In this document: one piece after another, positions 1 through 64,000 of the stretch
How positions within the stretch are numbered: the stretch's first letter is position 1
Layout of the letters: each line of letters starts with the position of its first letter
DNA from: Bacteroidota bacterium
GTDB lineage: Bacteria; Bacteroidota; Bacteroidia; Chitinophagales; Saprospiraceae
DNA: 64,000 bases
Reading direction: 5' to 3'
NCBI GenBank assembly: GCA_029781865.1
Contig: JAKOVW010000054.1
Span: 124,001 to 188,000, forward strand
Position numbers and translations under genes: made by a program
The notes under the pieces: model-generated
Databases searched by the model: none
Seen by the model: only the letters and a program-made list of their open reading frames with translations
What the model was told of the DNA's origin: nothing

Positions 1-11
1 ATTCTCAATAG

Positions 12-60
12 TTAATTAGTAATTAATAATTGGTAATTTGTAATTAGTATTTAATAATTG
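12..60. repeat. 7-bp period AT-rich repeat
   Basis: Seven consecutive heptamers of the form (G/A)TAATTA or ATAATTG fill this stretch in register, immediately before the first gene. The same AT-rich heptamer class recurs at 55445-55493. It belongs to the 7-bp period family found at several intergenic sites in the window. Confidence 0.6.
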
Positions 61-72
61 AAAATTTTCTCC

Positions 73-336
73 ATGAAATATCTTTTTTGGATTTGTTGGA
101 TCATCGATGCAGGTGTTGCCGCATGGTGGGTGATCAGCGATATGAACCTACAATACATACGTCCGAATCCGTATTCATTTGTCTTTTTACTTTACGTTCT
201 GGTCAATCTTTTGATCTTCCTGCTTTCAGACTATAAGAAGGCCGCCTTGATCATGAGTCTGATTCCCACCATTCCGCTGGCTTTGATGATGCTGGTCATT
301 ATCATCGCTACATTGACCGGCGGGAAATGGAATTAG
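73..336 (+). CDS. small three-helix membrane protein
   Basis: An 87-residue hydrophobic protein of unknown function. The reading frame could also open at TTG 58, but that codon is the last three bases of an AT-rich heptamer repeat, so the ATG at 73 is the better start. Three membrane segments are visible: about residues 2-21, 32-50 and 60-82 counted from the ATG, separated by a short polar loop (SDMNLQYIRPNP) and a basic DYKK turn. I recognise no catalytic motif or family. It stands alone, with heptamer repeats on both sides, and could be a conserved lineage-specific membrane protein. Confidence 0.6.
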   Translation: MKYLFWICWIIDAGVAAWWVISDMNLQYIRPNPYSFVFLLYVLVNLLIFLLSDYKKAALIMSLIPTIPLALMMLVIIIATLTGGKWN

Positions 337-339
337 GAA

Positions 340-607
340 TAAGAGGAGAGTTAGGAGTTAGCGGTTAGCAGTTAAAAGTGATGAACTAGGAACTAGGAGC
401 TAGGAACTAGGAGTGAGCAGTGAGCAGTTAGCAATTAAAAGTGATGAAGTAGAAGCGATGAGTGATGAGTGATACTTAAAATACTAGATATTTGAACCAA
501 TTCATAGCGCATGTTTCATCACTCATAGTTCATAGTTCAGATCTCAAAATTCAAATCCCATTGCTCTTAGTTCCTAGCTCCTAGTTCCTAGCTCCTAGTT
601 CCTAGTT
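340..607. repeat. long imperfect hairpin with heptamer-repeat arms
   Basis: The left arm at 383-438 is eight in-register heptamers of the GAACTAG/GAGCTAG/CAGTTAG type, followed at 441-475 by five more (GTGATGA type). The right arm at 566-607 is six heptamers of the CCTAGTT/CCTAGCT type. Positions 384-413 and 578-607 are exact reverse complements over 30 bp, so the element can fold as a hairpin with a loop of about 165 bases. The right arm runs into the 3' end of the receptor gene and supplies its last sense codon and TAG stop. It could act as a 3' transcript stabiliser or terminator, but there is no U-tract. Confidence 0.7.
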
Positions 608-3055
608 TCCTCCTGCCGATGCTCTTTTCTTTTCTTCTTCAGCACCGCTGGTGCGTTTGCGGCCACCGGAAATTTTGGTGCTTCCGAATTTATAATTGAC
701 GGAAAGTGACAATACACGGGTTTCGCGTTTGACATCGAATCGTTCGAAATAATCGCGGTAATAAATACTTGCACTCGGCAGATTCGTCCAGAAAATATCC
801 GTTGCACTTAATTTCAGACTTAATTTCTTTTGGAAAACCTGCTTTTGTATACCGAGACCAAGTCCCCACATGGTATTTAAATGCATAAATCCATACACCT
901 GCGGAGTCTGATATGAGAAATTTAATTCACCGGCCCAGTCATTTTCAAATTTAAATGAATTAGTACTGGACAGTTCCAACACCAGATTTCCGTCTGACAA
1001 ATGAGTATTTGCAAATTCGCCCTTGTACTTGCCAATCCAGGAATTGACATTCAACATGCTGCTCCAGTTTTTGAGGATATCAAAATGTGCACTTCCACTG
1101 ATGGAATAATTTTCAAAACGGGTCAGGTTTTCATTGGTTTGTACGGTAATGCGATTCTGTCCTTCCACTGGTCCGATGACTTCTGTAATGTTGTCCTCCG
1201 TACTCGAATACGTAAAGGATAGATTGTAATTTTTATTAAAATTGTGATTCCATTCAAAATTCCAGCTGTATTGCGGATTGAGATAAGGATTGCCTTCCTT
1301 ATACGTGCTTGGATCGAGGAAAAATTTAAATGGATTTAATTGCTCATAGTTCGGACGATCCAATCTTCTACTCACATTGAATCCCATGTTGTATTGAGGA
1401 GATACCGCATAATTAATAAACAGCGAAGGAAACAAATTGACATAGTTCTTATCAAAGGATTGTCCGTTGACCAATTGATTACCCTTTGCTATTGTTTGCT
1501 CGACTCTGAATCCGGCCTGCAGGCTGAACTTCTGCCATTCTTGCTGTAGGTTAATATAGGCTGCATTGATGTTTTCCTTATAGATAAAATGATTGCTCTT
1601 GGTGCTGTCGTAAACCGGTACCGGATTGCTTTTATCAAAAAATGCAAGATCATTATCTGCATCCACCATGCTACTTTTAATTCCTGCTTCCAGCTTGCCC
1701 TGATGATTCAGGTTTTTTGAAAAGTCCATTTTTAATGAACGTATTTTTAATTTTCCCTTCAGATCTCCGTACAGATAATAATCCGACGCCAGGGGTTGAT
1801 GTTGAACATCAAAATATTTTGTAAGAAAATTCTGCTCCGTATTATTTTCGAACCGGGCATAATCCAGATCTATATTGAGTTCTGTTCCTGCTGAGTCAAA
1901 ACTATGTTTTGCATTCAGGTTGATTGAATAGTTGGGCCAAACATCTTTGCTGTGATTGCTGGTAGAAAATGAAGACACTTTTTGGCCGGACTCATCCTCA
2001 ACATCCGAATTATTTTGTCCGTTTGGTTTAAATCTGTTTAGTGAACCAGTTGCAACAAATCCGACTACTGTTTTTCCATTCGGCAAATAGAAATCCGAGC
2101 CCAATCTTGCGAGATAAAAATTAAATGGAAACACCAGGTAATTTTGCTGATCATAAGCTCCGGTCCTGCTTTGATTTTCAAAAAATTCACGGTATAAATT
2201 GAGTTTGTTCAATCCCTGACGGTAACTGTAATTAGCATTACCAAAAATATTGAAATTTTTTTCGCGATGATTCAAATTAAGACTCACTCCGGTTTTCGGA
2301 TATACACCCTGTCCGTAATTTGCTGAAAGATTTCCATTCGTTCCGAATCGCTGATCCTTTTTCATTTTAATATCAATGATTCCTGCATTGCCGGCAGCAT
2401 CATACTTCGCCGGTGGATTGGTAATAATTTCGATGCGGTCCAGACTGTTGGAAGGCAATGCCTTGAGATAGTTGGCAAGATCTGATCCGGACATCGGAGT
2501 TGGTTTGCCATCAATCATGATTAAGACGCCTGACTTTCCTTTCATCGTAATGGCATCCAGATAATTGATCGTAACTCCTGGTGCTTTTTGCAATACTTCA
2601 AATGCACTGCTGCCACTTGCCAAAATGCTGCTTTCAACATTCACTACGTACCGGTCACTTTTGCGTTCGATAAATGGTTTCTTACCGGAGACCTGCACTT
2701 CATTCAACACCTGCTGCTTTGTTTCCAGCCGGATAATTCCCAAATCAATATCTGTTTTTGCATTTGATAACGGAGCGATTTCCTGAATGAGTGGCTGAAA
2801 GAAAACCATGCTTACTTTTAAAAAATACAATTGTTCCGACTTGGGTTCTAGTTCTAAAGTAAAATTACCCGTCTCATCGCAGGCCGTTGCTTTGATCAGC
2901 GAACTGTCTTTCTTCAAATGCAAACTTATATTGGCAAAGGGCAGCGGTTTGTCTTCCGAATCAATCACTTTTCCCGTAATAATATACAATGGTTTTGCAT
3001 TCAATGCAATACAAATAAATAGCCAAAGGCAAGCCAGGAGCATTACGCGATGCAT
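602..3055 (-). CDS. outer-membrane beta-barrel receptor (TonB-receptor-like, CarboxypepD_reg N-terminus)
   Basis: An 817-residue outer-membrane protein. Order seen: a signal peptide (residues 1-20, cleavage near LNAKP), a carboxypeptidase-regulatory-like beta-sandwich (about 25-110, TGKVIDSEDKPLPFANI), a plug-like domain (about 130-230, with APGVTI, DGKPTPM and the IEIITNPPAKYDAAGNAGII stretch) and a long beta-barrel (about 240-790). The domain plan matches the Bacteroidota outer membrane protein beta-barrel family related to TonB-dependent receptors. No classical TonB box is evident and there is no SusD partner next door, so the substrate cannot be named. The basic tail after the last strand (GGRKRTSGAEEEKKR) is usual for this family. 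The promoter region carries a -7 box (TATATTTG) and a dyad at 3164-3185, suggesting repressor control. Confidence 0.9.
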   Translation of the reverse strand: MHRVMLLACLWLFICIALNAKPLYIITGKVIDSEDKPLPFANISLHLKKDSSLIKATACDETGNFTLELEPKSEQLYFLKVSMVFFQPLIQEIAPLSNAKTDIDLGIIRLETKQQVLNEVQVSGKKPFIERKSDRYVVNVESSILASGSSAFEVLQKAPGVTINYLDAITMKGKSGVLIMIDGKPTPMSGSDLANYLKALPSNSLDRIEIITNPPAKYDAAGNAGIIDIKMKKDQRFGTNGNLSANYGQGVYPKTGVSLNLNHREKNFNIFGNANYSYRQGLNKLNLYREFFENQSRTGAYDQQNYLVFPFNFYLARLGSDFYLPNGKTVVGFVATGSLNRFKPNGQNNSDVEDESGQKVSSFSTSNHSKDVWPNYSINLNAKHSFDSAGTELNIDLDYARFENNTEQNFLTKYFDVQHQPLASDYYLYGDLKGKLKIRSLKMDFSKNLNHQGKLEAGIKSSMVDADNDLAFFDKSNPVPVYDSTKSNHFIYKENINAAYINLQQEWQKFSLQAGFRVEQTIAKGNQLVNGQSFDKNYVNLFPSLFINYAVSPQYNMGFNVSRRLDRPNYEQLNPFKFFLDPSTYKEGNPYLNPQYSWNFEWNHNFNKNYNLSFTYSSTEDNITEVIGPVEGQNRITVQTNENLTRFENYSISGSAHFDILKNWSSMLNVNSWIGKYKGEFANTHLSDGNLVLELSSTNSFKFENDWAGELNFSYQTPQVYGFMHLNTMWGLGLGIQKQVFQKKLSLKLSATDIFWTNLPSASIYYRDYFERFDVKRETRVLSLSVNYKFGSTKISGGRKRTSGAEEEKKRASAGGN

Positions 3056-3149
3056 ATAGTAATTTTAATAAATGAATAAAATGATTGCAGCTTAAACGCC
3101 TGCAAAAGTCAATTCAGAAGGAGACCTAAAGTCGCATTCCTTCCTGTGA

Positions 3150-3157
3150 CAAATATA
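3150..3157 (-). promoter_or_regulatory. candidate -7 box of the receptor gene
   Basis: On the minus strand this reads TATATTTG, an exact match to the Bacteroidota -7 consensus TAnnTTTG. It lies about 95 bases upstream of the ATG at 3055. No clear -33 TTTG is found at the right spacing, as expected for a promoter that needs an activator or is held by the adjacent dyad. Confidence 0.4.
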
Positions 3158-3163
3158 ATACAA

Positions 3164-3185
3164 ATCTACGAAATGATTCGTAGAT
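3164..3185. promoter_or_regulatory. dyad operator candidate (9-4-9)
   Basis: A 9-bp perfect inverted repeat (ATCTACGAA / TTCGTAGAT) separated by 4 bases. It sits six bases upstream of the TATATTTG box, so it would cover the spacer and -33 region. Its core ACGAAATGATTCGT differs in one base from the dyad in front of prc at 29517-29532, which is placed the same way. This is the geometry of a winged-helix repressor site. No such regulator gene is in the window. Confidence 0.5.
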
Positions 3186-3428
3186 ATAAAAAATTTCTTT
3201 TTTTCTATTCACCCCGGTTGAAGGGGACATGGTAGGATCAGGAAATATCGACTGGAATAGATTCAGACATGCCCTTGTGAAGTAATAAAGAAAAACTGAA
3301 CCATGTCAAGATGACAAAGCAATACAATCGCGCTGTTGAATAATTCTGATTCGGGATGGATTACAAAAACTACTCACATGAACCTTACGGAATAGCTTAG
3401 TGTATCCCCTTTTGTGCATAAATACATT

Positions 3429-3926
3429 TTATTCCATCAGCGTGGAAAACGGGTCTTCGCTTCTTGGATGCAGATTGTGATCATGTATTAATCGCACACA
3501 GGTGTTCCAGCGAAGTATAGAATCATCATTGCCCGCAGGCCGGATTGCTTCTGCTTTTTCATAATGGTTCATTGCTTCGGTAAACCATTCATAAACAGTA
3601 AACTGACCACCCATAAAATTCTGGGACAAGAGAGAAACGGCCTGCCGTTCACAAATGATCCCATGAAAGTATTGTTTTTCGTACTCGCTGTTCAATCTCG
3701 AAATGAGATCTTTCACTTTAGCACTGTAATCCAGGCGATACCTGCCCAGCTGATCCGCAATAGAGAGTAATAAAATCGCAATTGCCTGCTGGTTATTGGG
3801 TTCGATTTCCAGAATATCCTGGCAAATACTTTCCGAAAAATCCGGTTCATTCAGCATGCGATAGCGCTCTGCTTTAATAATGGCCTGAGGGATTCCTTCT
3901 TTGGTTATGGGTTTTAGTTTGAACAT
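3429..3926 (-). CDS. small TPR-like protein
   Basis: A 165-residue soluble protein without signal peptide or membrane segment. It begins with a helix-turn-helix pair typical of tetratricopeptide repeats (AIIKAERYRMLNEPDFSESI followed by ILEIEPNNQQAIAILL, about residues 16-53), then a variable middle and a second repeat-like stretch (WFTEAMNHYEKAEAIRPAGND, about 114-134). The function is unknown; TPR proteins usually mediate protein contacts. It is a single-gene unit with 370-415 bp gaps on either side. The ATG at 3926 is the only sensible start. Confidence 0.75.
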   Translation of the reverse strand: MFKLKPITKEGIPQAIIKAERYRMLNEPDFSESICQDILEIEPNNQQAIAILLLSIADQLGRYRLDYSAKVKDLISRLNSEYEKQYFHGIICERQAVSLLSQNFMGGQFTVYEWFTEAMNHYEKAEAIRPAGNDDSILRWNTCVRLIHDHNLHPRSEDPFSTLME

Positions 3927-4291
3927 GATATTATGATTAATCCGGTTAATTTAATTATCTAAAGATTTAACTGATTGCCTGAATAAAATTGTATAAGTAA
4001 CGATACAAAGGTATGTTAGCAAGGGCAGTTGTACTACTCTATTAAAGTCAAAATTTGATCAGGTTTGTCATTTTTCCCATAAAGTTCTTTCTTACAAGTT
4101 TTACGTACTTTTAACTAAATAAGCTGTATTTTTGATTTCATTTCCTATTTCCATCGTCACCCATTAAAATTTATTTCCAGGTATCAATCGATTGATGATT
4201 AAGCATGTAGGTTTACTTCAATCCATTCGATTTACCGATTATGTTTGTGGCCCGAAAGATTCCATTAGAATAGTCTTCACTTTGAAATACT

Positions 4292-4323
4292 TTTGGTAAG
4301 CAAAGTTGCATGTTATATATTTA
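4292..4323 (+). promoter_or_regulatory. candidate promoter of the 809-aa secreted protein gene
   Basis: TTTG at 4292-4295, a 20-base spacer, then TATATTTA at 4316-4323. This is one base away from the Bacteroidota consensus TTTG-N19/20-TAnnTTTG. Transcription would start near 4330, a few bases before the ATG at 4342. Confidence 0.4.
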
Positions 4324-4341
4324 CTTTAAAACCAAATACAT

Positions 4342-6771
4342 ATGAATAAATTTAACACCACCTTATTGCTGCTCTTCCTGTTGAAGATTGCATTTCCCGA
4401 TTCCGGATTTTCTATGCCAAATAATATATCGACTTCCGATACGATCATTATGCCACCTAATTTTGATGGCAAAGACCGCCCCACCCTTCAATGCGACGGT
4501 CAGGTCAATAAAAGTATTAATGTTGGTCTTGCCATGCTGAATAGTCCAATCTGCGTTGGAGAAGAAATTTTGGATTCAGCATTTTGGTATGCTCATCCCG
4601 GCGAACCGGATGAATATCCCAAAAGACGCCTGCCCAAAATCCTGGGATGGAATTATATCGATGATTCAAATGATCCGAATTTCAATCACCCTAATCCGGA
4701 CACCTTATATTATCCGGAACACAATGTCTGGTCACCATCAGATCCGCTTTGCTGGGGACCCAATCAACATATCATGGGCTCCGGAACCGGTAGACCTTTT
4801 AGTCCGGATTGCTCGACACTAGTCATAAGCTATACCGATTCAATCATCAATCATGTCTCCTCTTCCTGTGATCCCAACACCTTGACTTGTTATGACATTT
4901 TGCGTTCGTGGATCATATTTGACTCATGTAGCGGAGTGGAAAGCAAACACGTGCAAGTCATAAAAATCACAGATACCATACCACCGTTCATCATTTATCC
5001 AGATACCGTTCTCATTAATTCCGAAGCTTTTAATTGTGGTCGATGGGAAGTTTCCACACCTTATTTAACGGACAATTGTTCGCTGGAAATCCATTATCAA
5101 ATCGAGTTCGATAGTGCAATGATTTTAGGCAATGACACCACCGGTTATGTAGTCGTCAATATTCAACCGGGAATACACACCGCCTATATCGTTGCGAGCG
5201 ATTGTTGTGGCAACACGACGCGCAGACCAGTTATTTTGCAGGCGGAAGACCATATCCCACCAAATGCAGTATGTAGTAATAGAAGAGTGGTATCTATTAC
5301 CGGTAACCAGGCTCCTGGTCATAATTTTACCAAAGTTTTTGCGCGTGATCTGGATCAGGGAAGTATTGACAATTGTGCCACGACTGTTTATTTTAAAACA
5401 ATCCGAATTGATCAATTAAAAGGCACAGGTAATGGAAGTGTTGAAGATCAAAATGATAATGGTACGAATTGCAAAGGATTCAACGGAGACGATGATTCCA
5501 CTCTGGTTGGTAATCAGATTTACTTTGATGATTACACGAGTCTATGTTGTTCAGATGTTGGACAAACAATACAAGCTGTCCTTCGCGTATTTGAATTGGA
5601 TCCGGGACCGGGACCTGTTGCACCATCGCGCATGAGTAAAGGCGGTGATCTGTTCAATCATTATACAGACTGTTTGAGTGACTTAGAAGTACAGGATAAA
5701 TCAGTGCCGACTCTTGTTTCTCCACCGGATATTGTAATTAGTTGTGCATTTCAATTTGACATTTCAAAACTAAATGATCCCAACGACTCTACTTTTGGAA
5801 AAGTAGTTACCGATTTATCATTGAGAAGAAAGGTTTATACAAAGGATATTGTTTGTCATAACTATTGTATCAAGAATGACAAAACCGGATATCCGGGAAA
5901 TGATCCCGGTGCTCCACCTTCAAATCCACCTGCCGGAAACAGAGCATGTGAATATTACCTTACTTTGTTTGATACCGCACATGCGGATCGCACTTACAGT
6001 ATGGCCTGGGGATTTGATGGATATTCACTTAGTGCCTGTGACAATGTTTTGTCACTCAGTGTCACCGATAAACGAGTATGCGGGCAGGGAAGAATCGATC
6101 GGAAAATTACTACCACCGGTGCTAACGGCATTAAAGTTTCTGCCACGCAAACCATTTGGATAGTAGATTGCGATCCATTTTACATCAATCGAAATGATGC
6201 CTGCGATCCTAATGATGATATCATATGGCCCGGGAATTGCAATGGGACTCCAACCATTATAAGCGATTGCGCAACAAATACGAATCCGGATAATCCGCTA
6301 CTGGGAAAACCTGTGATAGATCACAATGCTGATGATAAATGTGCATCAATCAGCATGAGTTATTCAGATGAAGTAATTACTATATTACCGGATACCTGCC
6401 TTCGGATTTTACGCACCTGGGTAGTTACTGACTTTTGCCAATACGACCCATCAATAGATACATTGACCGGCAAATGGAAACATGTTCAGGAAATTAAAAT
6501 TCTGAACGTCGTTGGAACGGAGGATAAAAAAAGAAATAACAATGAGTTTTATGTAATGCCAAATCCATCATATGGAACCGTATTTATTAAAAGCTCCTAT
6601 GTCATTGATCATATTAAAGTAATTTCCAGTTTAGGTAAAACTTGTGCTTACTACAGTATACCTGATAATCATTCTATTGAACTCAACAACACGTCTCCCG
6701 GTGTTTATTTTATACAGGCTTATTTTAAAGGACAACATGTTGCTTCAACAAAATTTGTGATTGTTGAATAG
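4342..6771 (+). CDS. secreted cysteine-rich HYR-like protein with T9SS sorting domain
   Basis: An 809-residue exported protein. A signal peptide covers about residues 1-25. The body (about 35-725) consists of cysteine-rich beta-sandwich units with the TDNCS and DCCGN signatures typical of HYR/Ig-like repeats in Bacteroidota, including segments such as CWGPNQ, CYDILRSW and DCDPFYIN. The last 80 residues form a T9SS type A sorting domain (MPNPSYGTVFI at its start; PGVYFIQA near the end, ending VIVE). It is a shorter paralogue of the convergent 1690-residue protein: residues 35-725 align almost end to end with that protein's central part, but the dockerin and cohesin modules are missing. The likely role is a surface adhesin or matrix protein. 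No catalytic motif is seen. Confidence 0.85.
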   Translation: MNKFNTTLLLLFLLKIAFPDSGFSMPNNISTSDTIIMPPNFDGKDRPTLQCDGQVNKSINVGLAMLNSPICVGEEILDSAFWYAHPGEPDEYPKRRLPKILGWNYIDDSNDPNFNHPNPDTLYYPEHNVWSPSDPLCWGPNQHIMGSGTGRPFSPDCSTLVISYTDSIINHVSSSCDPNTLTCYDILRSWIIFDSCSGVESKHVQVIKITDTIPPFIIYPDTVLINSEAFNCGRWEVSTPYLTDNCSLEIHYQIEFDSAMILGNDTTGYVVVNIQPGIHTAYIVASDCCGNTTRRPVILQAEDHIPPNAVCSNRRVVSITGNQAPGHNFTKVFARDLDQGSIDNCATTVYFKTIRIDQLKGTGNGSVEDQNDNGTNCKGFNGDDDSTLVGNQIYFDDYTSLCCSDVGQTIQAVLRVFELDPGPGPVAPSRMSKGGDLFNHYTDCLSDLEVQDKSVPTLVSPPDIVISCAFQFDISKLNDPNDSTFGKVVTDLSLRRKVYTKDIVCHNYCIKNDKTGYPGNDPGAPPSNPPAGNRACEYYLTLFDTAHADRTYSMAWGFDGYSLSACDNVLSLSVTDKRVCGQGRIDRKITTTGANGIKVSATQTIWIVDCDPFYINRNDACDPNDDIIWPGNCNGTPTIISDCATNTNPDNPLLGKPVIDHNADDKCASISMSYSDEVITILPDTCLRILRTWVVTDFCQYDPSIDTLTGKWKHVQEIKILNVVGTEDKKRNNNEFYVMPNPSYGTVFIKSSYVIDHIKVISSLGKTCAYYSIPDNHSIELNNTSPGVYFIQAYFKGQHVASTKFVIVE

Positions 6772-6801
6772 GGATGAAGACATAATAAAAAAATAATTTG
6801 A

Positions 6802-6854
6802 AACACATAGACACATAAGAACTTAAATCATTTCAACTTATGTGTCTTTGTGTT
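6802..6854. terminator. bidirectional terminator-like hairpin
   Basis: An 18-bp stem with one mismatch (6802-6819 with 6837-6854) and a 17-base loop, placed between two convergent genes: 31 bases after the stop at 6771 and about 100 bases from the other stop at 6958. The flanks are A-rich on the left and A/T-rich on the right, without a long U-tract. The stem is made of ACACATAGACACAT words, which resemble the TATGTGTTCTATGTG text near 14945. Confidence 0.5.
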
Positions 6855-6957
6855 AAATAATTTTGCCAAGCTTTGACAATTAGCGCCCATAGATAATATC
6901 TGAACACTACCGGTATTGATTTTTTATATCTGTATCAGGTCGAAAGAATTATATTAT

Positions 6958-9900
6958 TTATTCCACAACCATCCTTTTCGCACTCGTGTAATCCCCTGCA
7001 TTCAACTGATAATAATATACTCCCGGTAACGACAAGGTTTCGCGTTTCAGCTTAATGCTGTTCCAGCCTTTTTTGCCTATAAGTTCTTCCGTCCAAACCA
7101 CTTTGCCGGTCAAATCATAAATACTTAACTGGGCAGTAAGCGATTCAGGTAAAACAAAATGGATCATGGTCTCCTTATTAAATGGATTAGGCGTATTCTG
7201 ATACAGTTCAAATAAACCTGATTCCTTAGACTTGTTATCGCGAATCACGGATAGACTTATTTCTTTGGCATTTAACAGATTGTCGTATGCTTCCGCCCTC
7301 GTGATCTGGCTATTTAAATTGAACTGATCTTCCAGGTTTCCATTCTTCATGGCACGGAACAACAGCGAAAAAAGCACGGTTCCGGATTCTTCACTTTGCA
7401 TCGTTTTAGCATTCCAGCTGGTCGTCAGAATTCCTTCATTCTTCTTTTGTGTACCAAAATTGTATTCATTCATCTGCAAGGCACCCGATTCAAAGGATTC
7501 ATAATTCAACACATCCTGATTGTACTTAAGCGTAAACTGATACGCGGCAATATTTTTAAAATTGCGGGATTTGAATTCCATTTTGTACAATTCACCCGCA
7601 ACGAGGTAATGGCTGTCAATTTCGAATTGCAGCACTTCCTGATTTCTCGTTGTAATGCTGCTTATATTATTTGCAATCGCAGAATTATTTACATCTCCCA
7701 CTTTAATGGAAATAAAATCCATGAAGTAATTAATGTCTTTCGGCACCTGGATCGTAGCTTCCCGCGGTGAATTCCAGGGTGACTTTAAATCCATTGGATG
7801 ATTCGACGGAACAAAAGTCCATGAATCCGATTTATCAAATTTTGTAATCACTCCCAAAATCAATTTTCGGATTTCTAAAACATCAGCGCTTGTAATACTC
7901 ATTGACTTATTGACATCCGCAGCAATCCATTGATAAGGACTTGATAAAATTTCCTGACCCAGAATGTGTCGTTGAATTTTGACTATATCTGCAGTGCTGA
8001 TACCATTCAGCGGATCATCTTTCCTCGTTGGTCTGACTACATATTCTTTGTTGGTGCCAAAAGAAAGATCTCCGAATAAGTACTGTCCGGTATTATTCGT
8101 AATAATTTCCTTTTTCATCGTTCCGGATTCCATCAATTGCACATCGACATTGCTGGTATTTACATCCATCATCGTTTTTACCACACCTGAAATCTGTGCA
8201 GAATGACCGACATTAGGACAGACATCCTGCGGATCCTGCACCATGACGGCCGTTTTGCAACAATCTTTATTTCCTTCTTCGTCCTCCACACACAAAGTGA
8301 GTGCAATAGTTAAATCTGTATTCACCTTGTTTTTAACAAACTCATCACAACAAATAGCCAGGCTGTCAGCATTGTTGTTTTCAAAATAAATTTTAAGATG
8401 TTTTGAATCCGTACAATTGTCATAACTACCTGCATCAAAATCCCTGGCCCAGATGGTGATGCATTCTGTGCTCGGCATTACCGTAGTAATCAATCCGGCA
8501 TTACAATACGGGGTAGGTCTTTTGCAATCTTTTATTTCGAATAATTTGCAATTAACGGCAATATTACCGCAACCATCTTCTACATACCAGCACACTTTGT
8601 GTATGCCGAGAGGATATACTCCGCTGGCATCAAAAGGACTGGTTGGATTTTGTGCATACGGATTGTCATGTATATACGGTTTCCTGCCTGCACCGAGACT
8701 TTTTTGAGATAAAGATCCAACTTCAAAATCATAACCATTATGTATTCCCTTGCCGTCATTATACAAATCTATTTTGTAATCGAACGATAACCAATCCACA
8801 GGACTACAGTTATCTGTTGCTTCTGCTTTTATCTGTAAATAACCGTAACAGATATTGTCATTCGGATTTTTTACGGCAGCATAACAATTGCCCATCGTAA
8901 TCGTTATCGCTGGTTTATCGACATCGTGTACTTTTATCACTTGCAGGTACTCCCATCTTCCGGTAGTTGAACTGATCAGCGGATCATACTGACACCAGTC
9001 TATCACAGTCCATTTGCGCACCACTTTAAAACAAGCATCCGTCTCAATGTTAAAAACTTCATCTACAAATTCTATACTGACCAATGAACATAAATCATCT
9101 GCATTATTTTCAATAACCGGTCTTCCCAATGCTGGATTATCCGGACTGATATCAGCACCGCATCCATCAATAGTCGTTGCAATGCCTGTGCAATTGCCCG
9201 GCCAGGTGATATCGTCATCTGGATCGCAATGATCATTTCCGTTGATATAAAATGGATCACAATCAACGACCCAAATGGTTTGAGTTGCAGTAACACTGGT
9301 TCCATTAGGACCCAATGCGACAATCGTTCTGCTTATTCTACCCTGCCCACATTCACGGTTATCATTTACGGCAATACTAAAATTGGTTCCACAGGCACCG
9401 ATAACGGTTCCATCAAATCCCCACAGCAAATCATAGATCCTGTCGAAATGAGAAGTGTCAAAATAAAAATTATAGAGACTACAGGCCTTATTTGAAACCG
9501 GAGGATTCGATTGCGATGCTCCGGGAATATATCCAGGATAACCTGTAATTGCATTACTGGTACAATAGTTATGACAAACCACATCTTTGGTAATGACTTT
9601 TTTTCTTGACTTAATTTCTGTGACTACTCTTCCAAACGTGGCATCATCCGGCTTACTTATTTTATCGATATCAAACCAGAACGAACAACTCACGACTATG
9701 TCCGGTGGCGCAGTAACCGTCGGCAAGGTTTTATCCTGCACCTGGATGTCGACCATGCAATCATTGAAATGACCGGCAAGATCACCATTATTATTCATGC
9801 GTCCCGGGTTGATGGGTCCATCGCCTGTCTCACGATCAAACACGCGCAAGACTACGCGAATTGTTTTACCAACATCATTGCAACAGAAACGAGCATAGTC

Positions 9901-12030
9901 ATCAAAGAAAATCTGATTTCCATTTCCAATAAAATCATCGCCATTTACACCTGCGCAATTTGTTCCATTGTCAATTTGATTGACAGCTGATCCATGATTG
10001 GTACCTCGCAATTGTTCCATGCGGATTACTTTGAAAAACAAATGTGCAGAACAATTATCCCAGCTAGCCTGATCCAAATCCTTTGCAAACACTTGACCGA
10101 AACTCTGACCATCGACCTGATTCGTATTCAGACTCACTACTGTAACTTTATCACATACCGGAGTGGGAGGAACATTATCAATTGCTGTAATTACAAAACG
10201 GTATCTGCTTACGTTTCCACAGCAATCTTCTGCAACAATGTAATTATTCCAAATGCCCGGCTTAATATTGGTTACAATATATCCTGAAGTTTCATCGCCA
10301 ATTACAAACCCACTTTCTGCAATAACATAATAGTGAATATCATTACTACAATTATCCGTTAACCAGGGTTTGGGAACGATGAATTTACCATCGCAGGAAA
10401 ATTCTTCCATATTGACCAATACCGAGTCCGGAAATAAAACAGAAGGTGCTTTTTTATCTGCGACTTTAATGATCTGGCTGTGACCTCCGAATTGACCTGT
10501 GCACCAATCGAGCACGGTCCAGGTACGAAGTATTTTATAGCATCCGATATTTCCGGCATCGCAATTGGGTTTTGCAAGATCAATTTTGAGATCCTGAAAA
10601 TTCAAACTCAGATTTAAACAGTTGCCACCTTCCGGCACTCCTGTACCCAACCACATAACCACCTGATCCGGTCCCCAGCATACTTTATTATTGTTATTCC
10701 ATTCCGGATGTGCAGGATAATAAACCGGATATGGACTTGGATGGCCCGCATAAATTCCGGTGTCTATACAATTCCAGCCCAAAACTCTGGGCAGGCGCTC
10801 TCCGGCGAGATCTCCGTCCGGACTTGGCAGGTATCCACCTGTTGCATACCAATGCGCCGAATCCAGTAGATAACCATCGACACAATATGGAAATGCAAGA
10901 AAATGGCTGGTATAATCCTGCGACGTATTTATTTTTTCATCACAGGCTAAAGATGGTTTATCAAAATCATTGTAATTTAATGGAACATCAACATCGTTTA
11001 ATGCTGCAAACTCAACGCGTATTATTTGTGTGCACGTCGATTTATTGCCGACTTCATCAATGGCCGTCCAAACTCTTTTAATCTGTTCCTGATAACCTAC
11101 TGCACAGGTACCATGAGTGACATCATCATAATAGCTGAGTGTATACGTACCACAATTTTCAATGACTACAGGAATACCAACGCAATCCGGCGTCGTCAGA
11201 ATTCTACCGCATCTCACACTAGTATCCGATGGACAGATTAGTCGTGGCGGAATTTTATCTTCAACGGTTACTTTAGCCCAGCAACTGTTTTTAAAAATGG
11301 TATCCCGAATCGTGACTTTGAGTTGATGACCAATATCTTCTTTTCCAACCTGTGATCCTATTAAATTCGGATCGCGATCGATCAATTCATTGGTGTACCA
11401 ATCCCGGATTTCAACTTTGTAATCGTCGAAGCAACGGTATGGGCCACCGGCAAGAATATCATCTGCACCAATGGTGGCAAAACAATTTTGATTGAGACTG
11501 ATTTGAACTTCAGAGTGACAAACTAAGCTGCCACTTGGATTTGGTTCCGGATTGATCGTAACATTTATGCAGCAGGTAGCTGAATTTCCAAATGGATCTG
11601 TGGCAACAAAACAAATTTGATGAAAACCAATATGAAGCAACTGACCAAATTTGTAAAGCGTCGTATCAAGAGGCATAATGGTAATTGAAAATTGACAGTT
11701 GTTTTCTAGTTCAGGTAGAAAATCGAAAACAACACCACATTCGCCGCTGCTTAAATTAAACGTCAAATCATTACAAACTAAATTGAAACAGGGAACCGCC
11801 GATGAGCGATTGGTCTTTAGCTGCTTTTTAAGAGGTAATTCTTCTACAGATGTGAAACGCGAATGGTAATCATTAGGAGTTGCGGAGTAAGCGGTTCCAA
11901 AGTTCAAACTAAAGAACATAATTCCCAATATGGCAACATGAAATTTAAGGGAATGCTTTAGGTTCAATTGCAGACTGCAAAAACCGGTAAAAATGCCGGT
12001 TACAGACTGAGAAGGAGAATGATACTTCAT
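6958..12030 (-). CDS. giant secreted HYR-like protein with dockerin, cohesin and T9SS sorting domain
   Basis: A 1690-residue exported protein, the largest in the window. After an N-terminal signal/anchor stretch (about residues 1-50) come HYR-like units with the NVTINPEPN, TVEDKIPPRLICP and DNCS signatures. A central block (about 340-1040) is paralogous to the 809-residue neighbour. It is followed by further DNC/DGCGN units, a CnaB-like stretch (about 1277-1338), a type I dockerin-like region (about 1339-1410, DVNKSMSITSADVLEIRKLI), a cohesin-like sandwich (about 1454-1603) and a T9SS type A sorting domain (about 1604-1690, NTPNPFNKET start, RMVVE end). Dockerin and cohesin in one chain suggest self-association or assembly of surface fibres (inference). 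No enzyme domain is visible. The ATG at 12030 precedes a long basic leader. Confidence 0.88.
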   Translation of the reverse strand: MKYHSPSQSVTGIFTGFCSLQLNLKHSLKFHVAILGIMFFSLNFGTAYSATPNDYHSRFTSVEELPLKKQLKTNRSSAVPCFNLVCNDLTFNLSSGECGVVFDFLPELENNCQFSITIMPLDTTLYKFGQLLHIGFHQICFVATDPFGNSATCCINVTINPEPNPSGSLVCHSEVQISLNQNCFATIGADDILAGGPYRCFDDYKVEIRDWYTNELIDRDPNLIGSQVGKEDIGHQLKVTIRDTIFKNSCWAKVTVEDKIPPRLICPSDTSVRCGRILTTPDCVGIPVVIENCGTYTLSYYDDVTHGTCAVGYQEQIKRVWTAIDEVGNKSTCTQIIRVEFAALNDVDVPLNYNDFDKPSLACDEKINTSQDYTSHFLAFPYCVDGYLLDSAHWYATGGYLPSPDGDLAGERLPRVLGWNCIDTGIYAGHPSPYPVYYPAHPEWNNNNKVCWGPDQVVMWLGTGVPEGGNCLNLSLNFQDLKIDLAKPNCDAGNIGCYKILRTWTVLDWCTGQFGGHSQIIKVADKKAPSVLFPDSVLVNMEEFSCDGKFIVPKPWLTDNCSNDIHYYVIAESGFVIGDETSGYIVTNIKPGIWNNYIVAEDCCGNVSRYRFVITAIDNVPPTPVCDKVTVVSLNTNQVDGQSFGQVFAKDLDQASWDNCSAHLFFKVIRMEQLRGTNHGSAVNQIDNGTNCAGVNGDDFIGNGNQIFFDDYARFCCNDVGKTIRVVLRVFDRETGDGPINPGRMNNNGDLAGHFNDCMVDIQVQDKTLPTVTAPPDIVVSCSFWFDIDKISKPDDATFGRVVTEIKSRKKVITKDVVCHNYCTSNAITGYPGYIPGASQSNPPVSNKACSLYNFYFDTSHFDRIYDLLWGFDGTVIGACGTNFSIAVNDNRECGQGRISRTIVALGPNGTSVTATQTIWVVDCDPFYINGNDHCDPDDDITWPGNCTGIATTIDGCGADISPDNPALGRPVIENNADDLCSLVSIEFVDEVFNIETDACFKVVRKWTVIDWCQYDPLISSTTGRWEYLQVIKVHDVDKPAITITMGNCYAAVKNPNDNICYGYLQIKAEATDNCSPVDWLSFDYKIDLYNDGKGIHNGYDFEVGSLSQKSLGAGRKPYIHDNPYAQNPTSPFDASGVYPLGIHKVCWYVEDGCGNIAVNCKLFEIKDCKRPTPYCNAGLITTVMPSTECITIWARDFDAGSYDNCTDSKHLKIYFENNNADSLAICCDEFVKNKVNTDLTIALTLCVEDEEGNKDCCKTAVMVQDPQDVCPNVGHSAQISGVVKTMMDVNTSNVDVQLMESGTMKKEIITNNTGQYLFGDLSFGTNKEYVVRPTRKDDPLNGISTADIVKIQRHILGQEILSSPYQWIAADVNKSMSITSADVLEIRKLILGVITKFDKSDSWTFVPSNHPMDLKSPWNSPREATIQVPKDINYFMDFISIKVGDVNNSAIANNISSITTRNQEVLQFEIDSHYLVAGELYKMEFKSRNFKNIAAYQFTLKYNQDVLNYESFESGALQMNEYNFGTQKKNEGILTTSWNAKTMQSEESGTVLFSLLFRAMKNGNLEDQFNLNSQITRAEAYDNLLNAKEISLSVIRDNKSKESGLFELYQNTPNPFNKETMIHFVLPESLTAQLSIYDLTGKVVWTEELIGKKGWNSIKLKRETLSLPGVYYYQLNAGDYTSAKRMVVE

Positions 12031-12330
12031 CTCGAGGTGGTTTATTCCTCAAAAATAAGTCAAAGCTCTGATTTAAAGAAATTTATACATATTGATTTTT
12101 TGAATGAATGATACATGATCTATTTTTATACTATATAACATACTAAAAATCTGTTTAATAAAGATTATTTACGGGTTTAATTTCAAACGACAACACGGTG
12201 AATTGAATGCCTATAGCATTAAATTCCCGGCTTCTTCAAGCTTTATTCAAGTTGTTCTTATTGAATTTGTTCTGGTCTCAAAAGAGCAGACCCAATTAAA
12301 TATTTATATTTCCAGAGACCGGTTTCTCGT

Positions 12331-12412
12331 GATCCTAAGCATGGTGTTTATTTATTACTAGTGGATAATCAGAAGAGACTAATATGCTATTCCAGGTTGG
12401 TAGTTTTGGAAT
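12331..12412 (+). pseudogene. relic T9SS sorting domain, duplicate of the downstream gene's 3' end
   Basis: In frame from 12331 this reads DPKHGVYLLLVDN, then YSRLVVLE and a stop. It corresponds to the last 27 codons of the 586-residue gene (DLKPGVYFVIVNN ... YSRLVVLE). From 12387 the DNA match to 14585 onward is almost perfect for about 85 bp and continues through the stop into the flanking hairpin repeat. Upstream, the frame meets a TGA at 12262-12264 and no longer resembles the parent. It is the tail of a lost paralogue or a copy made by unequal exchange between repeats. Confidence 0.65.
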
Positions 12413-12660
12413 AGCTCAGCTCAAACTTCAAAAATCATCATTCGTTAATCATTATTCGGCGTTGAACTTCCTTACTGGAGTTTCCAACTTAACAAGTAAA
12501 ATAATGAACATCGATTAACGAATAATGAATAATGAAGTGAATTCCGGAATACATTAAAAATGATGTAATTCATTTTTGAATAATTCTCGATTCAAATCTA
12601 TAAAACTGCTTAAACTTCAAAAATCATCATTCGTTATTCATCATTCGAAATTGAATTTGT
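12387..12660. repeat. duplicated hairpin block, copy A
   Basis: This block holds one full copy of a hairpin (about 12426-12541), whose arms read CATCATT CGTTAAT and CGATTAA CGAATAA in 7-base steps. A linker with an AAAAATGA/TCATTTTT dyad follows, then half of a second copy (about 12610-12660). The same order recurs after the PKD protein gene at 14585-14930, so the gene is bracketed by direct copies of the block. The rest of the 821-bp gap (12031-12330 and 12661-12851) shows nothing I recognise. Confidence 0.65.
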
Positions 12661-12854
12661 TGTTCGCGATTTAATTCTTAAAAACCAGATAATAGATCCC
12701 AATAATCCATTTATAAATCAAAAATCAAGATAGTTTACATCCATTTTGTTAACTTAGCAATCTGAACTCTTGGTTCATATTTTTAAGAGTATAATAGAAA
12801 GATGACCAATAATTCTATAACAAATATTAATAATTTCATATATTGCCCTAATTG

Positions 12855-14612
12855 ATGATAGTAAGGTACATATTTCTTCAACTCATTTCTTTAATAATAC
12901 TGACGGAAGCATTTTCGCAAAGAGAAGATTATAACTGGCTATTAGGATCATGTAACCCTTTATCTGATTCAACCTGGAGTAGGATACATTGGATTTTTAA
13001 TGATCAAGATGTCTATTTGGAGAAGCGAGAGTACAAAGTAGACCATAAAATGCAATACACTAACTCTTCAATTTCTAACAAAAATGGTCAATTATTATTC
13101 TATACCAATGGGCTTTCAATATTCAATCGAAAGTATGAACCAATGCCCAATGGCGATGGATTAAATCCAGGGAAATATGCGAATAGTAATAAAGATTACG
13201 GGTATGATTTGGAAGGCGGAGCTATCATTCTTCCCTGGCCCGGGCATCCAGGAAAATATTTTGTATTTCATCTTACTACGGATAATATTCCATTTGTCTG
13301 GTATTCATTGGATCTGTTTACAACATTAGTGGACATGAGCCTGGATAATGGATTGGGAGATGTTGTTTATAAAAATAAATCCGTACATCACGACAGCCTG
13401 GTAAACGGAAGCCTGAGTGCTTGTCGTCATGCCAATGGCCGGGACTGGTGGATTCCTTGCTTCTATTATTCCGGTAGAAAATGTTTGATGTTTCTTTTGG
13501 ATCCTGGTGGCGTCAAACTTCATCATATTCAATCTATACCTTTTCATTTTGAACCAAGTGGCAACGGTCAGGCACAATTCAGCCCTGATGGATCCAAGTA
13601 TTCATTTTTTCATAGAAACAGCGCAAGCTATCGCGAATTTTTTCTAGCAGATTTTGATCGTTGCAATGGAAGATTTTCTAATCCTGAATATCACACTGTC
13701 AATAAATTTGAATTGGTTGGTGTCGGATTTTCTCCGAATAGTAACTTTCTTTACATGGCAACAGCAGCAGAATTATATCAAATGGATTTGACAGAACCAA
13801 ATCCATTTGAGAATCGCTTGCGAATCGACAGCATTGATGGTTTTGAATCATTTCCATTGTTTCCATCCTATTTTTCCTTCATGCAGCTTGCACCGGATGG
13901 AAAGATTTATATTAATAATGGGCGGTCTCCTGATCGAATCAGTACCATCAATAAGCCGGATCTGAAAGGAAAAGCTTGCGAGGTGCTTCAACACAATATC
14001 CATATCACTAGTAATGCAACATTGCCAAACTTTCCGTTCTTCAGATTGGGAGCATTACAAAATAGTAGCTGCGATACCTTAAATAAACTACCGGTGGCGG
14101 ATTGGACGTATATACCTGATAATACTGACAATTATAAAATAAAATTTAGCGATCAGAGTAATTATGAAATCAGCGAATGGCAATGGGATTTTGGAGATCT
14201 AAATAGTGTATCTGATACAAGCAGTTTGAAGAACCCGGAATATATATTTCCTGGAGATGGAATTTATGAGGTCTGTTTGATTGTAAAGAATCCAAGTGGT
14301 GCAGATACACTATGCAAATCAATTAACATTACCCACGTATCCGCAGAAGATATAGCGGAAGCAAACGCAAGAATAAAAATTTGGCCTAATCCTTCAAATG
14401 GTCAAATTACTATTCAATTCCCCAAAAACATTCTTATAGATAAATCCTTTCTCTCCATACAGGACATCAATGGGAAACCGGTTTATACTGATCGTGCAAT
14501 TTTAGATTCAAGAAAAACATTAACTTTGGATCTTAAGCCTGGTGTTTATTTTGTGATTGTAAATAATTATGCAGGATCTAAATACTATTCCAGGTTGGTA
14601 GTTTTGGAATAG
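12855..14612 (+). CDS. secreted propeller/PKD protein with T9SS sorting domain
   Basis: A 585-residue exported protein counted from the ATG at 12855; a TTG one codon earlier is the alternative. A signal peptide (about 1-21, ending AFS) is followed by a region of about 370 residues with repeated strand motifs (NKNGQLLFYTNG, FSPDGSKYSFF, FSPNSNFLYMATAAELYQMD, LAPDGKIYI) that look like a WD40-type beta-propeller. Then comes a PKD domain (about 413-497, WQWDFGDLNS and YEVCLIVKN) and a T9SS type A sorting domain (about 505-585, WPNPSNGQITI start, RLVVLE end). This composition is common in Bacteroidota surface proteins of unknown ligand. The gene is flanked on both sides by the same hairpin block and preceded by a relic of its own C-terminus. 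Confidence 0.85.
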   Translation: MIVRYIFLQLISLIILTEAFSQREDYNWLLGSCNPLSDSTWSRIHWIFNDQDVYLEKREYKVDHKMQYTNSSISNKNGQLLFYTNGLSIFNRKYEPMPNGDGLNPGKYANSNKDYGYDLEGGAIILPWPGHPGKYFVFHLTTDNIPFVWYSLDLFTTLVDMSLDNGLGDVVYKNKSVHHDSLVNGSLSACRHANGRDWWIPCFYYSGRKCLMFLLDPGGVKLHHIQSIPFHFEPSGNGQAQFSPDGSKYSFFHRNSASYREFFLADFDRCNGRFSNPEYHTVNKFELVGVGFSPNSNFLYMATAAELYQMDLTEPNPFENRLRIDSIDGFESFPLFPSYFSFMQLAPDGKIYINNGRSPDRISTINKPDLKGKACEVLQHNIHITSNATLPNFPFFRLGALQNSSCDTLNKLPVADWTYIPDNTDNYKIKFSDQSNYEISEWQWDFGDLNSVSDTSSLKNPEYIFPGDGIYEVCLIVKNPSGADTLCKSINITHVSAEDIAEANARIKIWPNPSNGQITIQFPKNILIDKSFLSIQDINGKPVYTDRAILDSRKTLTLDLKPGVYFVIVNNYAGSKYYSRLVVLE

Positions 14613-14930
14613 CTCAGCACAAACTTCAAAAATCATCATTCGTTAATCATTATTCGGCGTTGAACTTCCTAAATAAAGATTCCATCATAATAAGTCAAAT
14701 GATGAACATCGATTAACGAATAATGAATGATGAAGTGAATTCCGGAAAACATTAAAAATGATGTAATTCATTTTTGAATAATTCTCGATTCAAATTTATG
14801 ACTCAGCTCAAACTTCAAAAATCATCATTCGTTAATCATTATTCGGCGTTGAATTTCCAGAATGGAGTTTCCAACTTAACTAGTAAAATGATGAACATCG
14901 ATTAACGAATGATGAAGTGTTGAATGATGA
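14585..14930. repeat. duplicated hairpin block, copy B
   Basis: It begins inside the last codons of the PKD protein gene and contains two hairpin copies (about 14624-14742 and 14811-14930), with the same linker as copy A. The first 85 bp match 12387-12473 with about one difference. Arms again run in 7-base steps (CGATTAA CGAATAA). The following bases to 15025 hold the CTATGTGTTCTATGTG-type text and no gene. Confidence 0.65.
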
Positions 14931-15025
14931 AACATAGAATTCCTATGTGTTCTATGTGCGCTACTGTGTTTCAAACAAATTCTGTTATAATGCAAAATCT
15001 TCTTCACGGTAACACGCAACCGAAT

Positions 15026-17614
15026 TTAGTTTTTAATAATCCGTGTCACTTTAGTTTTATCACCGGTAGAAAGAATCACACTATACATTCCGGATTTAAA
15101 CGGATCCAAATTCAGTGTAAACGCATTATGTCCCTTTGTATACTGAATATCCTGAGTCAAAATACTCTTGCCATGAATATCAGCAATCTGAATCGTTCCG
15201 TTGCCAAATGCAGATTCATTCGTTTCAATATAAAGCAATCCATTTGTAGGATTTGGATACGCTGCCATCTCCACGTCGCTGTTACTGTTATTGCTTATTG
15301 CCTGTATCTGGCATGGAATCGAGATGGTAATTTTCTTTTGTCCGCCCGCACCACAAGCATTTTCTGCATAAACTGAAATATCACCCGGAGTATTTCCAAT
15401 CTGCACTTTAATAATATTCGTCGTTGTGCCTGTTAAATAAACGGTACCCGGCGGTACGGTCCAATTGTATTTGGTTGCTCCAGGTATTCCGGCTATATAA
15501 TAGTATTGAATGGATCCGGAACATGGAGCTAAATTGCCATAGAGTTTATCCGGATATTGCGGTACTCCATAGACAGTTGTTTTTCTTGCTATTCCCGCGC
15601 CACAATTATTATTTGCAGTTACCTGTACCATTCCACTGGAGAACATGGGAAATTTAATATTCACTGCAGTATCCGAAGAATTAGGAATGGCAGTGATGAT
15701 CGCTCCCGGAATGTCCGTAGTCCAGGTATACGATTTTGCATAGTCTACTTTTTTAATGGAATAATTTGAACTGGCCTGGCAATTCGCATAAATATTTCCG
15801 GAAATATAGCCAGGAATTTGAGGAACGGAAAAGATCTCGAGATATCGGATGGGACTATTACCACAATTATTATACATGATCACACCTAACTTACCACTAA
15901 CAAAACTTCCGCCAAAATTGATAACTACATTTGGCGTCCCCTGTCCCTGCGCAATTGAAGCACCAATAGGTGCAATCCAGTAATACTGCACATCATTCAC
16001 CGCATTCACTGAATACGCTTGCATCGTATTGGCACATACTTCGGAATTAGTTCCGGTTATCGGATCTGGCATTGCCGGTATACTTTTGGTTTTAACCTGG
16101 ATACTTGCGGGTAATGATTTACAACCGGAAGCATTCGTCACGATTAAACTATATGTTCCAGCATTGTTTACCGCAATTGACTTTGTGGTAGCTCCGGTAC
16201 TCCATAAATAAGTTATTGCATCATTTGAATTCAGTTTTAATGTACTTCCCGGACAAATACTGGTTGCACCATCAGCTGTAATCACTGCGGTTGGCGATGT
16301 ATTGACTCCAACATAAAATGAACTGGAAACACCCTGACCATAAGCATTTTCTCCCTTAACCAGTATATTTCCGGAAACCGCAGATTGATCAATATTCAGT
16401 GTGATGGTATTCGTATTGCTTGTTCCAATAAAACCATTTGGCAAGGTCCAGACATAAGAAGTTGCATTGAGTATCGGGGCAACTGTATAGCTGACTCCAT
16501 TTTGTCCGGGACAAACCGTTGCAACACCAGAAACCGGTCCTGCGCATGCCGGCAAATAATCAACCAATACTTTGTAAAGCAATGCTGTATTTCCATCTAC
16601 CGCAGACGGAAAGGAATTCGACAAACCACACACTGCCACTTTCATACATGGATCATAAAACATTCTGGTTCTATAGCCAATGGTATTGCCGCCATGACCC
16701 CATAATGTAGTATTGAATATATTGATCGTCGAAATTCCCAATCCATAGGATCCCGGTGGAATGAAATTTATCATCTGCGCCAATGAATTTGCATTCAGGA
16801 TTTGGCCACTCAACAATTTATTATACCAGGTGACCATATCCGCCGGAGTTGAAAATAAAGAACCTGCCGGACCGCCCGCTGTGTTTAATGATATTCTCGA
16901 AGTATCATGATAATCGACATTGTTATACCAGCGATGTGAAATAGTACCTTGAACTGTTTCTTCCACATCATAGTAGGTATTTGTTAATTGGTAGGGATCC
17001 AGTATGTACTCCCTGATGAGTTTGCTTATATGTTTGCCCGTTGCTTTTTTCGCAATCATTCCCGCAAGAATATAGTTGGTGTTGGAATACCAAAAATTTG
17101 TACCCGGTGTAAATTTCATGGGACCAATCCAGCCCAAAACTTCTTCTGGTGTCCAGGCCCTGAGTGGATTTTTATTTATCGAATCCAATTGTGCCTGCGT
17201 TGAAAACATGTCATCGATACCACTGGTATGATTCAATAATTGACGAATCGTAGCATTTGGATCGATGTTTTTATACTTTGGTAACCATTTGTATAAATGA
17301 TCATCGAGACTTAGTATATTTTTTTCAGCAAGTATCAACATAACAACTGCTGTAAATAATTTACTATTGCTGGCCAGACCAAATTCCATATCCGCTGTAA
17401 TGGGATGACCCGCGTAGGACAATCCACTGGCTCCGGTCCAAACACCCTGACCCGGCACATAGACACCGGCTGACATTCCCTTAGTCGTCGGACTTGCACT
17501 TACCATTTCATCCAGTTTTTCCTGAAGCTTAATGGCCAGATTGCTGTTGAAATTTTGTGCGTGTAATCTGAATAAAATACTTACCAGAATGAATACTCCA
17601 ATTAATTTTTTCAT
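15026..17614 (-). CDS. secreted serine hydrolase (class C beta-lactamase fold) with T9SS sorting domain
   Basis: An 862-residue exported enzyme. A signal peptide (1-20, ending LHAQ) is followed by a beta-lactamase/DD-peptidase fold domain (about 25-350) with all three active-site elements: the S82-N-S-K85 tetrad, Y176-S-N178 and H307-G-G309 (the HxG form of the KTG motif). Four or five PKD-like/Ig-like units follow (about 355-775, for example YVWTLPNGFIG and YNWTVPPG), then a T9SS type A sorting domain (about 785-862, AYPNPTNGLLYIE start). Relatives cleave D-amino-acid peptides or esters; the sequence does not tell which. The HGGN motif resembles esterase/peptidase members rather than true beta-lactamases. 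It sits downstream of, and in the same direction as, the LytTR two-component operon. Confidence 0.9.
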   Translation of the reverse strand: MKKLIGVFILVSILFRLHAQNFNSNLAIKLQEKLDEMVSASPTTKGMSAGVYVPGQGVWTGASGLSYAGHPITADMEFGLASNSKLFTAVVMLILAEKNILSLDDHLYKWLPKYKNIDPNATIRQLLNHTSGIDDMFSTQAQLDSINKNPLRAWTPEEVLGWIGPMKFTPGTNFWYSNTNYILAGMIAKKATGKHISKLIREYILDPYQLTNTYYDVEETVQGTISHRWYNNVDYHDTSRISLNTAGGPAGSLFSTPADMVTWYNKLLSGQILNANSLAQMINFIPPGSYGLGISTINIFNTTLWGHGGNTIGYRTRMFYDPCMKVAVCGLSNSFPSAVDGNTALLYKVLVDYLPACAGPVSGVATVCPGQNGVSYTVAPILNATSYVWTLPNGFIGTSNTNTITLNIDQSAVSGNILVKGENAYGQGVSSSFYVGVNTSPTAVITADGATSICPGSTLKLNSNDAITYLWSTGATTKSIAVNNAGTYSLIVTNASGCKSLPASIQVKTKSIPAMPDPITGTNSEVCANTMQAYSVNAVNDVQYYWIAPIGASIAQGQGTPNVVINFGGSFVSGKLGVIMYNNCGNSPIRYLEIFSVPQIPGYISGNIYANCQASSNYSIKKVDYAKSYTWTTDIPGAIITAIPNSSDTAVNIKFPMFSSGMVQVTANNNCGAGIARKTTVYGVPQYPDKLYGNLAPCSGSIQYYYIAGIPGATKYNWTVPPGTVYLTGTTTNIIKVQIGNTPGDISVYAENACGAGGQKKITISIPCQIQAISNNSNSDVEMAAYPNPTNGLLYIETNESAFGNGTIQIADIHGKSILTQDIQYTKGHNAFTLNLDPFKSGMYSVILSTGDKTKVTRIIKN

Positions 17615-17878
17615 TTGTTCATTTTTTAAGTTAAGAATTAAATTGCCAAAAAAAATATGGTAATGTGATAAGGTAAGTTTTTAGTTAACTCAATGCCGGC
17701 CAAATCAACTAAGAATGAATTGAAGAGCCTTGCACCAATAAAGATTCAATCTCCGCATGCATTTAAATGCTTGCCGTTTATCGAATGCAAAAGCAAAAAT
17801 GATTATTTATGTTCAGCTTAAACCGGAGACTTGACAGATGGTCGCAACGGGTTTACAGGCGGATTGCCTGCCCAATGC

Positions 17879-18628
17879 TTATTTCTTGTTAAACTGCTTT
17901 AGAAATTGCTCTTTCTTTCTTTTAGCCACATCTATTTGTTCACCATTGCTCATGACTGCAACTCCGCCATCACCGCGGATGTACTTTTTTACCTCGTTGA
18001 GATTGACAATGGCTGAATTGTGAACTCTGAAAAAATTATGCTCCAGCAAGAGTTCTTCGTATTCACCAATATTCTTTGAGGTAATTATTTTTTCACCTGA
18101 CCTGATCTGAAAATTTGTATACTGACGATCTGATCTGAGGTAAATAATATCCTGAATCTGGATGATGTTTAATCCTTCTGAGGAGGGCAAGGCTATTTGA
18201 AATTGATCGGGCTTTGGATTATTCAGGTTGTGCAAAAATGATTCGAAGCGCTTATTGAGCTTTTCCTGGCGGTTATTCGCCTCCACCTTGGAAACGGCCA
18301 ATTTCAATTCTTCAATATCAATGGGTTTAAGCAAATAATCTAAAGCTGAAAATTTTATTGCCTTAAGTGCATAGTGTTCAAAAGCTGTTGTAAAGATGAT
18401 ATCAAAAGGAATCTCATTAAACTTTGTTAGTAAATTAAATCCACTCTCCCGTTGCATCTCAATATCCAAAAAGATCACATCTGGAGTATTTTTCTTGATG
18501 GCTTGATACGCTTCATCCACCGATGTGGCAAAACCTATCACCTCAACTTCCGGGCAAAACTCGCTCAATAAATTACTCAATAATTTTAAGCTGTTTTGTT
18601 CATCATCAATAATCAGAGCCTTTATCAT
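17879..18628 (-). CDS. LytTR-family response regulator
   Basis: A 249-residue cytoplasmic response regulator. The receiver domain (about 1-120) has the acidic pocket D8-D9, the phospho-acceptor D55 (IFLDIEM), T81 and K101 (LLKPID). The LytTR DNA-binding domain covers about 140-245 (IIYLRSDRQYT, FFRVHNSAIVNLNEVKKY). It starts two bases after the stop of the sensor kinase gene, so the two are co-transcribed. The expected role is transcriptional activation of surface or adhesion genes after phosphorylation; the targets are not visible, although the adjacent secreted hydrolase and CHU_C protein are candidates by position only. Confidence 0.95.
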   Translation of the reverse strand: MIKALIIDDEQNSLKLLSNLLSEFCPEVEVIGFATSVDEAYQAIKKNTPDVIFLDIEMQRESGFNLLTKFNEIPFDIIFTTAFEHYALKAIKFSALDYLLKPIDIEELKLAVSKVEANNRQEKLNKRFESFLHNLNNPKPDQFQIALPSSEGLNIIQIQDIIYLRSDRQYTNFQIRSGEKIITSKNIGEYEELLLEHNFFRVHNSAIVNLNEVKKYIRGDGGVAVMSNGEQIDVAKRKKEQFLKQFNKK

Positions 18629-18630
18629 AT

Positions 18631-21600
18631 TTACGGTTCAATTGGTATTTTAATAATGACACGAGTTCCAGCGGGTGCACCATTCGCATCATATAAATCC
18701 AGAGTGCTGATTTCTGCTTTCTTATTCGAAATAATTTCAATCATTCTTATTCTGTCTTCAGTGACTTTCAAACCCAGGGATCTGTGCGTTTCGCGCTTTT
18801 TAGCATTAATACGCTCCGCTTCTTCACGTCCTACGCCATTATCTTCAATACTGCATATGAGTTGTGACTCACTTTTACAGATAGATAATTTGAGATGCCC
18901 GGAATCCGTCTTGTTCAACAACCCATGAATGACCGCATTCTCCAAAAAAGGATGTAAGAGCATTGATGGAATTTTCATTTGGAGGACAGCAGGATCATTG
19001 CCCGTATTCATTTCATAGGTGAATTTATTTGCAAACCGAAGTGATTCCAATTCCAGGTAAAGCTCGAGCATTTCAATTTCAGAAGCCACCGTATTCATAT
19101 CGTGATTGGAATTTTCCAATACCTTTCTCATTAATCTGGAAAACTTAGATAGATACTTATGCGCATCTGCCTTCTCCGATTCTGAAATTAAATACTGAAT
19201 GGAGTTTAATGAATTAAAAATAAAATGCGGATTCATCTGCGCTCTTAATGCTGTTGACCTTGCTTCTGCAATTCTCTTTTCAATGCCGGCCCTTTGTTTT
19301 TCCTGTTTGCGAATAGAATGGATGCGAAGCTTATAGATCAATCCTAGAGTCAACACAGACAATAAAATGATTAATATTTTGAACCAGGCAGTTTGCCAAT
19401 AAGGCGGACGAATGGTGATGTCCAAAGTATATCCATTGGTATTCCAAAGTCCATCGTTGTTTGAACCCAGGATTTTCAACTGATAATGACCCGGCGGTGT
19501 ATTAGTGTATTGTGCAAACCTGCTCGTTCCACAATATTTCATTTCATTATCATAACCTATCAGCTGGTAGGCATATTGATTGTTTTCTGGTATATCGTAA
19601 TTCAGGGAAGCCATTTCGAATGAAAAATCATTCTGATCATAATTTAACTCAAGCGTTGAATGGTCTTTTGATTTTTCTTCAAACCTGATCTCCTGATTTC
19701 TGACTTTAAAAGCAAGCAGTTTGACCGGAGGCAAATAGGTATTGTATTGAATGGAAGCTGGTTTAAAAAGATTAAATCCATTAATTCCTCCAAAATAAAG
19801 TTCACCTGACCGGAGTCTTGTTCCCGCAAAAGAATTGAATGCTTTACCCTGCAATCCATCTTTATCTGTAAACAACCTGGAGTTTTGAATCATTTTATGA
19901 TCATCCAGTTTAACAAACAACAAACCTTTTATGGTACTCACCCAAATCCTGTTTGTATCTTCTGCGATGACTGACATGACTTCTGCGTTTAACAATGGGT
20001 CCTGAGCATTCAACTGATGAATGGTATCTTCATTTTTACGTTTATAATAAATACCGCGGTCGGAAGCCATCCATAGCGTACCATTGGAGTCCTCGTCAAA
20101 TTGATGCACCAGATTTGCATTGAATCCATTGGATTTCGAATACTTCCGGATTATTTTAAAACTATCATCGACCATAAAAATTCCCGATTTGGCTGTAGAC
20201 AGCCACATTCTCTGATTGCAATCTTCATATACCGTTAAATAAAAAACCCGCGGCAATTTGGCAAGTTGGGCATTATTCAATCTGTTCTGAAAAAGATGCT
20301 CCTCAGGCATCCATCTTCCGATTCCTCCTGCTGTGGCAATCCATACCTCTCCGTTTCTTCTGATTCTGACATCATAGACAACTCTGCTTGGAATGGATTG
20401 ATTATCGGACTCAGAATACATATAACGCGTCCAGGTATTTGATTTTGTGCGATAATAATTCAAACCATTCTCGGTTGCAACCCAAATGTTATTCAGGGAA
20501 TCAATTTCGATGCTATAGATAAAATTATCTGACAGCGAATTTGCATTCTTAGTATCATGATGATAACAGGTAAATTGATTTATAGTCCGGTCCAAATACA
20601 TAAGACCATTTCGGCTTCCAATCCACAAATTGGATTTCTGATCCTCGCGCGCACAACCATTGTCATTTTCACAAAGTGAAAACGGTTTGCCCGGTTGCAG
20701 AAGGTAATTCACAAACTTTTCAGAATTCATGCTTACCCGGTCCACTCCTCTTCCACTTGTACCTACCCAAATCATACCTGAGCGATCTTCAAACAGGCTG
20801 CCGGTTTTGTTTTCAGAAAGGCTTTTCGCATTAAACAAATCCCTTTGAAAATGGATCCATGATGAATCTTTCCTGTTATAATACAGAATACCATCAAATG
20901 CACAAGCAATCCACACATTGTCTTTGGAATCACATAAAATTGAACTGCATTTTTTGGCAGCGTCATTCATTTCGATATTTGGGAACTTTAGTTTGTTGTA
21001 ACGCTTTGTATGCAAATCGAACTGATACAAGCCATCATCATAATAATTTATCCAGATGTTCCCGGATTTATCCATACTTATTGAGCGACTCTGATTTGCA
21101 ATTCTGGAATTTCTTTGTTCAGGATGAATTAGATATGGGGTAAATAGTTTTTCCTTTAATGAAAATTGATACAGTCCAACGTGTGTGGTCATCCATAAAT
21201 TTCCATTTCCATCCGTCAACATGTCTATAATTCTATTTCTAAAATAAACTTCAGCTTCCGAACCTATGGTATCATTGAGATACCTGGTAAAATTACCTGT
21301 AGATTCATTGTATTTGGCCAATCCCATTCGCGTGCCGATCCATATATTGGCAAATTGATCTTCAATAATTTTGGAGATGTCGTTGCTGTTTATGCTGTTT
21401 GGATTCAGCGGATCATGCTGATAAACTGTAAAGGATTCTTTTTGGGGATCACAACGTATCAAACCGGCACCTCCAAACCAGAGCCGTCCTTTGGAATCTT
21501 TAAATGCACCATTAAATGAAGTTTTCAGGTCTCCATACGAGTCGAGGTTGTATGGATAAAAAACTTTTGACGTGTGGGCGTTGAACTTATTAATTCCATT

Positions 21601-21825
21601 ACTTGTAGAAAACCACATGTAGCCTTCATCATCCTGGGTAATTCCATTTATATCATTGTCTGTTAAACCATTTTCTATGGTGAGATGCTGAAAACCGGCT
21701 TTTTCCGTTTGACAAAAAACGAAAACCGGCGAAACTATTAAACACAGAATAATGAATGTGCTAAAGCTTTTATTAAAAATAAAATACACAGGTATCATTC
21801 CCTGTAAAATTAATCCAATATTCAT
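18631..21825 (-). CDS. Reg_prop / Y_Y_Y sensor histidine kinase (LytS type)
   Basis: A membrane sensor of 1064 residues from the ATG at 21825; the frame stays open to a TTG at 21879, which would add 18 residues in front of the signal sequence. After the N-terminal hydrophobic segment comes a periplasmic double propeller of Reg_prop repeats (WFSTSNGINKF, LWFGGAGLIRCD, IWIGTRMGLAKY, VWVATENGLN and others), then a Y_Y_Y domain (about 715-780). One membrane helix follows (FKILIILLSVLTLGLIY), then a LytS-type His_kinase domain with H867 in NPHFIFNS, and an HATPase with N-box LENAVIHG (about 962-968) and the EDNGVG motif. The architecture is a hybrid-type sensor of polysaccharide or surface signals, but without the fused receiver; the partner regulator is the next gene. 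Confidence 0.93.
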   Translation of the reverse strand: MNIGLILQGMIPVYFIFNKSFSTFIILCLIVSPVFVFCQTEKAGFQHLTIENGLTDNDINGITQDDEGYMWFSTSNGINKFNAHTSKVFYPYNLDSYGDLKTSFNGAFKDSKGRLWFGGAGLIRCDPQKESFTVYQHDPLNPNSINSNDISKIIEDQFANIWIGTRMGLAKYNESTGNFTRYLNDTIGSEAEVYFRNRIIDMLTDGNGNLWMTTHVGLYQFSLKEKLFTPYLIHPEQRNSRIANQSRSISMDKSGNIWINYYDDGLYQFDLHTKRYNKLKFPNIEMNDAAKKCSSILCDSKDNVWIACAFDGILYYNRKDSSWIHFQRDLFNAKSLSENKTGSLFEDRSGMIWVGTSGRGVDRVSMNSEKFVNYLLQPGKPFSLCENDNGCAREDQKSNLWIGSRNGLMYLDRTINQFTCYHHDTKNANSLSDNFIYSIEIDSLNNIWVATENGLNYYRTKSNTWTRYMYSESDNQSIPSRVVYDVRIRRNGEVWIATAGGIGRWMPEEHLFQNRLNNAQLAKLPRVFYLTVYEDCNQRMWLSTAKSGIFMVDDSFKIIRKYSKSNGFNANLVHQFDEDSNGTLWMASDRGIYYKRKNEDTIHQLNAQDPLLNAEVMSVIAEDTNRIWVSTIKGLLFVKLDDHKMIQNSRLFTDKDGLQGKAFNSFAGTRLRSGELYFGGINGFNLFKPASIQYNTYLPPVKLLAFKVRNQEIRFEEKSKDHSTLELNYDQNDFSFEMASLNYDIPENNQYAYQLIGYDNEMKYCGTSRFAQYTNTPPGHYQLKILGSNNDGLWNTNGYTLDITIRPPYWQTAWFKILIILLSVLTLGLIYKLRIHSIRKQEKQRAGIEKRIAEARSTALRAQMNPHFIFNSLNSIQYLISESEKADAHKYLSKFSRLMRKVLENSNHDMNTVASEIEMLELYLELESLRFANKFTYEMNTGNDPAVLQMKIPSMLLHPFLENAVIHGLLNKTDSGHLKLSICKSESQLICSIEDNGVGREEAERINAKKRETHRSLGLKVTEDRIRMIEIISNKKAEISTLDLYDANGAPAGTRVIIKIPIEP

Positions 21826-22040
21826 TCTTTTGAAAAAAAGGACGCTTTTGATTGACCACCGGCATAATCTGATTGACAAGCGGACCGGGAATTTTGGAAG
21901 CAGAATATAAGATGATCATCTGCAAATAAAGGAGTATTTCAATCAGATCGTTAAACTTAAACTTACAGCAATAACATCAATCGGTTCTTATAACAACATA
22001 AAAGTCTAGTAGATGGGAATCGTATGATTAAAATTTCGTC

Positions 22041-25000
22041 TTACCGGATCAGCGTAAAGTCTCCTTTTAGAATTTGTTCCGAACCATCCCCGGATTTTAT
22101 CTTGGCATAATAAATATAAACGCCCGGATTCATTTTTTCAGAATGGAAGGTACCATCCCATCCGGATTCCGGATTATTGGGAAGAATATTTTGTGCTTCA
22201 AATAATAACTCACCCCAGCGATCATAAATCTGAAGCAGCTCGATTTGCGACTGATCATCTGCAATTAAATAAAAATGATCATTGATGTTGTCGCCATTGG
22301 CTGAAATTGCATTGGGCGCATAAACAAACCCCGACTTTTTTACGCGAATGAAAATGGAATCCCTGCTTACACAATTCCGATCATCGAGCGCCAGACTATA
22401 CACCCAGATATCCTGATCTGCTATAAATTGGATACTGGAACAATTGGTGCAATTTCCTAAATTGACCGGAAACCAATTTATAGAGCTAACATTCCGGTTG
22501 GATTGCAAATTTAAAGTAATGTTTGTTCCTTGTTTTACTTCGAGATCATTTCCAAGTTCTGTAATAAATTCCGCAGGTTCATCCAAATTAAAATTAACGG
22601 TATCCGTAATACAACCCTTTTGATCCCTGATAAATATGCGATAGTTTCCTGAACCTAAACTCGATACAGAACTTGTGTTCTGAATGATCTGATTATTTAA
22701 AAACACCTCGTAAGGCTTAGTAAAATCTGACGGATTTAAAATCTGAAATCCACCATCATTTTGATGGAAACAACTGATCGAATCCAATTGAATCTTAAGA
22801 CTTAATGGAACGTATTGCTTATTGAGATAAATCAAACTATCGCAACCATAGCTATTTGTCAACGTAATTGAATCTAATCCGGCTTCAGACAACTTACAGG
22901 TGGTGCTATTTATCCGAATTGTGTCAGAAGGAATAAAAAGGATCAAAGTAATGACCAAACTGTCGCAGGTAGCCGTTGTATAAATGACCGTATCCCTTTT
23001 TTGTTGATTCCATTTGCAGGTAGTCCCCATAATATAGTTGGTATCCGCAGCAATAAAAACGGTGTTTACTATAACGGTACTGTCGCAACCTGATTTATTT
23101 TTCAAAATACTCCTGCTCGTTCCTGCTTTATTCAATTCACAGGTAAACGTTTGTATAGTGCTACTATCTCCGGGAATTAATCGCGTTTCTGTATAAATGA
23201 CACTATCACAGCCAAATTGATTTTGAAGGTTTTGTTTTACAATTCCCACCTCAGCTGAATTACAACTAAACGCAAGCACGTGAGAGCTATCCCTGGGATC
23301 GAGAATGTTATTTATGGTAACCACGCTATCACAGCCGGCGCTATTGATCCAATGCGTAATAAAAATCCCGGATTGGTTTGGATCACAGGTATGCGACAAC
23401 TGAAATACACTATCTTTTTTCAAGGGAATATGATTGGTAATCACGAGGCTATCACATAAAAGAGTAGAAAACGTCAGCGTATCGGTATAACCTTTTGAAA
23501 GGCCACATTCCTTTGTTGTAACTGCAGTCACAGATTGCGCAGAATAATCTGTGCGGATACTTACTATACTATCGCAGCCATAATAATTTTGAAAATGATT
23601 GATGACTGTACCCCGCTGACTGCTGTCGCAACTGGTTTGAATAATAAATACCGAGTCATTTCGCAACGGGTAGTGCTGTGTGATAACGAGCGAATCGCAA
23701 TATTGACCACTTAAGCTCAGCGTATCCGCAAAAAATGCTTGGATAGAACAGGAAGAGTCCTTACGGGTGGTCATTGGGGTGGGTCTAAAGATAAATTCCA
23801 TTATAACCAGTGAATCACATCCGGCTGTATTTTTTAAAATCAAACTATCGAATCGATACTGATTCGGATCACAGGTGTTAAACTGAAGATGTGTAGTATC
23901 TGAAGGTATCCGGATCGTATTGGTAATAACAATACTATCACAACCATTCGAAGTGTAAACCATAGTATCGCTTGCGCTTTGTGGGATACTGCAGGAATTC
24001 AACGATATTCTAAACGTGTCACTGCTGCTTCTGCTCACAAAACTGGCTACTGTGCTGTCCACATTTCCGCAACGATCTTTAACATAAAAACTAACCCGTA
24101 TGGCATTCTTCGTAGAATCACCATTAAAATTAGTCCACCATATAGCTGTATCACAATTATCTTTTGCATCAGCATAACCATGGTTCATTAACCATAACCG
24201 CAAAGAATCTCTTGCATTGGGATTGCATTGTAAAAATCTGTCTTCCGCTTTTTTTAGAATCGCCGGAGGAATAGTATCCACTATATAAAAATTGGCAAAG
24301 GCAGATTTTTCCTGTCCGCAATGATCTGCAACGATAAATTCCACAATCACCGTATCACAGGAACCTGCAGGGTTATGATCGACACTGGCTCTCCAGTTGA
24401 CTTTCCCGCAGTTATCGGTGGCAATGCCATCGCCATTTTTCTTAATCCAGTCATTAAATAATTTATTCACATCATCCGTACAAAACACCGATTTATTTTG
24501 AGGAACCTTAGTAAAATCCGGAGGCGTTTTGTCAGCAACAGTAATGATTTGTTTTACCGTTGATGTATTTCCACAATGATCACTGACTTCCCAGCTGCGG
24601 GTAATAATTTTAGTGCATGGGTCAGGAGTTTCAAACGTCTCTTTAAAAGCAATCTGTGGACTTTGATCACAGTTATCGGTCACAATTAACTGTGCTGCTT
24701 TCGGCACGTCCTGCTCACATTCGAACTCCAGATTGTCTTGCGGATTACTGATTTGCGGAGCTTCCGTATCACCCGGACATTCAAATATCTTTATATCATC
24801 AATTAAAGTTCCTCCCCATTCATTGCCGCCAATACTACTGAATTCCATTTTGGCTGTACTTGCTTTCGCAGTAAACATAAAACTTACTTTAAACCATAGT
24901 ATACTGCCATCGGTATCCACGATCCAATTTCCGGTTAACCATGCACCTCCGGCAATCTTCAGTGTTCCGGTGGAAGTATAACCCGAGCCATTCTGCGCAG

Positions 25001-25388
25001 TCCAAAAATCAATGCGATAGGTATTCCCCGCAGTTAAACCCGTTAAATTATATTCGATAGCACCGAAACCCGGAGATCCGTGTAAATCGATAAAATTGGA
25101 TCGGCCATTTGGATTTCCTAAAGTCAGGTTTCCGAAAAATGCATCCTTATGATCAATGGAAGCTCTGGTTACTGTCCATCCTGAAAATGATTCCCCCAAC
25201 CAATACGTGATCAATCCGCCTGGCGGTGGTGAAGGAGCTTCTTCAAAATCCAGATTGGGATAAAACAATTCTACGAATTGTCCACAACAACAACTACCAC
25301 CTGATGAACGCGGAATAAATTGCTTATTTTGTGCATATGATAATTGCAATCCTAATACCGGAACTATCAGCCAAAAATATTTGATCAA
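22041..25388 (-). CDS. gliding-motility type (CHU_C) surface protein with ten cysteine repeats
   Basis: A 1115-residue exported protein. The start is TTG at 25388: an in-frame TAA lies five codons upstream and no ATG intervenes. Signal peptide 1-19 (LSYAQ). Then a DUF642/choice-of-anchor-like jelly roll (about 40-205, WTAQNGSG), three HYR-like units (about 205-455, TDNCDQSP, DHCGNTS), and ten tandem repeats of about 43 residues (about 455-885), each with a lone Cys in a (T/S)C motif and a CDS(L/I/V)V motif. One SprB-like repeat follows (about 890-965), then a CHU_C domain (about 1020-1115, APNAISANGDNIND, YDRWGELLFE). CHU_C marks T9SS type B export. A role in adhesion or gliding is inferred from domain company. 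Confidence 0.88.
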   Translation of the reverse strand: MIKYFWLIVPVLGLQLSYAQNKQFIPRSSGGSCCCGQFVELFYPNLDFEEAPSPPPGGLITYWLGESFSGWTVTRASIDHKDAFFGNLTLGNPNGRSNFIDLHGSPGFGAIEYNLTGLTAGNTYRIDFWTAQNGSGYTSTGTLKIAGGAWLTGNWIVDTDGSILWFKVSFMFTAKASTAKMEFSSIGGNEWGGTLIDDIKIFECPGDTEAPQISNPQDNLEFECEQDVPKAAQLIVTDNCDQSPQIAFKETFETPDPCTKIITRSWEVSDHCGNTSTVKQIITVADKTPPDFTKVPQNKSVFCTDDVNKLFNDWIKKNGDGIATDNCGKVNWRASVDHNPAGSCDTVIVEFIVADHCGQEKSAFANFYIVDTIPPAILKKAEDRFLQCNPNARDSLRLWLMNHGYADAKDNCDTAIWWTNFNGDSTKNAIRVSFYVKDRCGNVDSTVASFVSRSSSDTFRISLNSCSIPQSASDTMVYTSNGCDSIVITNTIRIPSDTTHLQFNTCDPNQYRFDSLILKNTAGCDSLVIMEFIFRPTPMTTRKDSSCSIQAFFADTLSLSGQYCDSLVITQHYPLRNDSVFIIQTSCDSSQRGTVINHFQNYYGCDSIVSIRTDYSAQSVTAVTTKECGLSKGYTDTLTFSTLLCDSLVITNHIPLKKDSVFQLSHTCDPNQSGIFITHWINSAGCDSVVTINNILDPRDSSHVLAFSCNSAEVGIVKQNLQNQFGCDSVIYTETRLIPGDSSTIQTFTCELNKAGTSRSILKNKSGCDSTVIVNTVFIAADTNYIMGTTCKWNQQKRDTVIYTTATCDSLVITLILFIPSDTIRINSTTCKLSEAGLDSITLTNSYGCDSLIYLNKQYVPLSLKIQLDSISCFHQNDGGFQILNPSDFTKPYEVFLNNQIIQNTSSVSSLGSGNYRIFIRDQKGCITDTVNFNLDEPAEFITELGNDLEVKQGTNITLNLQSNRNVSSINWFPVNLGNCTNCSSIQFIADQDIWVYSLALDDRNCVSRDSIFIRVKKSGFVYAPNAISANGDNINDHFYLIADDQSQIELLQIYDRWGELLFEAQNILPNNPESGWDGTFHSEKMNPGVYIYYAKIKSGDGSEQILKGDFTLIR

Positions 25389-25394
25389 TTGGAA

Positions 25395-25409
25395 TCGTAT
25401 TTAATACGA
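25395..25409. promoter_or_regulatory. perfect 7-1-7 palindrome in the leader of the CHU_C gene
   Basis: TCGTATT-T-AATACGA lies 7 bases upstream of the TTG start at 25388. It is close enough to the start to affect either transcription or ribosome access. It differs from the ACGAAA..TTTCGT dyads at the receptor and prc genes. It may be chance in AT-rich DNA. Confidence 0.25.
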
Positions 25410-25480
25410 AAGTACTCAAGATTGATGATGAATAAAAGAAATAATTTAAATGAGAATTGTATTGCGTTTTGTCTGGCGTA

Positions 25481-26485
25481 TTATTTCAAAAACAATTTTG
25501 ATATGGCTTCATCATCACTTAACAAAGATTGCTTCTGTGCAATATCTTTTTTTGTCTTTAAATAATGCTCTACTCTGTCCTTCGAAAACACAACCGCTTT
25601 GTCTGAAATATCGGAACCAATAAAAGAACAATGCGATTTCAGAGCTGCAATAATCGATGATCCGCTTCCAAAAAAAGGGTCACACACAACAAAACCGGAT
25701 TCAGCACTTCCCATCAGCATTAATTCAAAAATCTCCGTTGGCTTTTGTGTCGGATACTTTGCTGATACCAATCTTTTAATTTTCCAGACATCAGGTATGT
25801 TTTTTGAATTCAATGGCCGCTTTCCCTTAGAAGCAAACAATATGAACTCGTGTCTCCTTCTAAAGTAATGTCCCAATCCAATGTTTGCTTTGTCCCAGCA
25901 AATCACATTTTTTACATCAAATATTTCCCTGACTACAGGAGCAAGAGTGAGCAAAGAATAGGAATCAAACATGAGATACAGGTGCCTGTTGTTTTTTAAC
26001 ACGCGAAGGCACTCGATTAAAAATGTTCGGTAATTATCAACCGTATCATGAAACTCTTCAAACCATTTTGCTCCCGATTTGCCTGCATCAGAATATTTAC
26101 CGATTATTTTTCCGCTTCCCAGTTTTAATTTCTGATTCATACCTGAATATGCCGGATCAGTAATGATAAGATCTATACTTTCATCCGGCAGCGATTTTAA
26201 AAAATGGATTGCATCATCCTGATACAATACCACGCGATTATCTGATGATTGATAGGCAGGTATTTGACCGGGATTAATTTCAAAAGATAAAGATTCCTTT
26301 GTTCTGTTATTTTGTTGATTCGAGGCTTCCAATTTATTCTTAAGATAATCTGAAATCAAATGATAGGATTGTTCAGAAAGCTTTCCGTTTTTACCGATGG
26401 CTATTTTATTTGCAATTAGAAATTCGTTCAGGATATTTTCATCCACTGAAAATCCGTCCAGTACGTTTTTAATTGAATAAGCCAT
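25481..26485 (-). CDS. site-specific DNA methyltransferase (beta class, N6-adenine/N4-cytosine)
   Basis: A 334-residue DNA methyltransferase. An N-terminal extension (1-80) precedes motif IV DPAY at 110-113, where most relatives have DPPY. After a recognition region (about 120-240) come YPTQKP (244-249) and motif I DPFFGSGS (269-276). The order IV, target region, I is that of the beta class (CcrM/HinfI-like). DPPY/DPAY points to N6-adenine methylation more than N4-cytosine, which often has SPPY. No restriction endonuclease, specificity subunit or second methyltransferase lies next to it, so it appears to be an orphan, possibly with an epigenetic or replication role, or a remnant of a restriction system. 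ATG at 26485. Confidence 0.9.
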   Translation of the reverse strand: MAYSIKNVLDGFSVDENILNEFLIANKIAIGKNGKLSEQSYHLISDYLKNKLEASNQQNNRTKESLSFEINPGQIPAYQSSDNRVVLYQDDAIHFLKSLPDESIDLIITDPAYSGMNQKLKLGSGKIIGKYSDAGKSGAKWFEEFHDTVDNYRTFLIECLRVLKNNRHLYLMFDSYSLLTLAPVVREIFDVKNVICWDKANIGLGHYFRRRHEFILFASKGKRPLNSKNIPDVWKIKRLVSAKYPTQKPTEIFELMLMGSAESGFVVCDPFFGSGSSIIAALKSHCSFIGSDISDKAVVFSKDRVEHYLKTKKDIAQKQSLLSDDEAISKLFLK

Positions 26486-27182
26486 CTTTTATCGTATCAT
26501 TCCTCAACATGCGAATGTACTTATCTTTTTCATCAAACCACTATTTTGTTCAAAACTCAATTAATTAAATGGATCAAGTTCATAAGCTAAGGACTTATTA
26601 TTCATTGGGCATTCGATTAAATCGTTAGATCTATCAATTAAAATTTCATAAAAATTCATTTCCCACGATTGAAAATAACTTTAAATGGAGATTTTGTTCT
26701 TTTGCAGTCGCTCAAAAGAACCAAAAAGCTTGTCCGAAATAAGATGCTCTAGCTTTACTCATGCCTCAGCTCCTAATTTTTATCGGCCTTTTTTATTTAC
26801 CATTGTAATTTATTCTATTCCATTCAACAGAGAAGAATCTCCGCAATTGGCAACTGCAAAAATTACTCGCCGCGCATTGTATTTCGGACGTTTCTCCTAT
26901 AGTTTTTATTAAATCAAATTCAAAGTATCTCCAATCTTCAATCCATTTGGTATTTTATTTTTTTACAAATTATAGTAAACAAACAACTTTCCTCCCATTT
27001 CAGGTTTAATCAATCCAAAAATTCATATTTAAATTTGGTAATAACCGGTTCTTTCCTGGAATCAGATATTAAATAATTGCTGCGCTTAACGAATCAGGAT
27101 TGTTTTCTTGAATCTTATAATTCCTCCAAATAAGAATGTACCCAACTTTTTCTTCTTCCTTATGCCATGTCTGTCATTCCTA
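26486..27182. other. intergenic region without recognised gene
   Basis: About 700 bp between the methyltransferase and the prc terminator. The only structures I see are a 9-bp inverted repeat with an 8-base loop (26696-26721, GTTCTTTTG / CAAAAGAAC) and A/T-rich DNA. Short open frames here have no recognisable motif and biased composition, so I do not call them. Confidence 0.4.
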
Positions 27183-27216
27183 CAAAAAAGGCTTATCTCC
27201 CTGGAGGAAATAAGCC
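27183..27216 (-). terminator. rho-independent terminator of prc
   Basis: On the minus strand, about 70 bases after the prc stop, a stem GGCTTATTTCC pairs with the GGAGATAAGCC side (27190-27216, one bulge/mismatch) and is followed by TTTTTTG. The opposite strand also has a T-free A-run, so termination is expected mainly for prc. This is the clearest terminator in the window. Confidence 0.8.
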
Positions 27217-27286
27217 CTAAAAAAATACTGATTTTGGAATTATTATTTTATAACTGCCATCACCTTATTACACGTGAAATTTACAG

Positions 27287-29395
27287 TTATTGCACTTTTT
27301 TTAAATCACTTAAGATATGCATGGACTCATAAACATAAATGTCTTTTGAAAGTCCTTTCAGAAAATCATCATTGCGTGCTACTCTTGAAGAATCAGAATT
27401 GATATATGCAAGGTCTTCCTGCAGATTTTCCGTTTTTAAGCCGGGTATCACCTGCGTGCCTATTTTTTCGTATTTTTTATTTTCTTCGCTTCGCTGTTTA
27501 ATCATCATTTTGTACTTGTTCAGTTCCAGTGGATATTCCGTTTCTTTTCTGTTCCTGGCAAGGCGTTTCGCATTCTCGTCAACCAATGAAAATTCGGCAT
27601 TGGCTTTTACGCGCTCTTCTGCTTTTTTCTTTACTTCGTCGAGATTACTGATCTGAAAGGTATTCTGTGAGTAATTCTGCTTTTCAATCACATCATATGG
27701 AAGCGGATGATCGTATTCTTTCTCACCATTCACGATGTAACTGTAGGTATCCGGTAAAATGATATCCGGCTCGACTCCTTTTAATTGAACAGATCCACCA
27801 CTGACGCGATAATATTTTTGAATCGTCACTTTCATCTCGCCCAATGGTTTTAATTCCGGATAGGGTGTAAACTGATCCAGGTTTCTGAATTGCTGTACCG
27901 AACCCTTTCCAAATGTTGGCTCACCACCCACAATGACAGCGCGTTTATAATCCTGCAGACATGCACTTAAAATTTCTGATGCAGATGCACTGTTGCTATT
28001 GACCAGAATGACCATCGGTCCATTGAAATAAACTCCTGCATCCGGATCATTGTATGGTCTAGTACCTCTTCTGTCTTTCACCTGCACGATAGGACCTTCT
28101 TTGATGAACAGTCCTGCCATATCCACTACTTCCTGCAATGAACCACCACCATTATTTCTAATATCCAATATTAAGCTTGTAGCTCCTGCTTTATTCAGTT
28201 TATTTAATTCGACTGCAATATCTTTAGCAGCAGATGGATTCTTAGGATCATTAAAATCTGCATAGAATTTGGGAAGCCTGATGATTCCCACTTTTTCATT
28301 TGTTTCGTCCAGTTTGAGTATTGCAGATCTGGCAAAACCTTCATCCATGATTACTTCATCCCTGGTGATGGTTATCATTTTAATACTGCCATCCTGTTTT
28401 TTTACTTTTAAGGTAACTTTTGTTCCCTTCTTACCGCGGATTTTACTCACCACATCATCGATACGCATTCCTTTAATATCAACCGGCTCCATCCCTTCCT
28501 GCTGCACAGCCTGTATCATATCATTGGTTTCCAATTCGCCTTGTCTTGCTGCAGGACCCCCTGGAACAATCGAACTTACTTTGGTGAATTCTCTTTCTGT
28601 TTGTAATCTGGCACCGATACCTTCCAGTTTACCGGACATGCTGATATTGAAATCTTCTTTTTCCTTTGGATTCAAATAGTCTGTATGCGGGTCATACAAA
28701 TGAACAAATGTATTGACAAACATTTCAAAACGATCAGCGCGTTTTACTTTGGATAAGCGATCAAACCAACCATCCATCATATCTTTTACTTCATGCACTA
28801 TATCCATACGTATGGAATCTTCCGGTCTCGTTTTTCCTTCCTTTTGAAGTTGCTCGAGATCCTCGGTATATCTGTTCAGCTTTTCGTATTTCAATGACTT
28901 GCGCCAATAGTCCTTCATTTCCTTATCATCTGCGGGCCATTTTCTTTTTTCTGCATCCAATTCAATTTTTTCATCTTTGGTAAAATCAAAAGGTGCATCA
29001 ATCATTTCGCGGTAATAACCTTCGCATTTTTTAGTTTCTTCATCGAGCAATTGCAAGGCGAGATCAAAAAACTCCAGCTTACCTTCTTTGAAATGATCAT
29101 CCAGATCCTTTTTGTATTTTTCTAATTGGTGTATATCCTTTTGGGTATAAAACCGTTTTCCGGGATCCATATTAGTCAAAAAATCGTCGAAGGCTTTTAT
29201 TGAAAACGCATCATCTACGACCGGCGGCGAATAATGAAATCGTTGTGAATTTTCATAAACCAATTTCAGCAAATGGCTTTCTTTGGATACAGGGTCGCCC
29301 TGAGAAAGTCTGCAATTTCCTGATAAATAGGCTATTAAAAGGAACAATGGCAATAATAAAAACCAGGATTTTTTGTACTTCATTTCTTCTTTCAT
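27287..29395 (-). CDS. prc: carboxy-terminal processing peptidase (Prc/Tsp, family S41)
   Basis: A 702-residue periplasmic or inner-membrane-anchored serine protease that removes C-terminal segments of exported proteins. An N-terminal hydrophobic segment (about 9-26) is followed by an N-terminal helical domain (about 40-245, FLTNMDPGKRFYTQ, LYDPHTDY), a PDZ domain (about 250-345, VPGGPAARQGELETNDMI), the S41 core (about 350-560) and a C-terminal domain (about 580-690). The catalytic dyad is S471 (SNSASASEIL) and K497 (FGKGSVQQ), with D482 in the conserved QDY. Two ATGs exist (29395 and 29383). LSGNC at 24-28 is not a convincing lipobox. Length fits the Bacteroidota Prc family. The gene has a dyad plus TATATTTG box upstream and a strong terminator downstream, so it forms a single-gene unit. 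Confidence 0.95.
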   Translation of the reverse strand: MKEEMKYKKSWFLLLPLFLLIAYLSGNCRLSQGDPVSKESHLLKLVYENSQRFHYSPPVVDDAFSIKAFDDFLTNMDPGKRFYTQKDIHQLEKYKKDLDDHFKEGKLEFFDLALQLLDEETKKCEGYYREMIDAPFDFTKDEKIELDAEKRKWPADDKEMKDYWRKSLKYEKLNRYTEDLEQLQKEGKTRPEDSIRMDIVHEVKDMMDGWFDRLSKVKRADRFEMFVNTFVHLYDPHTDYLNPKEKEDFNISMSGKLEGIGARLQTEREFTKVSSIVPGGPAARQGELETNDMIQAVQQEGMEPVDIKGMRIDDVVSKIRGKKGTKVTLKVKKQDGSIKMITITRDEVIMDEGFARSAILKLDETNEKVGIIRLPKFYADFNDPKNPSAAKDIAVELNKLNKAGATSLILDIRNNGGGSLQEVVDMAGLFIKEGPIVQVKDRRGTRPYNDPDAGVYFNGPMVILVNSNSASASEILSACLQDYKRAVIVGGEPTFGKGSVQQFRNLDQFTPYPELKPLGEMKVTIQKYYRVSGGSVQLKGVEPDIILPDTYSYIVNGEKEYDHPLPYDVIEKQNYSQNTFQISNLDEVKKKAEERVKANAEFSLVDENAKRLARNRKETEYPLELNKYKMMIKQRSEENKKYEKIGTQVIPGLKTENLQEDLAYINSDSSRVARNDDFLKGLSKDIYVYESMHILSDLKKVQ

Positions 29396-29507
29396 TTTAA
29401 AATATGCTAATCAACCACTATTGTCGAAATGTAATTATGATCAATGCAACACTTTACAAAAAGTTTAACAAAGATGGAAAATTCCACAATAGCCGGAAAG
29501 CAAAACG

Positions 29508-29532
29508 CAAATATAGTACGAAATGTTTCGTA
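29508..29532 (-). promoter_or_regulatory. prc promoter -7 box with dyad operator
   Basis: The minus strand carries TATATTTG (29508-29515), an exact TAnnTTTG match. One base upstream is a perfect palindrome arm pair TACGAAA-TG-TTTCGTA (29517-29532), which would cover the spacer. The core ACGAAATGTTTCGT matches the receptor-gene dyad at 3164-3185 in 13 of 14 positions. The leader to the prc ATG would be about 105-115 bases. Shared control of the receptor and the protease by one dimeric repressor is inferred. Confidence 0.45.
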
Positions 29533-29720
29533 TTTGATGTTTTAGGGACAAATTAAATGTCTAAAAATCCAACAGCCTGACGGTTTCACTTTAACTGCAA
29601 TATCACGGGTAGTTCAAAAAAAATAACCTAAAGTAATTGTCATTTCTCAACCTTTACAAGCACATTGATCTTTTCAATTGAACTAACTATTAAATAAGCA
29701 TGATATGCAGACCAACTGTT

Positions 29721-30164
29721 TTATTCCAATACTCTTGATCTGGTTTTTTCATCCGGTACGAAACAACGATCTCTTTTTCCAAAAATGCGATATCTGATTC
29801 GTGCGATCCATTTGTAAATCATATTCCGAAGAAATGCAGGAACCAAAGAAAAAATGATCATCATCCTGAACCAACCACCAAGGTCCCTGAATATTTGAAT
29901 TACAGCATCTGAATAATAATACACCTTACCACCTCTTAAATAAACAATTGAGTCTGGTAACTCACTTAAACGCAATTGAGTCTTCAGTACATCTGTTGCC
30001 ATTTGAGACTGAAGGCTGGAATACCAAAATCCTTCTTTTTTATCTTTCCGAATAATTAACCGGATCAAACTGCTGCACAATACACAGAGCCCATCATAAA
30101 AAATGACCCGCTTATTTTGAAGATCCACCCAAGCCCAACAAACAAATGCAATCTTAGTTGCCAA
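29721..30164 (-). CDS. DCC-family thiol-disulfide oxidoreductase-like protein (DUF393)
   Basis: A small protein of the DCC (DUF393) family, named after the conserved D-x-x-C-x-x-C signature seen here as D24-G-L-C27-V-L-C30. The fold is thioredoxin-like and the two cysteines suggest redox activity; the substrate is unknown. Later conserved pieces are LIRKDKKEGFWYSSLQSQ and a C-terminal hydrophobic/basic stretch (FLRNMIYKWIARIRYRIFGKR). The longest frame starts at TTG 30164. A GTG at 30128 would give the short N-terminus (about 5-8 residues before VIFYDG) usual in this family and may be the real start. It stands alone between prc and hppA. Confidence 0.85.
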   Translation of the reverse strand: MATKIAFVCWAWVDLQNKRVIFYDGLCVLCSSLIRLIIRKDKKEGFWYSSLQSQMATDVLKTQLRLSELPDSIVYLRGGKVYYYSDAVIQIFRDLGGWFRMMIIFSLVPAFLRNMIYKWIARIRYRIFGKRDRCFVPDEKTRSRVLE

Positions 30165-30381
30165 TACAATACCATTAAGACCGCAACTAGTGCTTTGCTG
30201 CTATATGTGAGCTATAATTTTGTCGATCGCTTAAATGAATGTGCTTGATCATAATTTGACCCGGGCAATCCAACTCTCCGTGTTCACAAAATGCCGTTTT
30301 TTCGCGTTTTTTGCTTTCCTGACGGCCTTTTATTTCCCCAATTTTATCCATCTTAATCCTTTCATTCCTACTAAACCGTAT

Positions 30382-30389
30382 TATTTTTG
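30382..30389 (+). promoter_or_regulatory. candidate -7 box of hppA
   Basis: TATTTTTG, an exact TAnnTTTG match, 26 bases before the ATG at 30415. No good -33 element at the usual distance. It would give a leader of about 20 bases. Confidence 0.35.
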
Positions 30390-30414
30390 CACCTCCTAAG
30401 AAAAATCAAATAAA

Positions 30415-32655
30415 ATGGAAAATCTGGTTTATTTATTACCCGCATTCGGGTTGGTGGGCTTACTTTATATGGCTTATCTCTATAAGTGGGTCGCTGCTCA
30501 GGATGCAGGGGATTCAAAAATGCAGCAAATCGCTGGATATATCAGGGATGGCGCAATGGCCTTCCTTAAAGCTGAATACAGGGTTCTTGCCATATACGTG
30601 GTGATCGCCGGACTGCTTTTGGGTCTGTTGAGTTTTAAAGTTGAAACTACGCATTGGATCATTGTTATAGCCTTTATTTTAGGGGCTCTTTTCTCTGTAA
30701 TTGCAGGTTTTATAGGTATGCGCATCGCCACACTGGCCAATGTGCGCACTACCCAGGCTGCCCGTTCATCGCTGGTGAAAGCTTTGCATGTATCCTTCCG
30801 CGGAGGCACCGTAATGGGATTGGGCGTTGCCAGCCTTGCCGTATTGGGATTAAGCCTTTTATTTGGCTTGTTCTTCTACTTCTTTATGGGTGGACACTGG
30901 GCGAATGCCACAATTAAAGGTCATAATTTTATACCCGTTGAAGCCATGTCCGTGATCCTCGAAGTCCTGGCTGGATTTTCACTGGGTGCTGAATCAATCG
31001 CCTTATTTGCCCGGGTAGGCGGGGGAATTTATACCAAGGCCGCAGACGTAGGCGCTGACCTGGTTGGAAAAGTGGAAAAAGGCATTCCCGAAGACGACCC
31101 AAGAAATCCTGCAACTATAGCGGATAATGTGGGCGATAATGTGGGAGACGTGGCCGGAATGGGAGCAGACTTATTTGGTTCCTATGTGGCAACTGTTTTG
31201 GCTTCTATGGTTCTGGGTAATTACGTCATTCGGGATATGGGCGGAGATATCTCTGCAACAGATACCTTCCGGGGTATCGGACCTATATTATTACCATTAT
31301 TTATAGCTTGTATCGGTATTATTTTTTCCATCATAGGTAGTTTTTTCGTCAGTATAAAATCGGAAACTGCCAAAGAGCAGCAGGTGCAAAATGCATTAAA
31401 CATGGGCAACTGGGTTTCCCTGGGATTGACTGCTGTTGCTTCCTATTTCTGCATTCAATGGTTATTGCCATCTACGTTACAGATGAATTTTTTTGGTACC
31501 GGCATTAAAGCGGTTTCCTCCATGAATGTATTTTATGTCGTATTCATCGGTTTATTTGTTGGTGCTGCTATTTCTTACCTGACTGAATTTTACACCGGAC
31601 TGGGTAAGAAACCGGTAAATGCAATTGTCCAGAAATCAGGTACAGGAGCTGCAACCAATATCATTGGTGGATTGAGTAATGGAATGCTGAGTACGGCAGG
31701 ACCCGTTTTGATTTTTGCCATGGCCATCTGGTTTAGTTATGCCCTCGCAGGATTTTATGGTGTTGCGATAGCAGCGAGCGCGATGATGGCAACCACGGCC
31801 ATGCAACTTGCCATAGATGCATTCGGACCAATATCCGACAATGCAGGTGGTATCGCCGAAATGTCTGAATTGCCTAAAGAAGTAAGAACGAGAACGGATA
31901 TTCTGGATTCCGTTGGAAACACCACTGCAGCGATAGGAAAAGGATTTGCAATTGCATCAGCTGCATTAACCGCATTGGGATTGTTCGCTGCATACGTAAC
32001 ATTTACAGGAATCGATGGCATTAATATATTTAAAGCAGATGTGCTTGCAGCATTGTTTGTTGGAGGAATGATACCCGTTGTCTTTTCAGCTCTTGCCATG
32101 AGTTCTGTTGGTAAAGCTGCAATGGATATGGTCAATGAAGTGCGTCGCCAGTTCCGCGAAATTCCGGGAATTATGGAAGGAACCGGAAAACCGGAATACG
32201 GACGTTGCGTTGCCATTTCAACCAAAGCGGCATTACAGGAAATGATTTTACCAGGTGCAATTACTTTAATTTCACCAATCATTATAGGATTCGTCATGGG
32301 ACCTGAAGCACTGGGTGCCTATATGGCAGGTGTTTGTGTAAGCGGTGTTGTATGGGCTATTTTCCAAAACAATGCAGGCGGATCCTGGGACAATGCCAAA
32401 AAATCATTCGAATCCGGAGTAACCATTGAAGGAGTCGTTTATCACAAAGGCTCCGAACCACATAAAGCAGCAGTCATCGGCGATACCGTTGGAGATCCAT
32501 TTAAAGACACCTCCGGTCCGTCCATGAACATCTTAATCAAACTCACTTGCCTGGTCGGATTAGTACTTGCCCCAATCTTAGGCGAACAATACAAATCTTC
32601 TCATCCCGTGCATCCAAAAATGGAGCAGATCATGCAGCAGAAGGAGATGAAGTGA
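30415..32655 (+). CDS. hppA: K+-dependent membrane pyrophosphatase (ion pump), Flavobacterium-type H+-PPase signature
   Basis: A 746-residue polytopic pump that couples pyrophosphate hydrolysis to cation transport across the inner membrane. The substrate-binding stretch [20 protein letters not shown] begins near 199 (R200, K208, D211, D215) and the DNVGDNVGD acidic cluster follows (D237, D241, D245). A505 and G508 in [10 protein letters not shown] mark the K+-dependent branch; K+-independent pumps have K and T there. The gating glutamate is at E193, seven residues before R200 (position 5.43), while the usual positions on helix 6 are G255 and A259. To my knowledge that placement is typical of Flavobacterium-type H+-PPases, so proton rather than sodium pumping is inferred. 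The gene is a single transcription unit followed by heptamer and TTGCAA repeats. Confidence 0.95.
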
Positions 32656-32669
32656 GATAGGAACTAATA

Positions 32670-32728
32670 GTTAGCAGTTAGCAGTTAGCGGTTAGCGGTT
32701 AGAGGTTAGAGGTTAGCGGTTAGCGGTT
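32670..32728. repeat. heptamer tandem repeat (GTTAGCA/GTTAGCG/GTTAGAG)
   Basis: Eight in-register heptamers start 14 bases after the hppA stop: two GTTAGCA, two GTTAGCG, two GTTAGAG, two GTTAGCG. Variants come in identical pairs, which suggests expansion by doubling. The array runs directly into the TTGCAA repeat region. Confidence 0.75.
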
Positions 32729-32730
32729 TT

Positions 32731-33022
32731 GTGTTGTTGCAAGATTTCAATGGTGTTGTTGCAAGATTTCAATGGTGTTGTTGCAAGATTTCAATGGTGT
32801 TGTTGCAAGTTTGCAACTTGCAACTCTTCACATGGCATTTATACTTAAATCTTACTACCAATCAAATGCTCACTCTTAGTGTTGTCGCAAGTTTGTATTC
32901 ATGTGTTGTTGCACTTAGTGTTGTCGCAAGTTTGTATTCATGTGTTGTTGCATCTCATGTTGTTGCAAGTTTGTAACTTGCAACTCTCCTTTTGTGTTGT
33001 TGCAAGTTTGCAACTTGCAACA
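32731..33022. repeat. TTGCAA hairpin repeat region 1
   Basis: Three exact 22-bp direct repeats (32731-32752, 32753-32774, 32775-32796) lead into a hairpin with arms TTGCAAG/CTTGCAA (about 32803-32824). A pair of about 39-bp direct repeats follows (about 32879-32957), then two further hairpins (about 32962-32985 and 32999-33021). The region separates hppA from the delta-60 gene and has no gene of its own. Confidence 0.7.
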
Positions 33023-33083
33023 TTTCCATTTTCAGCCACTTTTAATTTTAATTCCTTAACTTTAATCTGGCTTATATGAACAC

Positions 33084-35810
33084 ATGAACATTAAATTTAA
33101 TTTCATTCTTACCCTTAACCATAGATTGTTTTGCATTCTTCTGCTTTTTTTATCCACATCCAAATTACAAATTGTATTTGGGCAGGATAACTTGTTGGAT
33201 CCAAAATTTGGAATAAAGGGCAAACAACTGTCGACGGGAGGAAGAGGTGATAACAGGGTAAAATTTATACATAAGCTCAGAGATGGCAAAATACTTTTTG
33301 GAGCAGAAGTGAGATACGGTAAAGTTTATCAACTCACACTAAATAGGTTTGAAGCGAACGGCAAGGCTGACAGTAGTTTTGGGAATTATGGAATCCTGAG
33401 ATTGAATAATGGTGGAATAGAATTGGATTCTTTTGAGAATATTTACATTAGCGGTATCCTTCAATCTAATTTCAGAATATCAAAATATCACAAGGATGGA
33501 AACACTGATAGCACTTTCGCAAATCAGGGCAACTTAGATATTAGTTTTAGTAACACAAATGCAGGAGCTAATATTAAAATCAGAAATAATAATATCTATA
33601 TAATTGGAAATCTAAATTCCAGGAATGCATATCCCTATGATTTACAAAAATTTGATTTGAATGGAATTAAAGACACTACATTCGGTCAAAATGGAACTAT
33701 CAATTTCCCGACCGATATTAGGATACCTTCATTGGAACTCACAGCTGATCATAAAATAATCGTTACCGGTGGAGGAGATTACAATTTAATAATTCGACAA
33801 TATTTGCAAAATGGAAATCTGGACAGTAGTTTTGGAATAAATGGGGAAGTATATTATAATGATACCATTAAAAGGGTTCATGCTGAATCTATACAATTTC
33901 AGAATGATCAAAAAATTCTGATTTCTGGAAGAGCAAACATTCCTTCTGGTTATAAATTTTTAGCAAGGTTTACATCAAATGGGATTTTGGATACTGGTTT
34001 TGCAGATAAAGGCTTCCTAAAGGTAACTTCAGCAAATGCCATTCCTGATAATCTTGAAGTTTTTTCCAATGATCAATACATAACCACAATTCATATTGAA
34101 CGAATTACAGGGTATAACTCAATTTCAATTAAACGATTTCAATTAAATGGAAGTTTGGATTCTACATTTGCTAATTATGGTTTCTTAAACCTTGAATATA
34201 ATCAACTTTCAAGCCATACTGGTGATAGAGATGCTTTTATGGATACCGATGGAAATTTTTTATTGGCCAATTCTATTCATAATTTAGCTAATAACACCTA
34301 TATGCAAATTTCTTCACTTAATGCAGATGGAAAAATAAATCTTTCATTTGGTAAAGAAGGTGTTCTTGATTTGTATATGGGGTATAATGGAGTTTATTGC
34401 TCTTCTTTACTTTCTATCTATGATAAGTCATTAATTCAGGGTGGTACACAATATTACAGTTGGGGATCCAACATTCAACTAAATAAATTTAAAGTGAATG
34501 GAATACCCGATTTAAACTGGTCCAATTTTGGAGTCTATACGCCACCAGGATCACGTGTATTTTTGTATAACAATTTTGGAGTACTTCAACCTGATGGGAA
34601 AATTCTTATAGGAGGTACTGCTTCGATCGATACGGTAACTGAGTATCCAACGCAAATGTACGTAAGCAGAATATTTGTTGATGGAACTCCCGATTCAAGT
34701 TTTGGAAACAAAGGCATCAGCTTTATCAATGATAAATACATCGGATATTCGGGAGCATATACTCTTGCACTTGAGAATGATGGAGATATTTTAGTTGGCG
34801 GTTACTCGAATACTTACCCTTCAATAGTTCGTCTGGATCAAAATGGCTCGGTAAAATTAATATTTGAAAGAATGAAATACCTTTCTGATCGGGTATCAAA
34901 CAAAATCCTCATTGCGAAAAATGATAAAATATACAACATTGGAGTTGGCTATTATTCAAAATCACAATTGTATTACTCTCATGTTACTCGTTATCTTCCC
35001 GATGGAAAATTGGATTTGGAATTTGGGGATAGTGCAAGTACTATCATTTCAACTGCAACCAATGATATTCTTCTTTCAGGAGCTTTAGATCAGCATGAAC
35101 GGATTCTACTTGCAGGATATGACACCATATCCGGTGGAGCATATGAGATGTTTGCCTGGAGGGTCTTGCCAAATGGAAAAATCGATTCGAGTTTTGCAAA
35201 TAATGGCATTTTCAGATATAAGGTCAATAATCAAAATTCATTAATTGCAGAAGTATTAATTGATCAACAGGGCCGGATTTATCTGGGCGGCACCGGTTAT
35301 AAAACCACAAAACAGGATTTTATTTTACTTTGTTTGGATGAAAATGGTAATCTTATAAATTCCTTTGGAGAAAACGGATTGGTATACGTAGATTTTAATG
35401 ATGGTGATGATTACATCACTTCCATGATATTTGATTCCGATCAGAATATCATTCTCGGAGGAAACAGCGAAAGTACCGAATCCTATTACATGGCCTTGGC
35501 GAAAGTGATAAACAACTTGAATGTTGGTACTATCGACGAAACCTCCAATGCCGAAATGCAATACATCTACCCAAATCCAATTTTGGATAAGGCCACTTTG
35601 AAATTTTCGTTGAATCAGGCAGGGCCTGTTTCAATAAGCATTTCAGATGTAAATGGTAAACTAATCGACAAGCTCCTGTCTTCACAATATTATGCTACAG
35701 GTAAACATCAGCTTGAATTACAAATCCCACATGAGCTAATAACCGGCTATTATATAATCACAATACATACAACTGCTCAATCGAGATCTGTAAAATTTCT
35801 GAAGCAGTAA
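33084..35810 (+). CDS. secreted delta-60 repeat protein with T9SS sorting domain
   Basis: A 908-residue exported protein. Signal sequence within about 1-34 (IVFGQ). The body has about 13 delta-60 repeats, each ending in a motif like DSSFGNYG, DTTFGQNG or DSSFANNG (about residues 34-815), which are predicted to fold as beta-propeller blades. The last 80 residues are a T9SS type A sorting domain (IYPNPILDKATLKFS start, SVKFLKQ end). The function of delta-60 proteins is unknown. It faces the minus-strand propeller cluster tail to tail, and TTGCAA repeats lie on both sides. The ATG at 33084 follows another ATG 9 bases upstream in a different frame. Confidence 0.88.
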   Translation: MNIKFNFILTLNHRLFCILLLFLSTSKLQIVFGQDNLLDPKFGIKGKQLSTGGRGDNRVKFIHKLRDGKILFGAEVRYGKVYQLTLNRFEANGKADSSFGNYGILRLNNGGIELDSFENIYISGILQSNFRISKYHKDGNTDSTFANQGNLDISFSNTNAGANIKIRNNNIYIIGNLNSRNAYPYDLQKFDLNGIKDTTFGQNGTINFPTDIRIPSLELTADHKIIVTGGGDYNLIIRQYLQNGNLDSSFGINGEVYYNDTIKRVHAESIQFQNDQKILISGRANIPSGYKFLARFTSNGILDTGFADKGFLKVTSANAIPDNLEVFSNDQYITTIHIERITGYNSISIKRFQLNGSLDSTFANYGFLNLEYNQLSSHTGDRDAFMDTDGNFLLANSIHNLANNTYMQISSLNADGKINLSFGKEGVLDLYMGYNGVYCSSLLSIYDKSLIQGGTQYYSWGSNIQLNKFKVNGIPDLNWSNFGVYTPPGSRVFLYNNFGVLQPDGKILIGGTASIDTVTEYPTQMYVSRIFVDGTPDSSFGNKGISFINDKYIGYSGAYTLALENDGDILVGGYSNTYPSIVRLDQNGSVKLIFERMKYLSDRVSNKILIAKNDKIYNIGVGYYSKSQLYYSHVTRYLPDGKLDLEFGDSASTIISTATNDILLSGALDQHERILLAGYDTISGGAYEMFAWRVLPNGKIDSSFANNGIFRYKVNNQNSLIAEVLIDQQGRIYLGGTGYKTTKQDFILLCLDENGNLINSFGENGLVYVDFNDGDDYITSMIFDSDQNIILGGNSESTESYYMALAKVINNLNVGTIDETSNAEMQYIYPNPILDKATLKFSLNQAGPVSISISDVNGKLIDKLLSSQYYATGKHQLELQIPHELITGYYIITIHTTAQSRSVKFLKQ

Positions 35811-35871
35811 TGCAAAGCTGAAGGATTTAAAAATGATTTATCAATTGTTGGAAGTCTGAAGTTTAAATTCC

Positions 35872-36010
35872 CGTGTTGTTGAAAGTTTGCATTCCCGTGT
35901 TGTCGCAAGTTTGTATTCCTGTGTTTTTGCATTCCATGTTGTTGCAAGTTTACAACTTGCAACTCTTCACATGGCACCGTGTTGTTGCAAGTTTGCAACT
36001 TGCAACTCCT
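35872..36010. repeat. TTGCAA hairpin repeat region 2
   Basis: GTGTTGTTGCAAG-type words and two hairpins (about 35938-35965 and 35982-36008) lie directly behind the stop of the truncated propeller copy. The stretch with CTTCACATGGCACCGTG is repeated almost word for word behind the 705-residue gene (40990-41100), so repeat and gene tail were duplicated together. Confidence 0.7.
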
Positions 36011-36012
36011 AT

Positions 36013-36280
36013 TTAATGAACAGCCACAAATTTTCCTGAACAAAAGAATTTGCCAGCTCCAAATACCTGGTTGTATGCCATACCATTCGGCAACAAAGTG
36101 CCATCAATTGTAAATACCAACATCCACTCCAGACAATACCAGCAAACTATCATGCGCAACAATAAAATCGACTATATCTACTCCATTCGGACCATTTGTT
36201 GGCTCCCAAATATTTTGCGCAAAACTATTTTCAATAAATGAACTTAATATGAAGATTAAGAGTGATAGTAAATTCTTCAT
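36013..36280 (-). pseudogene. internally deleted mosaic copy of the propeller paralogues
   Basis: A 58-codon frame from the ATG at 36280 reads a signal peptide almost identical to that of the 706-residue gene (MKNLLSLLIFILSSFIENSF), then QNIWEPTNGPNGVDIVDF and LLVLSGVDVGI, which match the 705-residue gene. It stops at 36104-36106. After a shift of frame, LPNGMAYNQVFGAGKF and the terminal AVH-stop at 36013-36015 match the very end of the 705-residue gene. About 1.85 kb of the middle is missing. The 86-bp upstream spacer is also of the 706-gene type. It is thus a recombinant relic made from two paralogues. A secreted peptide of about 36 residues could still be produced. Confidence 0.8.
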
Positions 36281-36366
36281 ATTGTTTAATTTTTTAATTG
36301 CAACACTGTGACATTTTTCATCAATTACATTTTGTCAATTGATTAGTTTTTGTTGCCAACTTTCCC

Positions 36367-38487
36367 CTAATGCTCCACAACCACTTTCTGTACCGGCAAC
36401 TTCGGATCATCAAATTTAAGAAAATAAATTCCATTTGGAATTTCATGAATATATATTGAAAACTGAGATGATAAGTATTTTCCATTTAAAATATTGCGTC
36501 CCGAGATATCCACTAAAATCCATGTGCCATCGACTTTTTTGCATTTCGATTTTAGATTAACATTTAATTTATATTCATCTTGAACAATACTTATATCTCC
36601 AAGAACATCTAAATCCTGGGTAGCAACTGGAATCGATGCAGGCTTTACAGTTTTATAAACTACATCCCCATTAAATGATAGATAGAGATAATTATCCTCA
36701 TCAAATGTAAATGAGGTACTAATATGTTGATCCTCAATTGGAAGACCTGACTCAAAGGGCTCCCAGTTCTCACCATAATCCTTTGATATTTCGCAATTAG
36801 GACCACTTGCTCTGTAGATGACTTCATCGTCACCTGTAATCAACACATCATACCGTACGACTGGCTTTATTTTTTTATAAGACATAAGTTTGTCTTTTGA
36901 TATATACAACCAAACCGGGCCAGATCTATAATCTGCAGCAGTAAAGTAAATAGTGCCCTTACGGGATATCGTAAATTCATAAATTTCCGCTACTTGCAAA
37001 TTCAAAGTGTTCCAGTGTGCGCCATCATCGTTTGTATAATTTATATCCGGTTTGATAATATGATTCGCTCGATCAATTATCATTGTAAAAAAGCTTCCGT
37101 CCGGATTGAAGACACCAGTATTACCATAATTCAAAGAAACTGGCACCTCTTTCCAATTTACTCCACAGTCGCGCGAAAGAAAGCTGCCAAAATCTCCTAT
37201 TACATAAATTGAAGAATTAAAGTTTCCAAACAAACCATAAATATCACTTTGTCCATTAATAATGAAGTCCTCCCAATTTAAACCGAAATTCACACTTTTA
37301 ATAAGTTTACGATTAACTCTGACAAAGAGTTCACCTGATGTACAGGAAACTAAATTTGATGATGGTCCTTGAGGATCCATTGGCAACTTAAATTGCTGCC
37401 AATTCTTACCCTTATCCTTACTGTAAGAATACTTTCCATTACCGCATAGCTCAGTAAATAAACAATTCTGCTTGTTGCTTAAAATTTGATAATCATACTT
37501 TGGTTGAAAAAACTCTTCAAAACCAATCCAATTATACCCTCCGTCAGAAGTTTTATATAATCCATTATCTAAACACTGCTTATAAGGATGATATAAGTAG
37601 ACCTCAGTCTGATGTTGAAGTAATTTTGAATCAGCGCGTATCTTTTTATACATTACGCTATTGGAGACAAACCAACTCATTCCTAAATCTGATGACTCCA
37701 AATCACTGCTATCTGTGAAGGCAAGCAAATTTCCATTTGTTTTGATTACAAAACTCTTCATGTTGGAATTTAATGGATAGACGTCAATTAGGTCTTTACC
37801 ATCTCTGTCCATCCTAAGTAGTTTCTGATCGCCCGTAATTAGAAAAAGATATCCGGCAGGATGCCAAAATAAAGAACGGGGTTCGCTAACATTATTAAAT
37901 ATTTTTACTAAACCTGAACCATCATCATTCATCCGAAATATGGAATAAAAAGAATTTTCATATACTACTAAAAAATTATTATCATTTCCCCTCAACTCAG
38001 TTGCCTTAATTCCACCCGCCATATTAATAAGAATGTATTGAAATGAAATTCCACCGTCAGCTGAATACTTAATTGTTTTGTTATCATAATTTCTTATATA
38101 AACTCCTCCATAATCATTTGCAATTACTGTTAGGTTGCAACATTCATACTCCTGAATTTGTGCCCATTCAATTTCATCCTTATCCAATCGGTATAATTTC
38201 TGATCAATAATTGCAAATATTGAACTGTTGGGGCCGGCCGACATGGATCTTGCAAAACTTGATTTTGAATCCAGACCTTTGTTCAGTATTTCCCAATTCT
38301 GGCCTTTATCTTTCGAACCATATATACCATCAGGTGTCGAGATTATTAATCGACCATCAAAAAGAACAAGCGCTTCAAATAAATCCAGTGAATGTGGCCC
38401 ATTTGTCGGCTCCCAGATATTTTGCGCAATACAATTTTCAATAAATGAACTTAATATGAGGATTATGAGTGACAGTAAATTCTTCAT
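36367..38487 (-). CDS. secreted Asp-box propeller protein 1 with T9SS sorting domain
   Basis: A 706-residue exported protein, one of three tandem paralogues. Signal peptide 1-22 (ENCIAQ). The mature part starts with NIWEPTNGP and contains repeated BNR/Asp-box motifs of the S-x-D-x-G-x-x-W type (SKDKGQNW, SADGGISF, TSDGGYNW, SKDKGKNW, SRDCGVNW, SKDYGENW), which predict a sortilin- or YCF48-like beta-propeller (about 25-625). A sorting domain covers about 630-706, ending PKLPVQKVVVEH. Its C-terminal tail is nearly identical to that of the upstream paralogue although the middles are diverged, which suggests gene conversion. It lies between two 86-bp spacers of similar sequence. No enzymatic residues (such as sialidase arginines) are recognised. 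Confidence 0.87.
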   Translation of the reverse strand: MKNLLSLIILILSSFIENCIAQNIWEPTNGPHSLDLFEALVLFDGRLIISTPDGIYGSKDKGQNWEILNKGLDSKSSFARSMSAGPNSSIFAIIDQKLYRLDKDEIEWAQIQEYECCNLTVIANDYGGVYIRNYDNKTIKYSADGGISFQYILINMAGGIKATELRGNDNNFLVVYENSFYSIFRMNDDGSGLVKIFNNVSEPRSLFWHPAGYLFLITGDQKLLRMDRDGKDLIDVYPLNSNMKSFVIKTNGNLLAFTDSSDLESSDLGMSWFVSNSVMYKKIRADSKLLQHQTEVYLYHPYKQCLDNGLYKTSDGGYNWIGFEEFFQPKYDYQILSNKQNCLFTELCGNGKYSYSKDKGKNWQQFKLPMDPQGPSSNLVSCTSGELFVRVNRKLIKSVNFGLNWEDFIINGQSDIYGLFGNFNSSIYVIGDFGSFLSRDCGVNWKEVPVSLNYGNTGVFNPDGSFFTMIIDRANHIIKPDINYTNDDGAHWNTLNLQVAEIYEFTISRKGTIYFTAADYRSGPVWLYISKDKLMSYKKIKPVVRYDVLITGDDEVIYRASGPNCEISKDYGENWEPFESGLPIEDQHISTSFTFDEDNYLYLSFNGDVVYKTVKPASIPVATQDLDVLGDISIVQDEYKLNVNLKSKCKKVDGTWILVDISGRNILNGKYLSSQFSIYIHEIPNGIYFLKFDDPKLPVQKVVVEH

Positions 38488-38573
38488 ATTGTTTAACTTT
38501 TTAATTGCAGCACTGTGACATTTTCTATCAAATACAATTTGTCAATTGATTAGTTCCAGTTGCCTACTTTTCC

Positions 38574-40709
38574 CTAATGCTCCACAACCATCTTCTGGAC
38601 CGGCAACTTCGGATCATCAAATTTAAGAAAATAAATTCCATTTGGCAAACCTTCTAATTTAATGCATGATCTGTCAGATTTTATTTCTCCATCCATGATT
38701 TTCCGGCTATGTATGTCTAACAGTATCCATTTTGCAGTGAATCTAATTTGATCACTATCCAAAGCCAATAAGATTTCATCATTCGCCGGATTAGGACTTA
38801 GCTGAATCGAATGAACAAATCGAACATTTTGAGTAGATACAGTACTTGATACTGGTTCCACTGTTCTAAATACTTTATGATTCCTCATCCCAATATACAA
38901 ATACTGGTCTTTATCAATGGCGAGGTAATATCCAAGAGGATTTACGGGTAATCCACTCGTAAAGTCTTGCCAGGTTCTACCTCCGTCTATCGACTTTTTA
39001 TAAATTCCGGCACTATCGAGTGCATATAAATTCTCATCATTGTCACTTAATAAATCATAAAAAACACCACCATATATCTTATCCAATGAATTCAACTTAT
39101 CATGGGATACATAAAACCCGGCACTCATTCCACTATTATTGCTACTATTTACTCCTGCCAAATAAAATACTCCTGACTTTGTCATACAACTTCCGTAAAT
39201 AAAATCGAAATGCATCTTTGCCGTATCCCAATTTATGCCTTTATCATTTGAATAAACCAATCCACCATTAAACAAATCATCCAAAGCGAATAGAGTCCCA
39301 TCCGGATGTTCATACAAATTTATCAACTGGGGAGGAAATGACATATTCCTAAAATTTATTCCTAACCAGTTCTGCCCTCCATCATTTGAAAAGTAACCGC
39401 CATTCGAACCAAACCCAAAAGAAACATAAATCAAGTTCCTGTTATCTCCCGATAAACTTCTAAATCTATTCATAGTGTCGATAGCAATCAGATTCCATGT
39501 CTGTCCATTATCCCGGCTTTTATAAATAGTATCACCAGATTCAATAAATAGTTCTCCATTCGCATTTGACAGTAAGGAATAGCTCCCGAATTCGCTGAAG
39601 TTAGTATTCATTGGCTTCCAGCTATGACCTTTGTCATCCGAATAATTATACCTTGGATAAAAGCAATCTAAAAATGCTACATAAACAAATCCGGGTGTAT
39701 TAGAAAAAATATAAGTGACAATAGGATTCGAAAAATAACTACTGTAATCAATCCAACTCTTACCTTCATCGACCGATTTATACAAATCATTGGAAATGCT
39801 TCCTTTATTCAACAAATAACAAATATTATTTTTAAAATAATACTGCGGATCATAACTTCTTTCCTTGTAGAAAGTTGAACTTACTTTAGTCCAGTTTACA
39901 CCTTGATCCTGAGATTCATAATCGCCATCGTAGGTCAATAACAATAATCTGCCATTCTCTTTTTTAAATATTCTAAACAGAATGTATGGAGACCAGGTAA
40001 TATAACTGAGATTTTTTCCCAGGCTGTCCATTCTGATAATTTCTGCATTAGATGAGATCATAAAAACAAATCCATCATCGTCCCAAATCATCTGAGGATT
40101 TGTCACGCTTGCAGAATAGATTTTAGTCACAACCACTCCGTCATCACTCACGCGGTATAAATCACTTTTTACATTTCCCGCAACCAGCACATAATTATTG
40201 TCATTCCCATTGATTGAAAACGCTTTTAAGTCCCTGATTTTCGGATTATTTAGAATCGTATCAAACGAGTATCCTCCATCTTTAGAAATAAAAAGGGAAA
40301 CCTGCAGACTATCAGACAAAATAAACACTGAACCTTTCTTATCGACAATCACTTTAGATTCCTCAACAAATCGGTTTCCGGTATTTTCCCAGATTCCGGA
40401 ATTCTTTTCGAACCGATACAAATAATCATCCACAATGGCATATACAATTCCATTAGTACCTGAAGACAGGCTGGTCGCATACGAATCAGGATGATCCAAT
40501 CCAATTGCATTCTTTTGCCAACTCAATCCTTCATCATTGGAAAAGTATATTCCATCGGATTTTACAGAAAGCACCAACCCGCCATCTGAGGCTATCGCAA
40601 AATCAGAAGCATCCAACGATTGGGGTCCTGAGGTGGTTTCCCAGATGTTTTGTGAATAGCCGTTATCAAGACACAACGGGATTATTAAATAAATAAAATA
40701 CCTGGCCAT
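38574..40709 (-). CDS. secreted Asp-box propeller protein 2 with T9SS sorting domain
   Basis: A 711-residue exported paralogue of its downstream neighbour. Signal peptide 1-19 (NGYSQ). Asp-box motifs include SNDEGLSW, SKDGGYSF, SVDEGKSW, SDDKGHSW, SRDNGQTW, SNDGGQNW and SNDKGINW, predicting a multi-blade propeller (about 20-625). The T9SS type A sorting domain starts near LSPNPANDEILL (about 638) and ends PKLPVQKMVVEH. The signal peptide differs from that of paralogue 1, while the C-terminal tail (PNGIYFLKFDDPKLPVQK) is shared with it. An 86-bp spacer follows. Function unknown; probably a surface protein. Confidence 0.87.
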   Translation of the reverse strand: MARYFIYLIIPLCLDNGYSQNIWETTSGPQSLDASDFAIASDGGLVLSVKSDGIYFSNDEGLSWQKNAIGLDHPDSYATSLSSGTNGIVYAIVDDYLYRFEKNSGIWENTGNRFVEESKVIVDKKGSVFILSDSLQVSLFISKDGGYSFDTILNNPKIRDLKAFSINGNDNNYVLVAGNVKSDLYRVSDDGVVVTKIYSASVTNPQMIWDDDGFVFMISSNAEIIRMDSLGKNLSYITWSPYILFRIFKKENGRLLLLTYDGDYESQDQGVNWTKVSSTFYKERSYDPQYYFKNNICYLLNKGSISNDLYKSVDEGKSWIDYSSYFSNPIVTYIFSNTPGFVYVAFLDCFYPRYNYSDDKGHSWKPMNTNFSEFGSYSLLSNANGELFIESGDTIYKSRDNGQTWNLIAIDTMNRFRSLSGDNRNLIYVSFGFGSNGGYFSNDGGQNWLGINFRNMSFPPQLINLYEHPDGTLFALDDLFNGGLVYSNDKGINWDTAKMHFDFIYGSCMTKSGVFYLAGVNSSNNSGMSAGFYVSHDKLNSLDKIYGGVFYDLLSDNDENLYALDSAGIYKKSIDGGRTWQDFTSGLPVNPLGYYLAIDKDQYLYIGMRNHKVFRTVEPVSSTVSTQNVRFVHSIQLSPNPANDEILLALDSDQIRFTAKWILLDIHSRKIMDGEIKSDRSCIKLEGLPNGIYFLKFDDPKLPVQKMVVEH

Positions 40710-40928
40710 GGCTTAATATATTTCAATGAGGTTGCCCATATCATTTAATAGACCTCCGATTTGTCAAATAGCTGCCTGAAAGCGAAACTATTTTCAGTCC
40801 AATCACCCTTTATTTTCAAGTCCCTGGAAAATTATAATTCCTATAATAAAATGGGACGGCTACCCAAAGCTATCACTATTAATTCTAAATGCATAATTAA
40901 AGTTAATAACTAACTCAAGTGTTCTTAC

Positions 40929-41104
40929 AAGTTCGATATGGTGTTGTTGCAAGTTTGTATTCCCTTGTTGTCGCAATTTTGCACTCCTGCGTTGTTGCAT
41001 TCCATGTTGTTGCAAGTTTACAACTTGCAACTCTTCACATGGCACCGTGTTGTTGCAAGTTTGCATTCCCGTGTTGTTGCAAGTTTGCAACTTGCAACTC
41101 TTAT
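40929..41104. repeat. TTGCAA hairpin repeat region 3
   Basis: This sits directly behind the stop of the 705-residue gene and holds GTGTTGTTGCAAG words plus two or three hairpins (about 41003-41029 and 41076-41099). It is a near copy of region 2. The rest of the gap (40710-40928), upstream of paralogue 2, shows nothing I recognise. Confidence 0.7.
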
Positions 41105-43222
41105 TTAATGAACAACCACAATTTTTTCTGTATAATAAAATTTGCCAGCTCCAAATACCTGGATGTATGCCATACCATTCGGCAAAGAACTGCAATCTAC
41201 CGTAAATTGATTTGTATGGAATTCACCGCTCAATCTTTCGATGCCGTTAAGATCGATAATTTTGTAATTGCCGGAAGAAATATTTTTATTGGAAATAGTT
41301 AAGCATAAAAAGTGCTCAACTGGATTAGAATTAATTAAAACAGAATCGATTGTTTTATAATCTTTTGTACTTACTGGATTAACAGTTGGAACAATTGTTT
41401 TAAAAACTCTGTCGTAGAATAGACCAATAAATATATTTTGATCATCGTCTACAACAAATGAATTAGAATCCTCAAAAGGGAGGCCTGAAGAAAAGTCCTC
41501 CCAGGTAAAACCGCCGTCTGTTGATCTCACACATTTATTATACATATTATTTCCATATAAATTGCCACTACTATCTACCACAATATTGTCCAAATAAGTA
41601 TTTGAAATAAATGTCAGATCCTCTAATTTATTATTGGAGACAAATAATCCAGATTGAAAACCGAATTTAGGCTCACCAACAATATAGATTAGACCTTTGT
41701 CTGTAATACATAGAGATTTTATTGAGTTGAATTGATAAGGAGTATACGTCTGATTTAATCCATACTTATCCGTAGTATAAATAAAATTTGAAAAATCACT
41801 AGAAACAAAAAATACCGTTCCGTCTGGATGAAAATAGGTTTTCATTAAATATTTTGGACTTGGAGGATTTGGGATGGACTCCCAATTCTCACCACCATCG
41901 TTTGATATATAGCTTCGGTCGCCAAAAGCAATCACCATATTTTTAAAATCACTTCCAATAGCGGCAAAGATGGAATCATTGTAAATACTAAAATGCTCCC
42001 AAGACTGCCCATAATTTTTACTTTTATACAACTTAAAAGAAGAATAAGATAAAAAAATCACATTTCCTGTTACCGTAGAAACTAAATCATAAACGGGTAA
42101 ATCCAAAACAGGTATATTCAAATTTTCCCACTGCACCCCTTTATCTTTTGTATATAAATAATTCGATGAACAAATTCTTGCAAATATATTGCCCAGGCCA
42201 TCATTGAATATTTTAAATACCAGTGGATGCATAAATGAGCTATCCAATGCAAGCCACTTCAAACCATTATCATCCGATCGCAGAAGTTGCATTTGACTAC
42301 ATCTACTTAAAAAAATAAAAATAGATGAGTCTATAAAAAATAACTTTTCTATGTTATAAGGAACAGCATATAAGCTGTTTTTTTTAACCCAATTCAATCC
42401 ATTATCTGATGATTCATAATCTCCCTTTTCGGTCAGTGCAAGCAGATTTCCATTTGGTTTATTCGTTATTTTGGTAATCCAGTTACTTAAATAACCGGTA
42501 TCAATTTGGATTTTGACAAATTGATTTCCAGAACTATCCATTTTATAGAAATACAAAGCATCTGGTTCATAGAAATAAACATATCCATTAGGATGCCAAT
42601 TCAACCCGAATATAAAATTCGGAGTATTTAATATTTCATGAGGCTCTGAACCATCATCATTCATTCTATATAAACTATAAGATTGTCCTGAATCTACAAT
42701 GAAGTAATTATTACCATACCCATTGAAAGAATATGCGGTGATTTTTTTGAATTTTTTTTCATCTAAGATCCGATGAATGGTTAGCCCATTATCATTCGAG
42801 AAATAAATTTCCGTATTATGGTTATCTAAAATATACAAATAATTTGATTTTGAGTATAATAATTGAGCAATAGAAAATGAATGTGAAGTGTTCTCCCAGA
42901 TTTTTGAACCTATATTTAGTTTATACAATTGACTGTTCACGATTGCATAAATAAAACCATCGGGTCCTTCAGCCAAAGAATTTGCAGCAGCGCTTGAATC
43001 CGGTAAACCCATATAATATTTTGTCCAATGCTTTCCTTTGTCATTCGACATCAATATACCCACATCTATTCCAGACAATACTAGTAAACTATCTCGTTCA
43101 ACAATAAAATCGATTATATTTACTCCATTCGGACCATTTGTTGGTTCCCAAATGTTTTGGGCGGTACAATTAGTACAACAGATGCAAAATAGAAAAATGG
43201 AGTGAAAAAATAGCTTTTCCAT
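41105..43222 (-). CDS. secreted Asp-box propeller protein 3 with T9SS-type C-terminus
   Basis: A 705-residue exported paralogue, first in the direction of transcription. Signal peptide 1-21 (CTNCTAQ), then NIWEPTNGPNGVNIIDF. Asp-box motifs: SNDKGKHW, SNDNGLTI, SSDNGLNW, TKDKGVQW, SKNYGQSW, SNDGGENW, STDGGFTW, which predict a propeller (about 22-620). The C-terminal sorting region (about 630-705, LINSNPVEHFLCLTI start, LPNGMAYIQVFGAGKF near the end, IVVVH at the end) is of another subtype than that of paralogues 1 and 2. The pseudogene at 36013-36280 took both its mature N-terminus and its C-terminus from this gene type. Function unknown. Confidence 0.87.
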   Translation of the reverse strand: MEKLFFHSIFLFCICCTNCTAQNIWEPTNGPNGVNIIDFIVERDSLLVLSGIDVGILMSNDKGKHWTKYYMGLPDSSAAANSLAEGPDGFIYAIVNSQLYKLNIGSKIWENTSHSFSIAQLLYSKSNYLYILDNHNTEIYFSNDNGLTIHRILDEKKFKKITAYSFNGYGNNYFIVDSGQSYSLYRMNDDGSEPHEILNTPNFIFGLNWHPNGYVYFYEPDALYFYKMDSSGNQFVKIQIDTGYLSNWITKITNKPNGNLLALTEKGDYESSDNGLNWVKKNSLYAVPYNIEKLFFIDSSIFIFLSRCSQMQLLRSDDNGLKWLALDSSFMHPLVFKIFNDGLGNIFARICSSNYLYTKDKGVQWENLNIPVLDLPVYDLVSTVTGNVIFLSYSSFKLYKSKNYGQSWEHFSIYNDSIFAAIGSDFKNMVIAFGDRSYISNDGGENWESIPNPPSPKYLMKTYFHPDGTVFFVSSDFSNFIYTTDKYGLNQTYTPYQFNSIKSLCITDKGLIYIVGEPKFGFQSGLFVSNNKLEDLTFISNTYLDNIVVDSSGNLYGNNMYNKCVRSTDGGFTWEDFSSGLPFEDSNSFVVDDDQNIFIGLFYDRVFKTIVPTVNPVSTKDYKTIDSVLINSNPVEHFLCLTISNKNISSGNYKIIDLNGIERLSGEFHTNQFTVDCSSLPNGMAYIQVFGAGKFYYTEKIVVVH

Positions 43223-43512
43223 ATTAGTTCATTATCCAATGACAACGGTTGGATTCCTTAATTGTTACACCTTAATTTGCAAAGTATCTGAGTTTATATA
43301 TTCATTCCTTAAAAAGTGACAAATTATCTCAGCTATCTTAATGTCTTATAAATACATTATTGATTTTTAAAAATAAAGAAAACAATGAACAATTAATAAT
43401 TCTATGTATGCTATTGTGATCTACTGTGTTTCAAAAATAAAACACTCCTTACTAAATAGTCTCTTCTTTATTCTGAACTTAAATGATCCGAAAGTCATTT
43501 TGAGCTTAATGA

Positions 43513-44433
43513 TCAGATCTTCTTCAACGGCGAATCACTCGTATAAGGCACTTTTCCCGATGGCACCACCTTACTCGCTTTCTCTAAATGCGTCTCCTGG
43601 TCATCGAAGAAAATATGCGCACCATAGGCATCCAGTACTTTATCCTTATCGAGTCCTCCTAAAAAATAAGCCTCATCGACATAGACTCCCCACTTGCGTA
43701 GTGTTTTGATCACGCGCATATGCGAGGGCGCATTACGCGCGGTAACAATGGCAAGGCGGAGGGGGGACAATTCGATCCGGGTGGGAAGATGCTCCTGTAT
43801 TCTGGAAAGTTTGATTAATAGTTTTGCAAATGGTCCTTCCTTCAGCGGATCGTTTTCATGCTCGGCTTCATATTGCTGAAATGCTTCAATGCCTTCCGTT
43901 TTGTAACGGTGCTCCGATTCTTCTGAAAACAAAACGGCATCTGCATCAAATGCAATCCTGACTCTGTTATCGGACGGATTAAATTCTTTGGGTGGGGCAT
44001 ATATTAATGCAGCAGCACAGGTCTTTGAATCAATGACCGCCTGAACATCGCTCTCATCTTTCGACAAGAACAAATCCAGGTCAAACGCATTCATATAGGG
44101 TGCAAGTGGTTCGCCTCCGGATAAGGCCACCCGGGTGATGTCAAGTTCAAATTTTTTAATTGTATTTAAAATCCTCACTCCCGTCTCGGGACTATTGCGC
44201 GACATCACTATGACTTCGACAATTCGCTTCTTTGCCTGCTTATTCAATTCCAGTAAACTTTGTATCAGATAAAATGCTGTACCGGGATCCAACGGTATAT
44301 CTTCATTCTCCAATTGATATTTGCGATAACCTTCAATCCCTTCTTTCTCGAAGACTTCATTTTCTTTTTCCAAATCAAATAAAGCTCGCGTCGAAACTCC
44401 GATTACTAATATGTCTGATAGATTTGTAGGCAC
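43513..44433 (-). CDS. cytosolic 5'-nucleotidase (PF06189 family)
   Basis: A 306-residue cytoplasmic protein of the 5'-nucleotidase family related to animal NT5C1, which dephosphorylates nucleoside 5'-monophosphates. Seen: an N-terminal half with LVIGVSTRALFDLEKE and RNSPETGVRIL, the HAD-like motif FDADAVLFS (about 167-175), VTARNAP (about 229-235) and FFDDQETHL near the C-terminus. The segment GIEGYRKYQLENEDIPLDPG and its partner GIEAFQQYEAEHENDPLKEG are a duplicated cap-like element within the protein. The start is GTG at 44433; an in-frame TAA a few codons upstream and the absence of ATG decide this. Nucleotide salvage is the likely role. Confidence 0.9.
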   Translation of the reverse strand: MPTNLSDILVIGVSTRALFDLEKENEVFEKEGIEGYRKYQLENEDIPLDPGTAFYLIQSLLELNKQAKKRIVEVIVMSRNSPETGVRILNTIKKFELDITRVALSGGEPLAPYMNAFDLDLFLSKDESDVQAVIDSKTCAAALIYAPPKEFNPSDNRVRIAFDADAVLFSEESEHRYKTEGIEAFQQYEAEHENDPLKEGPFAKLLIKLSRIQEHLPTRIELSPLRLAIVTARNAPSHMRVIKTLRKWGVYVDEAYFLGGLDKDKVLDAYGAHIFFDDQETHLEKASKVVPSGKVPYTSDSPLKKI

Positions 44434-44491
44434 AGGATGTCGTTGTTAGTTTATGGTTTTAATAAATGAATTGCAATTCGAATTTATAGCA

Positions 44492-45245
44492 AAAGTTGCA
44501 AGTTACAAACTTGCAACAACATCATGGGAATTTTAATAAACAAATTGCAATTCGAATTCATAGCAATAGATAAAAGTTGCAAACTTGCAACAACATCAGA
44601 CTTGCAATAACATCATAGGCTCATTACAAAAGTTGCAAGTTGCAAACTTGCAACAACATCAGACTTGCAATAACATCATGGGCTCTTTGCAAAAGTTGCA
44701 AGTTACAAACTTGCAACAACATCAGACTTGCAATAACATCATAGGCTCATTACAAAAGTTGCAAGTTGCAAACTTGCAACAACATCAGACTTGCAATAAA
44801 ATCATGGGCACATTACAAAAGTTGCAAGTTGCAAACCTGCAACAACATCAGACTTGCAATAAAATCATGGGCTCTTTGCAAAAGTTTCAAGTTGCAAACT
44901 TGCAACAACATCAGACTTGCAATAACATCATGGGCTCTTTGCAAAAGTTGCAAGTTGCAAACTTGCAACAACATCAGACTTGCAACAACATCATGGGCTC
45001 ATTACAAAAGTTGCAAGTTGTAAACTAGCAACAACATCAGACTTGCAACAACATCATGGGCTCATTGCAAAAGTTGCAAGTTGCAAACTTGCAACAACAT
45101 CAGACTTGCAATAACATCATGGGCTCTTTGCAAAAGTTGCAAGATGCAAACTTGCAACAACATCAGATTTGCAATAACATCATGGGCTCATTACAAAAGT
45201 TGCAAGTTGCAAACTTGCAACAACATCAGATTTGCAATATCATCA
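44492..45245. repeat. 63-bp tandem repeat array with TTGCAA hairpins
   Basis: After two single hairpins (about 44494-44520 and 44574-44592), a 63-bp unit repeats about ten times between 44578 and 45245. The GGC of the GGGCTC spacer recurs every 63 bases from 44618 to 45185. Each unit carries an 8-bp arm pair TTGCAAGT/ACTTGCAA with a 5-base loop, a linker with CAACAACATCAGACTTGCAA, and a variable GGCTC(T/A) segment. Units differ by a few substitutions. Because 63 is divisible by three, one frame stays open over many units, broken by a single T-to-A change (TAG at 45026). The unit is also nine heptamers long. Confidence 0.85.
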
Positions 45246-45321
45246 TAATTTCATAGTAAAAGTGTATCCAAAAACAGCCATGATCATAACAAATTGCGTT
45301 ATTTAGTTGTCCACTTTTTCA

Positions 45322-45463
45322 AGATTCCTCACTGCCGTTCGGAATGACATATTACTTTTGTGGGAGAAGGGAAGGGAAGTAAAAGACATGCCCTGGCATG
45401 TCTTTTACTTCCCTTCCCCCTTTTTATTTGAATGTCGTCATTCCGAACGGCTGTGAGGAATCT
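45322..45463. mobile_element. MITE-like inverted-repeat element, copy 1
   Basis: Outer arms of 27 bp (45322-45348 with 45437-45463) begin AGATTCCTCAC and end GGAATGAC, with only a few mismatches. Inside is a perfect 24-bp hairpin (45369-45392 with 45395-45418) with a 2-base loop. A related element is at 63622-63755. No coding capacity and no obvious target-site duplication. It may be a non-autonomous element or a large REP/BIME-like structure. Confidence 0.65.
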
Positions 45464-45532
45464 ATTTATTATCCGGCATCTGATTCATAAATTTATTTAG
45501 TCGATGATATAAAGCCATTCGTTATTCACAAA

Positions 45533-45560
45533 ACAGCCCATGACTTAAGTCAAGGGCTGT
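45533..45560 (-). terminator. hairpin behind glyQS
   Basis: ACAGCCC-A-TGACTT pairs with AAGTCA-A-GGGCTGT (one internal A:A mismatch, no loop beyond the turn). It lies about 40 bases after the glyQS stop at 45598. On the minus strand it is followed by TTTGTGAAT, a weak U-tract, so it is a plausible but not textbook terminator. Confidence 0.5.
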
Positions 45561-45597
45561 GTATTTATGAGATGATAAACTTATAGTCTTAATTCAT

Positions 45598-47136
45598 CTA
45601 AAATAAATTTTTCCAGGCAATTTTTTCAGAAATAATTTGTTCAATTGCTGAAATTGGAATCCGTTCTTGTTTTAATGTATCGCGGTCCCGAATGGTGACC
45701 GTCTCATCACTTAATGTATCAAAATCGATGGTCACACAATACGGCGTACCAATCGCATCTTGTCTCCTGTAGCGTCTTCCAATGGCATCTTTGTCATCGT
45801 ACTGACACAAAAAAGAAAATTTTAACTCATCAAAAATTGTCCTGGCTTTATCGACCAATTCGGGTTTATTTTTCAGTAAAGGAAGTACCGCACATTTTAT
45901 TGGCGCGATTGCAGGATGCAATTTCAAAACAACCCGCTGTGATGCTTCTCCTTCAGCATCCGGTACTTCTTCTTCACAATACGCATTGCTCAACATGGCT
46001 AAAAACATGCGGTCACAACCAATAGATGTTTCAACTACATAGGGAATGAAATTTTCATTGGCCTCGGTGTCAAAATATTGCAATTTTTTACCCGACAATT
46101 CCTGGTGACTCTTCAAATCAAAATCTGTACGAGAATGTATGCCTTCCAATTCCTTAAATCCAAATGGAAAATCAAACTGAATATCTACCGCAGCATTTGC
46201 ATAATGCGCCAGGTTTTCGTGATTGTGAAATTTGTATTTTGATGCCGGAGTACCCAGTGCCAGGTGCCAGTTCATACGCTTTTCTTTCCAGTACTCATAC
46301 CACTGCATTTCTTCTCCTGGCTTCACAAAAAACTGCATTTCCATTTGTTCGAATTCGCGCATGCGGAAAATAAATTGCCTCGCTACGATTTCATTGCGAA
46401 ATGCTTTTCCGATTTGCGCAATTCCAAATGGTATTTTCTGGCGGGTCGTTTTTTGCACATTCAAAAAATTCACAAATATCCCCTGTGCCGTTTCGGGTCT
46501 CAGATAGAGTTTCCCTTCTTCACCCGCGATGTTTCCCAATTGAGTATTAAACATCAGATTGAATTGCCGCACTTCCGTCCAGTTTCTCGAACCGGTATCG
46601 GGATCGACAATCTCGCAATCTTCGATAATTTTTTTCAACTCTGCCATGTCACCGGAAGTCATGGCATCGGTCAGTCGTTTTTGAATCTGATCCTGCTTCG
46701 TTTTATTTTCTACTACCCTGGGATTCGTAGCGCGGTATAATGTTTCATCAAAACTTGCTCCAAATTTTGCCCTGGCTTTTTCAACTTCCTTTGAAATTTT
46801 GGCCTCCAACTTATCGAGATAATCTTCGATCAATTGGTCTGCGCGATATCTTTTTTTGGAATCTTTATTGTCGACCAACGGGTCATTAAATGCATCGACA
46901 TGCCCGGAAGCCTTCCATGTTTTCGGATGCATGAATATCGCAGCGTCCAGTCCCACAATATTCTGATGCATTTGCACCATGCTCTTCCACCAATACGTCT
47001 TGATATTATTTTTCAATTCTACCCCATTGGGAGCATAATCATACACGGCACTTAATCCGTCATAGATTTCTGAAGAAGGATAAATGAAACCATATTCCTT
47101 ACAATGCGATGTGAGTTTCTTGAACAGATCTTCCAA
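45598..47136 (-). CDS. glyQS: glycyl-tRNA synthetase (single-chain, class II)
   Basis: A 512-residue enzyme that charges tRNA-Gly with glycine using ATP. The N-terminus (LTSHCKEYGFIYPSSEIYDG, then YDYAPNGVELKNNI) is typical of the dimeric, eukaryote-like GlyRS. Motif 2 is at FRNEIVARQFIFRMREFEQM, and the motif 3 region at ETSIGCDRMFLAML. The anticodon-binding domain occupies about 410-512 (APIKCAVLPLLKN, DAIGRRYRRQDAIGTPYCVT). The start is TTG at 47136: TAA lies in frame three codons upstream and no ATG is available. Four GAGATCT heptamers occupy the leader 14 bases upstream. Essential gene, apparently on its own. Confidence 0.95.
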   Translation of the reverse strand: MEDLFKKLTSHCKEYGFIYPSSEIYDGLSAVYDYAPNGVELKNNIKTYWWKSMVQMHQNIVGLDAAIFMHPKTWKASGHVDAFNDPLVDNKDSKKRYRADQLIEDYLDKLEAKISKEVEKARAKFGASFDETLYRATNPRVVENKTKQDQIQKRLTDAMTSGDMAELKKIIEDCEIVDPDTGSRNWTEVRQFNLMFNTQLGNIAGEEGKLYLRPETAQGIFVNFLNVQKTTRQKIPFGIAQIGKAFRNEIVARQFIFRMREFEQMEMQFFVKPGEEMQWYEYWKEKRMNWHLALGTPASKYKFHNHENLAHYANAAVDIQFDFPFGFKELEGIHSRTDFDLKSHQELSGKKLQYFDTEANENFIPYVVETSIGCDRMFLAMLSNAYCEEEVPDAEGEASQRVVLKLHPAIAPIKCAVLPLLKNKPELVDKARTIFDELKFSFLCQYDDKDAIGRRYRRQDAIGTPYCVTIDFDTLSDETVTIRDRDTLKQERIPISAIEQIISEKIAWKNLF

Positions 47137-47149
47137 CTTGGATTATTTT

Positions 47150-47180
47150 GAGATCTGAGATCTGAGATCTGAGATCTGAG
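47150..47180. repeat. GAGATCT heptamer repeat in the glyQS leader
   Basis: Four exact GAGATCT heptamers and a partial fifth lie 14-44 bases upstream of the glyQS TTG start. Each contains the self-complementary AGATCT. Position in the leader means it could influence transcript folding or copy-number-dependent expression. Confidence 0.7.
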
Positions 47181-47270
47181 TTTTAAAATATTACAGCTTA
47201 TCGTAGTTCATCAATTCGTTTCCTAATTTCAATTCATCCCTGATCTCATGGTTCAGCTCTCATCGCTCTA

Positions 47271-49623
<2,353 letters not shown>

Positions 49624-50124
49624 TCACCATTTCACTTTTAAGAAATCTCTGTAATTTACTTTTTCCCTGGTCCATTCCGGATCGTCTTTGTAGGTACCAA
49701 ATAACACATCCCAAAAAATAGTAGTGAATCCAAAATTGTTGTTCCACTCCTTATTCTTGTGATGAAAATAATGAATGGGCCTTTTACTCCAGAAGATTAA
49801 ACTTGGATTCGTGTGCGAGACCTCATGCGTAAAAGCCGAAAAAACCAGGCAAAGGACATTTCCGACAATCCAGCAAATACTCGCCTTCCAGGAAAGAAAA
49901 TACCAGAAACCGGCTCCGATTAAAATCACAATTGAACCGGGCTGCAGATAATCCCAGAATTCACTAAACCAGCCCTGGCCCGTATTTCGCTTGTGGTGAT
50001 CAATATGTGGTTTCGCATGAACCACTCCAAAATGCATCAGGCGATGCACCCAATAAACTCCAAGGCTAGCAAACGCATAACCCGAAAAGAAAGGTAGAAT
50101 ATACCTTAGTAACACAGCAATCAT
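49624..50124 (-). CDS. fatty acid hydroxylase/sterol desaturase superfamily protein
   Basis: A 166-residue membrane di-iron enzyme candidate. Four histidine clusters are visible: H27-x3-H31, H40-x2-H43-H44, H100-x3-H104 and H118-x2-H121-H122, the pattern of the fatty acid hydroxylase superfamily that hydroxylates or desaturates lipids. Membrane segments are at about 4-25, 63-80 and 81-99. The family includes sterol desaturases, beta-carotene hydroxylases and sphingolipid hydroxylases; the substrate cannot be told here, but a membrane lipid or carotenoid is likely. It is short for the family. No lipid or carotenoid genes are nearby. Confidence 0.85.
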   Translation of the reverse strand: MIAVLLRYILPFFSGYAFASLGVYWVHRLMHFGVVHAKPHIDHHKRNTGQGWFSEFWDYLQPGSIVILIGAGFWYFLSWKASICWIVGNVLCLVFSAFTHEVSHTNPSLIFWSKRPIHYFHHKNKEWNNNFGFTTIFWDVLFGTYKDDPEWTREKVNYRDFLKVKW

Positions 50125-50362
50125 TTGTCATAACTTTTTATCAATTAAAAAATGAATTACTCCATTCCCTTAAAAGATCCTAAAATCCTTAATCAACTCA
50201 ATAAAAAAATTTGAAACACCCTCTGCTGATTACAGGTGGATACAGATCTGCATTTTGTATTATGCCCTGTTCTTGATTTAATTCAACAATTGCCGGAGAA
50301 GCAATCCACAATGATGATCCTTACACACTTCCTGATTGCATCTCTGCAATATGGAATTGCTT

Positions 50363-50854
50363 TTACTTTAATAGTTCTTTTAGTTTCTTTTCCAATTCAT
50401 ACTCGTCACCCGGAGCATAACCATTATGTGTATACACTATATTACCTGTAGCATCTACAACGAATGTCTGTGGTACTGAAGAAAAATTCAGAAGACGGAG
50501 CATGTCCTTATTCTGATCGGAAAGGATGGTATATGTCCAGCCTTTTTGTGCAACCATGGGTTTTACTTTATTCAGGGCTTGCGCATCATCTATAGTCACA
50601 GCAACCAACTCAACTCCCAATTTCTTCCATTCGGGATATAATTCTTTGATGGCATCCAGCTCTTTTTTACAAGGTGAGCACCAGGTCGCCCAAAAGCTCA
50701 CTACAGTCAATTTATGTTTGTCAAAACTGGCATTCAGATGCACCGTTTCTCCATTCAAGGTTTTCAAATCTGCTTTTGGAAATTTCTTATCTCCTAAAGT
50801 AAAGGAAAGCAATGTGATGCTTACAAGCAACAAACAAAAGTAGACTGATTTCAT
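50363..50854 (-). CDS. TlpA-like thioredoxin-family protein
   Basis: A 163-residue exported thioredoxin-fold protein. Signal sequence 1-20, then a TlpA/ResA-type domain with the redox motif W58-C59-S-P-C62 and the adjacent KELDAIKELYPEW, followed by VPQTFVVDATGNIVY, which contains the cis-proline. It probably reduces or isomerises disulfides, or supports cytochrome maturation, in the periplasm. It is divergent from the DUF6029-like barrel and Omp28-like genes (78 bp between starts), the latter with its own CxxC, so a shared redox-linked role is possible. Confidence 0.9.
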   Translation of the reverse strand: MKSVYFCLLLVSITLLSFTLGDKKFPKADLKTLNGETVHLNASFDKHKLTVVSFWATWCSPCKKELDAIKELYPEWKKLGVELVAVTIDDAQALNKVKPMVAQKGWTYTILSDQNKDMLRLLNFSSVPQTFVVDATGNIVYTHNGYAPGDEYELEKKLKELLK

Positions 50855-50932
50855 TTGAACGTTAATTTAAATTGACCCGACAAAATTCTCTAAAAAAAGC
50901 TGTTACTTTAGCCCCTTATAAATTCTTAACGA

Positions 50933-52570
50933 ATGATTAACCACAATACGAAAGCAGGCTTCTTCTTTTGCATCTTGTTGATTTTCACAAAGTTGAATGG
51001 GCAGGAAAGCTTAATTCTAGGAGGGGGCTTCCAGGCCAATGGTAACCTCTTTCTGCGGGACAGCCAAATTGGTGCTTATAATATCCCTCAATACGACAAC
51101 CAGCTGTTCGGATCCGAATCCTGGCTGGATCTGAATGCTTCTTACCAGGGATTCAATGGAGGAATCCGTTTTGATGCATTCAACAATTCAAATCTGCTGA
51201 ATCCGGTAAGTTCCTATACTGCTCATGGCATCGGAAAATGGTATATTCAAAAAGAAACGGACCACTTTGAAGTGCAGGCCGGTTACATATACGATGAGAT
51301 TGGCAGCGGTATTATTTACCGAGCTTATGAAGAACGAGCGCAACTCATAGACAATGCCCTTATCGGCGTTGCCGGCAAATATAAATTTTCTGATAATTGG
51401 TCGGTCAGAGCATTCACAGGAAAACAAAAAAATCTGTTTGATTCCTACAATTCGATATTGAAAGGAATTGCAATCAACGGTTTTTTCAAACCTTCTGATT
51501 CCAGCAGTTTGAGTCTGGCTCCCGGATTTGGTTTTGTCAACAGAACCCTTGGAGAAGAAGTGGTCAATCAAATTTCAGCTATTGTCGGCGGTTATCAAAA
51601 ACAAGATCAATTCAAACCTTACTACAACACCAACGCTTATACCCTATTCAATAATCTGAGTTATAAAAGTTTCAGCTGGTATATTGAAGCGGCATTCAAG
51701 CCAAAAGATATTTTTTATGATCCTAAAGCGGCACAGGTTTTTCCAAACGGCGATACCATACTTGGAAAATTTGTTTCGAGAGATGGAAATGTATTTTACA
51801 CCAGTCTGAGTTATGCTGAAAATAATTTAGGGATAACCGGAGAATTTAAACGAACCAACGGATTTATTTTTCGTGCAGAACCTTTACTCGATAACAATAA
51901 AGGTTTAATTGGTTTTATTCCACCAATGGCTAAAATCAATACGTACCGGTTAAATTCCCTGTACTACCCTGCCACTCAATTTTTGGATGAAATGGCTTAT
52001 CAGTTTGATCTTAAATATGGCCTCGGAGAGCACTGGAACTTTTCAGTAAATTATTCAGATATCCGCGACAAGAATTTCAAAACCTGTTTTTACAATGAAA
52101 TTTATGCCGAGGTTATTTATAAAGAACCAGGCAAATGGCAAATCACCGGAGGAATACAAAGACAATTTTTCAACCAGGATTTATATTATAGTCACGTCGG
52201 TGCTCCCAATGTAAAAGCATTCACCCCATTTGCAGAATTTCTGTATAAGTTTACACACAAAACGTCATTGCGTTTAGAAACGCAATACATGGACAACAAT
52301 GAAGACAGAGGCAGCTGGATTTATGGTCTTGCAGAATTGGGTTTTGCGCCACACTGGCTGATCGAATGTTCAGATATGTATAATACAAAACCTCCTGTCG
52401 GTAAAATTGCATTACACTATCCTACTTTAGGAGTGGCATACACACATGGTCCCAATCGTTTTGCCTTGCGGTACGCAAAACAAATTGAAGGAATTATTTG
52501 CTCAGGAGGTATCTGCAGACTCGAACCTGCATTCAGCGGAATCCGGGCAAGCATTACCAGTATATTTTAA
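50933..52570 (+). CDS. outer-membrane barrel-like protein (DUF6029-like)
   Basis: A 545-residue exported protein. Signal peptide 1-23 (LNGQ), followed by regular alternating amphipathic strands (WLDLNASYQGFNGGIRFDAF, WYIQKETDHFEVQAGYIYDE, and so on) to the C-terminus, which ends in a hydrophobic strand (GIRASITSIF), as in outer-membrane beta-barrels. I recognise it as the Bacteroidota DUF6029 family with moderate confidence. No enzymatic motif. The following lipoprotein gene starts 11 bases after its stop, so they form an operon. Function unknown. Confidence 0.8.
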   Translation: MINHNTKAGFFFCILLIFTKLNGQESLILGGGFQANGNLFLRDSQIGAYNIPQYDNQLFGSESWLDLNASYQGFNGGIRFDAFNNSNLLNPVSSYTAHGIGKWYIQKETDHFEVQAGYIYDEIGSGIIYRAYEERAQLIDNALIGVAGKYKFSDNWSVRAFTGKQKNLFDSYNSILKGIAINGFFKPSDSSSLSLAPGFGFVNRTLGEEVVNQISAIVGGYQKQDQFKPYYNTNAYTLFNNLSYKSFSWYIEAAFKPKDIFYDPKAAQVFPNGDTILGKFVSRDGNVFYTSLSYAENNLGITGEFKRTNGFIFRAEPLLDNNKGLIGFIPPMAKINTYRLNSLYYPATQFLDEMAYQFDLKYGLGEHWNFSVNYSDIRDKNFKTCFYNEIYAEVIYKEPGKWQITGGIQRQFFNQDLYYSHVGAPNVKAFTPFAEFLYKFTHKTSLRLETQYMDNNEDRGSWIYGLAELGFAPHWLIECSDMYNTKPPVGKIALHYPTLGVAYTHGPNRFALRYAKQIEGIICSGGICRLEPAFSGIRASITSIF

Positions 52571-52581
52571 AAATTGAAAAC

Positions 52582-53424
52582 ATGAAAACCAGAAATCTAT
52601 ATTATATCTTTTTAATTCTTTGCTCATTTGGCATTGGTATTACCGGCTGTTCTGACTGGGAAACTGCAGTGAATATACCGGACAACGGACCCGTGAATTC
52701 TAAACGCGTGGTCGTCATTGAAGAATTTACAGGTGCTTCTTGCGTAAATTGTCCGAAGGGAATCGCTGCGAATGATGCAATACGCTCTATCTATCCATAC
52801 AATGTCATTGTTGTTGAAATTCATTCCAACTTTTTAGGACAACCTGCAACGGCAGGACAGGTGAATCTTCGTACACCGGATGCACAAGCGATTGAAGCCT
52901 TTCTGGGAAACTGGCTTGCAAAACCGGAAGCTGCATTCAACCGCTTGTATGACGACGTAGGTCTGACTTATCGTTATGGTACCCCTGAAAGCTGGAAGTC
53001 CTATGTGGATGCCGAATTAAATAAACCACCCAAAGTGGAATTAAAAGCAACGACTACTTTTGATGATGTTAGCCGCGAACTCAAAATCAATTTGACTCTT
53101 ACCGGTCTGGAAGCCATCAACGAACCTGTGCATTTGCATTGTGGCATTTCAGAATCCAACATTATTGCCGATCAGTTGGACAATACGGGTAAATTATTGA
53201 ATTTCGTTCACAATCATGTGTTGCGGAAAATGATTACACCTATTCCAGGTGAAAAAGTTACCGACGTACTTTCTTCCGGACAAACTATATCCAAAGAGTA
53301 TTCTTTTACCTTACCACAGGACTCAATACTTTGGAAGCCGGAAAACTGCAAAGTCTTTGCCTATGCTTCGCTGGATCAAAATAAAAAATACATTTTGCAG
53401 GGCACGGAAGCAAAGGTGAAATGA
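52582..53424 (+). CDS. Omp28-like lipoprotein with thioredoxin-type CxxC
   Basis: A 280-residue lipoprotein. The ATG at 52582 gives a classical lipoprotein signal with lipobox at ITGC (C23); the frame also extends upstream into the previous gene, but that start is unnecessary. After the anchor the domain begins RVVVIEEFTGASCVNCPKG with C54-V-N-C57, the signature of Omp28-related proteins with a thioredoxin-like fold. The C-terminal half is an Ig-like beta domain (about 160-280, VELKATTTFDDVSRELKINL). Omp28 of Porphyromonas is a surface antigen and adhesin; a redox role is possible because the CxxC is kept. It is the second gene of an operon. Confidence 0.9.
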   Translation: MKTRNLYYIFLILCSFGIGITGCSDWETAVNIPDNGPVNSKRVVVIEEFTGASCVNCPKGIAANDAIRSIYPYNVIVVEIHSNFLGQPATAGQVNLRTPDAQAIEAFLGNWLAKPEAAFNRLYDDVGLTYRYGTPESWKSYVDAELNKPPKVELKATTTFDDVSRELKINLTLTGLEAINEPVHLHCGISESNIIADQLDNTGKLLNFVHNHVLRKMITPIPGEKVTDVLSSGQTISKEYSFTLPQDSILWKPENCKVFAYASLDQNKKYILQGTEAKVK

Positions 53425-53444
53425 GGAAGGAAAAAAAGTGATGA

Positions 53445-53509
53445 GTTAGGAGTTAGGAGTTAGGAGTTAGCTGTTAGCAGTTTAGGAGTTTAGGAGTTAG
53501 GAGTGACGA
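53445..53509. repeat. heptamer repeat (GTTAGGA type)
   Basis: Three GTTAGGA units, one GTTAGCT, one GTTAGCA, two 8-base GTTTAGGA variants, one more GTTAGGA and a GTGACGA follow the Omp28-like gene stop by 20 bases. The 8-base variants shift the register once each. Confidence 0.7.
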
Positions 53510-53547
53510 GGGATAAATGATGAGGGATGGGGAGTAGCTTGATTTTT

Positions 53548-55329
53548 TCAATTGATATTCAATTTTGATTTGTATCCGGGATCCAGCACTTCTCCAAGTT
53601 GCTGTGCTTTTAACGCGTCTTTGATGGCATCTTCTTTTTTACCTGATTCATATTCGGACATGGATTTTACAATCCAATAAGTTGAATTTTTAGGATCTAA
53701 TTCTATAGCTTTACTAAAATCAGCCGCTGCTTCTTCGTATCGTTTCAATTGAAACAAAGTCATTCCTCTTCCATAAAATACATCCACACTATTCGGTTCA
53801 AGTTTTAAATATCGGGTATAATCCATAACAGCTTGTTCTGATTTGCCTGTGTAATTATGAAGTAAGCCCAGGCTCCTGAATGTTTCAGAAAAATTAGTAT
53901 CAATTTGCGCAGCGCGATTCAAATCTATCTCGGCTTTTGCATACTCCTTCATTCTGGTATAAATGATACCGCGATTCACCAATGCTTTTAAATAAGCCGA
54001 ATCATATTTCAAAGTCTGGTTGTAACTGGACAATGCCTGGGCATCATTTTTATCTTCCTTAAAGTAATAAGTACCCAGATTGTAATGACCCGTTGCAGAT
54101 TGCGGATACTTTCTCACCACATCGGACCATAGAGTCTTGTCGGATTTCCAAACTTTGGTCCGGGAAAAAGAAATGAATGCAAACACCAAACATAGGGCGA
54201 CGGATAATCCATACACCAAACTATTGCCGGCATACGCCTTTGTTTTTTGATTACCATATTCATACAAATACATCGCTGCGATATAAAACAAACCGAGATA
54301 GGGCATATACGTAAAACGTTCGGATACTACAGTCATGCCTACCGTAACAAATTGCAAAACCAAAATGATATTCACCGTAAAAAATCCGAATCCAAATACA
54401 AGCAGCCTATTGGTTTTGAATTTTCTCAATACCAATACCGCCAATAAAATCAATATAACCGGAGCCAACTGAAATTGCAAGGGAAACTGACCATCTACTT
54501 TTGCTGGAAACGGATGAAAAGAAGACAGGTTAACTGGTATGATCAGCTTTATCAGATAGTGTACATAAGCATACCCGGACAACATGAATCGCTCTATCAG
54601 ACTATATTGATCCATACTTCCTACTGCAGAACCCTGTGCTTTAATCGTGATTAAACCCATGATAACTGAACCAATCAAAAAGGGAATTTTTTCTAAAATC
54701 AATCCTGCGTTTATTGTTCTGTTTCTATAATAATCAATAACCAAAAGACTTAATGGAAAACTAACTGCTGCCGGCTTCGACAATAAGGATAATACAAAAA
54801 AGAATAAGCAACCCAGATAGAGCAAACTATTTTTGATATCCGGTTTTTTGATATAATACAAGTAGAAGATTAAACCCGGGAGATAAAAAAAACTATACAG
54901 GACATCTTTAAGCTCGGATATCCACGCCACTGACTCGACATGCATCGGATGAATTCCAAACAAGGCACTCACGAAAATTGCCACAAATAATTTGCGATCG
55001 CTCAATACATAAACAAACCAAAATACCCCTGCAATATTCATCAGGTGAATAAACAGATTGACTTTGTGATAGAATGCCGGATCTAAATGAGAAGCATGAT
55101 ATTCTATGGATAATCCAATCATGGTCAACGGATGATAATTTCCAACAAAATAATTTTGATTGAAAAAATAGGGAATTGCTTCAGATAAAGGTTTGGCCAG
55201 TGATGCATTCCGCACGATGTATTCAAAATCATCCCAAGCAAAACGGTTAAAACAAACCGGACTCAATGCAATTGCACTCAGGATGATCACCCCGATGAGC
55301 GACAGGAAAACTGCTTTGTTTTTTTCCAT
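53548..55329 (-). CDS. TMTC-like membrane glycosyltransferase with TPR repeats, copy 1
   Basis: A 593-residue polytopic membrane protein from the ATG at 55329. The frame opens at TTG 55353, but that codon lies in a TAAATTTG promoter box (55351-55358), so the ATG is preferred. The N-terminal GT-C-like part (about 1-390, around ten helices) has an Asp-Asp pair in the first loop (WDDFEY), the conserved GIHPMHVESVAW stretch and SERFTYMPYLG, all typical of TMTC-type O-mannosyltransferases. The C-terminus has five or six TPRs (about 395-580; GHYNLGTYYF, ALVNRGIIYTRMKEYAKAEI). Transfer of a sugar from a lipid carrier to exported proteins is inferred. A paralogue follows beyond the DPP III gene. Confidence 0.85.
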   Translation of the reverse strand: MEKNKAVFLSLIGVIILSAIALSPVCFNRFAWDDFEYIVRNASLAKPLSEAIPYFFNQNYFVGNYHPLTMIGLSIEYHASHLDPAFYHKVNLFIHLMNIAGVFWFVYVLSDRKLFVAIFVSALFGIHPMHVESVAWISELKDVLYSFFYLPGLIFYLYYIKKPDIKNSLLYLGCLFFFVLSLLSKPAAVSFPLSLLVIDYYRNRTINAGLILEKIPFLIGSVIMGLITIKAQGSAVGSMDQYSLIERFMLSGYAYVHYLIKLIIPVNLSSFHPFPAKVDGQFPLQFQLAPVILILLAVLVLRKFKTNRLLVFGFGFFTVNIILVLQFVTVGMTVVSERFTYMPYLGLFYIAAMYLYEYGNQKTKAYAGNSLVYGLSVALCLVFAFISFSRTKVWKSDKTLWSDVVRKYPQSATGHYNLGTYYFKEDKNDAQALSSYNQTLKYDSAYLKALVNRGIIYTRMKEYAKAEIDLNRAAQIDTNFSETFRSLGLLHNYTGKSEQAVMDYTRYLKLEPNSVDVFYGRGMTLFQLKRYEEAAADFSKAIELDPKNSTYWIVKSMSEYESGKKEDAIKDALKAQQLGEVLDPGYKSKLNIN

Positions 55330-55350
55330 AAGTCCAGTTGACAATGATTG

Positions 55351-55358
55351 CAAATTTA
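55351..55358 (-). promoter_or_regulatory. -7 box of the TMTC-like gene, deciding its start
   Basis: TAAATTTG on the minus strand, an exact TAnnTTTG match. It overlaps the TTG that would give the longest frame and sits 22 bases before the ATG at 55329, so transcripts from it can only use the ATG. Confidence 0.5.
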
Positions 55359-55377
55359 GTGCATAATGAGAAATAGC

Positions 55378-55715
55378 TGTTTAGGTTGTAGAGGGTTAGC
55401 TGTTTAGGCTGTAGAGGATTAGTCTTTTAGGCTGTAGTATTAAAGGTTATTGATTATTGGCTATTGGTAATTAGTAATTGAATATTGATTAAATGACTAT
55501 AAATATTCATAAAATAATTATAATAAGTATGTTTCAAAAATTGCAACGTTCCGCAATTCCCATTTTTAAACTATTCAACTTATATGCAATCATTTAAACA
55601 CCCAAATCCTAAATCCTTACAGCCTAAAAAACTAAACAGCTAAACTCCTAAACCCCTACCATCCTACAGCCTACCACCTAAAAACCTAAAAGGCTAAAAA
55701 CCTAAAAAGCTAAGA
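55378..55715. repeat. degenerate hairpin region with heptamer and CTA-rich arms
   Basis: The left part (55378-55440) has GTTTAGGCTGTAGAGGATTAG-type words repeated two to three times. 55445-55493 is a 7-bp period AT-rich stretch (GGTTATT GATTATT type). The right part (about 55600-55715) has the complementary CCTACAGCC/CTAAAC words. The two sides pair imperfectly, giving a long hairpin of about 330 bp in the gap between the DPP III and TMTC-like genes. Confidence 0.6.
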
Positions 55716-55717
55716 TC

Positions 55718-57799
55718 CTAATTCCTCACTCCAAGCAATCCATAATTTTTGCCATACTCCATCATCTGACTGAAAAAAGAAGTTGGATATTCGACTTTGA
55801 CATCTGCTATTTTATTCCCCTTCATTACAGGAATGAGTTTGGGTTGAATAAATCCTTTGTAGGGTTTTATATCCAGTTTGGAAAAACGTCCCAATATTTC
55901 TTTGTGCAATTCCTTATCCACTTTTACACCATAGGTTTCGACAAGATTTTTACCCCCTTCATAATCGCCTTCACTTTTTATTCTTTGTATTTCTTTTAAA
56001 AGCTCTCCGAATAAATTCCGAAGTTTATTGTAATCGCGGATTTGCACATAGGTCTTTCCTTGTTGCTTTACGAATTGAATGACAGAATCTTTCTGGCCCA
56101 TTTTAAATGCCCACATTGAATTCAGCTGCCGATTTCTCATGTGAGCTTCTTCCAGATTATCACCTGGCTTGAGACGGGTAAGCTGTGTCATTAAGCCATT
56201 GAGAACATAATTGTCGTATTGCGCTTTGGCAACTTCAAGTGAAGGCATCACACCGATGTCAACCAATTTCTGATCCAGGATATAATACAAAGCAACGAGA
56301 TCCGCTCTGGCTTCTTCCAGACAACTGGCATAGTTTTTCAGCGTTTTATCCGTTGTTTCTACTCCTTCGTTTATTTGCCCGCTGGCATGTCCAATGCATT
56401 CGTGCATGTCAGTGTGCAAATCACTTCCCAATGCACCATATTTCTTGATTCTATTTTTAACTTCATCATTCAATCCGAATTCATCTAAAGTTCCTTTACG
56501 GGCAGACATGACATTGTAGCTATAAATGATATTGCTTAGAGAAACCGATTTGCTTCCGTAGTCCTTGCGAATCCAGTCGGAATTGGGAAGGTTGATTCCA
56601 ATAGGCGTGCTGGGTGCAGCATCCCCACTTTCGACGACAACTGTGATTGCCTTGGCTGTGATTCCTTTCACTTCCTTCTTTTTGTGCTTAGGATCAATGG
56701 GGCTGTGATCTTCAAACCATTGCGCCTGCTCTGCAATGGCTTTGATCCGCTTGGTGGATTCATCATCGCGTATGCTTACCGTGCTTTCAAAGCTTCCCTT
56801 TTTTCCTATAGCATCCAGGTATACTTCAATAAATCCGTTTACTACGTCAATCTTACTTTCGGTATCGTGAACCCATGCAATACAATAATCATCAAAATCT
56901 TTCAGGTTTCCCGTCTTGTAATATTTAACCAATAACTCCAGCGCCTTTTTTTGATTCGCATTTTCAGCAACTGTTATTGCCTTGTTCAACCACATTACAA
57001 TTTTGGAAATGGATGCATTATACATTCCTCCAACTTTCCAAACTTTTTCAACCACCTTTCCATTTACTTTTACCGTTTTACTATTTAAACCCCAACTTGG
57101 AGCATTTCCAGTCGTGGGTTTTTTAGCATAAAATGCTTCCACTTCTTTTTGGGTAACATTTTCATAAAAATTATTGGAGGATGCCTGGATATTATCAATT
57201 CCACTTCTCAGATCAACACATTTCGGATTTACGTTAAGATCATACAACAAAGGCTTAATCCTCTTCAGAAATTGATCTAAATTTTCTTTACCGGATTTTG
57301 GAAATCTTTTGTGATCAGATGCTTTGGCAATAGAAACAAAATAGTCCCAACTGCACTCCGGAATAAATTTTTCATTACCGTAATGATGGTGATTTCCATT
57401 GCTAAACCAAAACCGTCCACAGTAGGTTTCAAATTTTTTCCAGTCTGCTGTTGATTTATCCCCTTTATACGATCCGTATATGTTATCAATGGTTTTCCTT
57501 AACAAAATTCCGTTTTTATCCTTTTGATCATAAATGATATCTCTTCCGCATAAAGCAGCTTCATAGAGATAATAACACAACTCTTTTTGTTTTAAACTCA
57601 AATCATTCCATCCCGGAATCTGATATCTGAGAACCTGAATGTCGGCAAAAGCTTCTGCTGCCACTTCAAATGATTCATCTGCATTGGTGTCCTTTGGTTC
57701 GGCAAGCTGAATCGTGGACGTTTTGACTATTTCCCTGTTGTCTCTTTTCAGTGCTGTAAACAAAGGAATTGACAAGAACAATACGTATACTAATTTCAT
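55718..57799 (-). CDS. dipeptidyl-peptidase III family zinc peptidase (M49)
   Basis: A 693-residue exported zinc metallopeptidase. A short hydrophobic N-terminus (1-17) suggests export. The zinc motif HExxGH is H466-E-C-I-G-H471, and E495-E496-A-R-A-D500 supplies the third zinc ligand, as in the Bacteroides DPP III (HECLGH, EEARAD). The enzyme removes dipeptides from the N-terminus of peptides. The spacing of 25 residues between the two motifs is the short bacterial form, not the human one. Database entries of this family are sometimes labelled dihydrofolate reductase, which is not supported here. A -7 box TATCTTTG (57820-57827, minus) is 20 bases upstream of the ATG. Confidence 0.92.
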   Translation of the reverse strand: MKLVYVLFLSIPLFTALKRDNREIVKTSTIQLAEPKDTNADESFEVAAEAFADIQVLRYQIPGWNDLSLKQKELCYYLYEAALCGRDIIYDQKDKNGILLRKTIDNIYGSYKGDKSTADWKKFETYCGRFWFSNGNHHHYGNEKFIPECSWDYFVSIAKASDHKRFPKSGKENLDQFLKRIKPLLYDLNVNPKCVDLRSGIDNIQASSNNFYENVTQKEVEAFYAKKPTTGNAPSWGLNSKTVKVNGKVVEKVWKVGGMYNASISKIVMWLNKAITVAENANQKKALELLVKYYKTGNLKDFDDYCIAWVHDTESKIDVVNGFIEVYLDAIGKKGSFESTVSIRDDESTKRIKAIAEQAQWFEDHSPIDPKHKKKEVKGITAKAITVVVESGDAAPSTPIGINLPNSDWIRKDYGSKSVSLSNIIYSYNVMSARKGTLDEFGLNDEVKNRIKKYGALGSDLHTDMHECIGHASGQINEGVETTDKTLKNYASCLEEARADLVALYYILDQKLVDIGVMPSLEVAKAQYDNYVLNGLMTQLTRLKPGDNLEEAHMRNRQLNSMWAFKMGQKDSVIQFVKQQGKTYVQIRDYNKLRNLFGELLKEIQRIKSEGDYEGGKNLVETYGVKVDKELHKEILGRFSKLDIKPYKGFIQPKLIPVMKGNKIADVKVEYPTSFFSQMMEYGKNYGLLGVRN

Positions 57800-57819
57800 T
57801 GGAGATAATTAATTTCTGC

Positions 57820-57827
57820 AAAGATAA
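57820..57827 (-). promoter_or_regulatory. candidate -7 box of the DPP III gene
   Basis: TATCTTTG on the minus strand matches TAnnTTTG and lies just upstream of the ATG at 57799, the same sequence as in front of gyrB. Confidence 0.4.
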
Positions 57828-58146
57828 TAATTTGATCGAAAAATGGATTGATAGCAACCCGCTTAGATCGGGGGCTGATTAGCTGATATAAATATTTTCA
57901 CCTATTAAATCGACTTTAATTTAATTTGTTCGTGGCAACTTATTAAACGAACAAATGCAGATTCATTTTCATCTATGGAACCAAATCTTTAACAATAACA
58001 TGAAAATGACCCTGCTCAAAATTCCTAATCTCTGTGCCTTAGTGCCTTTGTGGCAATAAAAAGCATCTCGCTTATCTTAACTACCATAAAAAATAATTGA
58101 AATTTTTTCCACTGATCTCCTCTCATACACAGATCCGATTTCCATA
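57828..58146. other. intergenic region without gene
   Basis: No gene is seen. It contains the word string CTCTGTGCCTTAGTGCCTTTG near 58013-58033, part of the low-complexity G/T text also seen near 14945 and 43405. Confidence 0.4.
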
Positions 58147-60129
58147 TCAATTCTTTCTCAATCGGTTTGCCATTTCGTAAAACGAAAGTGCTTTTGTCGT
58201 ATCACCCATGCTCAGATAGGTTTTACTTAAAAATTTGAGATTGTCTTCGCTGGTCGAATCGAGTTTAAATGCGACATTTAAATAGTCAAGTGCCTTTGAG
58301 TACTGATTCAGATTCAGATAGGCTGCTCCCAGATTGGTATATGCACCCAGATATTTAGGATCAATTTTTATTGCCTGCTCGAAAGCCTGAATGGCATCCT
58401 TATTCGCACCTTTATTCAGGTAAGCCGCACCTAAATAAGCATACGCATCCGCATCTGATTTTTGCGTAATCAGGTATTCTTTATAAGATTCAATGGCCTG
58501 ATCAAATTTCTTTTCTGCAAAGTAAGCAGCTGCTTTATTCTTAATAGCAACATCAAATCCCGGATTGATTGCTTTTATTTTATTGAAGTCGGCAAGGGCC
58601 AGATCATTTTTACCCATCCGCGCGTATAAAGACCCGCGACCATTCAAAGCATCAACATAATCCGGTTTCAAGTCCAATGCCATATTGAAATTCGCCAATG
58701 AAAGACTGTCTTTGTTCTGATGAAAATAGATCACTCCCAGGTTGAAGAAAACCGCCTTCTCACTTACATTTAATTTCGCTGCCTTGTTGTAGTATTCTAT
58801 GGCTTTGTCAAATACCCCTTCCTGTTGATACAGATAAGCCCTGTTAGCATAGGCCTTCGCACTTGGATAATTACTGATTGCCGAATCCCACAAGGTTCCG
58901 GTATTTTTCCAAACTCCGGCTTGCCTGAAACTCATAAAACTAAAGAGTACACTGATTGTACAGATCATTAAATAAGCATTCGAAGTTTTCATCTTAATCT
59001 CCTGATCTATAAACCATGCCAGTATGAAAAACAATCCTATATATGGAATATAGGTATACCGGTCTGCGATAATTGCCGAACCAAACATGAAAAACTGTAA
59101 GACCAAAACCAGATTTAAAAAATAAAATCCAAAGCCAAAAGTATATACCCTGTTTGTCTTCCATGTTTTCATGCAGAGATAGGCGCTTGCAATAAAAAAG
59201 ATTGGCGACAGCAGATACGTTTTTGAAGTTGCTTCATTGATGGGCGGGAAGGGATAAAACGTGCATAAATTAACCGGCCAGAATAATTTAATGATGTACA
59301 TCATATACCCATAGAATGGGAAAAAAAATCTCCGGTCGAAATTGTACATTTTAGTCAAAGGTGTGGCTCCAACTGCTTCCTGGTATTTCAAGGTCAAATA
59401 CACAAGTATTGCAGACAATAGAAAAAAAGGTAGTTTTTCAATGATAAGTTGCATGGACAAATTCCGTCTTCTATAAAAATCCAACGCGAATAAAACGACC
59501 GGAAAAATGATTGCTGCAGGCTTGGATGCCAATGAAAGTATAAACCAGATCAGTGTGAAGATCAACTGCTTTTTTGAATGTTGATCCAGATAATTTACAT
59601 AGCTGATCAATCCCAAAAGAAAGAAACAAGAATACAGGACATCCTTGCGTTCAGCAACCCAGGCAACTGACTCCACATGCATTGGATGCACGCCAAATAA
59701 AATCGCCACCGTAAATCCGATAAAAACATTTCCCGGAACCAGTTTGAGGATAAATTGATAAACGAGGTATACATTGATCAAATGCAAGATTAGATTGATC
59801 AAATGATACGAAAATGCGTGTTCACCTGAAATCGCGAAATTGATGGCAAGACTGATCATCGTTAATGGATGATAATTACCCTGGACTGTAGTGGTAAAAA
59901 ATTTGCCAAAATCAGAAAAACTACGGATCATCTGATTACTGGTTACATAATCCTGATCGTCCCAATTGACGAAATCGGCAGAAAATACAGGAATGTATGC
60001 CAAAAAAGTCAATAAGAGTGCTAAACCTATGTACCAAACAGTTAAATCCTTAGTTGCGATAACAGGAACAGCCTCTGGAGTTTGTTTTAATACTTGCTTC
60101 TGCTCCTTTGGTTTATTTTTGTTTTTCAT
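58147..60129 (-). CDS. TMTC-like membrane glycosyltransferase with TPR repeats, copy 2
   Basis: A 660-residue polytopic membrane protein from the ATG at 60129; a TTG at 60147 would add six residues. A basic N-terminus of about 25 residues precedes the first helix. The first loop has NWDDQDYV (Asp-Asp pair). GVHPMHVESVAWVAERKDVLY and IADRYTYIPYIGLFF are the conserved TMTC-type segments. About ten helices fill residues 25-395, followed by seven or eight TPRs (about 405-655, ALNGRGSLYARMGKNDLALA, AYAYLGAAYLNKGANKDAIQ). It is a clear paralogue of the other TMTC-like gene. Glycosylation of exported proteins is inferred from the fold. Confidence 0.88.
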   Translation of the reverse strand: MKNKNKPKEQKQVLKQTPEAVPVIATKDLTVWYIGLALLLTFLAYIPVFSADFVNWDDQDYVTSNQMIRSFSDFGKFFTTTVQGNYHPLTMISLAINFAISGEHAFSYHLINLILHLINVYLVYQFILKLVPGNVFIGFTVAILFGVHPMHVESVAWVAERKDVLYSCFFLLGLISYVNYLDQHSKKQLIFTLIWFILSLASKPAAIIFPVVLFALDFYRRRNLSMQLIIEKLPFFLLSAILVYLTLKYQEAVGATPLTKMYNFDRRFFFPFYGYMMYIIKLFWPVNLCTFYPFPPINEATSKTYLLSPIFFIASAYLCMKTWKTNRVYTFGFGFYFLNLVLVLQFFMFGSAIIADRYTYIPYIGLFFILAWFIDQEIKMKTSNAYLMICTISVLFSFMSFRQAGVWKNTGTLWDSAISNYPSAKAYANRAYLYQQEGVFDKAIEYYNKAAKLNVSEKAVFFNLGVIYFHQNKDSLSLANFNMALDLKPDYVDALNGRGSLYARMGKNDLALADFNKIKAINPGFDVAIKNKAAAYFAEKKFDQAIESYKEYLITQKSDADAYAYLGAAYLNKGANKDAIQAFEQAIKIDPKYLGAYTNLGAAYLNLNQYSKALDYLNVAFKLDSTSEDNLKFLSKTYLSMGDTTKALSFYEMANRLRKN

Positions 60130-60183
60130 CTTAAATTGTTTATTCAACTTGCGCTCCGATCACACAAAATAAAAAAGAAAATT

Positions 60184-60480
60184 CTATACTTCCTGAATTA
60201 CATTAAATCCTTTATAACTTCCTGTGACAGCCAATCCAAAAACCTCAGAAGCCATATTATTGTGTTTTAATTTCCATGCCGCTTCATTCATCTTGGCTGC
60301 TAAGCCAATGGCATCATCAAATAATAATGCCCTTCTTTTGTAATGATCAATCATAATACCGGATCCGGCATTGGAAATGCGATCCGAAATATTCGATAAG
60401 GTTATTTGTTGTATTGCAATCTGACCCGACAATTTTATAAGAGTTAAGACCGGTAAGTTTATTTTTAGTGCTAACTGCAA
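60184..60480 (-). CDS. hypothetical short protein, doubtful
   Basis: A 98-codon frame opening with TTG; the first ATG is at codon 43 (MIDHYKRRALL). The peptide has no signal, membrane segment or family that I recognise. The reading frame next to it also has a protein-like stretch ending within this ORF (GLAVSTKNKLTGLN), and two short open frames lie further upstream on the same strand. The whole 60184-60790 region may be the remains of one or two decayed genes. Confidence 0.25.
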   Translation of the reverse strand: MQLALKINLPVLTLIKLSGQIAIQQITLSNISDRISNAGSGIMIDHYKRRALLFDDAIGLAAKMNEAAWKLKHNNMASEVFGLAVTGSYKGFNVIQEV

Positions 60481-61015
60481 GACCTACATTGATTGAAGCT
60501 ATCTTTTAATTGCAGGAGGTATAAATACTGACACATCAATATTTCTTCAATAAATTTGTTAAGTCAGGCTCAATTTCTTCAGCCATTTTAATCAACAATG
60601 GTCTGTTTCGACAGCGTTTTATATAATGGAGCAAGGATCCTGGTTTTGTTTTCCCTAATCGCGCCATTTCTTATTAAGCACCATAATGAATTCCATTCAA
60701 ACCAAACAACTCAAAGGCTTTTGTGCTATTAAATATTTCCATCTCATCAATCAAGCCATTGCTCATTAAATCAGCCACATATTTCTTCCTTAAAATGGAA
60801 AATTCCTAAGGGAAGGGCAGGGCAGTTATTTTATTAATTATTTTTAATATACGTAAATACCTGTTTTTCAAATATATTTTAGTACAATTATTGATAATTG
60901 GTAACTTTATTGAATAAAGTTTTTCATCCAAAATTTTGACTAATTCACTCTTTCCAGCCGAATAAGCTAAATCCATGTACAATTCGTCTAATTTTGCCTT
61001 TCAATTCATAATTCC
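60481..61015. other. gap with possible gene debris and pheT promoter
   Basis: On the minus strand a 43-codon frame (60536-60667, MARLGKTKPGSLLHYIKR start) and a shorter frame just upstream (MSNGLIDEMEIFNSTKAF start) have protein-like composition, but no family is recognised; they may be relics. On the plus strand TAATTTTG (60989-60996) matches the -7 consensus 19 bases before the pheT ATG. Confidence 0.35.
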
Positions 61016-63460
61016 ATGCGCATTTCACTGAACTGGCTAAAGCAATACATTGATTTTACAGAATCCGCCGAAGAACTTTCTACCATCCTTACTTCTTTAG
61101 GTCTGGAAGTGGAATCTGTTGAAATACTCGAAGACATCAAGGGTGGATTGAAAGGGGTTATCGTAGCGGAAGTCGCAGAATGTGCTAAGCACCCGAATGC
61201 AGACCGCTTAAGCCTGACCAAAATCAATACGGGAACAGGAGAATTGCTGCAAGTGGTATGTGGAGCTCCGAATGTGGCTGCTGGTCAAAAAGTGTTGCTT
61301 GCCCAGGCAGGTTCTGTCTTATATCCGTTTGCCGGAGATTCGATCATTATCAACAAAGGAAAAATCAGAGGCGAAGTTTCTGAAGGAATGATTTGCGCAG
61401 AAGATGAATTAGGAATCAGTAATAATCACGATGGAATAATGATTCTCCCGGAGGATACACCTGTTGGAAAACCGGCTGCAGAATATTTCAATATTTCAAG
61501 TGACACCATTTTCGAAATTGGGCTAACGCCTAATCGCGCGGATGCCATGAGCCATTTAGGGGTGGCCAGGGATTTATTGGCCTGGTTTCGCGTACACAAA
61601 GATCGAAACAAAAATTTAAATCCACTTCCATCTGCCGGATTGAATGAGGCCAAAGGATCCCTTCAAATAACTATTTTAGTCGCTGATGCTGCTCTTTGCC
61701 CAAGATATAGTGGCATTTGTTTATCCGGAATACAGGTTAAGGAATCACCGGATTGGCTGAAAAAAGCAATCCGAAGCATGGGTTTAAATCCAATCAACAA
61801 TATTGTAGATGTTACCAATTATATCATGTATGAAATGGGACAACCACTTCATGCATTTGATTATGATCAGATCCAAAATCACACCATACATGTAAGGACT
61901 TTAAAAGAAGGACAGAACTTTCGCACGCTGGATGAAGTAGATCGAAAATTGTATGCAACTGATTTAATGATCTGCGATGGTAAGGATAATCCATTGTGCA
62001 TGGCCGGAGTTTTTGGAGGAATAGGATCAGGAGTCACAGATAGCACCAGCCGGATTTTTATTGAATCAGCACATTTCAATCCTTCAACGGTCCGCAAATC
62101 GAGTATGTCACACAACCTTCGCACACAATCAGCCAGATGTTTTGAAAAAGGCAGTGACCCAAATGCTACGCTGATTGCATTGCAACGGGCCGTATTTTTG
62201 ATTCAACAAAGCTGTTCAGCAAAAATCGATTCAGAATTAATCGATATCTATCCGAATCCGGTTCAACCCAGGAAAGTACATTTCAATATTCAGGACGCAG
62301 CTCAGTTATCAGGCTTAAGCATAGATACTGAAAAGATGAAAACAGTACTGTTTGCACTGGATATGGAAGTGCAGGATTTACAAAATGGAAATTTTGATGT
62401 ATTTGTCCCTACCAATAAACCCGATGTCACAAGGCAGGCAGATATTGTGGAAGAAATCTCCAGGGTATATGGCTTCGACCACATACACATTCCTGAAAAG
62501 ATACAGATTTCATTTCCCAAACATATCCAATCTTCTTATTCAGTTCGCAAGCAATTATCAGAATGGCTGACTGCAAACGGATTGAATGAAATATTGGCTT
62601 TGTCCCTGGTGAGATCCGGCATTTGCATACAATCCGGAATCTGGAATGAATCGGATTTGATCTATATACACAACACTTCCAATATTCATCTCGATGCAAT
62701 GCGCCCTTCTATTTGCCTTGGCGGATTGGAAGCAATACAATTCAATGCCAACAGGCAACAAAACGATCTTGCCTTTTATGAAATGGGTAAGGAATACAAA
62801 CGAAACGGTAAACATATTGTAGAGAGCAATAAACTGGGGATTTGGTTGTATGGTTTGCAATCCAACATGCACTGGTTAAACCCTAAACCAGCAGTTCAGG
62901 ATTTCATGCATCTGAAATCTTTTGTCGAAGGAATACTCAAAATGCTTAAACTGGAAAATCCTGTAATCAACGAATTGAATTCAGATCCCCTTTATGAATA
63001 TGGAATAGAGTACGCATTCACATCCGGTCAAACTGCAATCAAAGCCGGTAAACTTTCTGCTCCACTGACTTCTCTGTTCGATCTCAAAAAAGACGTATGG
63101 TTTGCTGAATTCTCCCTGGATCATCTGGTAAAAGAAATGCCCTTGTCCGGAAAAGCATTCACCGAATTCAGCAAGTTCCCGCAAATCAAAAGAGATCTGG
63201 CATTGGTTCTGGATCAAAGTATTAAATTTGAAACCTTAAAAACGATTGCTGTAAAACAAGCAGGCCATTTATTAAAAGACTTACAGTTGTTTGATATTTA
63301 CGAAAACGCAGACCAGCTGGGATCAGGAAAAAAATCCTACGCACTCAGTTTTACATTCGAAAATCTGGATCGTCAAATGAGCAGCGAAGAAATGGAATCA
63401 CTGATGAATGGATTAATCAGGACTTTTGAAAAAGAAGTGGGGGCGATGGTCAGGAAATAA
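61016..63460 (+). CDS. pheT: phenylalanyl-tRNA synthetase beta subunit
   Basis: An 814-residue beta chain of the heterotetrameric PheRS. The EMAP-type tRNA-binding domain covers about 40-150 (GVIVAEVAECAKHPNADRLS, VVCGAPNV), then the B3/B4 editing domain (about 215-395, NIVDVTNYIMYEMGQPLHAFD), B5 (about 405-475, TRQADIVEEISRVYGFD), a catalytic-like core (about 480-700) and the anticodon-binding FDX-ACB domain (about 720-814, KFPQIKRDLALVLD). Length is standard. The partner pheS is not next to it in the window, as usual in Bacteroidota. The ATG at 61016 is preceded by TAATTTTG at 60989-60996. Confidence 0.96.
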   Translation: MRISLNWLKQYIDFTESAEELSTILTSLGLEVESVEILEDIKGGLKGVIVAEVAECAKHPNADRLSLTKINTGTGELLQVVCGAPNVAAGQKVLLAQAGSVLYPFAGDSIIINKGKIRGEVSEGMICAEDELGISNNHDGIMILPEDTPVGKPAAEYFNISSDTIFEIGLTPNRADAMSHLGVARDLLAWFRVHKDRNKNLNPLPSAGLNEAKGSLQITILVADAALCPRYSGICLSGIQVKESPDWLKKAIRSMGLNPINNIVDVTNYIMYEMGQPLHAFDYDQIQNHTIHVRTLKEGQNFRTLDEVDRKLYATDLMICDGKDNPLCMAGVFGGIGSGVTDSTSRIFIESAHFNPSTVRKSSMSHNLRTQSARCFEKGSDPNATLIALQRAVFLIQQSCSAKIDSELIDIYPNPVQPRKVHFNIQDAAQLSGLSIDTEKMKTVLFALDMEVQDLQNGNFDVFVPTNKPDVTRQADIVEEISRVYGFDHIHIPEKIQISFPKHIQSSYSVRKQLSEWLTANGLNEILALSLVRSGICIQSGIWNESDLIYIHNTSNIHLDAMRPSICLGGLEAIQFNANRQQNDLAFYEMGKEYKRNGKHIVESNKLGIWLYGLQSNMHWLNPKPAVQDFMHLKSFVEGILKMLKLENPVINELNSDPLYEYGIEYAFTSGQTAIKAGKLSAPLTSLFDLKKDVWFAEFSLDHLVKEMPLSGKAFTEFSKFPQIKRDLALVLDQSIKFETLKTIAVKQAGHLLKDLQLFDIYENADQLGSGKKSYALSFTFENLDRQMSSEEMESLMNGLIRTFEKEVGAMVRK

Positions 63461-63621
63461 TTAAAATTAAAAATGAAGAATTAACCCTGGCCAACCAATT
63501 GAATTCATCAATCTAAAATCAGATTTTTAATAGAGTGTGTAACAAATTGCACTATGTACTTAATTTGATTAATTTATGAATCATACTCCGCGCATTACTT
63601 TTTCAACGCAAATTAATTGAG

Positions 63622-63755
63622 AGATTCCTCACTTCGTTTGGAATGACTTATTGTTTTTGTAGGTATAGGGAAGAGAAGGAAATGATATGAGATGTGTTTT
63701 CCTTCCTATCGCCCTTTTGATTTGAATGCTGTCATCCCTAACGCAGTGTGGGATC
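63622..63755. mobile_element. MITE-like inverted-repeat element, copy 2
   Basis: Arms 63622-63647 and about 63731-63755 pair over about 26 bp with five mismatches. The left arm reads AGATTCCTCACTTCG and ends GGAATGAC, as in copy 1 at 45322-45463. The inner part is again a dyad built on GGGAAG..AAGGAAA and TTTTCCTTCC. The remaining part of the end region (63461-64000) has no gene. Confidence 0.55.
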
Positions 63756-64000
63756 TGATCAAAGTGTATTTAGATAATAAGTTACATATAGATTCCTTGC
63801 TAGCGTTGAGTATGAGAATATTCAATTAAGAAAAATCGTATGTCGTTTTGCATTAGGACTCTTTAAAGAAATGCCCATAAACAATGACTAATCTAAATCC
63901 TACAGGCTTTTAGATTTTGAATAAAATATTGTATATTTGATGCCACTAAACTGTGTGGTCCTTTTTTACTATCTCAACTTTACAAAAACGCATCGATTTT

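Follow-up and report, generated by a model that had tools for sequence, protein, structure and literature searches.

The non-coding DNA of a Saprospiraceae genome (Bacteroidota; assembly GCA_029781865.1, labelled G000) contains numerous tandem arrays with a period of 7 bp, 70 of which were found within the 848 kb sampled of the 4.52-Mb genome. More than one-half of the testable arrays begin within 30 nt past a stop codon, and the G-rich strand of the array is almost always the coding strand of the preceding gene. We interpret them as heptamer simple-sequence arrays whose length changes in multiples of seven through slippage or unequal local copying, and which accumulate behind stop codons, the G-rich strand being the coding one; to this reading we assign a probability of about 0.55.

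Period-Seven Arrays in Non-Coding DNA

The window analyzed here is a stretch of 64,000 nt from contig JAKOVW010000054.1. Seven array sites listed in an earlier note on this DNA have lag-7 identities of 0.69–1.00, compared with means of 0.29–0.40 in dinucleotide shuffles, and none of 500 shuffles reached the observed value at any of them. The arms of two hairpins, also said to step in sevens, do so more weakly (0.47 at 12426–12541 and 0.44 at 14624–14930, versus a shuffle mean of 0.29; again 0 of 500). Over all intergenic DNA of the window, lag-7 identity is 0.3217 against 0.2803 ± 0.0032 (z = 13.1); lags 14 and 8 are elevated as well (z = 7.9 and 6.5), and lag 6 is not (z = −0.7). The 300-kb contig C31 has z-scores of 9.5, 10.3, and 6.9 at lags 7, 14, and 21, together with elevated values at lags 5, 6, 15, and 18 (7.0, 3.3, 4.7, and 4.8, respectively) and none at lag 8 (1.2).

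Counts of islands with a score of at least 16 give a cleaner view than autocorrelation of whole intergenic DNA. At lags 6, 7, and 8 there are 0, 7, and 1 islands in the window and 0, 10, and 2 in C31, and the coding DNA of these two contains no lag-7 island at this score. The corresponding numbers for contig C37 and the window together are 0, 24, and 7, with four islands lying within called ORFs. All sampled intergenic DNA contains 66 array islands, versus none in each of ten shuffles. Lag 7 exceeds lags 6 and 8, the comparison set beforehand as the test, and the claim was not refuted; a period of seven in non-coding DNA, at many unrelated sites and genome-wide, is borne out by both the lag and the island counts. 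To call the period strict is a slight overstatement: it is real, but some arrays contain indels (3% in the array at 53443–53504), and the array L050, 19621–19854, changes register. Arrays of 100–330 nt occur, as do perfect arrays of more than 20 units, and the heptamer runs are longer than expected for the genome, in line with the criterion for long simple sequence repeats (tandem units of 5–11 nt). Rfam 15 has no match in the window at the gathering score.

Location of Arrays Relative to Genes

The main regularity, overlooked in the earlier note, is that more arrays than expected stand behind stop codons, in sense orientation. At 348–473 (+), an array of GAGTTAG, GAACTAG, GAGTGAG, and GATGAGT words begins 11 nt past the stop codon (334–336, +) of an ORF at 58–336 (92 aa, no Pfam match). 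It is faced by an array at 516–607, with minus-strand words CTAGGAA, CTAGGAG, and TATGAAC, which overlaps by 6 nt the 3′ end of gene 602–3055 (outer membrane beta-barrel, TonB-type; stop codon 602–604, −) and is sense to it. The array AGTTAGC/GGTTAGC/GGTTAGA at 32669–32728 (+) begins 13 nt past the stop codon (32653–32655, +) of the H+-pyrophosphatase gene 30415–32655, and the array AGTGATG/AGTTAGG/AGTTAGC/TTAGGAG at 53437–53532 (+) begins 12 nt past the stop codon (53422–53424, +) of gene 52498–53424 (Omp28 domain; absent from the first gene set because of an overlap); both are sense. Two arrays are exceptions. One, a perfect array of 4.6 TGAGATC units at 47149–47180 (+), has the 5′ end of a class II tRNA-synthetase gene (45598–47136, −) 12 nt away on one side; on the other it follows a gyrase B-like gene (47271–49238, −) at a distance of 90 nt. 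The second, TTATTGA/TTATTGG/TAATTAG at 55440–55491 (+), has neighbours at distances of 86 and 226 nt. The array of TAATTAG words at 13–66 (+; score 27; lag-7 identity 0.76 at 12–60, 0 of 500 shuffles) has its left neighbour outside the window, and its placement cannot be judged.

In the sampled DNA, 28 of the 46 testable arrays begin 0–30 nt past a stop codon, versus a mean of 12.4 and a maximum of 22 in 2000 trials of a placement control. The preceding gene has the G-rich strand as its coding strand in 26 of 27 cases and in 9/9 cases in convergent gaps, for which promoter avoidance is no explanation. Alternative gene sets point in the same direction (37/57 and 41/61; 26/46 and 19/47 when the genes have a minimum length of 200 aa). 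An artifact of gene calling, in which stop-rich arrays close spurious frames, was controlled by excluding arrays that overlap ORF ends and by restricting the gene set to those of 200 aa or more. The arrays show no preference for start codons (12 of 61 arrays versus 13.9 expected). Some tandem repeats of other periods in G000 lean weakly to stop codons (13/48 versus 8.5, reached in 35 of 1000 trials). The surplus of arrays that begin just past gene ends, oriented like the gene, may point to a copying error for which gene ends act as a guide.

Heptamer Words

The words of G000 are of 276 kinds and lean on a consensus AGTTAGN on the G-rich strand, arrays of GTAATTA-like and GAGATCT-like words being outliers. 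The earlier statement that words differ between sites while the period is kept agrees with this variety, but the words are not independent: they share the consensus, and their identity between loci is 0.518, compared with 0.454 in a column-permuted control. Within arrays, word identity drops from 0.783 to 0.600 over ten words (off-register identity 0.19–0.33), a decay consistent with duplication of neighbouring units, seven bases or a multiple at a time. Slippage, named earlier as one possible mechanism, is a fair candidate because identity decays with word separation. A family-wide recurrence of the consensus is not supported: it matches in 18 of 150 genomes, the own genome included, and a reversed control pattern also in 18 (counted from the table).

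Sister Species and Known Heptamer Systems

The closest sister sampled, G004, has fewer arrays with other words and a similar placement: 14 of 19 lie past stop codons (mean 8.4, reached in 4 of 2000 trials). At the strictest threshold, the count of 8/10 versus 6.0 is not significant (reached in 73 of 1000). The strand bias is weak (9/13), and sharing of words between loci is barely over the control (0.523 versus 0.501). The gap behind polA measures 188 nt in G000, of which 140 nt are array, and 8 nt in G004. Loss of a repair gene was rejected as an explanation: MutS exceeds the cut-off in 15 of 16 genomes, with a weak match only in G119 (85% complete). RNase H (PF00075) matches, weakly, in 12 of the 16; a match is lacking in G047, G065, and G119, which belong to the seven genomes with arrays, and in G002, which belongs to the other nine, numbers too small to weigh either way.

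Tandem heptamers in non-coding DNA are familiar from the STRRs of filamentous cyanobacteria, which belong to another phylum and probably have other words than G000. Similar in placement are the GGGNATC heptamers of Xanthomonas and Nostoc, described as non-coding, present at many loci, with the G-rich strand coding, at most 50 bp from the stop codon, sometimes overlapping it, and under-represented in divergent gaps (PMC4692102). According to that description, these repeats have a fixed G-quadruplex word with four units preferred, and a second class precedes ORFs and occupies the non-coding strand. The G000 arrays resemble this account in their period, non-coding location, placement behind stops, and sense orientation; unlike it, their words drift, and only 2 of 74 arrays contain four or more GGG tracts. 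Tandem GGGAATC, GGGGATT, and GGGGACT are absent from the 848-kb sample. The earlier note knew of no description in this bacterial group, but heptamer arrays had been reported in a few Bacteroidetes (PMC4679880, 2015): that report lists TAACTGA direct repeats, some of them long, in Beggiatoaceae, Cyanobacteria, and five Bacteroidetes, mostly directly upstream of start codons. The C-rich strand of G000 arrays has the one-base variant TAACTGC (55 tandem pairs in the sample); tandem TAACTGA pairs are absent from the 848 kb, and, unlike the repeats so reported, the arrays do not favour start codons. The heptamer class of long simple sequence repeats (Mrazek, 2007, as cited in PMC4679880) has a unit of seven, exceeds chance length, and is non-coding, and slippage tied to polymerase contact length was proposed for it. 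Relative to this class as described there, the stop-codon and strand rule and the drifting vocabulary are features of the G000 arrays. The kind of repeat is already known; what is new is a drifting, mostly non-quadruplex vocabulary with a geometry common to sister species.

Possible Origin of the Arrays

Slippage is most probably the source of the arrays; through it, or through unequal local copying, they would gain and lose length in whole multiples of seven. That their placement arises from transcription is a more tentative proposal. Once ribosomes have left at a stop codon, the RNA that follows is bare and may pair back to the template, so that the G-rich coding strand would be single-stranded and apt to slip; expansions reaching into the gene would be purged, and arrays would therefore abut the stop codon. 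Words may drift via mutation and local copying, so that the period would outlive any single word; we think that the heptamer word itself has no conserved function. Slippage behind stop codons is backed by the placement and strand counts in G000, the placement in G004, the identity decay, the polA gap, and the perfect arrays of more than 20 units. Against it stand the weak strand bias and non-significant strict-threshold placement in G004, the lean of other periods to stops in G000, the genome-wide consensus, which local slippage alone does not predict, and ordered multi-word strings common to five locus pairs (0.2–0.3 in word shuffles).

These strings, along with 12 pairs sharing three distinct words (1.3–2.7 expected), the common consensus, and the sense orientation, would suit a dispersed repeat family whose pieces spread between loci by conversion, template switching, or a sense-keeping RNA route. 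We consider this unlikely, as the shared strings are few, the local identity decay indicates growth in place, and the sharing in G004 hardly exceeds its control. Rather doubtful, too, is a word-independent process, acting in several phyla and guided by ribosome release, that writes seven-base repeats behind stops in the gene direction, with period and geometry conserved, words free, and a vocabulary for each species. Hardly credible is a role as a reserve of stop codons for each of the three frames, seven not being a multiple of three. The consensus word does provide a coding-strand stop triplet in 45 of 49 array–gene pairs (31.4 in letter shuffles; 17/20 versus 11.9 in G004), but the opposite strand also has stops (35/49; 18/20 in G004), the first ten codons show no in-frame excess in G000 (0.105, 0.107, and 0.141 in frames 0, 1, and 2, n = 44; the G004 values, from 17 ends only, are 0.135, 0.118, and 0.100), and lengths of 100–330 nt are far beyond need. 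Seeding from the gene's own stop codon was rejected: the phases agree clearly only in arrays that overlap the stop, for which agreement is built in (0.24, n = 16; G004, 0.90, n = 4), and for arrays past the stop it is 0.19 versus 0.08–0.19 at other phases (G004, 0.20 versus 0.06–0.17).

A selected element acting in the 3′ untranslated RNA, replacing an intrinsic terminator or binding an RNA-binding protein with the core GUUAG, also appears improbable. A G+C-rich hairpin followed by a T-run is found at 0 of 38 array-bearing gene ends versus 41 of the 272 without arrays (p = 0.004); where G000 has its array after the H+-pyrophosphatase gene, such a hairpin is present in 10 of 14 relatives (judged by eye); and AGTTAGN is common to loci. 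But correction for array-free length leaves only 3.0 expected, so that the zero is weak evidence, and terminator replacement, suggestive before this correction, is weak after it. Moreover, G004 shows no effect (1/15 versus 22/133), words differ in this sister and drift within arrays, and arrays occur in operon-like gaps, e.g., behind polA.

The arrays 348–473 and 516–607 pair as a hairpin, and the region 337–601 folds at −92.7 kcal/mol (z = −6.8; none of 200 shuffles as stable). Such stability would be in keeping with bidirectional terminators between convergent genes, which we regard as very improbable: facing pairs are a minority (nine at threshold 12), and their arms rank 3, 12, 24, 27, 33, 37, 39, 62, and 65 among 69–70 arrays from other loci, so that co-evolving arms are not supported either. 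In most of the nine pairs, an arm resembles its partner no more closely than it does arrays elsewhere in the genome; the hairpins formed by facing arrays seem to be by-products. A quasi-palindromic dispersed element with an inner period of 7 has one copy at 12413–12571, further copies in the genome, and copies 2 and 3 at 14613–14940, directly past the stop codon of gene 12852–14612; this latter stretch folds at −80.4 kcal/mol (z = −5.1).

Should the rule on stop codons and strand hold generally, bacterial heptamers would record a transcription- or translation-coupled mutational process rather than plain polymerase slippage, and the old question of why seven, and why there, would become testable. 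For annotation, arrays can provide the last codons and the stop codon of a gene. Some contigs end within arrays, as C2 and C56 do.

Period-seven arrays in intergenic DNA

The 7-bp period that the earlier note had read at seven array sites exceeds shuffles at every one of them (500 shuffles per site). The two hairpin sites named with them also have a period of seven beyond 500 shuffles each, but the signal is weaker than at the array sites. In intergenic DNA, the main autocorrelation peaks of the window fall at lags 7 and 14, and those of contig C31 at lags 7, 14, and 21; the coding DNA of both lacks a peak at lag 7 or lag 14. Lags 5, 6, 15, and 18 are raised too on C31, as is lag 8 in the window, in part because of one period-8 array of ACCTAAAA words (55619–55721). 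Lag-7 islands with a score of at least 16 numbered 66 in the sampled intergenic DNA and none in each of ten shuffles.

The sample covered 848,220 bases (19% of the genome, which comprises 4.52 Mb in 93 contigs): 300 of the 308 kb of C31, 324 of the 340 kb of C37, whose bases 124001–188000 are the window and are included, as well as portions of C2, C10, C20, C51, and C56, most of them picked for earlier hits there. Since C31 and C37 were already known to contain hits, the sample is not blind. It holds 70 arrays with a score of at least 16, or 83 per Mb; C31 and C37 together account for 38 of them over 624 kb (61 per Mb). By extrapolation, the whole genome contains about 275–375. Arrays constitute 3.8% of intergenic DNA on C31 and C37, and 6.4% in the whole sample. 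Contigs C2 (L048, 6350–6527) and C56 (L064, 1–126) end inside long perfect AGTTAGC arrays, hence the assembly breaks at arrays there.

Placement and strand

At junctions that were inspected, arrays begin 3′ of the stop codons of ordinary genes, including those for H+-pyrophosphatase, ATP synthase subunit a, DNA polymerase I, RimM, and RlmN. The last gene set (653 genes from a custom script) leaves 46 testable arrays, of which 28 start 0–30 nt past a stop; random positions in the same gaps average 12.4 and never exceed 22 over 2000 trials. Left out were 15 arrays overlapping an ORF end, seven without both neighbors, and two within genes. Two earlier gene sets gave 37/57 (control mean 14.4) and 41/61 (22.9), and genes of at least 200 aa alone gave 19/47 (6.5). 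The array edge lies within the ORF in 16 of 49 array–gene pairs, and thus the array provides the last codons of the gene. Start codons are not preferred (12/61; 13.9 expected). Tandem repeats of other periods lean weakly to stops in this genome (13/48 vs. 8.5, reached in 35 of 1000 trials) and show no such lean in the closest sister sampled, G004 (10/31 vs. 8.3).

For the gene that an array abuts, the coding strand is the G-rich one in 26 of 27 cases, and this holds in all nine convergent gaps. Within the window, arrays 348–473, 516–607 (overlapping the gene end by 6 nt), 32669–32728, and 53437–53532 lie just behind a stop with the G-rich strand sense. The placement of the last was revealed by inclusion of the Omp28-domain gene 52498–53424 in front of it, missing from earlier gene sets. 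Arrays 47149–47180 and 55440–55491 depart from this rule; the left neighbor of array 13–66 lies beyond the edge of the window.

Word composition and possible origin

In-register alignment of the words on the G-rich strand gives, column by column, A(0.85) G(0.69) T(0.72) T(0.71) A(0.66) G(0.53) N. The 931 words are of 276 kinds, the commonest being AGTTAGG, AGTTAGC, AGTGATG, and AGCTAGG. Among the 38 arrays that span 84 nt or more, word identity falls from 0.783 between adjacent words to 0.600 at a distance of ten words, off-register identity being 0.19–0.33; such decay is the expected trace of local duplication with mutation. Different loci share vocabulary (identity 0.518 vs. 0.454 in a column-permuted control), and ordered strings of four words with at least three kinds recur in five locus pairs (0.2–0.3 in the control), which slippage in place does not predict.

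For arrays with the observed period, placement, strand, identity decay, and different vocabulary in the sister, the source is probably slippage, or unequal copying within the locus, by whole multiples of seven. Placement and strand could reflect exposure of the coding strand downstream of where ribosomes come off the transcript, and the sharp 5′ edge would arise if growth into the gene is purged. The idea that a period of seven corresponds to the contact length of the polymerase comes from literature cited in PMC4679880 and PMC4692102. MutS is present in the genome, as is an RNase H-like match; RNase H matched, weakly, in 12 of 16 genomes, a set too small to relate it to the arrays.

Possible functions

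Stop triplets are frequent in the words (45/49 array–gene pairs vs. 31.4 in letter shuffles), but an in-frame stop excess is absent in this genome (0.105, 0.107, and 0.141 in frames 0, 1, and 2). A role as backup stop codons thus finds no support.

The stem at 337–601 folds strongly (−92.7 kcal/mol, z −6.8), but arm pairing is not specific in most of nine facing pairs, whose arm matches rank 3, 12, 24, 27, 33, 37, 39, 62, and 65 of 69–70 against foreign arrays, the window's pair being rank 12. Hence, we read the 337–601 stem as two sense arrays face to face.

Terminators were found at none of 38 array ends and at 41 of 272 other ends (p 0.004), but only 3.0 are expected at the array ends after free-length correction; the counts in G004 are 1/15 and 22/133. 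On the 3′ side of the H+-pyrophosphatase gene, where this genome carries an array, a terminator is recognizable by eye in 10 of 14 relatives.

Arrays in related genomes

We sampled eight members of the genus (56–140 kb each), 11 others of the family (20–60 kb), and two of the order (20 kb). Score-16 lag-7 islands were found in G004 (three in 140 kb), G008, G012, and G024 (one each, that of G024 directly behind a stop); the samples of the other 17 contained no such island. The genus relative G003 (L138–L140) has none at lag 7, and shows a lag-8 excess of 39 per thousand over shuffles with two islands.

A larger sample of G004, whose PolA is 84% identical, contains 23 arrays in 540 kb, with different words on the coding strand (AATTAAG, GTTAGTT, TATAGTC, and others). 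Fourteen of 19 testable arrays begin no more than 30 nt past a stop (2000 control trials average 8.4 and go no higher than 15, with four of them reaching the observed count); at score 25, the placement (8/10) is not significant (reached in 73 of 1000). Strand bias is weak (9/13 sense; 3/3 in convergent gaps). The gap 3′ of polA is 8 nt in G004 by alignment, compared with 188 nt, including a 140-nt array, here; an ATG lies 7–24 nt past polA in all seven genus relatives with a readable end (by eye). At one further gene, an A-rich stretch of period 7 peculiar to G004 stands where this genome carries AGTTAGG-type words. Array events between the two are undatable, because intergenic DNA otherwise fails to align.

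Across the family, heptamer arrays are patchy. A three-word AGTTAGN pattern matches 18 of 150 genomes, this one included; its reversed control also matches 18 (counted from the table) and outnumbers it in G041, G047, and G113, so that AGTTAGN is not shown to be a favored word among these genomes. At six matching places inspected, with ORFs defined by length alone, the array closes a long open frame by providing its stop codon (L257, L260, L261), begins 5 nt past such a stop (L262), reaches to 4 nt from the stop of an ORF to which it is sense on that side (L258), or stands antisense in front of an ORF start (L259).

In Xanthomonas and Nostoc, heptamers lie within 50 bp past the stop on the coding strand (PMC4692102), and heptamer arrays are described for a few Bacteroidetes (PMC4679880). 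Among the papers listed by a literature search whose scope excluded most subscription journals, none reported arrays of drifting heptamers next to stops in Saprospiraceae. New here are that sister species have period and geometry in common although the words change, and that the sense rule holds where genes converge.

Other repeat families

A second family, with the palindromic 26-mer GTTGTTGCAAGTTTGCAACTTGCAAC, occupies 32731–33025, 35859–36007, 40941–41100, and 44457–45246 of the window, with 63-bp units in tandem at 44574–45246. The 26-mer has 88 clustered places in the genome at up to three mismatches (reversed control, 0), and the family follows some heptamer arrays (32731; L050). A quasi-palindromic dispersed element with an inner period of seven lies at 12413–12571 and 14613–14940, and matches the genome, in full or in part, at 18 places, including C37:30392–33118, C10:4255, and C28:196095–196501.
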